A stretch of DNA of 64,000 bases from assembly GCF_009707385.1 (NCBI RefSeq), contig NZ_CP046115.1, positions 4,588,001 through 4,652,000 on the forward strand, in the 5' to 3' direction. Positions within the stretch are counted from its first letter, which is position 1; each line of letters begins with the position of its first letter. This DNA comes from Klebsiella oxytoca. Its GTDB lineage: Bacteria; Pseudomonadota; Gammaproteobacteria; Enterobacterales; Enterobacteriaceae. A program made the translations under genes and the position numbers. Of the stretch, positions 1 through 64,000 are shown one piece after another. Under the pieces are notes generated by a model. That model was given only the letters and a program-made list of their open reading frames with translations, was not told the DNA's origin and ran no database searches.

Positions 1-1019
1 GTCTGTGCAGCGCGCAGCCATACGCGCGGATCGTAGTATTTCTTGTTCGGCTGGTCTTCGCCTTTCGGGTTGCCCAGCTGGCCCTGCAGGTAAGCTTCGT
101 TAGTTTTGTAGTACTGCAGGATACCGTCCCAGGTTGCCCATTGGGTGTCGGTATCGATGTTCATTTTCACTACGCCGTAGCTTACGGAGTCTTTGATTTC
201 CTGAGCGGAAGAACCGGAACCGCCGTGGAAGACGAAGTTCAGGCTGTTATGCGGCAGGTTGTGTTTCTTAGAAACGTATTCCTGAGAGTCGCGCAGGATA
301 GTCGGGGTCAGAACCACGTTACCCGGCTTGTAAACGCCATGTACGTTACCGAAAGAGGCCGCGATGGTGAAGCGCGGGCTGATTTTGCTCAGCTCGGTGT
401 ATGCGTAATCAACGTCTTCCGGCTGGGTGTACAGAGCAGAAGCGTCCATGTGGCTGTTGTCCACGCCGTCTTCTTCGCCGCCGGTGCAGCCCAGTTCGAT
501 TTCCAGAGTCATGTCCATTTTGGCCATACGAGCCAGGTACTTAGAACAGATCTCGATGTTTTCGTGCAGGGACTCTTCAGACAGGTCAATCATGTGAGAA
601 GAGAACAGCGGTTTGCCGGTAGCAGCGAAGTGTTTTTCACCCGCGTCCAGCAGGCCGTCGATCCACGGCAGCAGTTTCTTCGCGCAGTGGTCGGTATGCA
701 GGATAACCGGCACGCCGTAGTGTTCAGCCATCTGGTGAACGTGATGTGCGCCGGAGATAGCACCGAGAATTGCAGCGCCCTGAGGAACGTCAGTTTTCAC
801 GCCTTTGCCCGCGATAAACGCAGCGCCGCCGTTAGAGAACTGAACGATAACCGGAGAGCGAACTTTTGCAGCTGCTTCCAGAACGGCGTTAATGGAATCG
901 GTGCCCACGCAGTTTACCGCCGGCAGAGCAAAGTTGTTTTCTTTAGCTACCTGGAACACTTTCTGAACGTCGTCGCCAGTGATGACGCCCGGTTTTACGA
1001 AATCAAAAATTTTAGACAT
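1..1019 (-). CDS. fbaA: Class II fructose-bisphosphate aldolase (partial, C-terminus outside window)
   Basis: Cleaves fructose-1,6-bisphosphate to glyceraldehyde-3-phosphate and dihydroxyacetone phosphate in glycolysis and runs in reverse in gluconeogenesis; cytosolic zinc enzyme. The reverse strand reads MSKIFDFVKPGVITGDD at the start and contains the zinc-ligand stretch VILHTDHCAKK near residue 110, diagnostic of class II aldolases. About 339 codons are present; the family has about 359, so roughly 19 C-terminal codons lie beyond base 1. It is the last gene of the epd-pgk-fbaA series, 110 bases after pgk, with a terminator-like hairpin between them that probably sets fbaA output separately. 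The match to the E. coli protein is very close and no other function is plausible. Confidence 0.97.
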   Translation of the reverse strand, partial: MSKIFDFVKPGVITGDDVQKVFQVAKENNFALPAVNCVGTDSINAVLEAAAKVRSPVIVQFSNGGAAFIAGKGVKTDVPQGAAILGAISGAHHVHQMAEHYGVPVILHTDHCAKKLLPWIDGLLDAGEKHFAATGKPLFSSHMIDLSEESLHENIEICSKYLARMAKMDMTLEIELGCTGGEEDGVDNSHMDASALYTQPEDVDYAYTELSKISPRFTIAASFGNVHGVYKPGNVVLTPTILRDSQEYVSKKHNLPHNSLNFVFHGGSGSSAQEIKDSVSYGVVKMNIDTDTQWATWDGILQYYKTNEAYLQGQLGNPKGEDQPNKKYYDPRVWLRAAQ

Positions 1020-1097
1020 GTTACGTAGTCCTGTATCTGTATCTTCGACCGTTGAAGAAGGTTCGCGAGCTGTACAAAATTGTACGTTAGCGCGCTG

Positions 1098-1122
1098 AAA
1101 AACAGGCGGGTTTCCCCGCCTG
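1098..1122 (-). terminator. Hairpin with T-run between pgk and fbaA
   Basis: Arms CAGGCGGG (1103-1110) and CCCGCCTG (1115-1122) enclose a 4-base loop. On the minus strand they are followed by five T (A's at 1098-1102). It sits just after the pgk stop. Since fbaA continues in the same direction, it probably acts as a partial terminator or RNA-processing point rather than a full stop. Confidence 0.6.
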
Positions 1123-1129
1123 AACTAAA

Positions 1130-2293
1130 TTACTTCTTAGCGCGCTCTTCGAGCATGGCTACTGCCGGCAGAACTTTGCCTTCCACGAATTCGAGGAATG
1201 CGCCGCCGCCAGTGGAGATGTAGGAGATTTTGTCAGCGATGCCAAACAGGTCAATCGCTGCCAGGGTGTCACCGCCGCCGGCGATAGAGAAACCTTCGCT
1301 GTCTGCGATAGCATTCGCGACGATTTCAGTCCCTTTACGGAAGTTCGGGAACTCGAATACGCCAACCGGGCCGTTCCACAGGATAGTTTTGGCGTTTTTC
1401 AGGATATCAGCCAGTTTCTGTGCGGAAACGTCGCCGAGGTCCAGAATCTGCTCGTCATCTTTGATGTCGTTAACAGATTTCAGGGTGGCGGTTGCGGTTT
1501 CAGAGAACTCGGTAGCCACACGCACGTCAGTCGGAACCGGGATATCGCAGGTAGTCAGCAGGCGTTTGGCTTCGTCAACCAGATCCGCTTCGTACAGGGA
1601 TTTACCTACGTTGTGGCCCTGAGCGGCAACGAAGGTGTTAGCGATACCGCCGCCGACAATCAGCTGGTCAGCGATTTTAGACAGGGAATCCAGTACGGTC
1701 AGTTTGGTGGACACTTTAGAACCACCAACGATAGCAACCATCGGACGAGCCGGTTCTTTCAGCGCTTTACCCAGCGCGTCCAGCTCGGCGGCCAGCAGCG
1801 GGCCTGCGCAAGCAACGTCAGCGAATTTACCGATACCGTGAGTAGAAGCCTGCGCGCGGTGCGCAGTACCGAATGCGTCCATCACAAATACGTCGCACAG
1901 CGCAGCGTATTTCTTAGACAGCGCTTCGTCGTCTTTCTTCTCGCCTTTGTTGAAGCGAACGTTTTCCAGAACCACCAGTTCACCGGCAGCCACTTCAACG
2001 CCGTCCAGATAATCTTTAACCAGACGTACCGGGCTGGACAGTTTGTCTTTCAGGTAGTTAACAACCGGCAGCAGAGAGAATTCTTCGTTGTACTCGCCTT
2101 CGGTAGGACGACCCAGGTGGGAAGTTACCATCACTTTCGCACCCTGTTTCAGGGCCAGTTCGATGGTCGGCAGAGAAGCACGGATACGCGCGTCGCTGGT
2201 TACTTTCCCGTCTTTAACCGGTACGTTCAGATCCGCACGGATAAAAACGCGTTTACCAGCCAGATCCAGATCGGTCATCTTAATTACAGACAT
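1130..2293 (-). CDS. pgk: Phosphoglycerate kinase
   Basis: Transfers phosphate from 1,3-bisphosphoglycerate to ADP, giving 3-phosphoglycerate and ATP; cytosolic glycolytic enzyme. The 387-residue protein has the family's usual length. Visible marks are RADLNVP at residues 19-25 (substrate-binding Asp/Asn), SHLGRP at 58-63, the nucleotide-domain stretch GGSKVSTKL in the middle and GGGDT near the C-terminus. The ATG at 2293 follows an AGAGG-type ribosome site. It lies 51 bases after epd and 110 bases before fbaA, as in E. coli, so the three are probably cotranscribed. Nothing unusual. Confidence 0.98.
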
Positions 2294-2344
2294 GGTGAAT
2301 CCTCTCGTTGATTCTTGATAAAGTTTTGCAGGCGCCCAGGCGCC

Positions 2345-3364
2345 TTACCTGAAACCTTGTGCGGCCATCGCTAACGTCGTGTCGAGCATTCGGTTAGCAA
2401 AGCCCCATTCGTTATCGCACCAGACCAGCGTTTTGATCAAATGCGCACCACTCACCCGCGTTTGTGTGCCATCAACGATGGCGCTGTGCGGATCGTGGTT
2501 AAAATCTATCGAGACTAACGGTAATTCCGTATAGTCAACTATACCATGAAATGCACCCTGTGCTGCTTTTTGCAGCAACTGGTTGACTTCATTCGCTTTT
2601 ACTGGTTTTTTCACCGTCACGCTAAGGTCGATTGCCGTCACATTAATCGTCGGTACGCGGACCGCAATCGCTTCAAAACGATCGTTAAACTGAGGGAAAA
2701 TACGCGTGATCCCCGCAGCAAGCTTAGTATCAACCGGGATGATCGACTGACTGGCCGCTCGCGTCCGGCGTAAGTCCGGATGCCAGGAATCGATGACCTG
2801 CTGATCGTTCATTGATGAGTGGATCGTCGTTACCGTCCCTGACTCTATTCCGTAGGCATCATCTAACAGCTTAATGACCGGAATAATGCAGTTGGTAGTG
2901 CAGGAGGCGTTGGAGACAATACGATGTTCGGTTCGTAGCTCATCGTGGTTTACGCCAAAAACGATCGTCGCGTCGAGATCGTTACCGCCAGGATGTGAAA
3001 AGAGCACTTTCTTAGCGCCAGCCTCAAGGTGTGCTTCACCATGCTCGCGGCTGCCGTAAACGCCGGTGCAGTCTAGTACCACATCAACCGCCAGTTCCCG
3101 CCAGGGCAGCGCCTTCAGGGTAGGTTCATGCAGCAGACGAATGGCATCATCGCCAACAAACAGCTGCTCTCTCTCCTGGCGCACATCCCAGGCAAAGCGC
3201 CCATGGCTGGTGTCATATTTCAATAAATGCGCGATGCCGGCTGCATCCGCCAGTTCATTGATTGCCACCACGGTGATTTCCGCACGACGCCCGGATTCAT
3301 ACAAAGCACGAACCACGTTACGCCCGATGCGACCGAAGCCATTAATCGCAATGCGTATGGTCAT
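2345..3364 (-). CDS. epd: D-erythrose-4-phosphate dehydrogenase
   Basis: NAD-dependent oxidation of erythrose-4-phosphate to 4-phosphoerythronate, the first step toward pyridoxal phosphate. It is a GAPDH-family paralogue of 339 residues, the E. coli length. The Rossmann motif INGFGRIGR is at 7-15 and the active-site stretch SNASCTTNC places the catalytic cysteine at 155. The gene starts the leftward epd-pgk-fbaA series and overlaps no neighbour. Upstream lie a Cra-type palindrome and a CRP-like site, so control by carbon source is likely. It is told from gapA by its synteny and by Epd-like positions such as the HPGGND stretch after the NAD domain. Confidence 0.95.
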
Positions 3365-3485
3365 AGGTCTCCTGCAAGGCTATCCATGATATGAGGTGGC
3401 TGACAGAGTAATGCAGCAACGCTCTAAGGGAAACCTCACCTGTCGCAAACTGCGACTGATTGATTAATTGTCGAACATTTAGACG

Positions 3486-3501
3486 ACTGAAACGCTTCAG
3501 C
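3486..3501. promoter_or_regulatory. Cra (FruR) operator candidate upstream of epd
   Basis: ACTGAAACGCTTCAGC is an almost perfect palindrome that fits the Cra consensus GCTGAAWCGWTTCAGC at nearly every position. It lies about 120 bases before the epd start. The E. coli epd-pgk-fbaA operon is a known Cra target, which supports the reading. Confidence 0.75.
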
Positions 3502-3558
3502 TAGAATAAGCGAAACGAGGAATAAAAGGAATGATTGTCCAGCTGAAGAAACCATTTA

Positions 3559-3574
3559 TCTGACTTACATCACA
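3559..3574. promoter_or_regulatory. CRP-like site upstream of epd
   Basis: TCTGACTTACATCACA matches the CRP core TGTGA-N6-TCACA with one mismatch in the left arm. It lies about 200 bases before epd and 60 bases beyond the Cra site, a plausible place for activation of a distal epd promoter. The rest of the epd-tktA gap (3365-3813) shows no credible gene. Confidence 0.5.
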
Positions 3575-3813
3575 CTTTCACCAGGTCTGCCGCAGAATTT
3601 ATTCCATATTGCAGAATTACGAATAAGCCTGCTAGCGCCCCGCTGTCAGGGCTGCGAATATCCCTTTTGAATCAGGAGCGGTACACCCTACATGCTGGTC
3701 TGTTTACTGGCACATCTTCGGTAGGAGTCGTTGACGGATCCGCTGGCGCAGCTTTCACGCCGGTCGCTTTGGTTGCCGGATGGCTGGCCACAACAGGCTG
3801 CTTTGTATGCCCT

Positions 3814-3846
3814 GAAAAAGAAACGGGCCGCCTGAGCGACCCGTTT
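3814..3846 (-). terminator. Rho-independent terminator of tktA
   Basis: Arms AAACGGG (3821-3827) and CCCGTTT (3840-3846) form a stem that is followed on the minus strand by a CTTTTT tract. It lies 18 bases after the tktA stop codon. Confidence 0.8.
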
Positions 3847-3863
3847 TTACGCTGTGACAATAA

Positions 3864-5855
3864 TTACAGCAGCGCTTTCGCTTTGGCGACCACGTTATCC
3901 ACGGTGAAACCGAACTCTTCAAACAGCTGCTCAGCCGGCGCGGACTCACCGAAGGTGGTCATGCCGACGATGGCGCCGTTCAGGCCCACGTATTTGAACC
4001 AGTAGTCAGCGATACCCGCTTCAACCGCCACGCGGGCAGAAACGGCTTTCGGCAGTACGGCTTCACGGTAGGCGGCATCCTGCTTGTCGAACGCGTCGGT
4101 GGACGGCATGGAAACCACGCGCGCCTTCACGCCTTCGGCAGTCAGTTTTTCCCACGCGGCAACCGCCAGCTCAACTTCGGAACCGGTGGCGATAAAGATC
4201 AGCTCCGGCTGGCCAGCGCAATCTTTCAGCACGTAGCCGCCGCGGGCAACGTTCGCCAGCTGCTCTTCGGTACGCTCCTGCTGCGCCAGGTTCTGACGGG
4301 ACAGAATCAGCGCGGTCGGGCCGTCATGACGTTCAACGCCATATTTCCACGCAATGGCGGATTCAACCTGGTCGCACGGGCGCCATGTGCTCATGTTTGG
4401 CGTCACGCGCAGGGAAGCCACCTGCTCAACCGGCTGGTGAGTCGGGCCGTCTTCGCCCAGGCCGATGGAGTCGTGGGTATAGACCATCACCTGGCGCTGT
4501 TTCATCAGCGCTGCCATACGTACCGCATTACGCGCGTATTCGACGAACATCAGGAAGGTAGAGGTGTACGGCAGGAAACCACCGTGCAGTGAAATACCGT
4601 TGGCAATGGCGGTCATACCGAATTCACGCACGCCATAATGGATGTAGTTACCAGCGGTGTCTTCGTTGATGGCTTTAGAACCGGACCACAGGGTCAGGTT
4701 AGACGGAGCCAGGTCAGCGGAGCCGCCGAGGAATTCTGGCAGCAGCGGGCCAAAGGCTTCAATAGCGTTCTGAGAAGCCTTACGGCTGGCGATTTTCGCC
4801 GGGTTAGCCTGCAGCTTAGCGATGAATTCGTTCGCTTTCGCGTCGAAGTCAGCCGGCATATCGCCTTTCATACGGCGGGTAAACTCTGCGGCTTCCTGCG
4901 GGAAGGCTTTCGCGTAGGCTGCAAACTTGTCGTTCCACGCAGATTCTTTCGCCTGACCAGCTTCTTTCGCATCCCACTGGGCATAAATTTCAGACGGGAT
5001 TTCAAACGCCGGGTATTTCCAGCCGAGCGCTTCGCGGGTCAGCGCGATTTCTGCGTCGCCCAGCGGCGCGCCGTGGGAGTCGTGGGTACCGGCTTTATTT
5101 GGCGAACCGAAACCGATGATGGTTTTGCACATCAGCAGGGACGGTTTGTCGGTAACGGAGCGCGCTTCTTCTACCGCGCGTTTAATTGAGTCAGCGTCGT
5201 GACCATCAACGCCGCGCACCACGTGCCAGCCGTAGGCTTCGAAACGCTTCGCGGTGTCATCGGTGAACCAGCCTTCAACGTGGCCGTCGATGGAGATGCC
5301 GTTGTCGTCATAGAACGCCACCAGTTTACCCAGCTTCAGAGTACCGGCCAGGGAACATACCTCGTGAGAGATACCTTCCATCATGCAGCCGTCGCCCATG
5401 AACGCGTAAGTGAAGTGGTCAACAATGTCGTGGCCCGGACGGTTGAACTGCGCCGCCAGAGTTTTCTCCGCAATCGCCATACCGACCGCATTCGCAATAC
5501 CCTGACCCAGCGGCCCGGTGGTGGTTTCAACACCAGCGGTATAGCCAACTTCCGGGTGACCCGGCGTTCTGGAGTGCAGCTGACGGAAGTTTTTCAGTTC
5601 TTCAATCGGCAGATCATAACCGGTGAGGTGCAGCAGGCTGTAAATCAGCATTGAGCCGTGGCCGTTGGACAGCACGAAGCGGTCACGGTCGGCCCAGGAC
5701 GGGTTCTGCGGGTTATGATTCAGGAAATCACGCCACAGGACTTCGGCAATGTCAGCCATACCCATCGGGGCACCCGGGTGACCGGATTTGGCTTTCTGTA
5801 CTGCGTCCATGCTCAGCGCACGAATAGCGTTAGCAAGCTCTTTACGTGAGGACAT
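3864..5855 (-). CDS. tktA: Transketolase A
   Basis: ThDP- and divalent-metal-dependent transfer of two-carbon ketol units between sugar phosphates in the non-oxidative pentose phosphate pathway; cytosolic homodimer. The chosen start gives [15 protein letters not shown] and 663 residues, identical in length to E. coli TktA. An in-frame ATG 10 codons upstream would add residues unlike the family. Visible are SGHPGAP (His26), the ThDP motif GDGCMMEG at 154-161, YGVREFGM with the catalytic glutamate near 411, and [15 protein letters not shown] in the pyrimidine domain. It is transcribed away from loiP and ends at a strong terminator. The product erythrose-4-phosphate is the substrate of the neighbouring epd gene. 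Confidence 0.97.
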
Positions 5856-6133
5856 TTTGACTCCAGATCGGATAATGAAGGCCATGCCCGCAACGACTTG
5901 ACGACAGCGCGTTTTGGGCTACGCCGGAAAAAAGTGTGAACAATGTAACCTAAGCGGCAAAGCATGTACATGGAGCATCCTTTTACCATTTAAGAAATCT
6001 CTGGAACACGTTGTGCTACGGCGTAATCCTCTCGCCCGCATTCTCATATAGTATTTATAATTTGCACAGGATACGGCAGGCAGCTATCGCCGTTTTTTCG
6101 GATAAAGAACCATAAGAGTGTGGAAGATAAAAA

Positions 6134-6892
6134 ATGAAAATTCGCTCAGCTATTCTTGCCCTTGGGATCGCAGCAACGCTTACCGGATGCCAGAACATGG
6201 ACTCCAACGGCCTGTTGAGCTCCGGCGCGGAAGCTTTCCAGGCTTACTCGCTCAGCGACGAGCAGGTCAAAGCGTTAAGTGATAAAGCCTGTCAGGAGAT
6301 GGATGCGAAAGCCACTATTGCGCCAGCCAGCAGTGAATACAGTAAACGACTGAGTAAAATCGCCGCCGCGCTGGGGGACAACATCAACGGTCAGCCGGTG
6401 AACTACAAGGTATATCAGACCAAAGACGTTAACGCCTTCGCCATGGCGAACGGCTGCATCCGCGTTTACAGCGGCTTGATGGATCTCATGAATGATAATG
6501 AAGTTGAAGCGGTAATTGGCCATGAGATGGGTCACGTCGCGCTGGGCCACGTGAAAAAAGGCATGCAGGTCGCCTTAGGTACTAATGCCGTTCGCGCTGC
6601 GGCGGCCTCTGCCGGCGGCATCGTTGGCAGCCTGTCGCAATCGCAGTTAGGAGATCTGGGCGAAAAACTGGTGAACTCGCAGTTCTCCCAGCGTCAGGAG
6701 TCTGAAGCAGACGACTACTCTTACGATCTGCTGCGCAAACGCGGGATTAATCCTGCCGGTCTCGCGACCAGCTTTGAAAAACTGGCGAAGCTGGAGGCCG
6801 GACGCCAAAGCTCAATGTTCGATGACCATCCGGCATCAGAGGAACGCGCTCAGCATATCCGCGATCGCATGAAGGCCGACGGGATTAAATAA
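6134..6892 (+). CDS. loiP: Outer-membrane lipoprotein metalloprotease LoiP (YggG)
   Basis: M48-family zinc endopeptidase anchored in the outer membrane. In E. coli it is induced by low osmolarity and partners with BepA (YfgC). The 252-residue protein has a lipoprotein signal ending LTGC with the lipidated Cys19. The zinc site is HEMGH at 130-134, with a third ligand in QESEAD near 189. Length and sequence agree with E. coli LoiP. It is divergent from tktA across 278 bases and ends at a strong terminator. In E. coli the next gene is speB; here the catabolic block begins instead. Confidence 0.94.
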   Translation: MKIRSAILALGIAATLTGCQNMDSNGLLSSGAEAFQAYSLSDEQVKALSDKACQEMDAKATIAPASSEYSKRLSKIAAALGDNINGQPVNYKVYQTKDVNAFAMANGCIRVYSGLMDLMNDNEVEAVIGHEMGHVALGHVKKGMQVALGTNAVRAAAASAGGIVGSLSQSQLGDLGEKLVNSQFSQRQESEADDYSYDLLRKRGINPAGLATSFEKLAKLEAGRQSSMFDDHPASEERAQHIRDRMKADGIK

Positions 6893-6900
6893 TCGACAGC

Positions 6901-6926
6901 GGGAGGCTTTATCGCCTCCCTTTTTT
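6901..6926 (+). terminator. Rho-independent terminator of loiP
   Basis: GGGAGGC (6901-6907) pairs with GCCTCCC (6914-6920) and is followed by six T. It lies 8 bases after the stop codon and marks the left edge of the catabolic insertion. Confidence 0.85.
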
Positions 6927-7271
6927 ATATATCAGCAAAAAATATTTAGCCGCATTAATTGATAACTTAAGCGCACAAACCGTTAATTATTTTTAACGCT
7001 CATTACAGCCAATTATTTTCTGTCTATTCACTCAGGAAAATATTATTTCGCAAATGAAAATCACGGCGCCTTATCTCTCTTTGAGAGGCCCTTTCTACCA
7101 AATAATAAATAGTCTACCCCTTATGCCCTCAGGGCTGGCAACATGGGGTATACAGTTCGTTTCCTGCCGACACACCTGTTCATACAATGATTGCTTTCAA
7201 CATTATTTCAGGAGAATATCCGGGCTGTAGTAATCCCCTTGAATATATCGACAGACAGAGAAGTCCCACCA
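6927..7271. other. A+T-rich gap before the porin gene
   Basis: No coding sequence is supported here. From 7115 to 7150 there is a nested inverted repeat: TACCCC and GGGGTA arms around the palindrome GCCCTCAGGGC (7125-7135). It could fold in the porin leader RNA. None of the GTTTCAT/ATGAAAC palindromes found at 21501-21833 occurs here, so the porin may be controlled differently from the main catabolic operon. Confidence 0.5.
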
Positions 7272-8540
7272 GTGAAAAAAGAATTATCGTTAATCGCACT
7301 AGGCATTATTGCCGCCGCTCCGACCTTTGCCAGTCAACAATCAACGAGCCAAGGCTTTATCGAAGACAGTCATCTGGATCTGTTTTTACGCAACGCTTAT
7401 ATCAAACGTGATTATCGCGATGGGCTGGCGGATAAAGCCGAATGGGGACAGGGGATTATCGCCACCTTCGAGTCCGGCTTTACTCAGGGACCGGTCGGCT
7501 TCGGCGTGGACGGCATCGCCCAGTATGGCGTGAGGCTTGACGGTGGCCGTGGGCGCAGCGGCGCGGGCGGTATCGACTTTTTCGCCCAGGACAACGACGG
7601 CCGGGCAAAATCCGATCTCGCTAAATTCGGCGCCACCGCCAAAATGCGCTTCTCTGATACCGTGCTCAGCTACGGCAACCAACGCCCCATGCTGCCTATC
7701 GTCTACGCCGACGATTCTCGTCTACTGTACGAGAGCTATACCGGTACCATGCTAACTTCGAAAGAAATTGACGGTCTGGAAATCAACGCTGGCTATTTAA
7801 CCGATCAACAGCGTAAAAGCGACGACAGCCATGACAGCGGTTTGAAAAGCCTGACTTTCGGCGGCGCCAGCTATCAGTTCAGCGACCAGCTCAGCGGCGC
7901 GCTCTACGCTTCGCACGTCGAGGACGTGCTGAATAAGCAATATCTCGGCCTTAACTATAAGCAGCCGTTCGCCACCGGGCAGCAGCTGGTTCTCGATTTC
8001 AACGGCTATAACTCACGCCTGGAGCAAGAATACGCCGATGCCCAGGACACCGGACGCAGCAACAGCATCTGGAGTCTGGCTGCCAGCTATATCTGGGATA
8101 TCCACACCTTTAAAGTTGCCTACCAGCAAAGCAGCGGCAGCACCGGCTACCACTACGGCGGCTACCGCAATCAGGGCGGCGTTGGCGACGGCGGCAATAC
8201 CATCTGGCTGGCCAACTCCTACTGGTCTGATTTTAATGGCGAAGATGAACGTTCCTGGCAGGCGTCTTACGGGCTGGATTTTGCCGGACTGGGTTTGCCG
8301 GGGCTCACCTGGACTACCGCCTACGTGCGCGGCGATAATATTAAAACCGCAGAAACCAGTAACGGCAAAGAACACGAATGGTTCAACCAGCTGCAATATC
8401 AGGTTCAGAACGGCGTGGCGAAAGATTTGAAGTTCAGATTGCGCTACTCGGTACTGCGGGTTTCCAGCAACGCCAGCGACTATAACGTCAGCGGCAACGA
8501 AGTGCGTTTTTACGTCGAATATCCGTTTAACGTATTTTAA
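7272..8540 (+). CDS. OprD-family outer-membrane porin
   Basis: Predicted 18-stranded outer-membrane channel for small carboxylate substrates. The GTG at 7272 is preferred because it follows a GAGAAG ribosome site and begins a clean signal peptide (VKKELSLIALGIIAAAPTFAS). An ATG 27 codons upstream would put polar residues before the signal. The mature protein contains the typical FIEDSHLDLFLRNAYIKRDYRD opening strand region, many alternating beta segments and a C-terminal Phe (EYPFNVF). At 422 residues it fits the OprD/OpdK/BenF family, whose members often admit aromatic acids such as vanillate or benzoate. It converges on the ThDP enzyme gene, so it probably supplies the outer-membrane step for the adjacent pathway. 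The substrate is unknown. Confidence 0.85.
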   Translation: MKKELSLIALGIIAAAPTFASQQSTSQGFIEDSHLDLFLRNAYIKRDYRDGLADKAEWGQGIIATFESGFTQGPVGFGVDGIAQYGVRLDGGRGRSGAGGIDFFAQDNDGRAKSDLAKFGATAKMRFSDTVLSYGNQRPMLPIVYADDSRLLYESYTGTMLTSKEIDGLEINAGYLTDQQRKSDDSHDSGLKSLTFGGASYQFSDQLSGALYASHVEDVLNKQYLGLNYKQPFATGQQLVLDFNGYNSRLEQEYADAQDTGRSNSIWSLAASYIWDIHTFKVAYQQSSGSTGYHYGGYRNQGGVGDGGNTIWLANSYWSDFNGEDERSWQASYGLDFAGLGLPGLTWTTAYVRGDNIKTAETSNGKEHEWFNQLQYQVQNGVAKDLKFRLRYSVLRVSSNASDYNVSGNEVRFYVEYPFNVF

Positions 8541-8633
8541 CCCTGTTATGAACCCTGCCCTGCCGCCAGGCCCTCTCCCGGCGCGCAGGAGCGACCGCCC
8601 GACGCCTTGATTAACCCCCTGTGCCGTGCGGTA

Positions 8634-8660
8634 CCCTCTCCATGGAAGGGAGAGGGTTTT
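8634..8660 (+). terminator. Terminator-like hairpin after the porin gene
   Basis: CCCTCTCC (8634-8641) pairs with GGAGAGGG (8649-8656) around a 7-base loop and is followed by four T. It lies about 95 bases after the porin stop. Confidence 0.6.
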
Positions 8661-8706
8661 GGGTCACGGAACCGCAAACCTTTCCCGAAAGATCGGGGCA
8701 ATATTT

Positions 8707-8739
8707 AGCCCGGCTGAACGCGATATAAGCCGGGCTTTT
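8707..8739. terminator. Hairpin between convergent porin and ThDP-enzyme genes
   Basis: AGCCCGGC (8707-8714) pairs with GCCGGGCT (8729-8736). A T-rich tract follows on the plus strand and an A/T tract on the minus strand, so it may end transcription in both directions. The ThDP gene stops at 8767. Confidence 0.6.
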
Positions 8740-8766
8740 CTTCGGAAAAAGCGCTAGCGATGAGAG

Positions 8767-10407
8767 TTAATACAACGTCTTCTGCGGCGGGCCGGCAAAG
8801 CGCAGCGCGCCTATCTGGCCCATTTTAACTTCCACTACCGACGGCCCCGGCATCGCCAGCGCTTCGGTCATCACCGCCTGAAAATCCTCCGCCCGCTCCA
8901 CGCTCCACGCCTGCAGACCGATAGCCTGCGCCAGTAGGGTAAAGTCCGGGGTATGCAGCTCGTTGTAATACTGGCGGCCGCCAAAATACTTATCCTGAAT
9001 GCCGCGCATCACGCCGTAGCCGCCGTCGTTCATAATCAGCAGAGTGACATTGGCCTTTTCCTGAGCAAGCGTCGCCAGTTCGCCGAGGTTCAGGCTCAGG
9101 CCGCCGTCGCCCACCAGCCCCACCACTTTACGCTGCGGGTTGGCAATCGCGGTACCAATCGCCATCGGTAGCCCCATTCCGATAGCCCCGGCCAGCGAGT
9201 GAATATTCATCAGCGGACCGTGAGCGCGGAACAGACGGCTGCCCCACAGGCTGCCGGAAACGGTAATATCGCGCACCAGAATGCCGTCATCCGGCAGGGC
9301 CTGCGCAATCGCGTCATTCAATTTAGCGTAAGCGCCGCACTGTTCACGTAGCCCCTGCTCTGCCGCCGCTACCGCCGCTTTAAGCTGATTATCCCAGCGC
9401 GTATCGCCCCACATCCGACCCTGTACTCGCTTCGCCAGCGCGTCCAATAAAGCGCGGCAGTCCGCCACCAGCGTATTGTCCATCAGGTAGTTACGGCTGG
9501 CAGCCGCCGGGTCAATATCAATCTGCACCCGCGGCGTTGGCAGTTCCAGCGTCCACGAGCGCGTTTCGTTGCTGCGCAGACGTGAACCGGCCACAAGTGT
9601 GAAATCACATTGTGAAATCAACGTTTCTACCGACGGGGAATTATGAAATGCGCGCAGACTGCCGCGATGGCTGTCCGCCAGAATACCGCGCCCGTGAGTA
9701 CTGGAAATCACCGTCACCCCGGCATCGGCCAGCATCTTCACCGCCTCGCCGCACTCTAAAGCACCGCCGCCGAGCCACAGCAGCGGCTGCTTCGCCTGCT
9801 TAAGCTGCGCCCACAGCGCATCAACCATTGCCTCTTCAGCTTCCGCCACCGGTGCCGTTTTTAGCGGCGCGGTCAGCAGCGACAGCGGAATTTTAGCGCC
9901 CTGAATATCAATTGGGATCTCCACCGATACCGGACCGCACGGCGGCGTTTGCGCTTCCTGAATCGCCTTATGCAGAATAGCCACCGCCTGATTAGCGTTG
10001 CTGATGCGGTAAGCGCGCTTCGAGCTGGCTTTCAGAAAGGTCAGCTGATCGCGGGTTTCATGAATAAAGCCGGTATCGGCGTCCAGCCAGGCTTTTTCCA
10101 CCTGACCGGTGAGGTGCAGCAGCGGAGTACAGGCGTTCATCGCCTCAACCAGCGCGCCGACGGCGTTACCCGCCCCTGCGCCGGTGCTGGTCAGCGCCAC
10201 GCCAAGTCCGGAAAAACGCCCGTGCGCGTCGGCCATCGTCACCGAGCCCGCCTCCCCGCGCGCCGGGACAAAGCGGATTTTATCCCGCTGGCCGACGGCA
10301 TCGGCGATCGGCAGGTTATGGATAGAAATGACGCCATAAATGGCTTCAACGTGATACTGCTCCAGCGTTCTGGCGATGGCGTCGCCGACGGTTATCATCT
10401 CGCTCAT
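8767..10407 (-). CDS. ThDP-dependent enzyme, decarboxylase/acetolactate-synthase-like
   Basis: Cytosolic thiamine-diphosphate enzyme of the family that includes acetolactate synthase, benzoylformate decarboxylase and related 2-oxo-acid decarboxylases. The 546 residues contain the N-terminal pyrimidine domain with catalytic Glu52 (PARGEAGSV), a central domain, and a C-terminal domain with the ThDP/metal motif GDGG at 433-436 and the paired MNDGGYG at 459-465. It is the last gene of the leftward catabolic series, 14 bases after the aldehyde dehydrogenase. The pairing suggests decarboxylation of a 2-oxo acid to an aldehyde that the neighbour oxidises. The exact reaction cannot be assigned from sequence; a carboligase role is also possible. 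Confidence 0.85.
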   Translation of the reverse strand: MSEMITVGDAIARTLEQYHVEAIYGVISIHNLPIADAVGQRDKIRFVPARGEAGSVTMADAHGRFSGLGVALTSTGAGAGNAVGALVEAMNACTPLLHLTGQVEKAWLDADTGFIHETRDQLTFLKASSKRAYRISNANQAVAILHKAIQEAQTPPCGPVSVEIPIDIQGAKIPLSLLTAPLKTAPVAEAEEAMVDALWAQLKQAKQPLLWLGGGALECGEAVKMLADAGVTVISSTHGRGILADSHRGSLRAFHNSPSVETLISQCDFTLVAGSRLRSNETRSWTLELPTPRVQIDIDPAAASRNYLMDNTLVADCRALLDALAKRVQGRMWGDTRWDNQLKAAVAAAEQGLREQCGAYAKLNDAIAQALPDDGILVRDITVSGSLWGSRLFRAHGPLMNIHSLAGAIGMGLPMAIGTAIANPQRKVVGLVGDGGLSLNLGELATLAQEKANVTLLIMNDGGYGVMRGIQDKYFGGRQYYNELHTPDFTLLAQAIGLQAWSVERAEDFQAVMTEALAMPGPSVVEVKMGQIGALRFAGPPQKTLY

Positions 10408-10421
10408 TACTCACCCTTCTC

Positions 10422-11891
10422 TCAGTCGCACCAGTGGTTGACGCTATTACCCGTCGCCAGATAAATGCTCTTTTGCTGCATCCAGGCTTTCAGACCCTGG
10501 ATACCTTTTTCGCGGCCCAGACCGCTCTCTTTAAAGCCCCCGAACGGGGTCGAAATGGAGAAAACCTTGTAGGTGTTGATCCACACCGTACCGGCTTCCA
10601 GCTGTTCGCTCAGGCGTAACGCCCGGCCGGTATCGCGCGTCCAGATCCCTGCCGCCAGCCCGAAGACCGAGTCATTGGCCTCGCGGATCAGCGCCTCTTC
10701 ATCGCTAAAGCGCATCGCCACCAGCACCGGCCCAAAGATCTCTTCCTGGCAGACGCGGGCCTGATTGTTCAGTCCCTCAACGATCGTCGGCAGGAAATAG
10801 CTGCCCGCCGCCAGCGTCGGATCCGCCGGGATCTCGCCGCCGCACAGCACGCTGCCGCCTTCACGCTTCGCCAGTTCGACATACTCCAGCACGCTCTGGC
10901 GGTGCTTATCGCTAATCAGCGGTCCGACGTGAGTGTCGGCGCTAAACGGATGACCTACCCGCAGCCCGCGGGTTAATTCCAGCAGGCGGGCCATTAATTG
11001 TGGATACACTTTTTCATGAACAAACAGCCGCGAGCCGGCAATACATGCCTGGCCGCCGGAGCTGAAAATGCCGTAGCAGATGCCCCGCGCCGCCTGCTCG
11101 ATATCGGCATCTTCCAGCACGATGGTCGGCGATTTACCGCCCAGCTCCAGCGAAGCCGGGATCAGCTTTTCCGCCGCCACGTGCGCCAGATGACGTCCGG
11201 TAGTGGTGCCGCCGGTAAAGGAAATTTTGCGCACCTTAGGATGGCGAGCCAGCGCATCGCCGATAACCGATCCTTTCCCCGGCAGGACGCTCAGCAGCCC
11301 GGCTGGTAAACCGGCCTGCTCAAAGATCTTCGCCAGATCCAGCGCCATCAGCGGCGTCGCTTCCGCGGGTTTGAGGATCACCGCGTTACCGGCGGCGATC
11401 GCCGGAGCGACCTTCTGCATTTCGCTGGCGATCGGCGAGTTCCACGGCGTGATCGCCGCCACTACGCCCAGCGGTTCATAGCGGCTCAGAGTCAAAAGAT
11501 CCGCCTGACGCGGCGTCGGCAGCTCCCCTTCCAGCAGTTCGCAGGCGGCGGCAAAATAGCGTGCGGTGCCCGCGGCGCTCATCACCAGCCCGCGCGCTTC
11601 CGCCAGCGGTTTACCGTTGTCGCGGCTCTGCTTTTGAGTGAGCTCATCAAGCTGTGCTTCAATCAGATCGGCGACTTTATGCAGGATCTTTGCCCGCTGG
11701 TGTGGCAGCATCGTGCGCCACGCCGGTTCCCGCCAGGCGCGATCGGCACAGTCGATCGCTTCCTGCAGATCGTCCAGGCTTGCCGCATACAGCGCTGCAT
11801 TAATCGTTCCATCCGCCGGGAACTGGCTGTGCATCAGGTTGCCGCCGCCGCGACGCCACTGGCCGCCGATAAAAATGTCTAATTCGTCCAT
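10422..11891 (-). CDS. NAD(P)-dependent aldehyde dehydrogenase
   Basis: ALDH-superfamily enzyme oxidising an aldehyde to the acid. The 489-residue protein has the expected length. It shows the cofactor stretch ITPWNSP (Asn151), FTGGTTTG at 225-232, the general base Glu249 in LELGGKSP and the nucleophile Cys283 in SSGGQACIAGSR. All catalytic residues are intact. It lies between the aspartate-dehydrogenase homologue (15 bases away) and the ThDP enzyme (14 bases away), so it is surely cotranscribed with them. Its substrate is probably the aldehyde made by the ThDP enzyme, which is inference. It resembles betaine/aromatic aldehyde dehydrogenases more than semialdehyde types, but substrate cannot be read directly. 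Confidence 0.9.
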   Translation of the reverse strand: MDELDIFIGGQWRRGGGNLMHSQFPADGTINAALYAASLDDLQEAIDCADRAWREPAWRTMLPHQRAKILHKVADLIEAQLDELTQKQSRDNGKPLAEARGLVMSAAGTARYFAAACELLEGELPTPRQADLLTLSRYEPLGVVAAITPWNSPIASEMQKVAPAIAAGNAVILKPAEATPLMALDLAKIFEQAGLPAGLLSVLPGKGSVIGDALARHPKVRKISFTGGTTTGRHLAHVAAEKLIPASLELGGKSPTIVLEDADIEQAARGICYGIFSSGGQACIAGSRLFVHEKVYPQLMARLLELTRGLRVGHPFSADTHVGPLISDKHRQSVLEYVELAKREGGSVLCGGEIPADPTLAAGSYFLPTIVEGLNNQARVCQEEIFGPVLVAMRFSDEEALIREANDSVFGLAAGIWTRDTGRALRLSEQLEAGTVWINTYKVFSISTPFGGFKESGLGREKGIQGLKAWMQQKSIYLATGNSVNHWCD

Positions 11892-11906
11892 CTTAGCCTC
11901 TCTGCG

Positions 11907-12671
11907 TTATGCCAGTTCACAGCAGGCGCGTACCGCGCTCAGTGCCGCCAGGGTCGAAGTTTTTGGATTGCTGGCAAGCGGCAGACCGCTTAACTCCAGA
12001 TGAAATTCGCCGAACAGCCCTTCGGCGTGCAGCGTATGGGTATTGCGCTGGGTCGCCGGATCCACCATCAGCTGCACCCGGGTCGCATCCAGACCAATAC
12101 CGCCCAGCGCAACGGTCGCCGCCACGTTGGCGTTAGCCGGGAACAGCCGCGCCGCTTCGCGGGCGCTGCCCTCGAAGAAGATTTGCGTTTCATTCACCGC
12201 ATTAAGGTCAATAAGCTGCTCGGCATAGCTGCCGCGCCAGCTGGCCGGACTTTTACGCGATTGATAGGTCACGCGCTCAAGTCCCCCCTCTTTCGCCGCT
12301 GCCAGACCATCAATACCGGCTATCGCTCCGCTCAGCAGCGTCAGCTTGCCGCCCGCCTGGCGTAAGCGCTGTTCCAGTTCGCTGTCCGCCAGCGCCCCGG
12401 TGGAGATCACCGCCAGATGCCAGCCGCGGGCCAGCACCGCTTCGCCGTACTGGGCCACCGCCTGCTGGCTGGCGCACTCAAGCACCAGATCCGGCGTTTC
12501 ATCGCATTGCTGCGGATCGCTCAGGGCAACGACCGCGTTGGCAAACTGCTGACGGATCGCCTCATGATGCGGTTCACGCGCTACGATCCAGCCCAACGAC
12601 ACCTGCGGCGGCAGACGTTCAATGACCGCCTGCGCCATCGCGCCATAGCCGATTAACATCACCTTTTTCAT
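11907..12671 (-). CDS. L-aspartate dehydrogenase homologue (NadX type)
   Basis: Predicted NAD(P)-dependent oxidoreductase of the aspartate dehydrogenase family, which interconverts L-aspartate and iminoaspartate/oxaloacetate plus ammonia. The 254 residues begin with the Rossmann motif MLIGYGAMAQ and include the family signatures LSGAIAGIDGLAAA, QSRKSPASWRG and FPANANVAATVALGG. A histidine in NTHTLHAEG lies where the active-site His is expected. It sits inside the catabolic series, 9 bases after an SDR gene. No nadA or nadC homologue is nearby, so a role in NAD synthesis is unlikely. The enzyme may act on an amino or imino intermediate of the pathway, or handle released ammonium. Confidence 0.82.
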   Translation of the reverse strand: MKKVMLIGYGAMAQAVIERLPPQVSLGWIVAREPHHEAIRQQFANAVVALSDPQQCDETPDLVLECASQQAVAQYGEAVLARGWHLAVISTGALADSELEQRLRQAGGKLTLLSGAIAGIDGLAAAKEGGLERVTYQSRKSPASWRGSYAEQLIDLNAVNETQIFFEGSAREAARLFPANANVAATVALGGIGLDATRVQLMVDPATQRNTHTLHAEGLFGEFHLELSGLPLASNPKTSTLAALSAVRACCELA

Positions 12672-12680
12672 GCGTTTTCC

Positions 12681-13475
12681 TTACAGGTGACGGCAGAAGC
12701 CGCCGGAAACATCCAGCGCCGCGCCGGTGGTAAATGAAGCCAGCGGTGAGGCGAGGAACAGCAGCGCCCGTGCCGGTTCCTGCGGTTTGCCGAGGCGCGC
12801 CATCGGGATCCCGCGTTTGTGGGCGATATCGGCGGTCCACTGCGGCCAGCTCTGGCTCTTATCGCTGCGGTTTTCAAAACGGCGCTGCCACTGCCCGGAC
12901 TCAACCATGCCCAGCAGAATCGAATTCACGCGGATGCCTTTGCCGACCAGCTCTTTCGACAGCGTGAGCGTCATATTGAGCAATGCGGCGCGGGCGGCGG
13001 AGGTGGCGATCATGTGCTCTTCCGGCTGCAGCGCCAGCAGCGAGTTCACGCAGGTAATCGATGCAATGTCCGACTGCTCAAGCTGCGGCTGGAACGCCTT
13101 TACCGGGTTAATTACGCCGAACAGCTTCAGTTCGGCTTCGTGTAGCCAGGCCTCGCGCGGCGTATCGGCAAAATGGGCGACGTAGCCCTGGCCCGCGTTG
13201 TTGATCAGCATGTCCGCGCCGCCGAAATGCGTCTTCACCGCTGCGGCAAAGGCCTGAACCTCTTCTTCCTTCATGACGTCACAGCGCCATGAAAATACTT
13301 CGCCTGTGGGATATTCGTTTAGCAGTGCCGCATGAGCGCTGGCCAGACGGTCCGGGTTGCGGCCGCAAAAGGCGACTTTCGCCCCTTCGCCCAGCAGCAG
13401 ACGCAGCGTTTCGAAGCCGATCCCTGACGAACCGCCGGTGACCACCGCGACGCGTCCTTCAATTTGTGCATTCAT
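12681..13475 (-). CDS. Divergent short-chain dehydrogenase/reductase (Tyr/Lys replaced)
   Basis: SDR-fold protein of 264 residues with an intact cofactor motif TGGSSGIG (13-20) and NNAG (92-95). The expected catalytic serine is present (Ser145), but 13 residues later the usual tyrosine is Thr158, and the lysine four residues after that is Arg162 (the stretch reads ATSAARAAL). The canonical YxxxK is therefore absent although the fold and C-terminus (LDVSGGF) look sound. I recall similar ATSAAR proteins in proteobacterial clusters, so this is probably an established subfamily rather than a broken gene. Function could be an unusual catalysis or an auxiliary subunit. It overlaps the hydrolase gene by 17 bases, implying translational coupling. 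Confidence 0.82.
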   Translation of the reverse strand: MNAQIEGRVAVVTGGSSGIGFETLRLLLGEGAKVAFCGRNPDRLASAHAALLNEYPTGEVFSWRCDVMKEEEVQAFAAAVKTHFGGADMLINNAGQGYVAHFADTPREAWLHEAELKLFGVINPVKAFQPQLEQSDIASITCVNSLLALQPEEHMIATSAARAALLNMTLTLSKELVGKGIRVNSILLGMVESGQWQRRFENRSDKSQSWPQWTADIAHKRGIPMARLGKPQEPARALLFLASPLASFTTGAALDVSGGFCRHL

Positions 13476-14232
13476 CGCGCACCTCTTCCCCTATGCGTAA
13501 AAGCTGTTGGTTAAAAAACGTTTCGTTATCGAGATAGCTGGCATGCCCGGCCTGCGGGATGGCGGTGTAAGGCATGCGGTAGCGCAGCGCCAGTTCCTGT
13601 ACCCTATCCGGCGGGGTAATGGCATCCTGTTCGCCGCACCACACGGCAAAGCGACCGTGATAGTCGGCAAGCCAGCGGTGAATATCATCGTGCGCCAGCA
13701 TCCAGGCGGCCGCGAGATAGCCTTCGCTGCGCAGCCTGCGCATGCCTGCCGCCACCGTCGCCACGTCGGCTTCGCGCGCGCCGGGACGCAGCAGCTTCGC
13801 CGCCCGCTCCTGAGCCATCGCTTCACCGCCCTGCGCCATCTGCTGCTGACGTCCCTGCCAGACCTTTTCCCGCTGCGCGGCCTGCGCCTGGCCGTATCCC
13901 TGAGCAACGTCGGCGAGCACCAGATAAAGCACCCGCTGCGGGTATTTGGCGGCAAAGGCGGCCGCCACCAGCGCGCCCAGCGAGTGGCCAACCAGTACGG
14001 TTTGCCCTACCCCAGCGCGATCCAGCATCAGCGCCAGCGCGTCGGCATAGTCGCCGGCATCCGCCTGCGCCGTCGGGAGCATCGGGCTTTCGCCATAACC
14101 GGGCATATCCCAGGCCACAACGCGGTAGCCGGGAAGCGCCATTTGTTTATGCCAGGAGGCCGCCCCGGAGCTGATACCGTGTAGCAACGTCAGGGGTATA
14201 CCGCTTCCTTGTTCACGAAAACCCGTCATCAT
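13459..14232 (-). CDS. Alpha/beta-fold hydrolase
   Basis: Cytosolic serine hydrolase of 257 residues with a complete triad: nucleophile Ser84 in the elbow VGHSLGA, Asp203 in CGEQDAIT and His230 in QAGHASY. The oxyanion-region LLHGISSG is at 16-23 and WDMPGYGES at 41-49. In extradiol pathways such hydrolases (MhpC/BphD type) cleave the carbon-carbon bond of the ring-fission product, and an extradiol-type dioxygenase lies upstream in the same series. An ester or lactone substrate is equally possible. It is tightly packed between the cupin (6 bases) and the SDR (17-base overlap). Confidence 0.85.
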   Translation of the reverse strand: MMTGFREQGSGIPLTLLHGISSGAASWHKQMALPGYRVVAWDMPGYGESPMLPTAQADAGDYADALALMLDRAGVGQTVLVGHSLGALVAAAFAAKYPQRVLYLVLADVAQGYGQAQAAQREKVWQGRQQQMAQGGEAMAQERAAKLLRPGAREADVATVAAGMRRLRSEGYLAAAWMLAHDDIHRWLADYHGRFAVWCGEQDAITPPDRVQELALRYRMPYTAIPQAGHASYLDNETFFNQQLLRIGEEVRDECTN

Positions 14233-14238
14233 CGCTCC

Positions 14239-14769
14239 TTAGTTACGCTTCACTTTTGACAGAGGATGATCTTCCGGATAGGTCGGAATATTCGGCTTCG
14301 GCGTACCGAGCATTACGCACATAAGCGCCTCTTCCTCGCCGTGGTTGAACAACCCGCGGTAGATACCGGCCGGTACGGAAATCAGATCGCGTTCGCGCAG
14401 TACGGTCTCGGTATAGTTGTCGCCATCCCGAACCATCAGGGTGATCTGCCCTTTGAGCATGAAGAACACCTCTTCCACATCATCATGCAGATGCAGAGGA
14501 CCTTCGCATTTGGACGGCAGTACCATGGTAGAGAACGTAAAGTGTTCCGCCTGGACGGTATTGTTGTCGCTGGCGACGCCGGTTGCGCCGGTACCGATAT
14601 AGCGCATTTGCGCGCGGCGATATTTCGGGTCGAAATCCGCCTGGAACTTCAGCGCATTCCAGTCGTATTTGCGACCTTCAAAGCGCGCGATACGCGACTC
14701 GACCCACTCTTCCATGGTCAGATGTTCAGGTTTCAGACTCGTTTTTGCGGTTACGGTTGAATCAGTCAT
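14239..14769 (-). CDS. Small cupin-domain protein
   Basis: Single-domain cupin of 176 residues. Motif 1 is PLHLHDDVEEVFFMLKG with probable metal ligands His93, His95 and Glu99. Motif 2, around PAGIYRGLFNHG, supplies His143. Such proteins can be dioxygenases, isomerases or decarboxylases, or sensors; the four-ligand set suggests a metal enzyme. It lies between the MFS carrier (10 bases) and the hydrolase (6 bases), inside the catabolic series. Its reaction is unknown. Ring-cleaving or keto-acid-processing cupins are known from aromatic pathways, so a catalytic role is the preferred inference. Confidence 0.8.
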   Translation of the reverse strand: MTDSTVTAKTSLKPEHLTMEEWVESRIARFEGRKYDWNALKFQADFDPKYRRAQMRYIGTGATGVASDNNTVQAEHFTFSTMVLPSKCEGPLHLHDDVEEVFFMLKGQITLMVRDGDNYTETVLRERDLISVPAGIYRGLFNHGEEEALMCVMLGTPKPNIPTYPEDHPLSKVKRN

Positions 14770-14779
14770 CGTTTTATCC

Positions 14780-16036
14780 TCAGTAACGTTTTAGCAGCGG
14801 CAGTAACAGGAGACAGCCCACAGCTGCCATCACCGCCAGAAAGATCAGCCCGGAATCCATGCTATGGGTGAAGGCGATAAGCGCGCCCATCACCGCCGGC
14901 GATAACGCCCCGGCAAAGTTTCCCAGCCCGTTGAAAATGCCACCCGCCGTGGCGCTAACCCGCGGATGAGTTGCCTTGGCCAGCAGCGCGAAGATATTCG
15001 GCGCGCCGGTACCCCACATAAAGGTGCTAAAGCTCATCGCCGCGATCACCGTCAGCGGCGTGGTGAAATGCATCACCGCTGCCAGACCAATCCCCGCCCC
15101 CGCCAGAGAGATAAAGCAGGCGGCGGCACGCTTATCGACGCGGTCAGAAAGCCAGGCGCCGATGATTTCACCGAGCAGCATGGCGATAAACGGCATCGAC
15201 GACAGCCAGCCGGCGTGTTCCAGATGGATCCCCTTGCCTTTAATCAGGTAGCCCGGCAGCCAGCCGTTGATTCCCCACAGGTAGGCGAGAAAAGCGATGT
15301 TAAAAACGCAAATCATCCAGAAGTGCGGGCTGACGAACAGCTCCCGGCGCGCGCTGCGGCGCGATTCCTTCGACGTTTTATCATCGCTGGCTTTCACCTC
15401 CAGCTTCACGCCGCGCAGCCCGATACGGACAAAGATCAGTACCGGCACCGTCAGCATCGCCATCACAAAAAAGGTGCTCTGCCAGCCGAAGTTGTTAAGC
15501 AACCAAATTGACAGCGGGAAACCAATCGCCGCGCCAACCGGCGTGCCGAGCAGCCACAGCATGGTGGCCCGCGCCTGCAGATGTTGCGGGAAGGTATGGC
15601 GTACAATAGCGAACGCCAGCGGGAACAGCGGTCCTTCAGCGATCCCCAGCAAAATACGCAGCGTCACCATCAGCGTATAGTTGTGGGTAAAGCCCATTAC
15701 CAGCATTAAAACGCACCACACCACCATCATCCCGGTAAGCAGGCGCAGCGGCGCAATACGATCGCCCAGCCCGCTTAACAGCACCGAGGAGAAGCCGTAG
15801 CTAAGCAGAAAAGCGCTCATCAGGATCCCCAGCCGGGTGGTATCAAAGTCCATCCCCATCGCCTGCTGGAAGTGACTATCGGAAAACAGCGCGGCAATGC
15901 TGATTTTGTCGAAGAACGCCAGCAGTACGCAGGCCAACAGCGACAGCGGAATGGCCCAGCGAACCGCTTTTTCAGGCGTGTGAACGCCCTCGCCGTTCGC
16001 CTCAACGGGCGCGGCGTTAGTCTCTAATGTGGTCAT
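14780..16036 (-). CDS. MFS transporter, anion:cation symporter type
   Basis: Inner-membrane carrier of 418 residues with about 12 hydrophobic segments. It has the ACS-type marks FFDKISIAALF in the first helix, LLSYGFSSVLLSGLGDR, and GIAEGPLFPLAF in helix 4. The N-terminus is a cytoplasmic polar stretch of about 25 residues. Members of this family import organic acids, including aromatic acids, with protons. It lies in the leftward series between the ferredoxin reductase and the cupin. A second MFS protein of the same family is encoded divergently at 21907-23130, so the two may import different forms of the substrate, or one may export an intermediate. Confidence 0.88.
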   Translation of the reverse strand: MTTLETNAAPVEANGEGVHTPEKAVRWAIPLSLLACVLLAFFDKISIAALFSDSHFQQAMGMDFDTTRLGILMSAFLLSYGFSSVLLSGLGDRIAPLRLLTGMMVVWCVLMLVMGFTHNYTLMVTLRILLGIAEGPLFPLAFAIVRHTFPQHLQARATMLWLLGTPVGAAIGFPLSIWLLNNFGWQSTFFVMAMLTVPVLIFVRIGLRGVKLEVKASDDKTSKESRRSARRELFVSPHFWMICVFNIAFLAYLWGINGWLPGYLIKGKGIHLEHAGWLSSMPFIAMLLGEIIGAWLSDRVDKRAAACFISLAGAGIGLAAVMHFTTPLTVIAAMSFSTFMWGTGAPNIFALLAKATHPRVSATAGGIFNGLGNFAGALSPAVMGALIAFTHSMDSGLIFLAVMAAVGCLLLLPLLKRY

Positions 16037-16062
16037 CTCTCCCCCTTAAGGGTTCGCGTGGT

Positions 16063-17259
16063 TTATCGCAATGACATCAACGAGAAAGTCAGATCGCCGA
16101 GCGGGACTTCTGCAAGATCCCTCCCCGCCGCCATCCAGCGTTTTGCCAGCTTGACGGTGCGCGCATCGTTAAACGCCACCAGTTGGCTTAACCTTCCATC
16201 CTCCTTAAGGGAGAAATAGAGCGCACCCTTGGGATCGTCGCGGACGATGGTACGGCTGCCCGCCTGCGGAATACCGAGGATCTGAATATTGCGATCGTAC
16301 TGATCCGACCAAAGCCACGGGGCCTCGTCGTAGCCGTCGGCCTGCGGATTGAGCATCGCTTTCGCCGTCGCCACCGCCTGGTTTTGCGCGAAAGCCCATG
16401 ACTGAATACACAGTCCGTACTGATGGTGCTGAGCGACATCGCCGGCGGCGTAAATCGCCGGATCGCTGCTGCGTCCCTGGGAATCAACGATAATTCCGCG
16501 CTCAATCTCCAGCCCGGCATCGCGCGCCAGTTCGAGATTCAGATCGACGCCGATCCCTACCACCACCGCGTCGAAGGTTTCCCGCTGACCGTCGCAGTGC
16601 AGCGTTGGCAGGCCGTTATCGTCTTCCAGTTCCAGCGCGCCGCAGCCGCAGCGAATATCCACGCCCTGCTCGCGGTGCAGCTGCGCCAGCGCCTGCGAAA
16701 CTTCCGCGCTCACCGAGCGCATACATAAAGCCGGCTGCTGTTCATAAAGAGTCACGGCTACGCCGCTTTTACGCGCCGAGGCGGCAATCTCCAGGCCAAT
16801 CCAGCCACCGCCGACAATTGCCAGCCGGGTTGCCGACGCCAGCCGCTGTTTCAGGCGCTGCGCATCCTGCCAGTGGCGCAGGGTATATACCTGCGGATGC
16901 CGTGCCCAGGCTTCAGAAGGCAGGCGCGCGCGTCCACCGGTGGCGATCAGCAGCTGGTCATAGGCCAGCGTTTCACCGTTGCTCAGAGCCACCGTTTTAT
17001 TCGCGCGATCGATTGATTCGGCGCGTAGCGGGCGATACCACTTAAGATCCAGCGCCTGCTGCGCTTCTTCGCTGAATAATCGCGGCAGCGCCGGTTCAGC
17101 CTCCAGCAATGCCGCTTTCGACAGCGGCGGGCGCTCGTAAAAGTCCCATTGCTCTTCAGCGACCACGCAAATCTCTCCGCTGAATCCTTCGTCGCGCAGC
17201 GTTTTCGCCGCCCAGCCGCCCGCCTGGCCGCCGCCGATAATGACTATCCGCGCCGTCAT
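16063..17259 (-). CDS. FAD-dependent ferredoxin reductase of a Rieske oxygenase system
   Basis: Passes electrons from NAD(P)H to the Rieske ferredoxin encoded upstream (HcaD/BphA4 class). The start at 17259 follows a GGAGG site and makes an ATGA overlap with the dioxygenase stop. It begins MTARIVIIGGGQAGGWAAKTL with the FAD dinucleotide fold. A second Rossmann motif (AIVGGGWIGLEIAAS) binds NAD(P)H and a third stretch, IYAAGDVAQ, closes the FAD site. The 398 residues match the family. An ATG 21 codons upstream would extend it into a glycine/arginine-rich stretch with no homology. Together with the ferredoxin and the oxygenase it completes a three-component oxygenase. Confidence 0.9.
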   Translation of the reverse strand: MTARIVIIGGGQAGGWAAKTLRDEGFSGEICVVAEEQWDFYERPPLSKAALLEAEPALPRLFSEEAQQALDLKWYRPLRAESIDRANKTVALSNGETLAYDQLLIATGGRARLPSEAWARHPQVYTLRHWQDAQRLKQRLASATRLAIVGGGWIGLEIAASARKSGVAVTLYEQQPALCMRSVSAEVSQALAQLHREQGVDIRCGCGALELEDDNGLPTLHCDGQRETFDAVVVGIGVDLNLELARDAGLEIERGIIVDSQGRSSDPAIYAAGDVAQHHQYGLCIQSWAFAQNQAVATAKAMLNPQADGYDEAPWLWSDQYDRNIQILGIPQAGSRTIVRDDPKGALYFSLKEDGRLSQLVAFNDARTVKLAKRWMAAGRDLAEVPLGDLTFSLMSLR

Positions 17260-18182
17260 ACTGCCTCCGGCTTTTTCTGCTGGCGGCGAGTATCGTGGTC
17301 GATACCGCCCTCCACCGCCCATTCGGTAAAGGAAACGAGCGAGTGCTCCAGTTCGCGCGGCTGCCAGTTTTCCGTCAGATAATCATCGTTGGTGTAATAC
17401 TCGAAGGCGCCGCCGGTCGGGCTGTTGACGTACCAGAAGTAGGCCGAAGAGACCGGATGACGGCCTGGGCCGATAAAGGTGCTCCAGGCATTTTTATTCA
17501 TCGCGATGCCGCCGCCGATCACCTCGTGAATATCGCGAACGGTAAAAGCAACATGGTTTAATCCGGGCTTGCGGCCAGGTAGCTGCAGCAGAAAGAGATT
17601 GTGGTGGCCGCCGTGCACGCCGCAGCGCAAGAATACCGCGCGATTAATGTAGCGGTCTGAAACCTGGAAACCGAGGATCTCACGATAGAAGCTCTCCACG
17701 GCCGCCAGCTCTTCGACGAAGAACACCACGTGGCCTACGTTGATCGGCTGCGCGCGATCGTAAACCGGGCTTGGCGTGTCGATGCGGCGAATATCGCCCC
17801 ACTGGTTGATTGGTTCAACGTTCAGTTCCACCGGCGTCTGCTGGCTTACCTGAACGCGTAGGGTCATGCCGTTGGGATCGCGACACTCCAGCGCGCCGTC
17901 GATTTCACGAAAACCGGGTTGACGCTCAAGCTTCGGTCGCAGCGCATCCAGCGCCGCCTGGTCCGCCACGCCCCAGGTCATACGACGCAGCGTATTGCCC
18001 GCTTCAAAGGCCGGCGGCAGGTCCGCGGCGTCCGTCGGGTTAAGTTCGACGCGCGCGCCGCTGAGGGTAGTAAACACGCGGCCGCTGGCATCGCCAGTCA
18101 GGCCAAAATCCTGCATAAATTTAGCGCAATGCTGAAGGTCGTCTACGCCAAATTCCAGCTTTTCAATTCCGGTAATACTCAT
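17256..18182 (-). CDS. VOC-family extradiol ring-cleavage dioxygenase
   Basis: Two-domain vicinal-oxygen-chelate protein of 308 residues, likely an Fe(II) extradiol dioxygenase opening a catechol-type ring. The C-terminal domain has the 2-His-1-carboxylate triad: His151 (NVGHVVFF), His210 (GLNHVAFTVRD) and Glu261 (GGAFEYYTND). A His pair at 193-194 (GGHHNLFL) lies where second-sphere residues of the family are found. The N-terminal domain lacks these ligands, as usual for type I enzymes. The start at 18182 has a GAGGCGA ribosome site; a longer reading frame adds 20 unconvincing residues. It follows the IclR gene and overlaps the reductase by four bases. Confidence 0.88.
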   Translation of the reverse strand: MSITGIEKLEFGVDDLQHCAKFMQDFGLTGDASGRVFTTLSGARVELNPTDAADLPPAFEAGNTLRRMTWGVADQAALDALRPKLERQPGFREIDGALECRDPNGMTLRVQVSQQTPVELNVEPINQWGDIRRIDTPSPVYDRAQPINVGHVVFFVEELAAVESFYREILGFQVSDRYINRAVFLRCGVHGGHHNLFLLQLPGRKPGLNHVAFTVRDIHEVIGGGIAMNKNAWSTFIGPGRHPVSSAYFWYVNSPTGGAFEYYTNDDYLTENWQPRELEHSLVSFTEWAVEGGIDHDTRRQQKKPEAV

Positions 18183-18269
18183 TGTGATCGCCTCTTTACC
18201 GTTCAGTCGCCCGAATTTGGGCGTAAAACATGCCCGACGCATTCAAGCGCCTGCTGTTAAGTGTTTGAT

Positions 18270-19058
18270 TTAACTAGCCTGCGACAAATATCCCAGGAAA
18301 CCGGAAATTCTGTCCGCCGCTATGCTGACGTCGTTCTGTAACCGTTCGCGATCGCTTTGCGGGATCTCATCGGATGGCACCAGAATACTTACCACCCCGG
18401 CCACCCGGCCGCTGCGGTCATACACCGGATAGACAATCGATGAGATACCGTGGCGGAAGAACGATTCGCCGATTACGTACCCGCGGGCTTTATCCTGCTG
18501 CACCATCTGCCACAGCGCTTCGCGATCGTGCAGCTGGCCCGGGGTATTGCCCGGCAGCCGCTCGTCGGGGAACAGCTGTTCGAACTCGCTGCGTGGAACA
18601 TCGGTCAGCAGCATGCGGCCCAGCGAAGTACAGTGCACCGGCAGCCGCGTGCCGACGCTGACCTGGTTTATCCGCGAACCGGCAGCGCTGACGCGGGCGA
18701 TATAGATAATGTCCCGGCCGTCGCGGATCGCCAGATGGCTGCTGCACTGGCTGACATCGCGAAGCTGCTCGATAACCGGCTGGCCCACCTGCGCAATATC
18801 CAGCGAGGCGATATATTCAAAGCCCAGCCGCAGCACGTTCATCCCCAGCGAAAAGGTGTTGGTACGCGCGTTGCGCTCAAGAAAACCCATATACTCAAGC
18901 GTCTGCACCACGCGATAGGCGGTTGCTTTCGGCATATCCACCAGCCGATGCAGCTCGGCGAAGGTCAGTTCGCGATGCTGTTCGCCGAAGGCCAGCAGCA
19001 GCTGTAAACCGCGCTCAAGACCGGGCACCAGATACTTCACTTCCTGATCGTTCGCCAT
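18270..19058 (-). CDS. IclR-family transcriptional regulator
   Basis: DNA-binding regulator of 262 residues with an N-terminal winged helix (about 15-75, including FAELHRLVDMPKATAYRVVQ) and a C-terminal effector-binding domain (GRDIIYIARVS, VGTRLPVHCTSLGRMLL, RGYVIGESFF, SILVPSDEI). IclR proteins of this kind, such as PcaR and PobR, control aromatic catabolism and bind inducing acids. The start MANDQEV has a GAGG site; a longer form would overlap the SDR gene upstream. It sits inside the operon it probably controls. The palindromes at 21501-21516, 21771-21786 and 21818-21833 are the likely binding sites. Confidence 0.9.
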   Translation of the reverse strand: MANDQEVKYLVPGLERGLQLLLAFGEQHRELTFAELHRLVDMPKATAYRVVQTLEYMGFLERNARTNTFSLGMNVLRLGFEYIASLDIAQVGQPVIEQLRDVSQCSSHLAIRDGRDIIYIARVSAAGSRINQVSVGTRLPVHCTSLGRMLLTDVPRSEFEQLFPDERLPGNTPGQLHDREALWQMVQQDKARGYVIGESFFRHGISSIVYPVYDRSGRVAGVVSILVPSDEIPQSDRERLQNDVSIAADRISGFLGYLSQAS

Positions 19059-19071
19059 ACCGCCTCGCTTA

Positions 19072-19821
19072 TTAGTTAAAAACAAAACCGCCGTTGACCG
19101 GGATTAGCTGACCGGTGATAAATCGCGACAGATCGCTGAGCAGCCAGACCACGCTACCGGTGACATCCTCAGGCTGCTGCGCGCCGCTGAGCGCACGGCC
19201 ATTCTCATACAGCTGATGGCGCTCGGCGGGAACGTATTCCGTCGCCTCGACGCGGGTTAGCCCCGGCGCGATGGCATTAATACGGATCCGTTTTTCACCC
19301 AGTTCGCGGGCCATTGAACGGGTCATCGCAATCACCGCGCCCTTACTGGCGACATAGGCCATCAGTCGCGGAGCGCCCCACAGCGCGGTATCCGAGGCGA
19401 CGTTGACGATCCCAGCCCCTTCGCGCAGCAGCGGCACCGCCGCGCGAGTTACCAGCCAGGTGCCTTTGACGTTAACCGTCATCACCCGATCCCAGAGATC
19501 CGGATCGTAATCGAGCATATTTTTACCGCCGACGCCGGTGGCCATCGCGGCGTTATTCACTAACCCGTCAATTGGCCCCCGCTCACCGATAGCGTGGAAT
19601 ACCCGGTCGATCGAATCACCGTCAGCAAGATCGATGACGTGGGCTTCGATGCGGTGACCGTTTTCCTGGAGACGATGGGCGCTTTCCGCCAGCTCGCCTT
19701 GCAGAATGTCGCACATCACCACCGACGCGCCCTGTTCGGCGCAGGCGGCGGCAAAATGGTAGCCCAGGCCACGCGCCGCACCGGTAACAACAATGCGTTT
19801 ACCGTTCAGCAGGCCGTTCAT
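19072..19821 (-). CDS. Classical short-chain dehydrogenase/reductase
   Basis: NAD(P)-dependent oxidoreductase of 249 residues with a complete SDR active site: TGAARGLG (13-20), NNAA (89-92), Ser143, Tyr156 and Lys160 (YVASK). In Rieske oxygenase operons such an enzyme usually re-aromatises the cis-dihydrodiol to a catechol, and its position directly after the oxygenase (ATGA overlap at 19819-19823) supports that. An Asp near 38 (MCDIL) after the second beta strand suggests NAD preference. It contrasts with the second SDR of the cluster, which lacks Tyr and Lys. Confidence 0.9.
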   Translation of the reverse strand: MNGLLNGKRIVVTGAARGLGYHFAAACAEQGASVVMCDILQGELAESAHRLQENGHRIEAHVIDLADGDSIDRVFHAIGERGPIDGLVNNAAMATGVGGKNMLDYDPDLWDRVMTVNVKGTWLVTRAAVPLLREGAGIVNVASDTALWGAPRLMAYVASKGAVIAMTRSMARELGEKRIRINAIAPGLTRVEATEYVPAERHQLYENGRALSGAQQPEDVTGSVVWLLSDLSRFITGQLIPVNGGFVFN

Positions 19822-20843
19822 CAGGCTGCACCCTTCTGCTCTTCACGGATGGCCAGCTGTTCCTTCGCCGCTTTCTGCATCATGCGGCGCAGACGGGAAA
19901 GACCAACGTCGTGCTGATAAAGGTATTCATGATCGCGAGCATTCGGCGCCAGGCTTTCCAGCACCACGCGATCCTGTTCAAGTACTTCCCAGTGCAGTTT
20001 TTCCAGACGGTTGCGGTACATGAAACGCCACAGATCGCGCTGCCAACCTTGTACGCCGCGGATACGCCAGAAGAAGACGCGGCAGTTGTCGTTATCTTCC
20101 GGAACCACCATACCCACGATCCAGAAGTGGCCGCCTGGTCCAAAGCGTTTCTGATACGGGATAGAGAGACGCATCCAGTAGGTTCCGCTGTGGCCCAGCT
20201 CAACCCAGTCGAAGTTGACGCCGACCTGTCCTTTTTTCTCGAAGATAAAGCCGGTTTCCGTCGGCTGCAGGACCATATCGGCTTTGCGATCGCCTTCCGC
20301 CATCGAGTGTGATGAGGAGTGCAGATAGGTGCCGTGCATCGGGTCCATGACGTTTTCCAGCGCGTACTGGTAGTTACATTTCCACGCTGCGGTACACAGA
20401 AAGTTGCTGTATTTGTCACTATTAGCCAGCTCTTCGGGAAAGCTCAGTTCTTCCGGCTGCTGGTCTTCCGTAACGCCGAACCACAAGAAAATAGCGCCAT
20501 GAACTTCCTGGACGTTGTAGCTGCGAACGCACTTCTGGCCGACCAGCGGGCAGCGGTCAACCGCCGGAACATCTTTCACTTCACCGTCACCGGCCACTTC
20601 CACGCCGTGATACCAGCAGGCGATACGATCGCCCAGGTTCCAGCCCATCGACAGGCGCGCGCCGCGGTGCGGGCAGCGGTCTTCCAGCGCTTGTACCTGA
20701 CCGTCTTTATTACGCCAGATAACAATCTGCTCGCCGAGACGGGTAATGCCTACCGGCGCTGATTGCACTTCCCAGCTCGCCAGTACCGGATACCACAGAC
20801 CGCGTAGTCCTTTATCAAGATAGTTTTGTACCGTTGTTGTCAT
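19821..20843 (-). CDS. Rieske non-heme iron oxygenase, catalytic subunit
   Basis: Hydroxylates an aromatic substrate with electrons from a separate ferredoxin. The 340 residues have a Rieske [2Fe-2S] site (Cys57, His59, Cys76, His79 in CPHRG and CWYHG) and a mononuclear iron site (ENVMDPMHGTYLH: bridging Asp167, His170, His175). The start at 20843 has a GAGGA site; an upstream in-frame ATG gives 34 extra residues overlapping the next gene and is rejected. No beta-subunit gene exists, so it is an alpha-only oxygenase of the VanA/phthalate/carbazole-oxygenase type rather than benzoate-dioxygenase type. The substrate cannot be told from sequence; an aromatic acid or ether is the best guess. Confidence 0.92.
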   Translation of the reverse strand: MTTTVQNYLDKGLRGLWYPVLASWEVQSAPVGITRLGEQIVIWRNKDGQVQALEDRCPHRGARLSMGWNLGDRIACWYHGVEVAGDGEVKDVPAVDRCPLVGQKCVRSYNVQEVHGAIFLWFGVTEDQQPEELSFPEELANSDKYSNFLCTAAWKCNYQYALENVMDPMHGTYLHSSSHSMAEGDRKADMVLQPTETGFIFEKKGQVGVNFDWVELGHSGTYWMRLSIPYQKRFGPGGHFWIVGMVVPEDNDNCRVFFWRIRGVQGWQRDLWRFMYRNRLEKLHWEVLEQDRVVLESLAPNARDHEYLYQHDVGLSRLRRMMQKAAKEQLAIREEQKGAA

Positions 20844-20853
20844 CGCTGTGTCC

Positions 20854-21162
20854 TCAGTATCCGTTAACCTGCAAAAATGCCTCAAAGCTGCTTTCGTTCC
20901 ACGGTTCGCCCTGCTGGTCGTACATTCTGATGCCGTTAAGACCATTCACCAGTTCGCTCAGCGTTTCCGCGCCCTGTTCGAAAAGGGTTTCCAGCGTTGC
21001 GATAAGCTGAAGCTCCCAGTTTTCCGGCACCCGGCTACGGGTCTGCCAAATCAAATTATGGTAGTCGCCAGGCTGATGGATATTGCCATTACCACCCTCC
21101 GCCGGCGGCGTAAACTGACGGTTTTCCGGCAGCGCCGGGTTGAAGTCCAGGGATTCGCTCAT
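20854..21162 (-). CDS. 102-residue protein of unknown function between oxygenase components
   Basis: Small acidic cytosolic protein lying between the Rieske ferredoxin (ATGA overlap) and the oxygenase (10 bases), so it is translated with them. Residues about 30-60 are predicted helical (DYHNLIWQTRSR, LQLIATLETLFEQG). The C-terminal half (LSELVNGLNGIRMYDQQGEP followed by WNESSF) resembles the helical repeat at the C-terminus of large serine recombinases (LN..G....G..W....). I recall similar proteins annotated as recombinase-like helix-turn-helix proteins beside Rieske oxygenases. No metal-binding Cys/His cluster is seen. It could be an assembly factor, a small subunit or a regulator; none is demonstrated. 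Confidence 0.75.
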   Translation of the reverse strand: MSESLDFNPALPENRQFTPPAEGGNGNIHQPGDYHNLIWQTRSRVPENWELQLIATLETLFEQGAETLSELVNGLNGIRMYDQQGEPWNESSFEAFLQVNGY

Positions 21163-21482
21163 GCCACGTTCTCCTCGATAAAAGTAATCTGGATCTGATT
21201 GTCGTATACCCGTACCGGGTAACGATTAAGGTTGCGGCCACCGGGGCCATGCAGGCACTGGCCAGTTTTGACGTCGAATACCGCTTCATGCAGCGGGCAT
21301 TCCACTTTGCCATCTTCAACAAATCCCTGGCTCAATAGCGCATAGGCATGAGGGCAAACGTCTTCCAGCGCGTAATATTCGCCATCAATCAAATAAATAC
21401 CGATTTCTTTACCGTCGATATTGCCGCTATAAGGAAAATCTTCCTGTACTTGCTCCGCGTCACATACGCCTATCCAGCTCAT
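21159..21482 (-). CDS. Rieske-type [2Fe-2S] ferredoxin
   Basis: Electron carrier from the flavin reductase to the Rieske oxygenase. The 107 residues include the cluster ligands Cys43, His45 (CPHAYA) and Cys62, His65 (CPLHEA), with FDVKTG following as in HcaC/BphA3 ferredoxins. It is the first gene of the leftward catabolic series, with a strong GGAGG site 7 bases before the ATG. A perfect 16-base palindrome lies 18-34 bases upstream of the start, so the operon is probably repressed there. It is told from nitrite-reductase small subunits (NirD) by length and by its partners. Confidence 0.92.
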   Translation of the reverse strand: MSWIGVCDAEQVQEDFPYSGNIDGKEIGIYLIDGEYYALEDVCPHAYALLSQGFVEDGKVECPLHEAVFDVKTGQCLHGPGGRNLNRYPVRVYDNQIQITFIEENVA

Positions 21483-21500
21483 CGCAATCCTCCAGGCTTT

Positions 21501-21516
21501 GTTTCATATATGAAAC
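21501..21516. promoter_or_regulatory. Perfect 16-base palindrome, probable IclR operator (site 1)
   Basis: GTTTCATATATGAAAC is fully self-complementary. It lies 19-34 bases before the ferredoxin start, at or just after the likely promoter of the catabolic series, where a bound repressor would block transcription. The same arms recur at 21771 and 21818. Confidence 0.75.
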
Positions 21517-21670
21517 TTTGTTTCTTATGTAATACGGTCAATATAAAAGCGACTAATATTTCGTCAAGCGTTAATGTGATTGAATTGTTAACAAAAGGCT
21601 TTTTAATTAGCTAAGTGTGGAATTGATCACGAAAAATTGCAGCCAGATGAAATGATGATATTTAAAGCGT

Positions 21671-21711
21671 GGTTTCATTATAAATATTACTACCTCTTCA
21701 AATTTGAAACC
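21671..21711. promoter_or_regulatory. Widely spaced half-sites of the same motif
   Basis: GGTTTCA (21671-21677) and TGAAACC (21705-21711) are inverted half-sites 27 bases apart in the middle of the divergent promoter region. They repeat the arms of the full palindromes and could be auxiliary contacts. Confidence 0.45.
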
Positions 21712-21770
21712 TGGCTATTGACTTCTTTTCATGGTGATCATTAAAAATGAACTCCACGGCAAATAGTCGG

Positions 21771-21786
21771 GTTTCACAGATGAAAC
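21771..21786. promoter_or_regulatory. Near-perfect palindrome, probable IclR operator (site 2)
   Basis: GTTTCACAGATGAAAC shares both arms with site 1. It lies about 120 bases before the divergent MFS gene. Confidence 0.7.
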
Positions 21787-21817
21787 AAACAATAATTTTT
21801 ACCTTTAAAAACATCAA

Positions 21818-21833
21818 GTTTCATAGATGAACC
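21818..21833. promoter_or_regulatory. Imperfect palindrome, probable IclR operator (site 3)
   Basis: GTTTCATAGATGAACC differs from site 2 by three bases. It starts 47 bases after site 2, between four and five helical turns, and lies about 75 bases before the MFS start. Confidence 0.65.
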
Positions 21834-21906
21834 ATTTTCATTAAGTGACTATTTCGCACGTTTAAAAAATAACAATCAGCATTGATGAAATTAGGCAAAG
21901 AGGCAA

Positions 21907-23130
21907 ATGATGACGGCAAGATGGCAAGGAACTCTGGCATTACTTTTGTTAATAATTATTTCTTATGTCGATCGGGTAAATATCTCAGTAATGATAATCA
22001 ACCCCGATTTCGCCGCTCACTTTCATTTAAATGAAAACAGAATGTTACAAGGCATGCTGATGACATGCTTTCTTCTGGGTTATGGATTCTCGGCTTTGTT
22101 ATTAACTCCGCTTATAGAAAGTAAGCTAAATTACCGTCAGGGACTGTTAGGCAGCGTTACCATATGGGCATTAGTGTGCGCAATCTCACCGCTTTTGGGT
22201 TCGCTGCTGGGAATGTTAATCGCGCGCATTGTGCTCGGCGTCGCCGAGGGGCCGCTCTTTTCGCTAAAAACCCGCTTTATCAACGATAATTTCGCCGCCG
22301 ATGAGGTTGGCAAACCCAACGCCGTGACCGCTCTTGGCGTCTCGCTTGGCCTGGCCGTAGGCTTCCCGCTGGTCACCTGGTTGATGGCCCACGTCGGCTG
22401 GATGGGGTCGTTTTACGCCCTGGCGGTGCTGAACCTGGCGCTTGGAGGTGGAGTGATCTTGCGCTTTTTGCCCGCCCCCGCCGCTAATGAACGCCGCGCG
22501 AAACCAGGCATCATCAAAACCTTTACTCTCGCGTGGCGCACGCCTCTGCTCGGCTGGATCCTGCTGGTGGAGATAGCCACCCTCAGCTATCTGTGGGGCA
22601 GCAGCGCCTGGCTGCCTGCCTGGCTGCGCGACGAACATCACTTTTCGCTCCAGGCTACCGGCATGCTGGCAGCGCTCCCCTTCCTGCTGAGCCTGGGATC
22701 AAAATTTCTCGGCGGGGTGCTCCTCGATAAGATGCGACCGGAGCAAGCGCCAGTGCTGTTTATTTTCGGCGGCCTGCTGACTGCCCTTTCGGTACTGGCG
22801 CTCATGCTCAGTCAGCAAACGGCGATGCTGGCGCTTTTTATGCTGGCGGCGAACGTTTTCTGGGGATTGCAGGGCGCAGCAATTCCCGCGGTCATACAGC
22901 ACCATGCGCCGCGTGAAGCGGTGGGCAGCGCCTATGGGATCATTAACGGTATCGGCAATATCTGCGCGGCGTTTATTCCACTGCTGATGGGAATGGTGAT
23001 GAAATCGGTGGGCTCGGTGAGTTCGGGTTTTTCGGTGCTGGTGGTATCACAGCTGGTTACGCTCTGTGCCGGAGGCGTACTGCTGCTGCGCATGCGTCGC
23101 GCAGCAGCAGTAAACACCTCTATCCCCTAA
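21907..23130 (+). CDS. MFS transporter, divergent from the catabolic series
   Basis: Inner-membrane carrier of 407 residues with about 12 membrane segments. Helix 1 carries SYVDRVNISVMI and helix 4 carries GVAEGPLFSLKTRF, typical of the anion:cation symporter family. Its promoter region is shared with the ferredoxin-led series and holds three GTTTCAT/ATGAAAC palindromes, so the two are probably induced together. An ATGATG at 21907 allows either of two starts. It is followed at once by an ERIC element and then by the convergent speB. Likely the main uptake system for the pathway substrate, with the in-operon MFS as a second carrier; this is inference from position. Confidence 0.88.
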   Translation: MMTARWQGTLALLLLIIISYVDRVNISVMIINPDFAAHFHLNENRMLQGMLMTCFLLGYGFSALLLTPLIESKLNYRQGLLGSVTIWALVCAISPLLGSLLGMLIARIVLGVAEGPLFSLKTRFINDNFAADEVGKPNAVTALGVSLGLAVGFPLVTWLMAHVGWMGSFYALAVLNLALGGGVILRFLPAPAANERRAKPGIIKTFTLAWRTPLLGWILLVEIATLSYLWGSSAWLPAWLRDEHHFSLQATGMLAALPFLLSLGSKFLGGVLLDKMRPEQAPVLFIFGGLLTALSVLALMLSQQTAMLALFMLAANVFWGLQGAAIPAVIQHHAPREAVGSAYGIINGIGNICAAFIPLLMGMVMKSVGSVSSGFSVLVVSQLVTLCAGGVLLLRMRRAAAVNTSIP

Positions 23131-23303
23131 ATAATTCGAGTTGCAGGACAAAACGGCTAGCCGTTTTGAACAGCGCTTGCGCTGGCCCCGTAGGGGCGAG
23201 GCCGAAGGCCCGAGTCACGCGGCGACGCAGAGAATCCCCAGGAGCTTACCCAAGTAAGTGACTGGGGTGAGCGAGGAAAATGCAACCTGAAGTATGACGG
23301 GGA
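23131..23303. repeat. ERIC element with internal insertion
   Basis: The core is unmistakable: GAATCCCCAGGAGCTTAC (23232-23249) followed by AAGTAAGTGACTGGGGTGAGCG-type sequence (23252-23273), the conserved centre of enterobacterial repetitive intergenic consensus elements. The ends, AATTCGAGTTGCA (from 23133) and TGCAACCTGAAGTA (from 23281), form imperfect inverted repeats. Between the left end and the core lie about 75 extra bases with their own inverted repeats (AAAACGGCTAGCCGTTTT at 23150-23167), so this is an insertion-bearing variant. It lies between the convergent MFS and speB genes at the right edge of the catabolic block. Confidence 0.88.
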
Positions 23304-23308
23304 TAGGC

Positions 23309-24229
23309 TTATTCGCCTTTTTTCGCCGCCTGAATGTAGAGCATTTCCAGCGCCAGCGTCGCCGCCGCCAGGGCGGTGATTTCGGACTGGTCATAGGCCG
23401 GCGCGACTTCCACCACGTCCATGCCGACGATGTTCAGATCCTTCAGGCCACGCACCAGCTTAATAGCGCGATCCGAAGTCAGGCCGCCGATCACCGGCGT
23501 ACCGGTGCCCGGAGCAAACGCCGGATCGAGACAGTCGATATCAAAGGTCAGATACACCGGCATATCGCCGACGATCTGCTTCACCTGAGCGATCACGTCA
23601 TCGACACTGCGATCGTTGACCTGGCCCGCATCAAGCACCGTAAAACCGTTGTCTTTATCAAACTCGGTACGGATACCGATCTGCACCGAATGATTCGGAT
23701 CGATCAGGCCCTCGTTCGGCGCAGTGTAGAACATGGTGCCATGGTCAAATTCGCAGCCGTTGGCGTAGGTGTCGGTATGCGCATCAAAATGCACCAGCGC
23801 CATTTTGCCGAAATGCTTAGCATGCGCGCGCAGCAGCGGCAGAGTCACAAAGTGATCGCCGCCGAAGGAGAGCATGCGTTTCCCTGCGGCCAGCAGTTTT
23901 TCCGCGTGGGCCTGCAGCTTTTCACTCATTTCACGCGCGTCGCCGAAGGCATAAACCAGATCGCCGCAGTCCACCACGTTCAGGCGTTCACGCATGTCAA
24001 AGTTCCACGGGAAACGGTTGTGTTCCCACGCAAGATTAGTAGAGACCTGACGGATCGCCGCCGGACCATGACGGCCGCCCGCGCGTCCGGAGGTCGCCAT
24101 ATCAAACGGTACGCCGGTGATGACCCAGTCCGCATCGCTGTCATACGGCATGAAATTCATCGGTAGACGCAGAAAACCAAATGCGTTGGATACCAGGGAG
24201 TTATCGTATTGATGACCTAAGGTACTCAT
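23309..24229 (-). CDS. speB: Agmatinase
   Basis: Hydrolyses agmatine to putrescine and urea, the second step of the arginine route to polyamines; cytosolic binuclear manganese enzyme. The 306 residues match E. coli SpeB in length and sequence. Metal ligands are visible in [22 protein letters not shown] and [11 protein letters not shown]. The ATG has an AAGAGG ribosome site. In E. coli speA directly precedes speB; here a lipoprotein gene and a palindromic repeat separate them, so speB must rely on its own promoter or on readthrough. A hairpin with T-run lies about 45 bases upstream. Confidence 0.97.
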
Positions 24230-24270
24230 GGGTATGACCTCTTTTACCGTCGTTGTATTTGAAAAAAGAT

Positions 24271-24315
24271 ATAAAAAAACCCTTTCGCGTCGTTAGGCCC
24301 GACGAGAAAGGGTTT
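24271..24315 (-). terminator. Strong hairpin with T-run upstream of speB
   Basis: AAACCCTTTCGCGTCG (24277-24292) pairs with the segment ending GAAAGGGTTT at 24315, and seven T follow on the minus strand. It lies only about 42 bases before the speB start, so it either ends transcription from the lipoprotein gene or acts as an attenuator in the speB leader. Confidence 0.75.
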
Positions 24316-24319
24316 GATT

Positions 24320-24479
24320 TATACCCGTCATACTTCAAGCTGCTTGCGCGTTGGCTACGGGCTACTCGGCCCATCCATGAGCCTCACCCTAACGGGCCGC
24401 CGTTACACGGCGTTCAAATCAGCTCCCGGGGACTCACTTCCTTGCCGGCTTCCAACAACTCGAATTACTTTGGGTATAC
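24320..24479. repeat. Palindromic intergenic repeat, long copy
   Basis: Begins TATACCCGTCATACTTCAAG and ends AACTCGAATTACTTTGGGTATA, so the outer ends are inverted (TATACCC/GGGTATA). It contains the core GGGGACTCACT. A shorter relative is at 48536-48627. The inner ends resemble those of the ERIC element at 23131, suggesting related families. It holds no gene. Confidence 0.7.
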
Positions 24480-24536
24480 ATATAACGTATTGAGCGTAAT
24501 TATCGCCCTAAAACTACCCGGCTTCAAGCGAAGCGT

Positions 24537-25268
24537 TTATTTGCGGCAGGGCGGCGGCGCGAAGCCGTTGCTGTCTGCCGGGAAGGCCTGAGCGGAGCAC
24601 GGCGGCAACGTTTTTGCGGCCGGCCCCTGTAATGCAAATGCCGCAAAACCAATGACGCCGGTATTGCGTACGTCTCCGTGTGCAGAGTTAGCCGCATAGG
24701 AATCAGCAACATCAGAGAACTGAAATGCCGCTTCCGTATGCTTATCTTTTCTGAAGCCTTTGATCGTCAGCGACTCGCCCGCGTTAACAATGTAACCGTT
24801 GTTGTTTAGAGTGCCCGGTTTGCCGTTCAGCACGTCGAGCCCATCGACGGTTGTAACAATTTCATAATTCGTATCACGACTATAGTTACGCACATACAAT
24901 TGATAATTAGCGCCAACCTTCGCTGGAATAAAATATTGCCATTGTTGCGTCTGGCGGCTATAACGACGAGTAATCGGAAGAGAGTTAAAATTAGCGTCAC
25001 GAACCGCATATTCCAGTTCGTTAATACGAACACTGTATACCTTGTCATATCCCGACTGATAACGAGCTGAATAGTTTATCACTACTATTTCGGAGGGATC
25101 GCGCCCGGCACGCTCAGCCGAAACGCCTTGCACCGTTGAGTGTACATCGCCGCCCCAGGCGGTCCCTACTTCTGAAGCTGTTACATTACTGTTGTGCATT
25201 GAGCTTGAACAACCGCCCAGTAATAACAGTACTCCGGCAATTACGCTGTTAATCTTAAATCCTTTCAT
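24537..25268 (-). CDS. Predicted lipoprotein of unknown function
   Basis: A 243-residue envelope protein with a lipoprotein signal (INSVIAGVLLLLGGC, Cys20); the residues after Cys are SSS, so outer-membrane sorting is expected. The remainder is beta-rich, with repeated Tyr/Asn-containing stretches (SARYQSGYDKVYSVRINELEY, YQLYVRNYSRDTNYEI, GLDVLNGKPGTLNNNGYIV) and a conserved-looking segment ESLTIKGFRKDKHTEAAFQF. The C-terminus is Pro/Ala-rich with two Cys. I do not recognise the family. The gene is inserted between speA and speB, after the speA terminator, so it has its own promoter. It may serve the envelope rather than polyamine synthesis. Confidence 0.7.
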   Translation of the reverse strand: MKGFKINSVIAGVLLLLGGCSSSMHNSNVTASEVGTAWGGDVHSTVQGVSAERAGRDPSEIVVINYSARYQSGYDKVYSVRINELEYAVRDANFNSLPITRRYSRQTQQWQYFIPAKVGANYQLYVRNYSRDTNYEIVTTVDGLDVLNGKPGTLNNNGYIVNAGESLTIKGFRKDKHTEAAFQFSDVADSYAANSAHGDVRNTGVIGFAAFALQGPAAKTLPPCSAQAFPADSNGFAPPPCRK

Positions 25269-25364
25269 CTTTGCTCCTTCTCTGCTGCGGGATAAGCTGT
25301 CAGAGATAGTAAAGGTATATTTAAAATTAAGAAGCGTGATTTATCATATTTCAGATTCAGGTAA

Positions 25365-25401
25365 TAAAAAAAGAGCCGACTTATATCAATAAATCGGCTC
25401 T
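25365..25401 (-). terminator. Rho-independent terminator of speA
   Basis: AGAGCCGA (25372-25379) pairs with TCGGCTCT (25394-25401). On the minus strand seven T follow. It lies 19 bases after the speA stop and insulates speA from the lipoprotein gene. Confidence 0.85.
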
Positions 25402-25419
25402 CAAGCAGAATACTCTTAA

Positions 25420-27396
25420 TTACTCATCTTCGAGATAAGTATATCCGTATAAACCCGCTTCGAACTCTTCAAGGAACTGCTGCTGCAGGGCTGCATCCAG
25501 ATCCGTCTTTTTCACCTGATCGCGGAACTGGGTCAGCAGCGTGTTCGGATCCAGCTGTACATACTGCAGCATATCCGCAACGGTGTCCCCTTCATCCGAC
25601 AGCTCAACTTCGACGCTGCCGTCAGGGAACACAAACACATCCACAGCTTCCGTATCGCCGAACAGATTATGCATGTTGCCGAGGATCTCCTGGTAGGCAC
25701 CCACCATAAAGAAGCCCAGCATCGGCGGATTTTCGGGATCGTATTCCGGCATCGGCATGGTGGTGGCAATACCATCGCCGTCTACATAGTGATCAATCGC
25801 GCCATCGGAGTCGCAGGTGATATCCAGCAGCACCGCGCGGCGTTCCGGCACCATATTCAGCCCTTCCAGCGGCATCACCGGGAATAGCTGATCGATACCC
25901 CATGCATCCGGCATCGACTGGAACAGCGAGAAGTTGACATAAATCTTGTCCGCCATGCGCTCCTGCAGTTCATCGATAATCGGACGATGCGCGCGGTTGC
26001 TCGGATCGAGCTGTTTCTGCACTTCATGACACATATTCAGGTACAGCTGCTCGGCCCAGGCCCGCTCCTGAAGATTAAAGATGCCGGAAGAGTAGCCAAT
26101 GTGAATATCGTGAAGATCCATCTGGCTGTCGTGCAGCCATTCGCGCAGCGAACGGCGGTTGCCGGTTTCCTGCATCTCCAGCCAGGTTTCCCACATGCTT
26201 TGCAGCGGACGCGCGGCGTCCTCCGCTGGCGGCGTCGCTTCGGTATATTCGTTACGCTCAACGCCGATAATATTCGATACCAGTACGGTGTGGTGCGCAG
26301 TAACCGCGCGTCCGGACTCGGTAATCACCGTTGGATGCGGTAGGCCGTTCTCTTCGCAGGCATCGCCAATCGCCCAGATAATGTTGTTGGCGTATTCATT
26401 CAGGCCGTAGTTCACCGAACAATCTGACTGCGAACGCGTGCCTTCGTAGTCAACGCCAAGACCACCGCCAACGTCGAAGCACTGAATGTTCACGCCCAGC
26501 TTATGCAGTTCAACGTAGAAACGCGCGGATTCACGTACGCCGGTGGCGATATCGCGAATATTGGCCATCTGTGAGCCAAGGTGGAAGTGCAACAGCTGCA
26601 GGCTATCCAGATGCCCGGCGGAGCGAAGAATTTCAACCAGTTGTAAAACCTGCGTTGCCGCGAGGCCAAATTTTGATTTCTCGCCGCCGGAGGACTGCCA
26701 CTTACCGGAGCCCTGCGAAGCCAGACGCGCGCGCACGCCAAGACGCGGCACCACGTTCAGCCGCTCGGCTTCTTCCAGTACGATGGCGATTTCCGACATT
26801 TTCTCGATGACCAGATAGACCTTATGGCCCATCTTTTCACCCACCAGCGCCAGGCGGATATATTCACGGTCTTTATAGCCGTTACACACAATCACGCTGC
26901 GGGTCATACCGGCGTGCGCCAGTACCGCCATCAGCTCCGCCTTAGAACCAGCCTCCAGACCCAGCGGCTCGCCGGAATGGATAAGAGACTCAATCACCCG
27001 GCGATGCTGGTTAACCTTAATTGGATACACCAGGAAGTAGTCGCCGTTATAACCATAAGACTCACGCGCGCGTTTAAAGGCGGCGTTAATTGAACGCAGG
27101 CGGTGCTGCAAAATCTGCGGGAAGCAGAACAGTGCGGGCAGACGCTGCCCCTGAGCTTCACGCGCTTTCACCAGCTCGGCAAGGTCAACGCGCGCTTCCG
27201 GAACGTCAGGATCCGGGCAGACGCTGATATGGCCCAGTTCGTTAACGTCGTAGTAGTTATTACCCCACCAGGCAATATTGTAAGTACGTAGCATCTTGCT
27301 GGCTTCCTGGGAGCTCATCGCAACCTCCTGCATGGAACGTAGTACACCGTGATCGCCTGCTGACGAAGGCGAAGACAAAGACATGTCGTCAGACAT
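25420..27396 (-). CDS. speA: Biosynthetic arginine decarboxylase
   Basis: PLP- and magnesium-dependent decarboxylation of arginine to agmatine, the substrate of SpeB; located in the cytosol/periplasm in E. coli. The start [14 protein letters not shown] gives 658 residues, the E. coli length; an ATG four codons upstream is less likely. PLP lysine lies in [12 protein letters not shown] near 127. HFHLGSQ and [13 protein letters not shown] belong to the alanine-racemase-like barrel, and the C-terminal domain has [15 protein letters not shown]. The short gene yqgB lies immediately upstream. The segment around residue 395 ([11 protein letters not shown]) is the main departure from the E. coli sequence, as expected of a loop. 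Confidence 0.98.
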
Positions 27397-27404
27397 AGCG
27401 AACC

Positions 27405-27536
27405 TCAAATTTTAGTAACAAGTGTAAAACAGTTGACTACTATCGCAATCCGAAGAAGCGATAACAACCCATAAACAGTCCGAAATCCCAGCAGATAGTG
27501 CTGATCTTGCGGCTGCGCGACCGGTTTCTTATTCAT
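27405..27536 (-). CDS. yqgB: YqgB small protein
   Basis: A 43-residue protein beginning [19 protein letters not shown] and ending [11 protein letters not shown], which corresponds to E. coli YqgB in length, ends and position just before speA (8 bases apart). The middle is hydrophobic ([13 protein letters not shown]), so a membrane-associated or aggregation-prone peptide is possible. A longer reading frame extends 17 codons upstream but lacks homology. YqgB of E. coli has been linked to acid or stress phenotypes, but its molecular role is unknown. It could also act as a translated leader for speA. Confidence 0.75.
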
Positions 27537-27770
27537 ATCATCGTAAAACACGTACCCGAGCGGAGTATGACAGCCCGGAGAAACCACGAGAAAACCCTTG
27601 CGATGGCAAGAGCGCCCTTGTTCAGTTTTCCAGTCGCCTGCCGGCCCGGGAATCCTGAGAAGCGCCGAGATGGGTAGAACATCGGCTGGCGTGCATGAGA
27701 GAGATGCAGGTTGTGGGATAGTGACGCGCGACGGAACGACGCGACGAATCAGGCGAAAAACGTGGGTTCA

Positions 27771-28040
27771 TTATCTGGTATCACCTCCACACTGCCCCGG
27801 TACGGGCCAGCGACAAGCCAAAGCTATACATTCCGAACAGCCAGCAAAAATGCCGCCGCGGGATTCTGTAAATACAGACTGCTTAACCCGGCTGGAAGTG
27901 GCGTCACGAGGTGCAAGCCCGTGCGCTTTTTTAATGAGCCGCGCGCGGCGTTTTATACCGATAAGCAGGTTAAAAAGCAAAATAAAAATATGCGTGTTGC
28001 CGCACGTTGTCAGGAAAAATTGCCACCACCTCTTTTCCAT
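27771..28040 (-). CDS. Possible YqgD-like small membrane protein
   Basis: An 89-residue frame from the ATG at 28040: a hydrophobic segment (WWQFFLTTCGNTHIFILLFNLLIG, read as one membrane helix) followed by a basic stretch IKRRARLIKK and a Cys-containing tail (FAGCSECIALACRWPVPGQC). E. coli has a small inner-membrane protein gene, yqgD (83 codons), in the same place and orientation between yqgB and metK. I cannot confirm sequence identity from memory. The ribosome site is weak. The rest of the 27537-28095 gap shows no better candidate; a 164-codon frame on the plus strand has no recognisable features. Confidence 0.4.
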   Translation of the reverse strand: MEKRWWQFFLTTCGNTHIFILLFNLLIGIKRRARLIKKAHGLAPRDATSSRVKQSVFTESRGGIFAGCSECIALACRWPVPGQCGGDTR

Positions 28041-28095
28041 AAATGCGACGAATATCAAAAAAGGCTGGAAATGGTATCAAGAACTGCCATAAAAT

Positions 28096-28119
28096 AGCCG
28101 TCCAGAAGTTAATCCATCT
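28096..28119. promoter_or_regulatory. MetJ operator candidate (three tandem met boxes)
   Basis: Three adjacent 8-mers, AGCCGTCC, AGAAGTTA and ATCCATCT, resemble the met-box consensus AGACGTCT at 5-6 positions each. MetJ binds such tandem boxes and represses metK in E. coli. The array lies about 120 bases before the metK start. Confidence 0.6.
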
Positions 28120-28238
28120 ATACTGATTAACACTCAGACTGCTCGTGTCACTACCTGCAAGCTTTGGTAGAGTCATCCGTCAAAGCCATTCTACACAACA
28201 GTATGAGCTACCCGAATCGTCCACAGGTGAAATAAAAC

Positions 28239-29393
28239 ATGGCAAAACACCTCTTTACGTCAGAGTCCGTATCAGAAGGGCATCCCGACAAAATTGCTGA
28301 CCAAATCTCCGACGCCGTGCTGGATGCAATCCTCGAACAGGATCCGAAAGCGCGCGTAGCATGTGAAACCTATGTCAAAACCGGCATGGTTCTTGTTGGC
28401 GGTGAGATCACCACCAGCGCATGGGTTGATATCGAAGAGATCACCCGTAATACGGTCCGTGAAATTGGCTACGTGCATTCCGATATGGGCTTTGATGCCA
28501 ACTCCTGCGCGGTGCTGAGCGCCATCGGTAAACAGTCTCCGGACATCAACCAGGGCGTTGACCGTGCCGACCCGTTGGAACAGGGCGCGGGCGACCAGGG
28601 CCTGATGTTTGGCTATGCCACCAATGAAACCGACGTGCTGATGCCTGCACCTATCACCTATGCTCACCGCCTGGTGCAGCGTCAGGCTGAAGTGCGTAAA
28701 AACGGCACCCTGCCGTGGCTGCGTCCGGATGCGAAAAGCCAGGTTACTTTCCAGTATGATGACGGCAAAATCGTGGGTATTGACGCGGTAGTCCTGTCGA
28801 CCCAGCACGCTGAGAATATTGACCAGAAATCACTGCAGGAAGCGGTGATGGAAGAGATCATCAAGCCGGTTCTGCCGACCGAGTGGCTGAACAGCGCAAC
28901 AAAATTCTTTATCAACCCGACCGGCCGTTTTGTTATCGGCGGGCCAATGGGCGACTGCGGCCTGACCGGACGTAAAATCATCGTTGATACCTACGGCGGC
29001 ATGGCTCGTCACGGCGGCGGCGCGTTCTCTGGTAAAGATCCGTCTAAAGTGGACCGTTCAGCGGCCTACGCGGCGCGCTATGTAGCGAAAAACATCGTAG
29101 CTGCTGGCCTGGCTGACCGTTGTGAAATTCAGGTTTCCTACGCCATCGGCGTCGCGGAGCCAACGTCAATCATGGTTGAAACCTTCGGCACCGAAAAAGT
29201 CCCTTCCGAACAGCTAACCCTGCTGGTGCGTGAGTTCTTTGACCTGCGTCCGTATGGCCTGATTCAGATGCTGGATCTGCTGCACCCGATCTACAAAGAG
29301 ACGGCGGCTTACGGTCACTTTGGTCGCGAACATTTCCCATGGGAAAAAACCGACAAAGCAGCCCAGCTGCGCGAAGCGGCCGGCCTGAAGTAA
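28239..29393 (+). CDS. metK: S-adenosylmethionine synthase
   Basis: Makes S-adenosylmethionine from methionine and ATP; cytosolic tetramer, essential. The 384 residues equal E. coli MetK. Visible signatures are [22 protein letters not shown] at the N-terminus, the hexapeptide GAGDQG at about 116-121, the glycine-rich [19 protein letters not shown], and the C-terminal HFGRE. S-adenosylmethionine also feeds aminopropyl groups into polyamine synthesis, a link to speA/speB/speC nearby. Upstream met boxes suggest repression by MetJ; a terminator follows the stop. Confidence 0.98.
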
Positions 29394-29412
29394 ACTCCCT
29401 CTCCCCGCTTTC

Positions 29413-29440
29413 AAGGCCAGCTTAATGCTGGCCTTTTGCT
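29413..29440 (+). terminator. Rho-independent terminator of metK
   Basis: AAGGCCAGC (29413-29421) and GCTGGCCTT (29427-29435) form a stem with a 5-base loop followed by a TTTTGCTTTT tract. Confidence 0.85.
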
Positions 29441-29486
29441 TTTCATGTCCGTCAGTTTCTCCCGTCTCTTTCACCAAAAACGCTTA

Positions 29487-29502
29487 ATGGAAGCGATTAC
29501 AT
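29487..29502. promoter_or_regulatory. GalR/GalS operator candidate, upstream site of galP
   Basis: ATGGAAGCGATTACAT fits the core of the GalR consensus GTGKAANCGNTTNCAC, missing only the outermost bases. It lies about 180 bases before the closer site. The E. coli galP gene is controlled by GalR and GalS through two such operators. Confidence 0.7.
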
Positions 29503-29669
29503 AGCATGCAGAGCAAACATGCCCTTCTTATACGCACAAAATGTAATAACCCCTCACTTTGTTACACAACATTTCAGTAAAGTCTGATTAGCGCTTTTCA
29601 TTTACTCAACTAAAATCAATTAATAGCCTGATTTAAATAGGATTATAGCAATTACGTTTCTTTACTCTA

Positions 29670-29685
29670 GTGTAACCGATTACAC
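29670..29685. promoter_or_regulatory. GalR/GalS operator, promoter-proximal site of galP
   Basis: GTGTAACCGATTACAC matches the consensus GTGKAANCGNTTNCAC at every position and is nearly a perfect palindrome. It ends 83 bases before the galP start. Confidence 0.85.
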
Positions 29686-29768
29686 AGTCGTGATTGTTAT
29701 CACATTTTTTTATTACGTATTTACCTACCCTAAGCATCGACAAAATCAATAATTCAACCGGAGGCGTT

Positions 29769-31163
29769 ATGCCTGACAACAAAAAACAAGGGTGTTCTAA
29801 CAAGACAATGACGTTTTTTGTCTGCTTCCTCGCCGCACTGGCTGGCCTGCTTTTCGGCCTGGATATCGGTGTTATTGCGGGTGCCTTACCCTTTATTGCT
29901 GACGAATTTCAAATTAGTGCCCACACCCAGGAATGGGTCGTCAGCTCCATGATGTTCGGCGCCGCCGTCGGCGCGGTCGGCAGCGGCTGGCTCTCCTTCA
30001 AACTCGGGCGTAAAAAAAGCCTGATGATTGGCGCCATCCTGTTCGTTGCCGGTTCGCTGTTTTCCGCGGCCGCACCGAACGTTGAGGTCCTGCTGATTTC
30101 GCGCGTGCTGCTTGGCCTGGCCGTTGGTGTCGCTTCCTACACCGCCCCGCTATATCTGTCTGAAATTGCGCCAGAAAAAATTCGCGGCAGCATGATTTCG
30201 ATGTATCAGCTGATGATCACCATTGGGATTCTCGGCGCCTATCTTTCCGATACGGCTTTCAGCTACAGCGGCGCATGGCGCTGGATGCTGGGAGTGATTA
30301 TTATCCCGGCGGTCCTGCTGCTGATTGGCGTTGTCTTCCTCCCGGACAGCCCGCGCTGGTTTGCCGCTAAGCGTCGCTTTGTCGATGCTGAACGCGTCCT
30401 GCTGCGTCTGCGTGACACCAGCGCCGAAGCGAAACGCGAGCTGGATGAGATTCGCGAAAGCCTGAAAGTTAAGCAGTCCGGCTGGTCGCTATTTAAAGAA
30501 AATAGCAACTTCCGCCGCGCGGTATTCCTCGGCATCCTGCTGCAGGTGATGCAACAGTTCACCGGTATGAACGTCATCATGTACTACGCGCCGAAGATTT
30601 TTGAACTGGCGGGCTATGCCAACACCACCGAACAGATGTGGGGTACCGTTATCGTTGGTTTGACCAACGTTCTGGCGACCTTTATCGCCATCGGGCTGGT
30701 CGACCGCTGGGGTCGTAAGCCGACGCTGATCCTTGGCTTTATCGTCATGGCGCTCGGCATGGGCGTTCTGGGCAGCATGATGCATATCGGCATTCACTCC
30801 GCGGCGGCGCAGTACTTTGCCGTGCTGATGCTGCTGATGTTTATCGTCGGCTTTGCGATGAGCGCCGGTCCGCTGATTTGGGTGCTGTGCTCGGAAATCC
30901 AGCCGCTGAAAGGACGTGATTTTGGTATCACCTGCTCGACGGCCACCAACTGGATTGCCAATATGATCGTCGGCGCAACGTTCCTTACGATGCTGAACTC
31001 GCTGGGCAGCGCCAACACCTTCTGGGTCTATGGCGGCCTGAACGTCCTGTTCATCTTCCTGACCCTGTGGCTGATTCCGGAAACCAAAAACGTTTCGCTG
31101 GAGCATATCGAACGTAATCTGATGAAAGGCCGCAAGCTGCGCGAAATCGGCGCGCGCGACTAG
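29769..31163 (+). CDS. galP: Galactose:proton symporter
   Basis: Inner-membrane MFS sugar porter importing galactose and glucose with protons. The ATG at 29769 follows a GGAGG site and gives [22 protein letters not shown], 464 residues as in E. coli; an upstream frame of 25 codons runs through the promoter region and is rejected. Sugar-porter marks include [13 protein letters not shown] after helix 2, LPDSPRWFA after helix 6, [17 protein letters not shown] in helix 7, DRWGRKP, and LIPETKN at the end of helix 12. Two GalR-type operators lie upstream. Confidence 0.96.
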
Positions 31164-31171
31164 ACTGACGC

Positions 31172-31200
31172 GCTTCCTCCCTCCCGGGAGGAAGCTTCTT
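31172..31200 (+). terminator. Hairpin after galP
   Basis: GCTTCCTC (31172-31179) pairs with GAGGAAGC (31188-31195) and is followed by TTCTTCTTG. The T-tract is interrupted, so termination may be moderate. Confidence 0.6.
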
Positions 31201-31238
31201 CTTGCTCTCCTCATCCTGGCGCACTATTCTCTGGCGCT

Positions 31239-31739
31239 ATGAAAACACCCCGAATTCCTATTGCCCTTCAACAGGCCGTTATGCGCAGCCTGCGCGAGAA
31301 TCTGGCCAAAGCGAACCTCAAGCTGGGACGAAATTACCCGGAACCGGCGCTGGTTTATCAGCAGCGGGGAACCTCCGCCGGTACCGCCTGGCTGGAAAAA
31401 AATGAGATCCGCCTTAATCCGGTACTGCTGCAGGAAAACCAGCAGGCTTTTATCGATGAGGTCGTGCCGCATGAGCTTGCCCATCTGCTGGTATGGAAAC
31501 ACTTTGGCCGCGTCCCACCCCACGGTAAAGAGTGGAAATGGATGATGGAAAGCGTGCTGGGCGTTCCGGCGCTGCGTACCCATCGCTTCGAACTCGATTC
31601 AGTACGTAAAAATACCTTCCCTTACCGCTGCCAGTGTCAGCAGCACCAGCTTACCGTCCGCCGTCACAATCGCGTAGTGCGCGGTGAGGCCACCTATCGC
31701 TGCGTGCGCTGCGGCGATGTTCTGGTGGCAGAAAAGTAA
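31239..31739 (+). CDS. sprT: SprT family zinc metalloprotease-like protein
   Basis: A 166-residue cytosolic protein close to E. coli SprT (165 residues). It carries [13 protein letters not shown] (zinc-protease HExxH) and a C-terminal zinc ribbon with CQCQQH and CVRCG. Members of the SprT/Spartan family cleave DNA-protein crosslinks in eukaryotes; the bacterial role is not settled. It starts 76 bases after galP and is followed at 94 bases by endA, as in E. coli. Confidence 0.93.
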
Positions 31740-31833
31740 TCTGCGGAAATAATTGGAAATTTTCTGATCTGACTGATTGCGTCGGACAACCACATTCGTT
31801 ACGTTGCGGGCTCGTTTTGACACGGAGTTAACG

Positions 31834-32541
31834 ATGTCCCGAATTTATATTTTTGCTGCCGCGTTTCTCAGCATGACGGCGTGCGCCCCGCTTGCAGCGG
31901 AAGGAATCAACAGTTTTTCCCAGGCCAAGACCGCTGGCGTCAAGGTCAATGCCGACGCCCCCGGCGATTTTTACTGCGGCTGTAAAATCAACTGGCAGGG
32001 AAAAAAGGGGGTTATCGACCTGGAATCTTGTGGCTATAAAGTGCGTAAAAATGAAAACCGCGCCAGCCGGGTTGAGTGGGAACACGTGGTTCCGGCATGG
32101 CAGTTTGGCCATCAGCGCCAGTGCTGGCAGGATGGCGGGCGGAAAAACTGCGCCAAGGATCCGGAGTACCGCAAAATGGAAAGCGATATGCATAACCTGC
32201 AGCCGGCGGTCGGCGAGGTTAACGGCGATCGCGCTAACTTTATGTACAGCCAGTGGAACGGCGGTGAAGGTCAGTACGGCCAGTGCGCGATGAAAGTCGA
32301 TTTCAAAGAAAAGGTCGCTGAGCCGCCAATTCGCGCCCGGGGTTCTATCGCCCGCACCTACTTCTATATGCGCGACCGCTACCAGCTCAATCTTTCCCGC
32401 CAGCAAACCCAGCTGTTTAACGCCTGGGATAAACTTTACCCGGTAACGACCTGGGAGTGCGAACGCGACGCGCGTATCGCCAAAATCCAGGGCAACCATA
32501 ATCCTTACGTCCTCCAGGCTTGCCAGGCGCAAAAGAGCTAA
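31834..32541 (+). CDS. endA: Periplasmic endonuclease I
   Basis: Non-specific double-strand DNA endonuclease of the periplasm. The start [14 protein letters not shown] follows a GGAG site and gives 235 residues as in E. coli; it encodes a signal peptide ending near PLAAEG. An upstream ATG 19 codons away would disrupt the signal. The nuclease core is [26 protein letters not shown], with catalytic His in the His-Me finger. Paired cysteines ([17 protein letters not shown]) probably form disulphides. Confidence 0.95.
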
Positions 32542-32632
32542 CCTACACTAGCGGCAATTGTTAATTTGCAGTTTCGTTCTTCCCCCAACGATGGGGGAAG
32601 ACAGTATCTGCGCGAAGAACGGAATATCAAGT

Positions 32633-33364
32633 ATGCGCATTCCTCGTATCCATCACCCGGAGCCTATTACAACGGGTAGCCAGATAGCTCTCTCTGACGA
32701 CGCGGCCAATCATGTCGGTCGCGTTTTACGTATGGGGAAAGGCCAGGCAATTGAGCTTTTTGACGGCAGCAATCAGGTCTTTGAGGCGGTCATTGTCGAA
32801 GCAGGTAAGAAAAATGTTCTGGTTGAAGTACAGAGCAGCAAAATTGATAACCGTGAGTCCCCCCTGCATATCCATTTAGGCCAGGTGATGTCCCGTGGCG
32901 AAAAAATGGAATTCACCATCCAGAAATCGATCGAACTTGGTGTAAGCCTCATAACGCCACTGTTTTCCGAGCGCTGTGGCGTTAAACTGGATGCTGAGCG
33001 TTTGCAGAAGAAGATCCAGCAGTGGCAAAAAATCGCTATTGCCGCCTGCGAGCAAAGCGGCCGCAACGTGGTGCCAGAAATTCGTCCGGCAATGCAGCTC
33101 GAAGCCTGGTGCGCGGAACAAGACGAGGGGCTGAAGCTCAATTTACACCCACGCGCCAGCGCCAGCATCAACACGCTGCCGCTGCCGGTCGAACGTATCC
33201 GGCTGCTGATTGGCCCGGAAGGCGGTCTGTCTGCGGAAGAGATTGCAATGACCGCTCGCTACCAGTTTACTGATATTCTGTTGGGCCCGCGCGTTCTGCG
33301 TACAGAAACAACTGCGCTCACTGCCATTACCGCCCTGCAGGTGCGTTTTGGCGACTTAGGTTGA
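32633..33364 (+). CDS. rsmE: 16S rRNA m3U1498 methyltransferase
   Basis: SPOUT-fold methyltransferase that modifies U1498 of 16S rRNA. The start [12 protein letters not shown] gives 243 residues, the E. coli length; the reading frame extends 25 codons upstream with no homology. The knotted SAM site shows [14 protein letters not shown] and [16 protein letters not shown], and the N-terminal PUA-like domain has [12 protein letters not shown]. It lies 20 bases before gshB and is probably cotranscribed with it. Confidence 0.95.
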
Positions 33365-33384
33365 AGCGTTAACGGAGAAGAACA

Positions 33385-34332
33385 ATGATTAAGCTCGGCA
33401 TCGTGATGGACCCCATCGCAACCATCAACATCAAGAAAGACACCAGCTTCGCCATGTTGCTGGAAGCGCAGCGTCGCGGCTATGAACTCCATTACATGGA
33501 GATGAACGATCTGTACTTAATCAACGGTGAAGCCCGCGCCCATACGCGTAAGCTGAGCGTCGAGCAGAACTACGACAAATGGTACGAATTCACCGGCGAG
33601 CAGGATCTGCCGCTGGCGGACCTCGACGTTATTTTGATGCGCAAGGATCCGCCATTCGATACCGAGTTTATCTACGCGACCTACATCCTTGAGCGCGCCG
33701 AAGAGAAAGGCACGCTTATCGTCAACAAACCGCAGAGCCTGCGCGATTGTAACGAAAAGCTGTTTACCGCCTGGTTCTCCGATCTGACTCCGGAGACGCT
33801 GGTTACCCGCAACAAAGCCCAGCTGAAAACCTTCTGGGAAAAACATGGCGATATCATCCTCAAGCCGCTGGACGGTATGGGTGGCGCGTCAATTTTCCGC
33901 GTTAAGGAAGGTGACCCGAACCTCGGCGTGATTACCGAGACCCTGACCGAGCTGGGTAGCCGCTACTGTATGGCGCAGAACTATCTGCCCGCCATTAAAG
34001 ACGGTGATAAGCGCGTGCTGGTGGTGGACGGCGAGCCGGTTCCTTACTGCCTGGCCCGTATCCCGCAGGGCGGTGAAACCCGCGGTAACCTTGCGGCCGG
34101 CGGTCGCGGCGAAGCGCGTCCGCTGACCGAAAGCGACTGGGCCATCGCTCGCCGGGTTGGCCCGACCCTGAAGGCCAAAGGCTTAATCTTCGTCGGGCTG
34201 GATATCATCGGCGATCGCCTGACGGAAATTAACGTCACCAGCCCAACCTGCGTTCGTGAAATCGAAGCCGCCTTCCCGATTTCCATCACCGGGATGCTGA
34301 TGGACGCCATCGAGAAGCGCCTCAATAAATAA
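33385..34332 (+). CDS. gshB: Glutathione synthetase
   Basis: ATP-grasp ligase joining gamma-glutamylcysteine and glycine to give glutathione; cytosolic tetramer. The 315 residues agree with E. coli GshB (316). Visible are MRKDPPFDTEFIY, ILKPLDGMGGASIFR (ATP lid region) and VGLDIIGDRLTEINVTSPT near the C-terminus. A hairpin without a T-run (arms CAGGCTAC at 34342 and GTAGCCTG at 34363) lies just after the stop. Confidence 0.97.
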   Translation: MIKLGIVMDPIATINIKKDTSFAMLLEAQRRGYELHYMEMNDLYLINGEARAHTRKLSVEQNYDKWYEFTGEQDLPLADLDVILMRKDPPFDTEFIYATYILERAEEKGTLIVNKPQSLRDCNEKLFTAWFSDLTPETLVTRNKAQLKTFWEKHGDIILKPLDGMGGASIFRVKEGDPNLGVITETLTELGSRYCMAQNYLPAIKDGDKRVLVVDGEPVPYCLARIPQGGETRGNLAAGGRGEARPLTESDWAIARRVGPTLKAKGLIFVGLDIIGDRLTEINVTSPTCVREIEAAFPISITGMLMDAIEKRLNK

Positions 34333-34508
34333 AGCGCTCATCAGGCTACGGGTTAAGCACCTGTAGCCTGCAGCGAGCTCAGAAAATTCACTTTCGGATT
34401 CAGACAGGCTGCGCCCATGCTGCCTGCAAGATAAAGTGAATCGACACTCTCTTGCTTTACCCGCATACTGGGTGCTGCTTTTTTGAACCAGGAACAGAAC
34501 CTCTGACA

Positions 34509-35072
34509 ATGAATTTACAGCATCACTTTCTAATTGCCATGCCTGCTCTCCAGGATCCGATGTTCCGCCGCTCGGTCGTCTATATCTGCGAGTATAATGA
34601 CGACGGCGCCATGGGCATCATTATCAATAAGCCGATGGAAAATCTGCAGGTTGAAGGGATTCTGGAGAAGTTAAAAATCACGCCTGAGCCGCGCAATCCC
34701 GAGATCCGCCTGGATAAACCGGTGATGGTTGGCGGCCCGCTGGCCGAGGACCGGGGTTTTATACTGCATTCGCCGCCGTCTGACTTTTCTTCCAGTATTC
34801 GTATTTCCGACAATACGGTGATTACAACCTCCCGTGACGTTCTGGAAACGCTGGGTACGGATAAGCAGCCGGCCAACGTACTGGTTGCCCTGGGCTACGC
34901 CTCATGGGAAAAAGGCCAGCTGGAGCAAGAAATACTGGATAACGCCTGGCTCACCGCGCCTGCCGACCAGAATATCTTGTTCAGCACGCCGATAGCCGAC
35001 CGCTGGCGCGATGCCGCGAAGCTCATTGGTATCGATATTGTGACCATGCCGGCCGAAGCGGGGCATGCATAA
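34509..35072 (+). CDS. yqgE: YqgE (UPF0301/AlgH family) protein
   Basis: A 187-residue cytosolic protein almost identical to E. coli YqgE. The start [19 protein letters not shown] is chosen over an upstream ATG that adds 19 unrelated residues. Family marks are [26 protein letters not shown] and [14 protein letters not shown]. The Pseudomonas homologue AlgH affects alginate gene expression, but no biochemical activity is established. Its stop overlaps the ruvX start by one base, so the two are translationally coupled. Confidence 0.93.
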
Positions 35073-35488
35073 TGAGCGGCACTTTTTTAGGCTTTGATTT
35101 CGGAACCAAAAGTATTGGCGTCGCCGTTGGGCAGCGCATCACCGGTACCGCCCGTCCTCTCACCGCGCTTAAAGCCCAGGACGGTAAGCCCGACTGGAAC
35201 GTTATCGAGAAACTACTCAAAGAGTGGCAGCCTGAAGCGGTAATTGTCGGCCTGCCGCTTAATATGGACGGTACGGAACAACCGCTAACCGCGCGGGCGC
35301 GTAATTTCGCGAATAAAATCCATGGCCGTTTTGGCGTGCAGATCGTTCTGCACGATGAACGCCTGAGCACGGTTGAAGCCAGGGCCGGGTTATTCGAACA
35401 CGGCGGATTCCGCGCGCTGAATAAAGGCAGCGTTGATTCAGCTTCAGCTGTCATTATTCTGGAAAGCTATTTCGAGCAGGGTTACTGA
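35072..35488 (+). CDS. ruvX: Holliday-junction resolvase-like / pre-16S rRNA nuclease YqgF
   Basis: A 138-residue RNase H-fold protein (E. coli YqgF/RuvX, same length), associated with 5' processing of 16S rRNA. Active-site carboxylates fall in [15 protein letters not shown] near residue 8, in a later [10 protein letters not shown] stretch and in [13 protein letters not shown] near the C-terminus. It overlaps yqgE by one base and ends at a hairpin shared with the convergent CsgD-like gene. Confidence 0.94.
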
Positions 35489-35493
35489 ACCTC

Positions 35494-35537
35494 AATGATG
35501 GCGCCATACAAACGACGGCAGGCGCCATCATTATGTT
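35494..35537. terminator. Bidirectional terminator between ruvX and the CsgD-like gene
   Basis: AATGATGGCGCC (35494-35505) and GGCGCCATCATT (35521-35532) form a perfect 12-bp stem flanked by A/T-rich sequence on both sides, between convergent genes. Confidence 0.75.
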
Positions 35538-35544
35538 TTACTCT

Positions 35545-36198
35545 TTAGTGGCGCAGATGCTCATTCGCCCAGCTGACCGCCTGAGTACGATTCTTAACGC
35601 TCAGCTTGCGGAACACGTTATACAGATGGGTACGCACCGTGTTCTCACTGATAAACAGCGCGCGAGCGATATCCATATTGGTCGCGCCACAGCGAAGTTC
35701 ATTAAGAATTTCACATTCGCGCTCGGTCAGCGGCGAGTTTTCCGCGGGTGATGATACCTGACTGGCCGAATACATAGCCGGGTGCATCACGCTCAATTCA
35801 GCCGTCTGCTCGCCGTTCAGCACAGCTTTAACGCCCTCAATTAAGCGCGATTCATCATCGTCGTGACGGAAAACGCCATAAAGCGCCGGCCACTGAGCCA
35901 TTTCGTAGAGTTCATACTTTTGCGCGCTATTTATAATCAGCAAACGCGGATTATCTACCTGCAGGCGAATAATATCACGCCACACGCTATTCAACTTTTT
36001 ATTTGAAACTGCAATATCAAATAATATTACAGAATCTTTCACAAGACGTTGCGCGAGAGGTTTGTTAATATTTTGCAGGACCACCGACACGGATAACCTG
36101 TCAGCCAGCCACGTGGCAAATGCTTTGCTTTGAATAGAGGGGTGAGTAATAAAAGTAACCTGATGAGAAAGAACTGAATCCTCAGATAAATTAATCAC
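35545..36198 (-). CDS. CsgD-like LuxR-family transcriptional regulator
   Basis: A 217-residue regulator. The C-terminal LuxR-type helix-turn-helix (LTERECEILNELRCGATNMD, ISENTVRTHLYNVFRKLSVK, RTQAVSWANEHLRH) is strikingly close to E. coli CsgD, which drives curli and cellulose synthesis. The N-terminal receiver-like domain is diverged but keeps the CsgD layout (LLIINSAQKYELYEMAQWPALYGVF). No csgBAC or csgEFG genes are nearby, so it is an orphan paralogue or a displaced biofilm regulator. The gene is followed by a strong hairpin and preceded by about 350 bases of very A+T-rich DNA, as at many H-NS-silenced regulators. Confidence 0.82.
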   Translation of the reverse strand: MINLSEDSVLSHQVTFITHPSIQSKAFATWLADRLSVSVVLQNINKPLAQRLVKDSVILFDIAVSNKKLNSVWRDIIRLQVDNPRLLIINSAQKYELYEMAQWPALYGVFRHDDDESRLIEGVKAVLNGEQTAELSVMHPAMYSASQVSSPAENSPLTERECEILNELRCGATNMDIARALFISENTVRTHLYNVFRKLSVKNRTQAVSWANEHLRH

Positions 36199-36548
36199 TT
36201 AAAACTCTCCTTAGTTGACTCCCGCCTTCATAGCGGTTAAATGAATTAACAAGAATACGATCGCGTGCATATTTATATATATACAAACTAAATTTACACT
36301 TTGATACAATATTCATTGGGAATTTTCCTATCCCTGTAAACAGCATAAATCGAATGCCTTAAGAGAGTCAAAAGATTATCAAACTTTTTTCCTGGATATG
36401 GGAGGTTTATGTCAATTCGTTTTTCATAGAATACATTGCTCGGTTTAATTTCATGTGCTTATTTGTAATATTAAATAATGATACCAAACATTAATAAAAC
36501 ATTATTATAACAAGCCATTGGTAAGACGTCTGAATATAAAAAATACAG
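36199..36548. promoter_or_regulatory. A+T-rich region upstream of the CsgD-like gene
   Basis: About 350 bases with long A/T tracts (for example 36261-36300 and 36440-36520) between the regulator's start and the yggR stop. No coding sequence is supported. Its composition contrasts with the flanking genes and suggests an extended, silenced promoter, as known for csgD of E. coli; this is inference. Confidence 0.5.
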
Positions 36549-37529
36549 CTATAAAAGACCCGCAGCCGTACGTTGCTGAAAGCTTTGCGTAAATGTTTGC
36601 ATACCAGATAGCTGCCCGGTTTGTATTACGCCTGGCAACTGATGAGTTTTTCCTTCCCGGATCAAATTCGCCACTGCCGGGGTATTAACTAAAAGCTCGT
36701 ATAGCGCAACTCTTCCGCCCGTTGCATCTGGATACAGTTTTTGTGCCAGTACCGCGCATAAGCTTCCCGCCAGCTGGCTGCGAACCTGCTCTTTTTCCTG
36801 TGCCGGAAAGACATCCACCAGCCTTTCCACCGCCTGCGCCGCGCCGCGCGTGTGTAATGTCGCCATTACCAGATGTCCGGTTTCCGCAGCCGTTAATGCC
36901 AGACGGATCGTTTCGCTATCCCGTAGCTCTCCTAACAGGATGACATCCGGATCCTGACGCAGCGCAGCGCGTAAAGCAGCGGCATAAGAGGGGCAGTGGC
37001 GACCGATTTCCCGCTGCTGAATCAGGCAACGCTCGCTATGGTGAATAAACTCAACCGGATCTTCCAGCGTCAGGATATGACCATTAAGACGCTGATTCAG
37101 ATAGCCCACCATCGCCGCCAGGGTAGTTGATTTACCGCTACCGGTTGCACCCGTGACGAGAATAAGCCCGTTCTCCTCATTGAGCAGTTCGCTTAAGGCG
37201 GTTGGTACACCGAGCGCCTCCAGCTGCGGGCAGGTTTCCGCCAGCAGACGCAGCGCCAGCGACAGGCCGCGGCTGTGGGCAAATGCGCTGGCGCGAAGGC
37301 GCGGCCCACCAACCGGCGCTAAAGCGAAATCGACCTGCCCGCTGGCCTGCCACTGCGCGAGCTGCTCGGCGTTGAGCCAGTCATGGAGTATTTTGCTGAT
37401 ATCAGGGGAGGTAAAAGGCGCAGGCTCCAGCTTGCCCTGGCGACGCCAGCGCGGCGCTGAAGCATTGCACAGGTGTAGATCGGAGACGTTATGCTTTACA
37501 CTAAGGGCCACTATTTCTTCCAGTTCCAT
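36549..37529 (-). CDS. yggR: PilT-like ATPase YggR
   Basis: A 326-residue secretion-ATPase-superfamily protein related to PilT, the type IV pilus retraction motor. It contains Walker A GATGSGKSTTL (about 127-137), the Asp box ILTLEDPVEF, Walker B-like DPDVILLGELRD and the His box TGHLVMATLHTRGA. Length equals E. coli YggR. No other type IV pilus genes are nearby, as in E. coli, so its role is uncertain. It is divergent from yggS by 16 bases. Confidence 0.93.
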   Translation of the reverse strand: MELEEIVALSVKHNVSDLHLCNASAPRWRRQGKLEPAPFTSPDISKILHDWLNAEQLAQWQASGQVDFALAPVGGPRLRASAFAHSRGLSLALRLLAETCPQLEALGVPTALSELLNEENGLILVTGATGSGKSTTLAAMVGYLNQRLNGHILTLEDPVEFIHHSERCLIQQREIGRHCPSYAAALRAALRQDPDVILLGELRDSETIRLALTAAETGHLVMATLHTRGAAQAVERLVDVFPAQEKEQVRSQLAGSLCAVLAQKLYPDATGGRVALYELLVNTPAVANLIREGKTHQLPGVIQTGQLSGMQTFTQSFQQRTAAGLL

Positions 37530-37545
37530 AACTCATCCTCGGTAT

Positions 37546-38250
37546 ATGAACGATATTGCGCATAACCTGGCACAGGTCCGGGACAAAATCTCAGCCGCAG
37601 CCGTACGCTGCGGCCGTGCTCCAGAAGAAGTTACGTTGCTTGCAGTCAGTAAAACGAAACCTGCGAGCGCTATCGAAGAAGCGATGGCCGCAGGTCAGGT
37701 CGCGTTTGGCGAAAACTATGTTCAGGAAGGGGTGGAGAAAATCCGCTACTTTCAGGAAAAAGGCGCAACCGGGCTACAATGGCACTTTATTGGCCCGCTA
37801 CAGTCCAACAAAAGCCGTCTGGTGGCCGAGCATTTTGACTGGTGCCATACCGTCGATCGTCTGAAAATCGCCTTGCGCCTTAGCGAACAGCGGCCAGCGC
37901 AAATGCCGCCGCTCAACGTGCTGATCCAAATCAACATTAGCGATGAGCAAAGTAAGTCGGGCATTCAGGTTGATGAACTGGACGCGCTGGCGGCGGAAAT
38001 CGCTGAGCTGCCGGGCCTGCAGCTACGTGGATTGATGGCTATCCCGGCTCCAGAGTCAGAATATGTAAGGCAGTTTGCCGTCGCCCAACAAATGGCGGTA
38101 GCATTTGCGCGACTAAAAACGCACTACCCTTCGGTCGATACGTTGTCGCTGGGAATGTCGGATGATATGGAAGCCGCCATCGCGGCGGGAAGCACTATGG
38201 TGCGCATCGGAACCGCAATTTTCGGCGCGCGCGACTACAGCAAAAAATAA
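37546..38250 (+). CDS. yggS: PLP homeostasis protein YggS
   Basis: A 234-residue single-domain PLP-binding protein (PLPBP/COG0325) that keeps pyridoxal phosphate and amino-acid metabolism in balance. The start MNDIAHNLAQVRDKI is as in E. coli; the reading frame runs 131 codons further upstream, antisense to yggR, and that part is rejected. Lys36 in VSKTKP binds PLP; FGENYVQEG, HFIGPLQSNK and LSLGMSDDMEAAI are family signatures. It begins the yggS-yggT-yggU-rdgB-hemW run. Confidence 0.95.
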   Translation: MNDIAHNLAQVRDKISAAAVRCGRAPEEVTLLAVSKTKPASAIEEAMAAGQVAFGENYVQEGVEKIRYFQEKGATGLQWHFIGPLQSNKSRLVAEHFDWCHTVDRLKIALRLSEQRPAQMPPLNVLIQINISDEQSKSGIQVDELDALAAEIAELPGLQLRGLMAIPAPESEYVRQFAVAQQMAVAFARLKTHYPSVDTLSLGMSDDMEAAIAAGSTMVRIGTAIFGARDYSKK

Positions 38251-38267
38251 GGAATCTGAGGAACGCC

Positions 38268-38834
38268 ATGAAGACGTTGACTTTCCTGCTCTCAACGGTC
38301 ATTGAGCTTTACACAATGGTCGTGTTGTTACGCGTCTGGATGCAGTGGGCGCGCTGCGACTTTTATAACCCATTTTCGCAGTTCGTGGTCAAGGCTACGC
38401 AGCCTGTTGTCGGGCCGCTGCGCCGTATTATCCCGGCGATGGGGCCGCTCGACAGCGCTTCCCTGCTGGTGGCATTTATTCTTTGCGTCGTGAAAGCTAT
38501 CGTGCTGTTCATGGTGGTGACTTTCCAGCCGATTATCTGGATCTCCGCGCTGCTGATCCTCATTAAAACCGTCGGTTCGCTGATCTTCTGGGTCCTCCTG
38601 CTCATGGCAATCATGAGCTGGGTAAGCCAGGGCCGCAGCCCGGTGGAATACGTTCTGATGCAGCTGGCCGACCCGCTGCTGCGTCCGATCCGCAGATTGC
38701 TGCCATCAATGGGCGGAATTGATTTCTCGCCGATGGTGCTGGTTCTGCTGCTGTACGTTATCAATATGGGGATCGCCGAACTGTTGCAGGCTACCGGCAA
38801 CGTTCTGCTTCCGGGGCTGTGGATGGCGCTATGA
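38268..38834 (+). CDS. yggT: YggT family inner-membrane protein
   Basis: A 188-residue membrane protein made of two YGGT repeats, each with a hydrophobic pair of helices and the P.......R...P..G..D motif ([17 protein letters not shown] near 46-62, [17 protein letters not shown] near 136-152). Length equals E. coli YggT. Family members have been linked to osmotic stress and membrane biogenesis. Its stop overlaps the yggU start (ATGA). Confidence 0.92.
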
Positions 38835-39121
38835 GTGCCGTCGAAACCTGCGCTGATGGGCTGGTTTTACGGCTGTATATTCAGCCTAAGGCCAGCCGCG
38901 ACAGCATCGTTGGTTTACATGGCGACGAGCTTAAAGTCGCCATTACCGCGCCACCCGTTGACGGCCAGGCCAACGCCCATCTGGTAAAATTCCTCGCCAA
39001 ACAGTTTCGCGTAGCAAAAAGCCAGGTGCTGATTGAGAAAGGCGAGCTGGGCCGCCACAAACAGATAAAAATCATTCATCCGCAGCAGATCCCGGACGGG
39101 GTCGCCGCGCTGACAGAGTAA
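38831..39121 (+). CDS. yggU: YggU (DUF167) protein
   Basis: A 96-residue cytosolic protein near identical to E. coli YggU, with [29 protein letters not shown] and [12 protein letters not shown]. The start at 38831 forms an ATGA overlap with yggT; the frame continues four codons upstream but lacks the family N-terminus. The function is unknown; the basic surface and fold suggest nucleic-acid binding. It is translated with yggT and precedes rdgB by 12 bases. Confidence 0.92.
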
Positions 39122-39133
39122 ACAGGATCCTTC

Positions 39134-39727
39134 ATGCAAAAAGTTGTTCTCGCTACCGGCAACCCCGGAAAAGTGCGCGAGCTGGCCTCGCTGCTGGCTG
39201 ATTTTGGGCTCGATATCGTGGCCCAGACCGAACTCGGTGTCGATTCCGCAGAGGAAACCGGCCTGACGTTTATTGAAAACGCCATTTTGAAAGCCCGCCA
39301 TGCCGCGCAGATCACCGGACTTCCGGCCATCGCCGATGACTCCGGGCTGGCCGTCGATGCGTTAGGCGGCGCGCCTGGCATCTATTCCGCCCGGTATTCC
39401 GGTGAAGGCGCAACCGACCAACGTAATCTGGAAAAGCTGCTTGATGCCCTGCAGGACGTGCCGGACGATAAGCGTCAGGCGCAATTTCACTGCGTACTGG
39501 TTTATCTGCGCCACGCAGAAGATCCGACCCCGCTGGTTTGCCACGGTAGCTGGCCGGGCGTCATCGCTCGCGAAGCCGCAGGCAGCGGCGGCTTTGGCTA
39601 CGATCCGATTTTCTTTGTTCCGACGGAAGGTAAAACCGCAGCGGAGCTGAGCCGTGAAGAAAAGAGCGCTATTTCCCACCGTGGACGCGCGCTTAAACTG
39701 TTACTGGAAGCCTTACGTAATGGCTAA
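39134..39727 (+). CDS. rdgB: dITP/XTP pyrophosphatase
   Basis: Removes non-canonical purine nucleotides (dITP, ITP, XTP) from the pool by hydrolysis to monophosphates. The 197 residues equal E. coli Rdg[12 protein letters not shown] at 6-16 binds the triphosphate, and [23 protein letters not shown] and SHRGRALK are conserved active-site stretches. Its last eight bases overlap hemW. Confidence 0.95.
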
Positions 39728-40856
39728 TTTGCCGCCCCTGAGCCTCTATATTCACATCCCGTGGTGCGTGCAGAAATGCCCGTACTGCGATTTCAATTCG
39801 CATGCGTTGAAAGGCGAAGTGCCGCATGACGACTACGTTCAGCATCTGCTGAACGATCTGCGAGCCGACGCTCATTATGCGCAGGGACGTGAAATCGGGA
39901 CTATTTTCATTGGCGGCGGAACGCCGAGCCTGCTCTCCGGTCCGGCAATGCAAACCCTGCTCGACGGCGTGCGCGAATCACTTCCGCTGGCGGCCGATGC
40001 TGAAATCACCATGGAGGCCAATCCTGGCACCGTAGAAGCAGATCGCTTCGTGGAGTATCAGCGCGCAGGTATTAATCGCATCTCCATCGGCGTCCAGAGC
40101 TTTAGCGAATCAAAGCTGCAGCGTTTGGGCCGCATTCACGGGCCACAGGAGGCTAAACGCGCGGCCAATCTGGCAAGCTCGCTGGGGCTACGCAGCTTTA
40201 ACCTCGATTTGATGCACGGCCTGCCGGATCAGTCGCTGGAAGAGGCGCTGGACGACCTGCGTCAGGCGATAGCGCTCAACCCGCCCCATCTCTCCTGGTA
40301 TCAGCTGACCATTGAGCCAAACACCCTGTTTGGCTCGCGTCCGCCGGTCCTCCCGGATGACGACGCGCTGTGGGATATTTATGAACAGGGGCATCGCCTG
40401 CTCAGCGCAGCGGGCTATCAGCAGTATGAAACCTCCGCCTACGCAAAAGCGGGCTATCAGTGCCAGCATAACCTCAACTACTGGCGCTTTGGCGACTACC
40501 TGGGCATTGGCTGCGGCGCGCATGGTAAAGTGACGTTCCCGGATGGGCGCATTCTGCGAACGGCGAAAACCCGTCATCCGCGCGGCTATATGGAAGGCCG
40601 TTATCTTGAGCGCCAGCATGATGTGGAAGAGGCGGATAAACCATTTGAATTCTTTATGAACCGTTTCCGGCTTCTGGAAGCGGCGCCGCGTGATGAATTC
40701 AGCCGCTATACCGGTCTTGATGAAGATACTATCCGCCCGCAAATCGATGCGGCCATTGCCCAGGGCTACCTGACGGAAGATGCCCGCTGCTGGCAAATTA
40801 CCGATCACGGTAAGCTCTTTTTAAATTCGCTTCTCGAACTCTTCCTTAGCGAATAA
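39720..40856 (+). CDS. hemW: Heme chaperone HemW
   Basis: Radical-SAM-family protein that binds heme and transfers it to target proteins, formerly called an oxygen-independent coproporphyrinogen oxidase homologue. The start [15 protein letters not shown] gives 378 residues as in E. coli. The CxxxCxxC cluster is Cys16, Cys20, Cys23 ([10 protein letters not shown]). It lacks the extra N-terminal residues of HemN. The start codon overlaps the end of rdgB by 8 bases, so translation is coupled. A hairpin follows. Confidence 0.95.
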
Positions 40857-40868
40857 ATATCTTCACGC

Positions 40869-40903
40869 TTATCCCGTTATTTATCTAACGGGATAATTAA
40901 TTA
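40869..40903 (+). terminator. Terminator-like hairpin after hemW
   Basis: TTATCCCGTTA (40869-40879) and TAACGGGATAA (40886-40896) form an 11-bp stem with an A/T-rich tail ATTATT. Confidence 0.65.
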
Positions 40904-41054
40904 TTCGATTTTACCGATATATTAATACCGTTATTTCCGAGCAATTTCATTCCAGCATTGTCAATAAAGATAAATTCAAATTCATTTATTGAGAATAAAT
41001 ATAATCCAACGCACAAAAATACGCATTTCATCACTTCATTGGGAAAAAGTGTGA

Positions 41055-41079
41055 GTCAGACAGCTTAAAGATGTCTGAC
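41055..41079. promoter_or_regulatory. Perfect inverted repeat upstream of the TRAP operon
   Basis: GTCAGACA (41055-41062) and TGTCTGAC (41072-41079) are exact inverted copies 9 bases apart, 82 bases before dctP. The symmetry and position suggest an operator for a dimeric regulator (GntR-like spacing), but no regulator gene lies beside the operon. The rest of the 40904-41160 gap is A+T-rich and shows no gene. Confidence 0.65.
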
Positions 41080-41160
41080 AACCAGGATAATATGTCATAC
41101 AGAAACAAAGAATGACTCTTTAGATATTGACCAATTAACCTAAGTGCATGGAGCCGACTC

Positions 41161-42147
41161 ATGAAAAAAGTCTCTTTTTCTCGTTCTCTGGTGTGTGTAT
41201 CTTTGCTTGCCCTCCTCTCTGCTGGCGCCAGCGCTGCTGAAAAAGTTACGTTAAAACTGGCACATAACCTTGAACGTAGCCACGTGGTTCATCAGGCGTT
41301 TGAGGAGATGTCGAAAGAGGTTAACCAACTCTCCAATGGTAATATGAAAATTCGTATTTATCCCAGCAGCCAAATGGGCAGCGCGCGTGAAACCATGGAG
41401 TTATTACAAAACGGTGCCCTTGATATGACGAAAGGTTCTGCCAGCGATCTGGAATCATTCGATAACGTCTACGCAATATATAATCTACCGTTCTTATTTA
41501 ACGATCAGAATCACTTCAATAAAGTCGTTTTCGGTGAAGTGGGCAAAGAAATAATGGAGTCGACCAAAGATAAAGGATTCTTTGCGCTTTCCGCTTACGT
41601 TGCCGGTACCCGAAGTTTTTACGCCAAAAAGCCAATTACTAAACCGGAAGATTTAAAAGGACTGAAGATCCGCGTTCAGGCCAGCCCAACCACCTTAAAG
41701 ATGATCGAATTAATGGGCGGTTCGCCAACGCCAATTTCATTTGGTGAAGTCTATACCGCCATGCAGCAGGGCGTGGTGGACGGCGCAGAAAATAACGTCC
41801 CCTCCTGGGTTCAAACTCGCCATATCGAAATCGCTAAAGTTTTCTCTGAAGATGAACACGCCTCAATTCCGGACTTCCTCGTTATCTCCAGTAAAACCTG
41901 GGACAAACTTACGCCGGAACAGCAGCAAATCCTGACCAGAGCGGCTAAAGCCTCAGAAGTGTACCAGCAAAAACTGTGGGACAAGATCGACGCCGATACC
42001 CGGGAGCAGGCAAAAGCCCTGGGCGGCGAAATTGTCAAAGTTGATAAAGCGCCGTTCCGCGCCGCCGTACAGCCCCTGTTTGATGACTTCAAAAAAGATC
42101 CGAAACAGGCCGCCCTGCTGGCCAAGTTTGAAGCTGCTGCTGAATAA
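41161..42147 (+). CDS. TRAP transporter periplasmic substrate-binding protein (DctP family)
   Basis: Periplasmic receptor of a tripartite ATP-independent transporter for an organic acid. The 328 residues start with a signal peptide (cleavage near SAGASAAEK). The mature protein has LAHNLERSHVVHQAFEEM and VAGTRSFYAKKPITKPEDLKGLKIRVQ, where the conserved Arg pairs with the substrate carboxylate. FGEVYTAMQQGVVDGAENN completes the family signature. It is followed by dctQ and dctM. In E. coli this site carries yggM and ansB, so the operon replaces them. The ligand is probably a sugar acid or C4-dicarboxylate. Confidence 0.92.
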   Translation: MKKVSFSRSLVCVSLLALLSAGASAAEKVTLKLAHNLERSHVVHQAFEEMSKEVNQLSNGNMKIRIYPSSQMGSARETMELLQNGALDMTKGSASDLESFDNVYAIYNLPFLFNDQNHFNKVVFGEVGKEIMESTKDKGFFALSAYVAGTRSFYAKKPITKPEDLKGLKIRVQASPTTLKMIELMGGSPTPISFGEVYTAMQQGVVDGAENNVPSWVQTRHIEIAKVFSEDEHASIPDFLVISSKTWDKLTPEQQQILTRAAKASEVYQQKLWDKIDADTREQAKALGGEIVKVDKAPFRAAVQPLFDDFKKDPKQAALLAKFEAAAE

Positions 42148-42190
42148 CACTTAGCGGGCCAGCCGCTGGCCCGCTTTCACCGGGAAATCA

Positions 42191-42697
42191 ATGATGATAC
42201 TTAACCGCATAAAGCTGGCGGTGGACCGCACGATCGCCGCATTCTCTGTCGCCGTTATGGTCGCGCTGGTTGTCTGCGTCGTCTGGCAGGTATTCAGCCG
42301 CTACGTGCTAAACCAGCCAAGCACTCTGACCGACGAGCTGGCGCGCTTTTTAATGATCTGGGTCGGTCTGCTGGGTGCGGCCTACACCGTTGGCGCTCAG
42401 CGCCATCTGGCTATCGATTTACTCGCGATGACGCTTCCTCCTCGCAGACAGGCGCTTCTCAGCGTCATCATTAATCTGCTGATCTTTATTTTTGCCGGTT
42501 CAGTAATTGTTACCGGCGGCGTGAAGCTGATTGAAAAAACGCTGTCAACGGCCCAGGTCTCGGCGGCGATGCAGATCCCCATGGGCTACGTGTATCTGAT
42601 CCTGCCGCTAACCGGCATCATTATGATGTTTTACGCGCTGTGTTTTATCAGTAACGGACTGCAAAACATGAAGCAATCTGAAGCGGGGGCAAACTAA
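42191..42697 (+). CDS. TRAP transporter small membrane subunit (DctQ family)
   Basis: Inner-membrane protein of 168 residues with four hydrophobic helices and the family patch FSRYVLNQPSTLTDELARFLMIWVGLLGAA. It couples the binding protein and the large permease. An ATGATG at 42191 allows two starts one codon apart. Its stop overlaps the dctM start by one base. Confidence 0.9.
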   Translation: MMILNRIKLAVDRTIAAFSVAVMVALVVCVVWQVFSRYVLNQPSTLTDELARFLMIWVGLLGAAYTVGAQRHLAIDLLAMTLPPRRQALLSVIINLLIFIFAGSVIVTGGVKLIEKTLSTAQVSAAMQIPMGYVYLILPLTGIIMMFYALCFISNGLQNMKQSEAGAN

Positions 42698-43998
42698 TGG
42701 AAAGCTATATTGCACTGATGCTATTTGGCTCTTTCTTTATTCTGGTTTTTATTGGCGTACCTATCTCCTTCTCCATTGGGATCGCTACCGTTGGTTCGAT
42801 GCTGCTGATGTTCCCCTGGGATATCGCGGTAATTACCGTTTCTCAGCGCCTGGCGAACGGGCTCGATAACTTCGCTCTGCTGGCTATTCCATTCTTTATC
42901 TTTGCCGGTACCCTGATGAACAGCGGCGGGATTGCCATACGCTTGATCAATCTGGCACAGGTGATGGTCGGACGCGTTCCGGGCTCTCTGGGCCACGTCA
43001 ACGTGCTGGCCAACATGATGTTCGGCTCGATTTCAGGTTCGGCGGTCGCGGCAGCGGCGGCGGTAGGCGGAACGCTTAACCCCATTCAGACAAAAAAAGG
43101 CTACGATCCGGCATTCTCTACGGCGGTTAACGTCTCGTCGTGCATCACGGGCCTGCTCATCCCGCCGTCAAACGTGCTTATCGTCTTTTCCCTGACGGCA
43201 GGCGGCGTGTCGGTAGCCTCGCTGTTTATGGCCGGTTATCTGCCGGGCATCCTGATGGGCCTGGCCATTATGGTGGTCTGCGCCATCATCGCTAAGCGTC
43301 GCGGCTACCCGGTTTCTGAACGTTCGACCTGCGCCCAGGCGGCAAAAGCGTTTTTTGACGCCCTGCCCAGCCTGCTGCTGGTCATTATCGTCATGGGCGG
43401 GATCCTCGGCGGTATTTTCACCGCTACCGAAGCTTCCGCTATTGCCGTGGTCTATACCTTTATCCTGTCGGTGCTGATTTATCGGGAAGTGAAATGGCGC
43501 GATCTGCCGAAGCTGATCCTTGAATCAGTGGTGATGACCTCTATCGTGCTGCTGCTGATCGGTTTTTCCGTCGGGATGTCGTGGGCAATGACCAACGCCG
43601 ATATACCTTACATGATTAGCGATGCGCTGATGGGCGTTTCTGAAAACCCGGTAGTGATCCTGCTGCTGATTAATATCGTGCTGCTAATCGTCGGGATCTT
43701 TATGGATATGACCCCAGCGGTGCTGATTTTCACGCCGATATTCCTGCCAATCGCTCAGGATTTAGGCATGGACCCGGTGCATTTTGGCATCATGATGGTC
43801 GCCAACCTGTGCATTGGTCTGCTGACGCCGCCGGTGGGTAGCGCGCTGTTCGTTGGTTGCTCAATTTCCGGCGTTAAAATTCAGCAGCTCATCAAACCGC
43901 TGCTGCCGTTCTACGCCGCTCTGCTGATAGCGCTGATGATGATTGTTTATATCCCGCAGATCTCGCTGTTTATTCCGCAGCTGCTGGGGCTGATGTGA
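42697..43998 (+). CDS. TRAP transporter large permease (DctM family)
   Basis: Inner-membrane protein of 433 residues with about 12-13 helices that carries the substrate with sodium or protons. Signatures include ALLAIPFFIFAGTLMNSGGI, FGSISGSAVAAAAAVGGTLNP, SSCITGLLIPPSN and IFMDMTPAVLIFTPIFLPIA. Translation is coupled to dctQ. A strong hairpin follows, between this gene and convergent yggN. Confidence 0.93.
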   Translation: MESYIALMLFGSFFILVFIGVPISFSIGIATVGSMLLMFPWDIAVITVSQRLANGLDNFALLAIPFFIFAGTLMNSGGIAIRLINLAQVMVGRVPGSLGHVNVLANMMFGSISGSAVAAAAAVGGTLNPIQTKKGYDPAFSTAVNVSSCITGLLIPPSNVLIVFSLTAGGVSVASLFMAGYLPGILMGLAIMVVCAIIAKRRGYPVSERSTCAQAAKAFFDALPSLLLVIIVMGGILGGIFTATEASAIAVVYTFILSVLIYREVKWRDLPKLILESVVMTSIVLLLIGFSVGMSWAMTNADIPYMISDALMGVSENPVVILLLINIVLLIVGIFMDMTPAVLIFTPIFLPIAQDLGMDPVHFGIMMVANLCIGLLTPPVGSALFVGCSISGVKIQQLIKPLLPFYAALLIALMMIVYIPQISLFIPQLLGLM

Positions 43999-44013
43999 CC
44001 GACTGACCATAAT

Positions 44014-44037
44014 CGCTACCTGCGCCCGCAGGTAGCG
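44014..44037. terminator. Terminator between dctM and yggN
   Basis: CGCTACCTGCG (44014-44024) and CGCAGGTAGCG (44027-44037) form a perfect 11-bp stem with a minimal loop. The genes converge here, so it may serve both; T-runs are weak. Confidence 0.6.
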
Positions 44038-44046
44038 AATTAAAAC

Positions 44047-44766
44047 TTACTTTAACGACCCCACCAGCGCTTTACGGCTCTCCTCAAGGGAAACCACGCG
44101 GTTGCAGACATCCTTCCCAAACTGCTGGAAATCCGCCTCCTGGTTTTTCCATTCGTCCTGAATGGCGGTTTGCAGACCACCAAGGCTGCCGAGGATCCCC
44201 TGCAGCGGGTTACCGCCGCCTTTTAGCACCGCCTTCGCGCCTATCTCGTTGATGCTATCCTGCAGAATACCGCCCATCGCCTGGTTTACCAGCTGCTGGC
44301 CGTCGGCGCGCACCTGATCGATGGCTTTATAGTGGAAGGTCAGCCCATCGTTGCGATGTTCAATAATGCGGCCCATTTGCGCTTTCAGCTGCGCATCAAG
44401 TTTGGTCAGGCGGCTATGCATACTGCTGCTGGCCCCAACCTGTTCGGTGATGATTTTATCCAGCGCCTTACGGCCTTTTTCGACTCGCGAGCGCGCGCCG
44501 TCATCAATCCACGGCAGACTGCTGCGCAGACCGGCCTGGTAATCCTGCGCCTGTTCGCGCTGTGCGGCGTTCAGCGCATAGGCTTTACCGTTGTAGGTCA
44601 GGTTGCCATCCGGTTTAATCACCAGATCGCCGTTTTCGCCTTTTACCTGCACCTGCTGCGGGCTGAGAATCACATCGTCACGCGGGGTGACGCTACACTG
44701 GTAGTCCGCATGGGCGGACAAAGCGGTAACGGAAAGCGCCACCGCCAGCAGCGTTTTGCGCATCAT
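44047..44766 (-). CDS. yggN: YggN family (DUF2884) periplasmic protein
   Basis: A 239-residue protein almost the same as E. coli YggN in length and order. It begins with a signal peptide (LLAVALSVTALSAHADYQC). The rest is helical with a glycine-rich segment AVLKGGGNPLQGILGSLGGLQ near 180-200. Function unknown. It is the last gene of the trmB-yggL-yggN series. Confidence 0.92.
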   Translation of the reverse strand: MMRKTLLAVALSVTALSAHADYQCSVTPRDDVILSPQQVQVKGENGDLVIKPDGNLTYNGKAYALNAAQREQAQDYQAGLRSSLPWIDDGARSRVEKGRKALDKIITEQVGASSSMHSRLTKLDAQLKAQMGRIIEHRNDGLTFHYKAIDQVRADGQQLVNQAMGGILQDSINEIGAKAVLKGGGNPLQGILGSLGGLQTAIQDEWKNQEADFQQFGKDVCNRVVSLEESRKALVGSLK

Positions 44767-44816
44767 TTAACTCCCTTCAGACAAAACGGGCCGGCAGTTG
44801 CCGACCCTTGTCAAAC

Positions 44817-45143
44817 TTAGTCCCACCAGATATCAAAAAGTTCGCTGGTGCGTACATCGGCAAGCCCGCGCGCTTCGAGCCATTTACGCACGATGGCCTG
44901 GTGCTCCTCGGTGCATTTACCGATTTCCTGCAGGCAGATCAGACCTTCCCAGGAGAGGTAGCCGCTGCCGTCAAAGGCCAGCTTATTAGGTTCGATCGCT
45001 TCATCAATCAGATCGTTAACGGTCTGGTCAATCTGCTCTTCACTGGTTCCTTCCGCGAAACGCCACGCGACGGAAAATCCCACTTCCTGAAACTCGTCGA
45101 TATGCATTTTTTTACGCAGACGACGGCTACGATTCGTTGCCAT
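44817..45143 (-). CDS. yggL: YggL (DUF469) protein
   Basis: A 108-residue cytosolic protein beginning [20 protein letters not shown] and ending TSELFDIWWD, near identical to E. coli YggL. The basic N-terminus fits a ribosome- or RNA-binding role; homologues have been reported to associate with the ribosome. The start overlaps the trmB stop by one base (TAATG); a frame 10 codons longer lies inside trmB and is rejected. Confidence 0.93.
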   Translation of the reverse strand: MATNRSRRLRKKMHIDEFQEVGFSVAWRFAEGTSEEQIDQTVNDLIDEAIEPNKLAFDGSGYLSWEGLICLQEIGKCTEEHQAIVRKWLEARGLADVRTSELFDIWWD

Positions 45144-45862
45144 TATTTCACCCTCTCGAACATTAAGTCCCATACGCCGTGGCCAAGACGATGGCCACGT
45201 TGTTCAAATTTGGTTACCGGGCGCGATTCCGGGCGCGGCACATAGTCGTTGCTTTCAGAGCGGTTGCGATACCCTTCCAGCGAAGACATCACCTCCAGCA
45301 TATGCTCGGCGTATGGCTCCCAGTCGGTCGCCATGTGGAAGACGCCGCCCAGCTTCAGCTTGCTTTTTACCAGCTCGGCGAAAGGCGGCTGAACGATACG
45401 GCGCTTATTATGACGCGCTTTGTGCCACGGGTCAGGGAAAAACAGCTGCACCATGTTAAGGGAGTTATCCGGGATCATCGTATGCAGCACTTCCACCGCA
45501 TCGTGGCACATGACGCGCAGGTTTTGCACGCCCTCTTCTTCAGCAGACGCCAGACAAGCGCCGACGCCCGGAGAGTGCACTTCAATACCGAGGAAATTCT
45601 GCTGCGGCTTCTCTTTCGCCATCGCCACCAGCGACGCCCCCATCCCAAAACCAATCTCCAGCGTAACCGGCGCTTCACGGCCAAACAGCGCGGTAAAATC
45701 AAGCGGCGCATCGTTGAATTCAACGCCCATCACCGGCCAAATAGTGTCCAGCGCGTGCTGCTGCCCCTTGGTCAGGCGGCCCTGACGACGGACGAAGCTG
45801 CGAATACGGCGCAGCGGGCGGCCGTTTTCATCGAATTCCGGAGATATGACGTCGTTTTTCAT
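45143..45862 (-). CDS. trmB: tRNA (guanine-N7-)-methyltransferase
   Basis: SAM-dependent methylation of G46 in tRNA. The 239 residues equal E. coli TrmB. The SAM motif [12 protein letters not shown] is near 72-83, and the substrate motif [16 protein letters not shown] near 140-155. It is divergent from mutY and overlaps yggL by one base. Confidence 0.95.
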
Positions 45863-45999
45863 AAAAGTTAAGTCTGCTTGTGAGATGTGTTCGGAAAACG
45901 GGCATTATCCAAAGTTACCCGGCGGATGCAAGGGTTTACAGCCTCTCGCCCTTGTGCTGCAATCTGCCACCTTCTAATCGCTTTCCCGGAGCCATAGCT

Positions 46000-47058
46000 T
46001 TGACTTTTCTCGCCGCGCAATTTTCAGCCCAGGTGCTGGACTGGTACGACAAATACGGGCGTAAAACCCTGCCCTGGCAAATCGCCAAGACGCCCTACAA
46101 AGTATGGCTCTCCGAGGTGATGTTGCAACAAACGCAGGTGACCACGGTCATTCCCTATTTTGAACGCTTTATGACGCGTTTCCCAACGATTACCGACCTG
46201 GCTGACGCCCCTCTTGATGAAGTTCTGCATCTGTGGACCGGTCTGGGCTACTACGCCCGCGCGCGCAATTTACATAAAGCGGCGCAGCAGGTAGCCACCC
46301 TGCACGGCGGAATATTCCCGCAGACCTTTGATGAAGTCGCCGCCCTGCCGGGCGTGGGCCGCTCCACCGCCGGCGCGATTTTGTCCCTTTCTCTTGGTCA
46401 GCATTTTCCGATTCTCGACGGTAACGTGAAACGCGTGCTCGCGCGCTGCTATGCTGTCAGCGGCTGGCCGGGAAAGAAAGAGGTGGAAAAGCGCCTTTGG
46501 GATATCAGCGAAAAGGTCACACCGGCTAAAGGAGTCGAGCGTTTTAACCAGGCCATGATGGACCTCGGCGCCATGGTTTGCACCCGCTCGAAACCAAAAT
46601 GCGAGCTTTGTCCGCTGAATAACGGCTGCGTGGCCTACACCAATGATTCATGGACTCAATATCCGGGCAAAAAGCCGAAACAGACAATCCCCGAGCGTAC
46701 CGGCTATTTCCTGCTGATGCAGCACGGCGACGAGGTGTTTCTCTCCCAACGTCCGCCGGTGGGATTATGGGGTGGATTATTCTGCTTCCCGCAGTTTGAA
46801 GATGAAGATACGCTGCGAGAGTGGCTGGCACAGCGTCAGATTAAGGCCGATAATCTGACGCAATTAACCGCGTTCCGCCACACTTTCAGCCATTTCCATC
46901 TGGATATTGTGCCGATGTGGCTTACAGTGCACTCATCCGGCGCATGCATGGATGAAGGGGGCGCACTCTGGTATAACTTAGCGCAGCCGCCGTCCGTCGG
47001 TCTGGCGGCCCCCGTGGAGCGCTTGTTGCAACAGTTAAAAGCCGGAGCACCGGTTTAG
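46000..47058 (+). CDS. mutY: Adenine DNA glycosylase (probable TTG start)
   Basis: Removes adenine mispaired with 8-oxoguanine. No ATG lies near the family start. A TTG at 46000, eight bases after a GGAG site, gives [20 protein letters not shown] and 352 residues against 350 in E. coli; a frame 40 codons longer runs into the trmB promoter. Catalytic Glu39 ([10 protein letters not shown]) and Asp140 ([10 protein letters not shown]), the helix-hairpin-helix [11 protein letters not shown] and the [4Fe-4S] cysteines [17 protein letters not shown] are intact. A NUDIX-like C-terminal domain recognises 8-oxoguanine. It is followed by yggX, as in E. coli. Confidence 0.93.
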
Positions 47059-47073
47059 CTTTCTGGCGATTAA

Positions 47074-47361
<288 letters not shown>

Positions 47362-47408
47362 GGGCCTGACGGCCCTTTACCACCACAAACACAACACGCA
47401 CTCCCGGA

Positions 47409-48494
47409 ATGATGAAAAAATACTTAGCGCTAGCGCTGATTGCACCCTTGCTCGTTTCGTGTTCCAGCCCAACCAAAAAAGGCGCCGAGTATAACGAGGC
47501 GTGGGTGAAGGACACTAACGGCTTTGACATTCTGATGGGCCAGTTCGCCCATAACGTCGAGAATATTTGGGGTTATAACGAAGTTCTGCTTGCCGGGCCG
47601 AAAGATTACGTAAAATACACTGACCAGTATCAAACCCGCAGCCACATCAACTTTGATGCCGGTACCATCACCGTTGAAACTATCGCCGGGACCGATCCGG
47701 CAGGACGTCTGCGTCAGGCGATCGTTAAAACCCTGCTAATGGGCGACGATCCTAACTCTATCGACCTCTATTCCGATGTCGATGATATTCAGATTTCAAA
47801 AGAGCCGTTCCTTTATGGCCAGGTGGTGGATAACACCGGCGAGTCGATTCGCTGGGAGTGGCGAGCCTCACGTTTTGCCGATTATCTGCTGCAAACCCAC
47901 CTGAAAAGCCGCAGCAACGGCCCGCGGATGATCTACAGCATCACCATCAACCTGGTGCCAAACCATCTCGACAAACGTGCGCATAAATATATTGGCATGG
48001 TGCGTCAGGCGTCGCGCAAATATGGTGTTGATGAATCGCTGATCCTGGCGATTATGCAAACCGAATCGTCCTTTAACCCCTACGCGGTCAGCCATGCCGA
48101 TGCTCTTGGGCTCATGCAGGTTGTGCAGCACAGCGCCGGGAAAGATGTGTTCCGCTCGCAGGGGAAATCGGGCCTGCCAAGCCGCAGCTACCTGTTCGAT
48201 CCGGTCAATAATATCGACACCGGTACCGCCTATCTGGCGATGCTGAACAACGTCTACCTCGCCGGTATCACTAACCCTACCTCGCGTCGCTATGCGGTGA
48301 TTACCGCCTATAACGGCGGCGCGGGCAGCGTGCTGCGGGTCTTCTCCAGTGATAAAGTCCAGGCGGCGAATATCATCAACAACATGACGCCGGGCGACGT
48401 TTATCAAACCATCACCAGCCGTCACCCATCGGCCGAATCGCGCCGTTACCTGTACAAAGTAAACACCGCGCAAAAAGGCTACCGCCGCAAGTAA
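47409..48494 (+). CDS. mltC: Membrane-bound lytic murein transglycosylase C
   Basis: Outer-membrane lipoprotein that cleaves peptidoglycan glycan strands to 1,6-anhydro products. The 361 residues begin with a lipobox [10 protein letters not shown]. The SLT domain contains [17 protein letters not shown] with the catalytic glutamate, [11 protein letters not shown] and [17 protein letters not shown]. Length is two residues longer than in E. coli. A strong terminator follows. Confidence 0.96.
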
Positions 48495-48499
48495 TTTCA

Positions 48500-48530
48500 A
48501 ACGCCCCTGTCGCTCCAGGGGCGTTTCTCT
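48500..48530 (+). terminator. Rho-independent terminator of mltC
   Basis: AACGCCCCTG (48500-48509) and CAGGGGCGTT (48516-48525) form a 10-bp stem followed by TTCTCTTC. Confidence 0.75.
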
Positions 48531-48535
48531 TCTGC

Positions 48536-48627
48536 TATACCCGTCATACTTCAAGTTGCTTATGTCCTGGCCTGGGGACTCACTCCCTGGCAGCCTTTAA
48601 GCAACTCGAATTATTTTTACGTATATA
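48536..48627. repeat. Palindromic intergenic repeat, short copy
   Basis: Begins TATACCCGTCATACTTCAAG and closes with GCAACTCGAATTATTTTTAC plus GTATATA, with the core GGGGACTCACTCCC. It is the same family as 24320-24479 but lacks about 65 internal bases. It lies between mltC and nupG. Confidence 0.7.
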
Positions 48628-48772
48628 CCCGCTATTGTTGCGCAACTCTTTTGCGATTTTCTGCGGCAGTTAACAAAAGCATCCATCGCATAAATGATAG
48701 AATCCAACCAAAATAACGGCAAAAATGTTATTTAATACACAAAAATAATTCCATATCCGTGAGGATCAAAAC

Positions 48773-50029
48773 ATGAATCTTAAGCTGCAGCTCAAAATAC
48801 TCTCTTTCCTGCAGTTCTGCCTCTGGGGAAGCTGGCTGACCACACTCGGCTCATATATGTTCGTTACCCTCAAATTTGACGGTGCGGCGATCGGGGCGGT
48901 CTATAGTTCGCTCGGTATCGCTGCCGTGTTTATGCCAACGCTGCTCGGTATCGTTGCCGATAAATGGATCAGCGCCAAATGGGTTTATGCCATTTGCCAC
49001 GTGGTCGGCGCGCTGACGCTGTGGCTCGCCGCCCAGGTCACCACGCCGGGTGAGATGTTCCTCGTCATCCTGCTCAATTCGCTGGCCTATATGCCAACCC
49101 TGGGGCTGATTAACACCATTTCGTACTACCGCCTGCAGTCTGCGGGCATGGATATCGTGACCGATTTCCCGCCGATTCGTATCTGGGGCACCATTGGTTT
49201 TATCCTCGCCATGTGGGGCGTTAGCTTCTCCGGTTTCGAGCTGAGCCATATGCAGCTTTATATCGGCGCGGCGCTCTCCGTGCTGCTGGTCCTCTTCACC
49301 CTGACGCTGCCGCATATTCCGGTGGCTAATCAGCAGAAAAACCAGAGCTGGACCACCATGCTGGGACTTGATGCCTTCGCGCTGTTTAAAAACAAGCGCA
49401 TGGCGATCTTCTTTATTTTCTCAATGATGTTGGGCGCCGAGCTGCAAATCACCAATATGTTTGGCAACACCTTCCTGCACAGCTTTGATAAAGATCCCTT
49501 GTTCGCCAGCAGCTTTATCGTGCAGCACGCCTCAGTGATGATGTCGATTTCACAAATCTCAGAAACGCTGTTCATTCTGACCATTCCGTTCTTCCTCAGC
49601 CGCTACGGTATTAAGAACGTGATGCTCATCAGTATCGTAGCGTGGATGCTACGCTTCGGCCTGTTCGCCTACGGCGATCCGACGCCGTTCGGCACCATCC
49701 TGCTGGTACTGTCGATGATTGTTTACGGCTGCGCCTTCGACTTCTTTAACATCTCTGGTTCCGTGTTTGTAGAAAAAGAGGTGCGTCCAGAAATTCGCGC
49801 CAGCGCTCAGGGAATGTTCCTGATGATGACCAACGGTTTTGGCTGCATTCTTGGCGGAATGGTGAGCGGCAAAGTGGTCGAGCACTTTACCGTCGAAGGG
49901 GTTACCGACTGGCAATCCGTGTGGCTGATTTTCGCGGGCTATTCGCTGGTTCTGGCTTTTGCCTTCATTGCGCTGTTTAAGTACAAGCATGTCCGCGTAC
50001 CTGCGGGTACGCAAACCATCGCCCATTAA
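48773..50029 (+). CDS. nupG: Nucleoside permease NupG
   Basis: Inner-membrane nucleoside:proton symporter of the NHS family. The 418 residues equal E. coli NupG, with about 12 helices; it begins MNLKLQLKILSFLQFCLWGSWLTTLG, the family signature. A GAGGATC site precedes the ATG. It converges on speC through a strong bidirectional terminator. Confidence 0.96.
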   Translation: MNLKLQLKILSFLQFCLWGSWLTTLGSYMFVTLKFDGAAIGAVYSSLGIAAVFMPTLLGIVADKWISAKWVYAICHVVGALTLWLAAQVTTPGEMFLVILLNSLAYMPTLGLINTISYYRLQSAGMDIVTDFPPIRIWGTIGFILAMWGVSFSGFELSHMQLYIGAALSVLLVLFTLTLPHIPVANQQKNQSWTTMLGLDAFALFKNKRMAIFFIFSMMLGAELQITNMFGNTFLHSFDKDPLFASSFIVQHASVMMSISQISETLFILTIPFFLSRYGIKNVMLISIVAWMLRFGLFAYGDPTPFGTILLVLSMIVYGCAFDFFNISGSVFVEKEVRPEIRASAQGMFLMMTNGFGCILGGMVSGKVVEHFTVEGVTDWQSVWLIFAGYSLVLAFAFIALFKYKHVRVPAGTQTIAH

Positions 50030-50054
50030 TAAACGGAATTTGCCGCGCAACGAG

Positions 50055-50087
50055 GCGCCCCGGGTTATTAACGGGGCGCTTTTTTTA
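50055..50087. terminator. Terminator between nupG and speC
   Basis: GCGCCCCG (50055-50062) pairs with CGGGGCGC (50072-50079) and a run of eight T follows on the plus strand. The speC stop overlaps its right edge. Confidence 0.8.
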
Positions 50088-52223
50088 TTCTTTCAGCACG
50101 TAGCCGTATAGCCGCTTGATACCATCAGAGTCCGTTTCACTGTAAACCCCCTGCAGCTCCGGCGAGAAGCCCGGTAGCATATTGACCCCCTCCTCCAGCG
50201 CCAGGAAATAGCGCAGCACCGCCCCGCCCCAGATCTCGCCCGGCACGACGCACAGCACGCCGGGTGGATACGGCAGCGCGCCTTCTGCAGCAATCCGCCC
50301 TTCGGCTTCGCTTAAGCGCACCAGTTCAACGTTGCCGCGGATAAACTCGCGGTTAGCGTCCTGCGGGTTCATTACCGCACGCGGGAAGCTCTTCTTGCGG
50401 AACATCTCTTTTTGCAGATCCTTCACGTCAAAGCTGACGTACAGGTTATGCATTTCCTGACACAGCTCGCGAATGGTGTAATCCCGATAGCGCACCGGAT
50501 ACTTGTTAAAGATGGTCGGCAGGACGTCGGCCAGCGGCGTATCAGATTCGATATGCTGCTCAAACCGGGCAAGCATCGCCACCAGCTGCGCCAGCTTCTC
50601 TGCGCTCTCCGCGGGCGTTAGCAGGAACAGAATAGAGTTCAGATCGCACTTCTCCGGCACGATACCGTTTTCGCGCAGATAATGGGCGAGGATGGTCGCC
50701 GGAATGCCAAAATCGGTATACTCACCGCTCTCCGCATCGATCCCTGGCGTCGTCAGCAGCAGCTTGCATGGGTCAACGAAATACTGGTCGCTGGCATAGC
50801 CTTCAAAGCCGTGCCAGCTCGCGCCCGGTTCAAAGCTAAAGAAACGCCGCTCGCGGGCGATAGCTTCAGTGGGATGATCCTGCCACGGACGCCCCGCCAC
50901 CACGGGCGGAATAAACGGCTGGAGCATTTTGCAGTTGGCGATAATCGCTTTACGTGCTTCGATACCCAGCGCCACGCACTCCGCCCACAGGCGGCGCCCG
51001 CTCTCCCCTTCGTGAATTTTGGCGTTGACGTCCAGCGCGGCGAACAGCGGATAAAACGGGCTGGTCGAGGCATGGAGCATAAATGCGTTATTCAACCGCT
51101 TATGCGGGCAAAAGCGCGCCTGCCCACGGATATGGTCATCCTTCTTGTGGATTTGCGAGGTTTGCGAAAAACCGGCCTGCTGTTTATGCACCGACTGAGT
51201 GACAAAAATACCCGGATCCTCCGGCGTCAGCTCGAGCAACAGCGGCGAACAGTCGGCCATCATCGGAATAAACTGCTCGTAGCCTACCCACGCGGAATCA
51301 AACAGGATGTAGTCGCACAGGCCGCCGATTTTATCGACCACCTGACGGGCGTTGTAAATCGTTCCGTCATAGGTGCCAAGCTGGATCACCGCCAGGCGGA
51401 ACGGCCGCGGCGCATCGGCTTTGTCCGGCGCGGTCTCGCGAAGCAAATCGCGCAGGTATTGTTCATCAAAGCAGCGTTCGTCGATACCGCCGATAAAACC
51501 GAACGGGTTGCGCGAAGCTTCGAGATAAACCGGCGTCGCTCCCGCCTGAATCAGCGCACCATGATGATTTGATTTATGGTTGTTGCGGTCAAACAGCACC
51601 AGATCGCCCCGCGTCAGCAGCGCGTTGGTCACTACTTTGTTCGCCGCCGAAGTGCCGTTGAGAACAAAATAGGTTTTATCAGCATTGAAGACCTTCGCCG
51701 CAAACTTCTGCGCGTGTTTGGCTGACCCTTCGTGAATCAGCAGATCGCCAAGCTTAACGTCGGCGTTGCACATGTCGGCGCGAAAGACGTTCTCGCCGAA
51801 GAAGTCGAAGAACTGCCTTCCCGCCGGATGCTTCCTGAAGAACGCGCCGTGCTGATGGCCGGGGCACGCAAAAGTGCTGTTATCCATCTCGACGTACTGG
51901 GTCAGCGTGTCGAAGAACGGCGGCAGCAGGTTCTCTTCGTAGGCGCAGGCGGCGGCTTCCAGCTCCAGCCACTCCTGGTCCTTGCCGCGAACAATCGCCG
52001 TCACGCCTTCTGGTTTTTGCGGGTCAGCTTCACTGAACAGATAAACCGGCAGATTGAAGCCCGTGCGCTTCAGCAACGCAAGGATGCCGCTGCGGCTGTC
52101 CGCTACGGTAATGACGACTGCCGCCACATCGGTAAAATCAGTACTGTCCAGGGCCACCACGCGACGGTGGGTTGACAGGCGGGATACCAGCTCGCGGCTG
52201 GCGGCAATGTGCATTGATTTCAT
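50085..52223 (-). CDS. speC: Constitutive (biosynthetic) ornithine decarboxylase
   Basis: PLP enzyme converting ornithine to putrescine, the second route to polyamines beside speA/speB. The start MKSMHIAASRELVSRL gives 712 residues (711 in E. coli); the reading frame runs 21 codons further upstream without homology. The PLP lysine is in QSVHKQQAGFSQ; PGHQHGAFF and LFDSAWVGYEQF are other conserved stretches. It is told from the inducible speF by synteny with nupG and yqgA. Confidence 0.96.
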   Translation of the reverse strand: MKSMHIAASRELVSRLSTHRRVVALDSTDFTDVAAVVITVADSRSGILALLKRTGFNLPVYLFSEADPQKPEGVTAIVRGKDQEWLELEAAACAYEENLLPPFFDTLTQYVEMDNSTFACPGHQHGAFFRKHPAGRQFFDFFGENVFRADMCNADVKLGDLLIHEGSAKHAQKFAAKVFNADKTYFVLNGTSAANKVVTNALLTRGDLVLFDRNNHKSNHHGALIQAGATPVYLEASRNPFGFIGGIDERCFDEQYLRDLLRETAPDKADAPRPFRLAVIQLGTYDGTIYNARQVVDKIGGLCDYILFDSAWVGYEQFIPMMADCSPLLLELTPEDPGIFVTQSVHKQQAGFSQTSQIHKKDDHIRGQARFCPHKRLNNAFMLHASTSPFYPLFAALDVNAKIHEGESGRRLWAECVALGIEARKAIIANCKMLQPFIPPVVAGRPWQDHPTEAIARERRFFSFEPGASWHGFEGYASDQYFVDPCKLLLTTPGIDAESGEYTDFGIPATILAHYLRENGIVPEKCDLNSILFLLTPAESAEKLAQLVAMLARFEQHIESDTPLADVLPTIFNKYPVRYRDYTIRELCQEMHNLYVSFDVKDLQKEMFRKKSFPRAVMNPQDANREFIRGNVELVRLSEAEGRIAAEGALPYPPGVLCVVPGEIWGGAVLRYFLALEEGVNMLPGFSPELQGVYSETDSDGIKRLYGYVLKE

Positions 52224-52327
52224 GAGCGCGAATACCCGTTTCCGGAGAGTAAAAGGCTTCGGCCAGGGCATATGGGCTCTGGCCAACGAAATGTCAGGGT
52301 CTGGCTGGATCCCAGCTCCGACCGCCA

Positions 52328-52368
52328 GACATCAGTAAAAGCAGACCGCGTCCGATCTTACTGATGTC
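52328..52368. promoter_or_regulatory. Long inverted repeat upstream of speC
   Basis: GACATCAGTAA (52328-52338) and TTACTGATGTC (52358-52368) are perfect 11-base inverted copies 19 bases apart, about 105 bases before speC. It could fold in the speC leader RNA or be an operator. The rest of the 52224-52654 gap shows no credible gene. Confidence 0.55.
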
Positions 52369-52654
52369 CTGCAGTGAGCCTGCGTTACGCTCACCGCATG
52401 GCGGGCTGAAGTGGCAAAGTAAGGGTAGCAAGACGAGGCTGCCTGCGCATCTGTTCGCAGCGGCTATGTAGCGATGATGTCGTCATCCCGGCGGCCTCAT
52501 TCAGGAGAGAAGAAAATTCGCGCAATCATGTCACCTTTAAATGTACCGCGCAAGATGAATTCCCTATGCAGCCATACCACGGATTCGCAAGCCTTTTAGC
52601 CTGTTTGGCGTCATAATAATGCAGTCGTTAGGGATAATTAACAGGAGTTTTGCT

Positions 52655-53371
52655 TTGGTTACAGGGCCATTTATTAACGCCAGCGCGGTCCTTTTGGGGG
52701 GCCTGCTCGGCGCACTCTTAAGTCAAAGATTGCCGGAACGGATTCGTACATCAATGACTTCTATTTTTGGTCTGGCATCGTTGGGTATCGGCATTCTGCT
52801 GGTGATCAAATGCGCTAACCTGCCGGTAATGGTACTTTCAACGCTGGTGGGTGCGCTGCTTGGCGAAGTGTGCAACATGGAAAAAGGCATTAATACGCTG
52901 GTCAGTAAACTCCAGCAGCTGCTTTCACCAAAAAAGGGCCAGAAAAAGGCCTCGGTACATGAATCTTATATTCAAAGCTACGTCGCGATTATTGTGCTGT
53001 TCTGCGCCAGCGGAACCGGAATTTTCGGCGCAATGCGCGAAGGGATGACCGGCGACCCCAGCATCCTTATTGCCAAAGCGTTTCTCGACTTCTTCACCGC
53101 CATCATTTTCGCCTGCACCCTGGGGCTGGCCGTCTCCGCTATTTGCGTGCCGATGCTGGCTATCCAGCTGACGCTGGTGGCCTGCTCATCGCTGATAATG
53201 CCTTTAACCACGCCGGTGATGATGGCGGATTTCAGCTCCGTAGGCGGAATGCTGCTGGTCGCGACCGGTTTACGCATCTGCGGAATTAAAATGTTCGCCG
53301 TGGTAAATATGCTGCCGGCTCTGGTGCTGGCCATGCCGATTTCAGTGGCCTGGACGGCATTTTTCGCCTGA
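52655..53371 (+). CDS. yqgA: YqgA (DUF554) inner-membrane protein (probable TTG start)
   Basis: A 238-residue membrane protein with about seven hydrophobic segments, close to E. coli YqgA (235). The TTG at 52655 follows an ACAGGAGTT site and gives the family start M-VTGPFINASAVLLGGLLGA; an ATG 12 codons upstream lacks a ribosome site. Conserved parts are GLASLGIGILLV, CASGTGIFGAMREGMTGDPS and MMADFSSVGGMLL. A putative transporter of unknown substrate. It precedes pheV. Confidence 0.9.
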   Translation: MVTGPFINASAVLLGGLLGALLSQRLPERIRTSMTSIFGLASLGIGILLVIKCANLPVMVLSTLVGALLGEVCNMEKGINTLVSKLQQLLSPKKGQKKASVHESYIQSYVAIIVLFCASGTGIFGAMREGMTGDPSILIAKAFLDFFTAIIFACTLGLAVSAICVPMLAIQLTLVACSSLIMPLTTPVMMADFSSVGGMLLVATGLRICGIKMFAVVNMLPALVLAMPISVAWTAFFA

Positions 53372-53437
53372 AGATGCGTGCTTTTGATTCAATGTGGTGA
53401 TAGATTGCTCAGTCTGCTGCGAAAAAAATAAATTTCG

Positions 53438-53466
53438 TTGACGAGGTGCGGTGAATCAGGTTTAAT
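53438..53466 (+). promoter_or_regulatory. pheV promoter
   Basis: TTGACG (-35, 53438-53443), a 17-base spacer and TTTAAT (-10, 53461-53466), followed by a GC-rich discriminator GCGCCCCG, the pattern of stringently controlled stable-RNA promoters. Transcription would begin just before the tRNA at 53477. Confidence 0.85.
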
Positions 53467-53476
53467 GCGCCCCGTT

Positions 53477-53552
53477 GCCCGGATAGCTCAGTCGGTAGAG
53501 CAGGGGATTGAAAATCCCCGTGTCCTTGGTTCGATTCCGAGTCCGGGCACCA
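53477..53552 (+). tRNA. pheV: tRNA-Phe (anticodon GAA)
   Basis: A 76-base cloverleaf with encoded CCA. Acceptor arms GCCCGGA and TCCGGGC pair, the D-loop has AGCTCAGTCGGTAGAGC, the anticodon stem GGGGA/TCCCC encloses TTGAAAA with GAA at 53510-53512, and the T-loop has GGTTCGATTCC. It follows yqgA as pheV does in E. coli. Its 3' end is repeated at 53700 and, altered, at 56743, so it served as an integration site. Confidence 0.97.
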
Positions 53553-53646
53553 CTTATTCAGAGAACCCAGCCTATGGCTGGGTTTTTGCTTTTCTGCGAC
53601 CGGACTCTCCATCGAACTCCGTTCGATTATTCGCCGCACAGCGGCT
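53536..53646 (+). repeat. tRNA 3'-end direct repeat, copy 1
   Basis: Covers the last 17 bases of pheV, the terminator and about 50 bases beyond. The first 58 bases recur exactly at 53700-53757, and the whole stretch recurs with few changes at 56743-56854. This is the likely left attachment side of the island. Confidence 0.85.
53564..53593 (+). terminator. Rho-independent terminator of pheV
   Basis: AACCCAGCC (53564-53572) and GGCTGGGTT (53576-53584) form a 9-bp stem with a 3-base loop followed by TTTGCTTTT. The same hairpin is copied at about 53728 and 56771. Confidence 0.9.
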
Positions 53647-53699
53647 CACCCCTTCGGGGCCAGCGCGGCAAGCGCGCTGTTCAACGCCTCCGGCGTTAG

Positions 53700-53757
53700 T
53701 CCGAGTCCGGGCACCACTTATTCAGAGAACCCAGCCTATGGCTGGGTTTTTGCTTTT
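53700..53757 (+). repeat. tRNA 3'-end direct repeat, copy 2
   Basis: An exact 58-base copy of 53536-53593, holding the tRNA 3' end (TCCGAGTCCGGGCACCA) and the terminator. It marks the internal edge of the island, 164 bases after copy 1. Confidence 0.85.
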
Positions 53758-53795
53758 TGAGGAATGGAAATATGGAGCTTCCATTCCTGATCTGG

Positions 53796-54002
53796 CTAGT
53801 TATAGCGTGAAGGCCAGATTTGCTCTGGCGCAACGCCCAACTCTTCGACGATCAGCCTTTCCCCTTTGGGCCAATGGCGGTTAAGGGCGTTTGCCAATGT
53901 GGAAGATGCCAACCCAGCCTGACGGGACAGCGCGGCCAGCGAGGTACCCTGTTTTCTCAGCCCAGCGATAATGTCAGCGGAATGCCAGTCTGGTTGAATC
54001 AT
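53796..54002 (-). CDS. Ner/Nlp-family DNA-binding protein
   Basis: A 68-residue helix-turn-helix protein close to the phage Mu Ner and E. coli SfsB/Nlp proteins: DWHSADIIAGLRKQGTSLAA, SRQAGLASSTLANALNR and the C-terminal IWPSRYN are shared with SfsB. Ner is a phage repressor of early transcription. It lies inside the tRNA repeats and its start overlaps the stop of the preceding small ORF (ATGA). Likely a prophage remnant acting as a local repressor. Confidence 0.85.
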   Translation of the reverse strand: MIQPDWHSADIIAGLRKQGTSLAALSRQAGLASSTLANALNRHWPKGERLIVEELGVAPEQIWPSRYN

Positions 54003-54121
54003 GCCCCCTCCCCATCAATAAACTTTACGCCGCTGGCGGTACGCAGCCAGCGCGGGGCCTTGAGTTCAGCGGCAAAGCACCAGACCAGCTCACACTTTAA
54101 TTCGGTCAGCGTCTGATCCAT
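53999..54121 (-). CDS. Small phage-type protein upstream of ner-like gene
   Basis: A 40-residue frame starting MDQTLTELKCELVWCFAAEL and ending GVKFIDGEGA. The stop overlaps the Ner start by four bases, which suggests the two are translated together. A GTG 35 codons upstream (54226) is an alternative start, but neither has a clear ribosome site. I do not recognise the family; such short ORFs are common next to Ner-like genes in cryptic islands. Confidence 0.5.
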   Translation of the reverse strand: MDQTLTELKCELVWCFAAELKAPRWLRTASGVKFIDGEGA

Positions 54122-54215
54122 TTTCAGCAGTAGCGCCCGCCCCGTCAGAATCAGCGCCAGCGTGAGTGGGCAGTCGCAAAGTAATTCGGAACACGCCCCA
54201 CCATAATATGGGCGT

Positions 54216-54371
54216 ATGAAGGACACAAAAAAACCGCACTATGGAAAACGGCGGCTGTCTGCGTTGATAGTCAGGCCCTCAAACCCGGTACCTGAACTTG
54301 CAGGTGCGGGTAAAAGATACCGCTATCAATTACAGGCCGTAAGCAGTTTTATTACGGCAAGCGAGGCGTGA
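54216..54371 (+). CDS. Small basic ORF in the island
   Basis: A 51-codon frame (MKDTKKPHYGKRRLSALIVR to SFITASEA) running opposite to the Ner pair; its first bases overlap the alternative GTG start. It is basic and has the look of the short proteins found near integration modules and P4-like islands. The ribosome site is weak, and its reality is uncertain. Confidence 0.35.
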   Translation: MKDTKKPHYGKRRLSALIVRPSNPVPELAGAGKRYRYQLQAVSSFITASEA

Positions 54372-54626
54372 TGTTAATCTGGAATTCGCCTCGCAAAACC
54401 GTAGGGGGATTATTGTTTAGCTTTGCGTCTATGCTACACGTTTCGCTTAAACTGACCGAATACATTTGAGTCCGCTTGCCTGTCGCGACCAGAAGTTTAT
54501 ATTCTCACGAATATGTCGATTTAAAAGCGACATATCACAGAATAATCAAACCTAATATTGCTAAGCTGGATTGATGATTTTAAAATGGTTTAATAATTTT
54601 CAAAATTGTCCATCAAGAGGCGACAT
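54372..54626. promoter_or_regulatory. Promoter region of the AbiE pair with inverted repeats
   Basis: No gene is seen. ATATGTCG (54511-54518) and CGACATAT (54528-54535) are inverted copies nine bases apart, and the 8-base palindrome GTCGCGAC lies at 54482-54489. A further GCGACAT follows at 54620. AbiEi antitoxins repress their own operon by binding inverted repeats near the promoter, so these are operator candidates. Confidence 0.55.
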
Positions 54627-55409
54627 TTGCCAAACTATCTAAACTGGCTGATGCAGAATACCCTACCTGGTCAGGTGTTGCTCCAGTCATGGCTCGCCCG
54701 CAACGGCATAGATCGTAAGCTCTCTTACCTCTATGTCCAGAATGGCTGGCTCAGGCGGATCGCACACGGCGTATACTGTAGGACGGGCCGTGAGCCGGAC
54801 TGGGTGGATGCAGTTTACTGCCTGCAAACGCAATGGGAAAAACCGGTTCGCGTGGCGGGGCTGACCAGCCTTGTGCTACAAGGTCACGCTCACTATATCG
54901 AACCGGGCAAACAACAAATCTGGCTCGCACTCTCGGCTTACGTCAAACTGCCGGGATGGTTTGTCACCTTTGAACAATCCGCGACGTTTGTCACGTTGTA
55001 TACCTCTGGCCTCACCGTTGATATACCGTCATTCACGACACAACTTAAAATCGGTGACCGACTGTTAGCAGGCAGTGTCCCTGAACTGGCCGCGTATGAG
55101 ATCGCCTGCGGCGTTCCTTCGCTAATCTCGTTCGAACATGCCGACGCCCTGTTTCAGGGGATGAACCTTCTCAGCCCGCGAAAATTACAGGCTTTGCTGT
55201 GTGCCAGCCATTCAGTTAAAACCAACCGGGTGATGCTCTATCTTGCCCGACGCAATGAGCATCCTTACTTTCAGTACCTCGATCAAAGCAGTATAGAAAC
55301 AGGCTCGGGAAAGCGGCAAATCGTTCCCGGCGGCTGGCTGGAGCCGGATTATCAAATCACCGTTCCCCGCGCATTTAAACCGGAAGGAGTCGAAGATGGA
55401 TCTGCATGA
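54627..55409 (+). CDS. AbiEi-family antitoxin/transcriptional repressor
   Basis: Antitoxin of a type IV toxin-antitoxin pair. The TTG at 54627 follows an AGAGG site and gives MPNYLNWLMQNTLPGQVLL, the family start; a TTG seven codons upstream has no ribosome site. The N-terminal part (LLQSWLARNGIDRKLSYLYVQ, NGWLRRIAHGVYCR) is a winged helix; the C-terminal part neutralises the toxin (LTSLVLQGHAHY, PELAAYEIACGVP). The 260 residues are within family range. It overlaps the toxin gene by 14 bases, typical of this operon. The pair is the main cargo between the pheV repeats. Confidence 0.88.
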   Translation: MPNYLNWLMQNTLPGQVLLQSWLARNGIDRKLSYLYVQNGWLRRIAHGVYCRTGREPDWVDAVYCLQTQWEKPVRVAGLTSLVLQGHAHYIEPGKQQIWLALSAYVKLPGWFVTFEQSATFVTLYTSGLTVDIPSFTTQLKIGDRLLAGSVPELAAYEIACGVPSLISFEHADALFQGMNLLSPRKLQALLCASHSVKTNRVMLYLARRNEHPYFQYLDQSSIETGSGKRQIVPGGWLEPDYQITVPRAFKPEGVEDGSA

Positions 55410-56325
55410 TAGTTATGCCCGACAGGTCAGACTATTAATGACTGCCCTGCCGCATGTGGCAAAGGAGTCCTGCTTCGCGCTGAAAGGCGGCACGGCAATC
55501 AATTTGTTTGTGCAGGATTTCCCTCGCCTGTCTGTAGATATCGATCTGGCGTATAAGACCTATGCGGATCGCGATACCGATCTGGCTGCCATCAATGACG
55601 CCTTGATGCGTATTACTGGATCGCTGAACGGCAGACCGGGGATCACTGCGATCCGGCAGGAGAATAAAGCGGATGAAAAGCGCATCATCGTCAATACCGC
55701 CGATGCGAAGATAAAGATTGAGGTGAGTCCGGTCTGGCGTGGGCTACTGTTGCCACCAACAGAAATGCCGGTATGTGAACAGGTGGAAATGGAATATGGC
55801 TTCACCACCATGAATGTCGTCTCGCTGGCGGATCTTTACGGCGGTAAAATCTGCGCCGCGCTTGACCGCCAGCATCCGCGCGATCTGTTTGACGTGCTGA
55901 ATATGCTGGAAAAGCCGGGCCTGACGCGCGAGATCTTTGACGGTTTTCTTTGCTATCTGGCAGGGCATCCCCGCCCCATTACCGAGCTGCTGGCACCAAA
56001 CTGGGATACAGCGCGGATCACTACCCTGTACGCACAGGAATTTTCAGGCATGACACAGCAGGAAACATCGCTGGAATCTCTTTTATCAGTAACGACTTTG
56101 CTGCCACAAGCGCTGAAATCGCATCTTACGGACAGAGATCGCCAGTTCTTGCTCAGCTATAAGCAAAATACCCCTGCCTGGTCGCTGTATCGCTATCCTG
56201 AAATTCAACACCTACCAGCGATTCGCTGGAAGTCGCGTAACCTGGAGGTGCTGAAGGATAAGAATCCGGCCAAGTATGCAGCGGCGGTGAATAAGCTGGA
56301 GAGAGTTCTGGAGCAGTACCTTTAG
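55396..56325 (+). CDS. AbiEii/AbiGii-family nucleotidyltransferase toxin
   Basis: Putative GTP-binding nucleotidyltransferase that halts growth, giving phage abortive infection in characterised AbiE systems. The 309 residues show the four motifs: FALKGGTAINLF (30-41), RLSVDIDLAY with the Asp-x-Asp pair, the lysine-rich AKIKIEVSP, and ADLYGGKICAALDRQHPRDLFDV. All key residues appear intact. It overlaps the antitoxin by 14 bases. A phage-defence role is inferred from the family; chromosomal copies may instead stabilise the island. Confidence 0.9.
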   Translation: MDLHDSYARQVRLLMTALPHVAKESCFALKGGTAINLFVQDFPRLSVDIDLAYKTYADRDTDLAAINDALMRITGSLNGRPGITAIRQENKADEKRIIVNTADAKIKIEVSPVWRGLLLPPTEMPVCEQVEMEYGFTTMNVVSLADLYGGKICAALDRQHPRDLFDVLNMLEKPGLTREIFDGFLCYLAGHPRPITELLAPNWDTARITTLYAQEFSGMTQQETSLESLLSVTTLLPQALKSHLTDRDRQFLLSYKQNTPAWSLYRYPEIQHLPAIRWKSRNLEVLKDKNPAKYAAAVNKLERVLEQYL

Positions 56326-56547
56326 CTCTGGTTCTGAGGGAATGGATTGAGCCATGATGTTTGGTTATCTCAACGGCCTCATGGCTATATCTCAAAAACT
56401 GATGAAAATATTTATGTAATTCAATAAATAATAGTTAACACTGTCAAATATTATCTCAAAAGTGCCTAATCCGACATATCAACTTACAGCTCAGTGCAGG
56501 GGTAACGAATCAACACCCCATGAGTGAGGTAAGTATGTTTTTCACGC

Positions 56548-56600
56548 CGTTATATGCGGACCTCGAATCGTTATATGTGGACTTGACTCCACATATAACG
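56548..56600. repeat. Iteron-like repeats CGTTATATGYGGA
   Basis: CGTTATATGCGGAC (56548-56561) and CGTTATATGTGGAC (56569-56582) are direct repeats 21 bases apart; the second forms a 13-base perfect inverted repeat with TCCACATATAACG (56588-56600). It lies between abiEii and the third tRNA-end repeat. Possible binding sites for an island protein, or a recombination accessory site. Confidence 0.6.
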
Positions 56601-56742
56601 CCCCCCCATTCTCAAAATGACGTTTTTTTCGCGATGACCCTCACAAAATCAAAGCGATTTTTTGTGGGGTCCTTCGTGGGGGCGCTGTTTACGAGAAATG
56701 TGAATAAAACCAAATACAAACAGTACGTTAATCGTGGATATA

Positions 56743-56854
56743 ATTCCAAGTCCGGCACCACTTATTCAGAGAACCCAGCCTATGGCTGGGTTTTTGCTTT
56801 TCTGCGACCGGACTCTCCATCGCACTACGTTCGATTATTCGCCGCACAGCGGCT
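56743..56854 (+). repeat. tRNA 3'-end direct repeat, copy 3 (altered)
   Basis: Resembles 53534-53646 over about 112 bases, including the terminator and the downstream ACCGGACTCTCCATCG stretch. The tRNA part is damaged (one G lost in GTCCGGG, and G to A upstream), so it cannot be a working tRNA end. Likely the right attachment remnant. The rest of the gap 56326-56984 shows no credible gene. Confidence 0.8.
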
Positions 56855-56984
56855 TTATCCCTTCCTGTATCTGCTAAAGCCGCGTATGCGGCCCTCAACT
56901 TCGTCGTTACCGGACATCAATACAAGTTACATCGTCAACATGAGGGATTCTGGGCTCAAGCTAATCATCGCCCTTTATCAGGGA

Positions 56985-57686
56985 CTAATTAATCTGCTGC
57001 GCTACGGGCACTATAGCGCCCTCGTCGTTTATATAGGACGGATAAATCGTCGTAAGGCGCTTCTTCATGGGAAAAACGCTCTTCCCTCCCGGTGCAATCA
57101 TTCCCCCGTTGGCAACCACGGTTTTCCCTTCTTTATCCTCAGTGATATTCGCCAGGGAGACAAAGTAGGGGGTAGGATTTGAGCCTTCAATTCCACCATT
57201 GACCTTTTTCCAGACGACTGACTTTCCAGCCTGGTTGGCGCTGCCAGTAAGTCCCTGGGGGCGGTAAAAAATTTTAATTCTTGAACGCACCGCCATTTTC
57301 AGCTGGTTTTTATTTTCTTTTTTTGTCGCCGGAATTTCCAGCACGTTTAGCCAGAATAAGGATTCTTTATCGCCGGGCAGTTTTTCTCCCGTATATATCA
57401 TGCGCAGCGTCTGGCCTTTACCGCCGTTGATGCGGTTAATCGGCGGAGTAATCGTAAAGGGCGCCCTGGCCGTCTCCGGCGTGGCATCAGGGTCCCCGGC
57501 GTCAATCCAGACCTGCGCGAGAGCCGGTTTATCTCCGACATTATCAATTTTTACCGTTACTTCGCGCTCTTTTTCCGGGTAGACGAAGCGGGTTCCGGTG
57601 ATGACGATATCCGCGAAAGCAGAAGACACCATAGAAAAAGCGAAAATCGCTACGGCAATATGCCTGTAAAATATGCTGCGAGGCAT
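56985..57686 (-). CDS. Second periplasmic fimbrial chaperone (PapD family)
   Basis: Periplasmic chaperone that caps pilin subunits before assembly. The start at 57686 has a GGGAGAAA site and gives 233 residues with a signal peptide ending SSAFADIVITGTR. A frame 22 codons longer is rejected. Chaperone signatures are TRFVYPEKEREVTVKIDN, RINGGKGQTLRMIY and the G1 donor strand region (LKMAVRSRIKIFYRP); the short F1-G1 loop indicates the FGS type. It is the last gene of the fimbrial series. A second chaperone is encoded upstream, so this one may serve the adhesin. Confidence 0.9.
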   Translation of the reverse strand: MPRSIFYRHIAVAIFAFSMVSSAFADIVITGTRFVYPEKEREVTVKIDNVGDKPALAQVWIDAGDPDATPETARAPFTITPPINRINGGKGQTLRMIYTGEKLPGDKESLFWLNVLEIPATKKENKNQLKMAVRSRIKIFYRPQGLTGSANQAGKSVVWKKVNGGIEGSNPTPYFVSLANITEDKEGKTVVANGGMIAPGGKSVFPMKKRLTTIYPSYINDEGAIVPVAQQIN

Positions 57687-57794
57687 CGTATATTTCTCCC
57701 TTGTCGGCCCGCTGGTCAGGCAGGCTGAACGTTTAATAAGCCAGCCACTCAATTCATTTGCATATAAAATGACGGTATATTCATAAACTCGTGG

Positions 57795-58967
57795 TCACAG
57801 ATAGGTGATAGTAAAAACGACGGAGCCGTTCGCGGGCCCTGCCGTGACGCTGGTATCAGACTGAACATAGCGAGCTTTCAGCGGGATGGTATAGGTGGCG
57901 TTATCTTCCTGCAGAAGATTAGGTAGGTTAAACTCGCCGGAACCATCCAGCGGTATGCTGCCGGATACATTTCTTTGTGATAATTCAATACCGACACCAG
58001 TAGCTGAACCAATACCACTATCAAGCTTAGCCAGGTCAGGGTTACCTTCAATAACTCCGTTAGCGCTTCTAAATCCAATTGCTACAGTGTTTTTACTATT
58101 TGAGCCGCTCAAATAGTCGATACTTTCCATGTATCTATAACTGCTATAACCATAGAACGGCGGGCAATCTTTTAATACAATATCAAAATCTTTCCATTCA
58201 GTAACGGTACCTGGACCAGTAAAATCGCTGACCGCATGGTTGCCGAGATTTACCTCAATATTCGATGTTGCCAGCTGGCATGTTTTTGTATGTACGGTTG
58301 TCGTTCCTGTGAAATTAAGATTAACAAAAACATGATTTACTACAAAAGGGGAGTTAGACCCGGATGAAAACCGGAATGAAGGAAATGAAGCCCCCTGGAC
58401 TTGCTGTGTGCCGACCGGAATTGGCCCTGTTTTTATAAGTTCTATCTTTACTGCACTGAATTGACCTAACCCCTGAGTCAGAGTTCCATAACCTAGTGAC
58501 GTAGTGCGCTCCCAGGTATCAGGAAACGAGCTAACGTCAAAATTTGAACCATTTGTATAAAAAATCACCCCTATTCCAGGAACATTAGTCGGAAAGACAT
58601 CCTTTCCATTAACTCGATTTGCTGGCCCTGAAGGCGTGCTCATAACCTCCGCCGTTGCATAGGTGTTCATCATATATGGGCCATTACTTATATCTTCTAC
58701 GGTTACAGTACATGCATAATTTGTGTATCTGGGAATTGGAGAATAATCTTGACTATACAGAATTTTCCCTACAGGTACATCTTCACCGACTGTGGATATT
58801 CCAATACCAACAACAGGAATTGAAACGTTCTCAGTGAAAAGGTCTGTGAATTCACAATGAAGAGCCCGGGCCTGAGAGGTGAACAGGCAGGCCAGACCGA
58901 TGCCCAGACACGTTATTAGTCGTATTTTTGCATTAAAAAAACGAGTGATAGTTAATGACACTTTCAT
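57795..58967 (-). CDS. Fimbrial tip adhesin (two-domain)
   Basis: Secreted surface protein of 390 residues with a long signal peptide (cleavage near SQARALHCEF). The N-terminal 240 residues (about) form a lectin-like region; the C-terminal part from KTCQLATSNIEVNLG on is a pilin domain with the paired Cys and the penultimate Tyr motif (VVFTITYL) used for donor-strand exchange. This matches tip adhesins such as FimH. The DNA is visibly richer in A+T than the usher gene, a sign of separate origin. The receptor is unknown. Confidence 0.85.
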   Translation of the reverse strand: MKVSLTITRFFNAKIRLITCLGIGLACLFTSQARALHCEFTDLFTENVSIPVVGIGISTVGEDVPVGKILYSQDYSPIPRYTNYACTVTVEDISNGPYMMNTYATAEVMSTPSGPANRVNGKDVFPTNVPGIGVIFYTNGSNFDVSSFPDTWERTTSLGYGTLTQGLGQFSAVKIELIKTGPIPVGTQQVQGASFPSFRFSSGSNSPFVVNHVFVNLNFTGTTTVHTKTCQLATSNIEVNLGNHAVSDFTGPGTVTEWKDFDIVLKDCPPFYGYSSYRYMESIDYLSGSNSKNTVAIGFRSANGVIEGNPDLAKLDSGIGSATGVGIELSQRNVSGSIPLDGSGEFNLPNLLQEDNATYTIPLKARYVQSDTSVTAGPANGSVVFTITYL

Positions 58968-58988
58968 TTAAACCCTCATAAATTACTG

Positions 58989-59687
58989 TCAGTGCATATC
59001 ATGTTCAACCGGATTCGGGAGAAACGGTAAACGTCCATTGTTAACCAGAGAGGCATTATCGCCTGCGGCATGAGTGCTTTCCCTGAAAGTGTAATACTCA
59101 ACGAATTCACAAAACTTCAGCATCATATGCAAATCCTTTTTATTCGTTAATCTCATCTTCTTCATTAAACTGGTTCTCGACTGATAGACCGTTTTTTTGC
59201 TTTTGCCCAGCGCGAGAAAAATTTCATCCATGTCGTATCCCGAGATTAAAAAAAAGAACAGCTCCTTTTCAGAAAGGCTCAGGGAGGCCAGCGGGTTATT
59301 CCGGGTTAACGGGTGCTTTTTCTGCCCGGCGCTGTGGATAATATACCGCAGCGCTTTCTTTATTTTACCGACCGGGCCGCACAGCGGCAGGAAAGGAACC
59401 CGGCCAAACTTCATGTCGGTTAAGGAAATAAAAACGTAATAATCTGCCCTGATGATTTCTTTATAAATTTTATACCAGGCCCCTCTTTGGGTATAAATGT
59501 ATTCGGTATCAATAAGGGCCACCCTGAAATGTTCAGGCTGGTTAATAAAAGCAGGGTGAGGCCCTGAGCGCGCCTGCTTTTCATCCGCCGGGCATTCCGC
59601 TATGAGCGACTCGAGGGCCTTTTTCAGGTAGATATTCAGGGTCAGAATATTCACTTCGGTGGTCTGTGTAAGGTGATTGATAATCAT
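58989..59687 (-). CDS. LuxR-family regulator inside the fimbrial operon
   Basis: A 232-residue DNA-binding protein. The C-terminal helix-turn-helix (LSLSEKELFFFLISGYDMDE, LGKSKKTVYQSRTSLMKKMR) is of the LuxR/NarL type but diverged; the N-terminal part is a pseudo-receiver-like domain with VNILTLNIYLKKALESLI. Similar regulators are found beside fimbrial genes in enterobacteria. It lies between usher and adhesin genes and is A+T-rich. It probably controls this operon or motility; direct evidence is absent. Confidence 0.8.
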   Translation of the reverse strand: MIINHLTQTTEVNILTLNIYLKKALESLIAECPADEKQARSGPHPAFINQPEHFRVALIDTEYIYTQRGAWYKIYKEIIRADYYVFISLTDMKFGRVPFLPLCGPVGKIKKALRYIIHSAGQKKHPLTRNNPLASLSLSEKELFFFLISGYDMDEIFLALGKSKKTVYQSRTSLMKKMRLTNKKDLHMMLKFCEFVEYYTFRESTHAAGDNASLVNNGRLPFLPNPVEHDMH

Positions 59688-59799
59688 AATGTCATCCCTG
59701 TCGGAAATTAAACGGCCGTACCGTTATGCGCGAATGAACAAGGAGCCCGGCGCCGTGACAGTCAGGCCTGGCAGCGTGGCCCTGATTTTTCATTTCTTT

Positions 59800-62310
59800 T
59801 TATTTGCACGTTTCGGTCAGCTTTCTGAACCCGGACGGTTTCTCCTCGTTAACCCGATAGGTTATCCGGCACTGTTCATTATCCCCGCTGCCCCACCTGA
59901 CGGTCAGCTGCCCGGCGGCGGCTTCCGTCAGCGCATATATCTGCCCCATCTGCCCGACGCTGCCGACATTAGCGCCGGCGGCATCAAACACCTCTGCACC
60001 GAACGGTAACGGTTCGCCTTTTGCATTCTGCGCGTTAATCAGCAGCGGTATCCCTTTGCGGGTATTAAAGACAACCTTGCTGACCGCGCCCCAGTGCGGG
60101 GCGACTTTCTCGGTGGTATTGCTGAGCTCTATGTCCTGTGACAGCCCTTTCGGGTCGATACTGACTTCGTTCATTTCATACGGGGTCAGGTACGGAATAG
60201 CCGCGTGCCCGAAGCGGTCAATTTTCAGCCCCGGATAGCCGCCGACTCTGGCGCCTTTCGCATCCTTCGCCTCGACCACGGCAAAGGTGTCCCCCGTATA
60301 AGGCGTGGCCACCACGCCGTTCTGCCAGGCAATCACCGTCCCGCTGGCCGCCAGGCTGCTGTTCTGGTAATGCTGACCGGCGCCATAGCTGGCCGTCAGA
60401 TGGCTGTAAGGCGTGCGCCATCCGCCGCTGGCGGTCATGCTGCTGCCGGTGCCCTGGTTATAGTTCGCCGCCGTCAGACCGTAGTTATACTGGTTGTCTT
60501 CCCCGTAGGTGCCGGAAAGGCCCAGCTGCTCCCCCATGCGGCCGTTGCCGCTTTTGTTCAGACTGGCGGTCAGCATTGGCACATGCTTCTTATCGTATCC
60601 GCCCAGCGGGGTGGAAATATTCAGCAGAAAGTTGTTTTCCATTTTCCCGCTGTAGTTTCTGACGCGTCCGGCGCTGAGGTTATAGTTCACCCGGCCGAAG
60701 TTATTGCTGTAGCCCATCTGGTACTGAATGTCAGACTTGCCGTTGTTCCAGTAATCCTGGGTGTACCCGGTGAGATACAGCTGCCCCCGTCCCGGCCCCA
60801 GCCCCTGGTTCATGGTGATGTTCAGGCGGTTTTTCGGACGCCATATTCCGGAGGCCAGGCCACCGCGTTTCTCTTCATCAATGGCGCGCATGGCGGTCTG
60901 GAAGTCGTAATACCCGGCGGTGGAGAACCGGTACGCCGCGATAGTCAGGTTGCTGTCGGTATCGGGCAGATATTTGCTGTAGCTGACCTGGTAGCTCTGG
61001 CCGCCGTTCGCCGTGTCCTCCGTGGTATTCAGGTGCACCCGCGCCTGGGTGACATCGACGGAAAACGCCCCGACAGCCGTGCTGATAGCCATCCCCAGCT
61101 GCACCGCATAGTAGGCAGCGCCGCTGCCCTGAATACCGGCGTAGCCGGTCAGGATATTCGACAGCCCGCGCTGATAGGTCGCCTGATACAGCGTCGGGTT
61201 AAAGGAAAGGCCGGGGTCGTTCAGTCGTCCTGCCACCACGTCATAGCGGTGGGCGCCCGGACGCAGCAGCTGGGTCACCGACGCGTAGGGCACCCGGAAG
61301 CTCTGCACGCTGCCGTCGGCTTCCGTGACCGTCACATCCAGGTTGCCGCCGTAACCGGTGGGGTATAAATCCTCAATCGCGAAGGCCCCGGGCGGCACGG
61401 TGGTTTCATAGATAATGCGGTCGTTCTGGCGGACGGTGACCCGGGCGTTGGTGCGCGCGATACCGCGGATGTCCGGCGCATAGCCGCGGCGGGACTGCGG
61501 CAGCATCCGGTCGTCGCTGACCAGCTCAACGCCGCGAAAAGGTAACGTGTCAAAGAGCTGCCCGCCGGTGGAGGTTTCGCCCAGCAGCACCCGGCCGAGG
61601 ATGGATGAGATATCCTTTTGCACGTAATTGTTGATGGACTGATAGTGGCCGCCGCTGCCCTGCTGACGGCTGTAGTTACCGTCGTGGCGGAAATACCAGC
61701 CGCCGATATTCAGCCCGCCGTTGAGGCCAATATAGGAAGAGGTGTAATCCCTGCCGTGTGAGCGGGTGGTGTAGGTGCTGGCGTTGTAGCCCAGTAAGGC
61801 GGCCGGAATACCGGTATCCCATAAAGCCGGGCTGACATACCCCCGCGCGGTATTACGCAATAATGCCTGCGGGATTTCAACATCCAGCCGCTGGGTGGAG
61901 GAGTCATAGATGATGCTGACGCCGGGTAATAATGCTTCAAGGTTATAGCACTCACGGTTCTCCCGGAGAGCGGTGGTAAACGAGGCCGGGACTTTATCGA
62001 AATTGATATTCAGATTTTTAATCAGGTCCGCGGTGATACAGGGGCGCACTTTTTTATCCGCCTGTTCGGCAAATAACACCGGGCTCTGAGTGACGGATTC
62101 ACCGTTAACGAAAATATCCGTTGACCAGGTTCCGGGCGTGGCGGAGCCGCCGTTTTCAAAACGGGACAGATCGATTTTCTCCTCACCGGAGGTGTTCAGA
62201 AAGACCGGATCGAACGTCAGGTCCTCGCTCCCGAAAGCGGCCCGGGTCGGGCTCATCACGGCCGCCATGACCGCAAGGGCAATAAATGAATATCCGCACT
62301 GAAGACGCAT
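59800..62310 (-). CDS. Outer-membrane fimbrial usher (FimD family)
   Basis: Outer-membrane assembly platform that takes subunits from the chaperone and threads the pilus outward. The ATG at 62310 follows an AAGGAA site and starts a signal peptide (MRLQCGYSFIALAVM); it gives 836 residues, normal for ushers. An earlier frame overlaps the chaperone end and lacks a ribosome site. Conserved parts are FDPVFLNTSGEEKIDLSRFE (N-terminal domain), RSHGRDYTSSYIGLNGGLNI and LPQSRRGYAPDIRGIA (barrel start), plug PPGAFAIEDLYPTGYGGNLD, and C-terminal CRITYRVNEE. Confidence 0.93.
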   Translation of the reverse strand: MRLQCGYSFIALAVMAAVMSPTRAAFGSEDLTFDPVFLNTSGEEKIDLSRFENGGSATPGTWSTDIFVNGESVTQSPVLFAEQADKKVRPCITADLIKNLNINFDKVPASFTTALRENRECYNLEALLPGVSIIYDSSTQRLDVEIPQALLRNTARGYVSPALWDTGIPAALLGYNASTYTTRSHGRDYTSSYIGLNGGLNIGGWYFRHDGNYSRQQGSGGHYQSINNYVQKDISSILGRVLLGETSTGGQLFDTLPFRGVELVSDDRMLPQSRRGYAPDIRGIARTNARVTVRQNDRIIYETTVPPGAFAIEDLYPTGYGGNLDVTVTEADGSVQSFRVPYASVTQLLRPGAHRYDVVAGRLNDPGLSFNPTLYQATYQRGLSNILTGYAGIQGSGAAYYAVQLGMAISTAVGAFSVDVTQARVHLNTTEDTANGGQSYQVSYSKYLPDTDSNLTIAAYRFSTAGYYDFQTAMRAIDEEKRGGLASGIWRPKNRLNITMNQGLGPGRGQLYLTGYTQDYWNNGKSDIQYQMGYSNNFGRVNYNLSAGRVRNYSGKMENNFLLNISTPLGGYDKKHVPMLTASLNKSGNGRMGEQLGLSGTYGEDNQYNYGLTAANYNQGTGSSMTASGGWRTPYSHLTASYGAGQHYQNSSLAASGTVIAWQNGVVATPYTGDTFAVVEAKDAKGARVGGYPGLKIDRFGHAAIPYLTPYEMNEVSIDPKGLSQDIELSNTTEKVAPHWGAVSKVVFNTRKGIPLLINAQNAKGEPLPFGAEVFDAAGANVGSVGQMGQIYALTEAAAGQLTVRWGSGDNEQCRITYRVNEEKPSGFRKLTETCK

Positions 62311-62353
62311 GACGCTTTTTCCTTGTGACTGATCCATAAAACGGTTGTCGGGG

Positions 62354-63085
62354 TTACAGGGTGTAATCGACCTTCTTGAGGGCACCCCAGTCGTTGACGT
62401 ACTCGTACGTCAGGACAGAGCCGGCCCCGGCGCGCACGTTGGCAGGCAGAGTGAAGGTGTAGCGGCCCGTCGGGGGCACCATCTCGCCTTCCACAGAGCC
62501 TTTACTCCCGACGCCTTTCAGGGAGATTGAGACCAGCGACACAAAGTAGGGAGAGGAATTGATGGCGGTCAGCTTATTGCCCGACACGGACCAGGTCAGG
62601 CGATCGGCGGCCTCGCTGGCTTTAGCGCGATCGGCCAGGGCCGCAGGACGGTAAAAGAATTTGATACGGGTGCGAAACGCGACCTGAAGCCGGTTATCTT
62701 TTTCATTTTTTTTCAGGGCCGGGACTTCGAGGACATTCAGCCAGTAGACCGATTCCTTGTCCTGTGCCAGGGCCGGGACGCCGGTGTAGCTGATGCGCAG
62801 GGTCTGGCTCTTGTCGGCGTTGATGCGATTCACCGGAGGCATCAGGGTGAACGGGGTACGGATACGGTCGGGGCTGGCGTTCATATCCCCGTCGTCTATC
62901 CAGCTCTGGACCAGCACCGGCAGAGTTCCGGTGTTGGTGAGACGGACGGCGACTTCCCGTTCCTGGCCGGCATAGACCACGCGAGTGCCGTTGATAATAA
63001 CGCTGGCCGACGCTGGCAGGGACACGGCCGCAGCCAGCAGGCAGGCTGAGGCAGGAAGGGTGCGGATAAGGGCTGAAAAGGCCAT
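62354..63085 (-). CDS. Periplasmic fimbrial chaperone (PapD family)
   Basis: FGS-type pilus chaperone of 243 residues with a signal peptide (CLLAAAVSLPASASVIING). Signatures are TRVVYAGQEREVAVRLTNTG, MPPVNRINADKSQTLRISYTG and YWLNVLEVPALKKN, with the G1 donor region LQVAFRTRIKFFYRP. It lies 48 bases after the major pilin gene and 43 bases before the usher start. Codon use resembles the pilin and usher rather than the second chaperone. Confidence 0.93.
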   Translation of the reverse strand: MAFSALIRTLPASACLLAAAVSLPASASVIINGTRVVYAGQEREVAVRLTNTGTLPVLVQSWIDDGDMNASPDRIRTPFTLMPPVNRINADKSQTLRISYTGVPALAQDKESVYWLNVLEVPALKKNEKDNRLQVAFRTRIKFFYRPAALADRAKASEAADRLTWSVSGNKLTAINSSPYFVSLVSISLKGVGSKGSVEGEMVPPTGRYTFTLPANVRAGAGSVLTYEYVNDWGALKKVDYTL

Positions 63086-63133
63086 ACGGGACTCCTGAAT
63101 GGCGGGGGGAGCGGACTCCCCCCGAGGTACGGA

Positions 63134-63694
63134 TTACTTGTACTGCAGGTTGTAAACAACGCTGCTGGTGACGGTGCCCGGGGTGGTCTGGGCATTCGCG
63201 AAGTATTCAACGGCGTACGGCAGCAGTGCGGTACCGTCAGCGTTGATGTCGACATAGGCCATGCCATCAACCTGATCGGTGTTACCTACGTTAATCGGCG
63301 CATAGCTGTTGGAAGCATCCAGCAGGCGCAGGTCAACGTTAGTGGCGCTGCCGCCGACGTTTTTCAGACGACCGGTGCTCAGATCAACGGTGTTACCCGG
63401 CTGGAAGAACGCCGAGACTTTAGAGTGGCCGCCTTCGGTGCCAATCACGCAGTCGGAGATGTTCATGTTGAAGGAAGTACGGCCGGTGGTGTCGCCGCTG
63501 GCGGTCAGCTGGTTTACGCCGACGGTCGGCAGGATGACGGTCGCGTCGGAGCCCTGGCCGTTAATATCCACTTCGCAGGTGGTGTCGGTCAGCTCACCGT
63601 TAAAAGTAATGGTCCCGGTGGAAGCTGCCTGGGCGGAAAATGCTGCGAGAGCGAAAACAGCAAAGAGGGAGGTACTGACGACTGACTTTTTCAT
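63134..63694 (-). CDS. Major fimbrial subunit
   Basis: Pilin of 186 residues with a signal peptide ending FSAQAAS and the donor strand GTITFNGELTDTTCEVDING. Cys37 and the later Cys (NISDCVIG) make the usual disulphide; the C-terminus SSVVYNLQYK has the penultimate-Tyr motif recognised by chaperones. It is first in the series and preceded by an AGGAT site. No other structural pilin is encoded nearby except the adhesin. Confidence 0.92.
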   Translation of the reverse strand: MKKSVVSTSLFAVFALAAFSAQAASTGTITFNGELTDTTCEVDINGQGSDATVILPTVGVNQLTASGDTTGRTSFNMNISDCVIGTEGGHSKVSAFFQPGNTVDLSTGRLKNVGGSATNVDLRLLDASNSYAPINVGNTDQVDGMAYVDINADGTALLPYAVEYFANAQTTPGTVTSSVVYNLQYK

Positions 63695-64000
63695 AAAATT
63701 ATCCTTAATTGATTACTTTTGGTTTTACATGATTCAGGCAAAGAGAACCCTGCCTCAGCATCATGAATGCTGATACAAAAAATGGTGGATGGTCATATTT
63801 AAATTAAAGACATCCCTGTATTATTATCGATATCAGGTACGCTTCGGGAGTAAAACTCACCCCATAGTTCCCAGCGTCAAATAATATTGACATCTATCAT
63901 TAATCGATAAAATACCCTAATGAACTATCAAACGCGCAATTAAATACCATTACGATAACTAAATTGCTTTTTACCATCCGTTAAATTAATAACGCGATCT
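63695..64000. promoter_or_regulatory. Upstream region of the fimbrial operon
   Basis: A+T-rich, with no gene. A hairpin (TCAGCAT at 63755 and ATGCTGA at 63767) lies in the pilin leader. No inverted repeats or recombinase gene typical of a phase switch are seen within the window, but the region continues beyond its edge. Confidence 0.5.

What the first reader, a model, noticed from the sequence alone, without database searches (positions are those of the whole stretch)
6927..23303. A 16 kb aromatic-type catabolic block between loiP and speB
E. coli has loiP next to speB; here a porin, two MFS carriers, a three-component Rieske oxygenase, a dihydrodiol-type SDR, an extradiol-type dioxygenase, a hydrolase, a cupin, a ThDP enzyme, an ALDH, an AspDH homologue and an IclR regulator intervene. 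The set covers uptake, ring hydroxylation and ring opening, but there is no hydratase/aldolase pair (MhpD/MhpE type) for the lower meta pathway, so the downstream chemistry must be new or outsourced. The substrate is unknown.
Basis: partly seen in the sequence, partly recalled or inferred. Interest (0 to 1): 0.78.

Follow-up and report, generated by a model that had tools for sequence, protein, structure and literature searches.

The report
Probable kynurenate-degradation gene cluster in Klebsiella
A set of about fourteen neighbouring genes, shared by Klebsiella and many other bacteria, has the enzymes one would expect for breaking down kynurenic acid, a tryptophan product active in gut and brain, by a route known from old biochemistry whose genes I could not find in print; this is a prediction still to be tested.

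Summary
A porin, two MFS carriers and a catabolic operon lie between loiP and speB, which are adjacent in the E. coli genome checked. The block is conserved: of 80 named relatives kept (best of 572 tblastn-confirmed), 67 hold all 11 core genes in the DNA fetched, across Enterobacterales, Acinetobacter, Aeromonas and Paraburkholderia. I think the lower pathway is inside the block but of another kind: extradiol cleavage, an atypical SDR (YxxxK replaced by TSAAR/TSSAR in 96 of 96 aligned rows), a ThDP 2-oxo-acid decarboxylase, an aldehyde dehydrogenase, an alpha/beta hydrolase and an aspartate dehydrogenase. These fit the recalled intermediates of bacterial kynurenate catabolism (7,8-dihydroxykynurenate, 5-substituted 4,6-dihydroxypicolinates) ending in a C4 imino acid. 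The K. pneumoniae AspDH ortholog is known to be oxaloacetate/aspartate-specific. Some relatives replace or supplement the Rieske arm with a NicC-like flavin hydroxylase, often with a sulfatase, as expected for xanthurenate-type substrates. A palindromic operator lies upstream. No experiment links the genes to kynurenate, kynureninase linkage is weak, and the fate of the C5 fragment is open. Confidence 0.6.

The parts
7272..8540 (+). OprD-type outer-membrane porin (listed ORF starts at TTG 7191; start at about 7272 inferred from a signal-peptide-like stretch)
   Evidence: only a weak ChiP match, 39.5 of 750 bits; ortholog annotated OprD family porin at the same place in K. pneumoniae, 94%
8767..10407 (-). 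ThDP-dependent enzyme, proposed 2-oxo-acid decarboxylase
   Evidence: PRK07064 above cut-off; TPP N/M/C domains; PDB relatives include acetolactate synthases and benzoylformate decarboxylases
10422..11891 (-). aldehyde dehydrogenase
   Evidence: ALDH models, none of the 25 shown above its cut-off; E249 and C283 conserved
11907..12671 (-). L-aspartate dehydrogenase; ortholog of characterised KpnAspDH
   Evidence: PRK13303.1-3 above cut-off; primer-encoded ends of KpnAspDH match K. pneumoniae L022, whose enzyme is 92% identical to the window's
12681..13475 (-). SDR2, atypical SDR with TSAAR in place of YxxxK; proposed C=C reductase
   Evidence: PRK07062 above cut-off; motif in 96 of 96 rows; P. 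aeruginosa relative of known structure 3lf1/3lf2
13459..14232 (-). alpha/beta hydrolase, proposed pyridine-ring hydrolase
   Evidence: Abhydrolase Pfam; GHSLG in 94 of 94 rows; best PDB match an esterase, fourth alpha-(N-acetylaminomethylene)succinate hydrolase
14239..14769 (-). cupin, role unassigned
   Evidence: Cupin_2; in 71 of 80 loci; not detected in the four clusters that have only the flavin hydroxylase arm
14780..16036 (-). MFS transporter 1
   Evidence: galactonate-transporter subfamily model, below cut-off
16063..17259 (-). ferredoxin-NAD+ reductase (HcaD/AndAa-like, below cut-off); start overlaps the VOC stop
17256..18182 (-). VOC-type (type I) extradiol dioxygenase
18270..19058 (-). 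IclR-family regulator (PcaR/PcaU/PobR-like, below cut-off)
19072..19821 (-). SDR1, classical SDR (YxxxK), proposed dihydrodiol dehydrogenase
   Evidence: YxxxK in 100 of 100 rows
19821..20843 (-). Rieske oxygenase alpha subunit (PF00355 + VanA_C)
   Evidence: Rieske and mononuclear-iron ligands conserved
20854..21162 (-). 102-aa PF20552 (HTH_62) protein, function unknown, between ferredoxin and oxygenase
   Evidence: found in 80 of 80 loci
21159..21482 (-). Rieske-type ferredoxin
21483..21906 (.). divergent promoter region with GTTTCA-N4-TGAAAC palindromes at 21501-21516 and 21771-21786 (perfect) and 21818-21833 (1 mismatch); proposed IclR-type operators
21907..23130 (+). MFS transporter 2, divergent

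Best explanation
The block is an IclR-regulated operon for aerobic catabolism of kynurenate (4-hydroxyquinoline-2-carboxylate) or a very close 4-oxo-quinoline-2-carboxylate. Proposed steps: porin and MFS carriers import it; the three-component Rieske dioxygenase makes the 7,8-cis-dihydrodiol (reaction of EC 1.14.99.2); SDR1 rearomatises it to 7,8-dihydroxykynurenate (EC 1.3.1.18); the VOC enzyme cleaves 8,8a (EC 1.13.11.10), giving 5-(3-carboxy-3-oxopropenyl)-4,6-dihydroxypicolinate; SDR2 reduces the side-chain double bond; the ThDP enzyme decarboxylates the 2-oxo acid; the ALDH makes 5-(2-carboxyethyl)-4,6-dihydroxypicolinate; the alpha/beta hydrolase (perhaps with the cupin) opens the pyridine ring to a C5 acid plus aminofumarate/iminosuccinate, which AspDH reduces to aspartate or which falls to oxaloacetate and ammonia. 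EC numbers and intermediates are recalled. Shown here: gene content, conservation, motifs, predicted extradiol fold, operator-like repeats. Shown by others: AspDH activity of the ortholog. Inferred: substrate, step order, and the individual roles of SDR2, hydrolase and cupin.
For: The enzyme classes match, in order, the intermediates I recall for the 1960s pathway; 5-(2'-carboxyethyl)-4,6-dihydroxypicolinate is listed among tryptophan-pathway metabolites in two papers (passages); a 2024 review says pseudomonads turn kynurenate into glutamate, alanine and organic acids and names no genes in the passages seen. The scheme balances at each of nine steps. AspDH: the K. pneumoniae enzyme is 254 aa, NADPH-preferring and oxaloacetate/aspartate-specific, and its ends match this gene's K. 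pneumoniae ortholog. Module swap: four alphaproteobacterial loci (L119, L121, L122, L135) show no RHO and no SDR1 in the DNA held but keep ABH, VOC, SDR2, ThDP and ALDH (AspDH in 3 of 4) and carry a flavin hydroxylase; seven such hydroxylases compared, including ones from Halomonas/Saccharospirillum-type clusters that keep the Rieske arm, are 58-82% identical, and the best PDB relative of the one searched is 6-hydroxynicotinate 3-monooxygenase. That fits dioxygenation of kynurenate versus single hydroxylation of 8-hydroxykynurenate (xanthurenate); a sulfatase lies with it in L119, L121, L122, L135 and five Halomonas/Saccharospirillum-type loci. SDR2 lacks the alcohol-dehydrogenase Tyr/Lys in 96 of 96 rows while SDR1 keeps them in 100 of 100. 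The VOC model aligns with extradiol dioxygenases.
Against: No experiment ties the genes to kynurenate. Kynureninase lies on the same contig within about 30 kb of the ThDP gene in 3 of 18 comparable genomes, against 1 of 17 for hutH and 0 of 20 for hmgA; the distance limit was set after seeing the hits, and in the closest case the genes scanned between are unrelated. The simplest C5 product, glutarate, has no CsiD route in this genome (E. coli control positive), and the CoA-transferase and acyl-CoA dehydrogenase beside one cluster missed the glutarate-specific cut-offs. Reported products were glutamate and alanine, not aspartate. SDR2's family also occurs beside an aldolase/acylating-dehydrogenase set on plasmid pCAR3, so SDR2 is not specific to an N-heterocycle route. 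The cupin, in 71 of 80 loci, has no assigned step.
Confidence: 0.6

Rival explanations
1. Same chemistry, but the physiological substrate is another quinoline-2-carboxylate (quinaldate, xanthurenate or a plant or insect 4-quinolone-2-carboxylate) and kynurenate is an intermediate or minor substrate.
For: The clusters with a flavin hydroxylase and sulfatase suggest more than one entry substrate. Serratia marcescens 2CC-1 is recalled (not checked) to use quinaldate via kynurenate, and several Serratia carry the cluster.
Against: No molybdenum hydroxylase for quinaldate was seen among the window block's ORFs; the window block lacks the flavin hydroxylase.
Confidence: 0.15
2. Catabolism of a carbocyclic aromatic conjugated to aspartate (for example an N-aroyl- or hydroxycinnamoyl-aspartate): the hydrolase frees aspartate, AspDH uses it, and ring carbon goes through the extradiol route.
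For: The AspDH ortholog is aspartate-specific, and the alpha/beta hydrolase is in 70 of 80 loci.
Against: No CoA ligase, hydratase or aldolase for the ring carbon in the block; it does not explain decarboxylase plus aldehyde dehydrogenase plus atypical SDR; the flavin hydroxylase partner resembles a pyridine-carboxylate hydroxylase.
Confidence: 0.1
3. One reading: a generic aromatic upper pathway whose ring-cleavage product is finished by enzymes encoded elsewhere.
For: No hydratase/aldolase pair in the block.
Against: ThDP, ALDH, AspDH, SDR2 and hydrolase travel with the upper genes in distant taxa, so the lower route appears local.
Confidence: 0.1
4. The Rieske enzyme is an O- or N-demethylase or monooxygenase (VanA_C type) acting on a methylated N-heterocycle or phenolic, and SDR1 is an alcohol dehydrogenase of a later step.
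For: Alpha-only architecture with VanA_C domain; demethylases are among the PDB relatives.
Against: A putative phthalate 4,5-dioxygenase and carbazole dioxygenase score higher than the demethylases; RHO and SDR1 are missing together in L119, L121, L122 and L135, as expected for a dihydrodiol pair.
Confidence: 0.05

Closest known systems
Bacterial kynurenate pathway (Hayaishi/Taniuchi/Horibata biochemistry in Pseudomonas; recalled, Horibata 1961 cited in PMC11354673)
   Same: Order of enzyme classes: dihydrodiol-forming oxygenase, dihydrodiol dehydrogenase, extradiol cleavage, reduction, 2-oxo-acid decarboxylation, aldehyde oxidation, amino-acid products
   Different: Known to me as enzyme activities; no genes found in my searches. 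Reported products were glutamate and alanine, whereas AspDH points to a C4 imino/amino acid
E. coli hca/mhp 3-phenylpropionate system (layout recalled)
   Same: Rieske ferredoxin, FAD reductase, dihydrodiol SDR, extradiol dioxygenase, hydrolase, MFS
   Different: No beta subunit and no MhpD/MhpE/MhpF type genes here; ThDP, ALDH, AspDH and atypical SDR instead
P. aeruginosa protein Q9HYA2 (3lf1/3lf2) and its neighbours (PA3504-PA3508, recalled)
   Same: SDR2 relative with the same ATSAAR motif; AspDH, ThDP and ALDH neighbours are recalled, not checked
   Different: Whether a Rieske arm is present was not tested; no paper found for these loci
Nicotinate and vitamin B6 ring-opening pathways (NicC; alpha-(N-acetylaminomethylene)succinate hydrolase)
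   Same: Best PDB relative of the partner flavin hydroxylase is NicC; an N-heterocycle-pathway hydrolase is fourth among the hydrolase's PDB matches
   Different: Distant relatives; different ring system
Carbazole 1,9a-dioxygenase and 2-oxoquinoline 8-monooxygenase terminal oxygenases
   Same: Rieske oxygenases among the PDB matches
   Different: Matches lie mainly in the N-terminal half; different pathways

Membership tests
Kynurenate (7,8-dihydroxykynurenate) catabolic pathway | Ring-dihydroxylating oxygenase system (gene class) | tested here: met
   Rieske alpha, ferredoxin and FAD reductase genes with conserved ligands; gene class only, not activity or substrate
Kynurenate (7,8-dihydroxykynurenate) catabolic pathway | Dihydrodiol dehydrogenase and extradiol dioxygenase (gene class) | tested here: met
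   SDR1 with YxxxK; VOC with H151/H210/E261 and extradiol-like fold; gene class only
Kynurenate (7,8-dihydroxykynurenate) catabolic pathway | Reductase, 2-oxo-acid decarboxylase and aldehyde dehydrogenase for the side chain | tested here: inconclusive
   Gene classes present and co-conserved; substrates inferred
Kynurenate (7,8-dihydroxykynurenate) catabolic pathway | Turnover of kynurenate and its intermediates | not testable with these tools
   needs enzymology or growth tests
Kynurenate (7,8-dihydroxykynurenate) catabolic pathway | Genomic linkage to kynurenine-pathway genes (supportive, not required) | tested here: inconclusive
   3 of 18 comparable genomes versus controls 1 of 17 and 0 of 20
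Classical meta-cleavage pathway (hca/mhp, bph type) | 2-hydroxypentadienoate hydratase, hydroxyoxovalerate aldolase and acylating aldehyde dehydrogenase in the cluster | tested here: not met
   No such gene among the block's ORFs
Classical meta-cleavage pathway (hca/mhp, bph type) | Two-subunit (alpha/beta) terminal dioxygenase | tested here: not met
   A 340-aa VanA_C-type alpha only; the small neighbour is PF20552, not a ring-hydroxylating beta subunit
L-aspartate dehydrogenase | Oxaloacetate/aspartate-specific NAD(P)-dependent activity | not tested
   Known for the K. pneumoniae ortholog (PMC5554190), 92% identical; the family model was passed here

The most novel reading that the evidence does not exclude
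This is the gene set for the genetically orphan quinoline branch of tryptophan catabolism (EC 1.14.99.2, 1.3.1.18, 1.13.11.10 and the dihydroxypicolinate steps), built as a swappable module (Rieske arm for kynurenate, flavin hydroxylase plus sulfatase arm for xanthurenate and its sulfate), and carried by common gut and opportunistic bacteria that could thereby consume the host signalling metabolite kynurenate.
Probability: 0.5. Interest if true: 0.85.

Novelty: new variant of a known kind. Interest (0 to 1): 0.68.

Why it matters
If right, it gives genes to enzyme activities that, as far as I recall and could search, have had none for about sixty years, lets kynurenate turnover be read from genomes and metagenomes, and predicts that Klebsiella, Enterobacter, Serratia, Acinetobacter and others can remove a host signalling metabolite. 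It also defines a lower ring-cleavage route that ends in an amino acid and not in pyruvate and acetaldehyde.

Tried and rejected
Glutarate operon beside the cluster: the Pseudosulfitobacter plasmid has LysR, CoA-transferase and acyl-CoA dehydrogenase genes next to the cluster; I first took these for a glutarate operon and wrote so in a note, but the proteins missed the succinate-glutarate CoA-transferase (275 of 750 bits) and glutaryl-CoA dehydrogenase Acd (230 of 470 bits) cut-offs, so it is not used. CsiD was not found in the window's genome.

Kynurenine linkage: tested with two control families and judged weak. Of the 70 genomes or records only 21 had contig numbers that could be matched to the cluster; the 45 reached through other loci were not compared, and the 4 plasmid records had no kynureninase.

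Plant beta-glucoside link: a GH1 gene precedes the cluster in one Providencia; other relatives have other genes there, so it was not pursued.

HTH_62 protein: AlphaFold2 model with mean pLDDT 73; Foldseek against PDB gave no match at E 0.001 or below; role unknown.

Literature: no paper linking genes to kynurenate ring catabolism appeared in the listings seen (two searches returned 1 and 0 papers; longer result lists were seen only in their top 12-20 rows), and none for PA3504-PA3508. Searches looked for the AspDH. The library lacks most subscription papers and bioRxiv. In the passages seen PMC9162365 treats kynurenine to anthranilate in Acinetobacter, not this cluster.

Shared operator with the porin gene: only two overlapping 10-base words were shared, judged unconvincing.

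Rows dropped: rows under per-family identity thresholds (27-50%) or 70% coverage were left out before counting, so the motif counts describe recognisable members only; tblastn fragments under 30% of the query were dropped. In one search the tool kept the best 80 of 572 and said that more exist.


Full report
OBSERVATION. ORF calling and family scans confirm the gene list. Reading from speB towards loiP: a divergent MFS carrier, then a co-directional run Fd - PF20552 protein - Rieske alpha - SDR1 - IclR - VOC - ferredoxin reductase - MFS - cupin - alpha/beta hydrolase - SDR2 - AspDH - ALDH - ThDP, then a convergent porin. Several stops and starts overlap (for example 13459-13475, 17256-17259 and 21159-21162), as in one operon. 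In the E. coli genome read, loiP and speB are neighbours, and no E. coli genome of 5426 holds the block at megablast sensitivity.

DISTRIBUTION. Among 20 same-genus genomes, 11 carry the oxygenase at 93% identity or more, counting the window's own (one of the 11 with a stop inside the gene); 2 more have only a ~29% paralog and 7 have no match. In GTDB representatives 572 stretches encode a relative at tblastn E 1e-3 or better, not all necessarily of this cluster, and the best 80 were kept. Of these, 67 hold all 11 core genes within the DNA fetched. Most of the other 13 end, by contig or by the 10 kb flank, before the remaining genes could be seen; L043 keeps only Fd, PF20552 protein and oxygenase, L068 runs into other genes after the reductase, and L071 shows no SDR2, AspDH or ALDH although DNA continues. 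Apart from the IclR gene, order is nearly constant in Enterobacterales, Acinetobacter, Aeromonas and Ignatzschineria and permuted in Paraburkholderia and Caballeronia. In a sample of 398 Pseudomonadota genomes, 15 have a close ThDP homolog (E at most 1e-110); the 12 from outside the window's family all have SDR2 next to it and further module genes around it.

MODULARITY. In Alphaproteobacteria the core is ABH-VOC-SDR2-ThDP-AspDH-ALDH. Four loci (L119, L121, L122, L135) show no RHO, SDR1 or cupin in the DNA held but carry a flavin hydroxylase with TRAP transporter genes and a sulfatase (AspDH was not detected in L135; L121 has a second, phenol-hydroxylase-type flavoprotein). Halomonas/Saccharospirillum-type clusters carry both arms. 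Seven of the flavin hydroxylases were compared and are 58-82% identical to one another; the best PDB relative of the L062 protein is 6-hydroxynicotinate 3-monooxygenase. I read this as two entry arms into one lower pathway: dioxygenation plus dehydrogenation of a ring without hydroxyl groups, or a single hydroxylation of an already hydroxylated (and sometimes sulfated) ring.

PATHWAY INFERENCE. A Rieske dioxygenase, dihydrodiol SDR and extradiol enzyme followed by a 2-oxo-acid decarboxylase, an aldehyde dehydrogenase and an aspartate dehydrogenase is odd for benzenoid acids but is what the recalled kynurenate route needs: kynurenate, 7,8-dihydrodiol, 7,8-dihydroxykynurenate, 5-(3-carboxy-3-oxopropenyl)-, then -oxopropyl-, -formylethyl- and -carboxyethyl-4,6-dihydroxypicolinate. 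The last compound appears as a tryptophan-pathway metabolite in PMC12388018 and PMC10543884 (passages); PMC11354673 (passages) states that certain pseudomonads metabolise kynurenate to glutamate, alanine and organic acids, citing Horibata 1961. Hydrolysing both the lactam and the C4-C5 bond of the dihydroxypyridine would give glutarate plus aminofumarate/iminosuccinate, the substrate of AspDH; each of nine steps balances. The C5 product is uncertain: CsiD was not found in the window's genome and the older literature reports glutamate.

REGULATION. The 424-bp region between the ferredoxin and MFS2 genes holds two perfect GTTTCA-N4-TGAAAC palindromes and one with one mismatch. The window has 8 sites at up to two mismatches, 4 of them in this region, against 2.07 expected; none of 100 shuffles reached 8. 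The whole genome has 5 perfect sites, 2 of them here; the control pattern has 1. Of 80 relatives, 35 have a perfect and 44 a site with at most one mismatch within 450 bp upstream of Fd; in the enteric loci one usually lies about 35 bp before its start. Most Paraburkholderia and Halomonas-type loci have no such site. That the IclR protein binds it is inferred.

KYNURENINE LINKAGE. Kynureninase passes its cut-off in 49 of 70 cluster-bearing genomes or records. Of 18 genomes where both positions are known it lies within about 30 kb of the ThDP gene in 3 (12, 26 and 30 kb); controls gave 1 of 17 (hutH) and 0 of 20 (hmgA). The distance was chosen after seeing the hits. In the closest case kynureninase, with a tryptophan 2,3-dioxygenase gene beside it (380 bits, just under its 391-bit cut-off), is about 7 kb from the first module gene, but the genes scanned between encode a radical-SAM DNA-repair protein, a kinase, a TIM-barrel protein, ArsH and an aquaporin-like channel. 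This is at most weak support.

VERDICT. The kynurenate assignment is the best-supported reading (0.6), resting on pathway logic, the known AspDH activity and modular comparisons, not on a direct test.

Noticed in passing
window 20854-21162: A 102-aa PF20552 ('recombinase-like HTH') protein is found with the oxygenase in 80 of 80 loci and is fused to it in one metagenome protein (P0002; possibly a read-through); it may be an accessory part of the Rieske system.
   Followed up: partly
L145:17520-18119, L151:17434-18036 and similar alphaproteobacterial loci: A pentapeptide-repeat protein and a flavodoxin gene follow the cluster in several Alphaproteobacteria; Qnr-like gyrase protection beside a possible quinolone-carboxylate pathway is speculation.
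   Followed up: no
L159:6805-6868 (G000:C1:5331804-5331867): Two further perfect GTTTCA-N4-TGAAAC sites lie upstream of a 398-aa gene that looks by eye like an outer-membrane porin (not searched); possible extra target of the same or a related regulator.
   Followed up: partly
window 23121-23275: Repeat-like sequence beside speB that matches 420 of 5426 E. coli genomes (15 rows seen), in two of those rows at bsmA; probably an interspersed repeat.
   Followed up: no
L043: A Symbiopectobacterium genome keeps only ferredoxin, PF20552 protein and oxygenase of the cluster in the DNA held, suggesting decay.
   Followed up: no
L144 (plasmid pCAR3): An SDR2 homolog with the same TSAAR motif lies beside an alpha/beta hydrolase and an aldolase, acylating dehydrogenase and fumarylacetoacetate-hydrolase-family gene, so this atypical SDR may have a more general role after ring cleavage.
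   Followed up: partly
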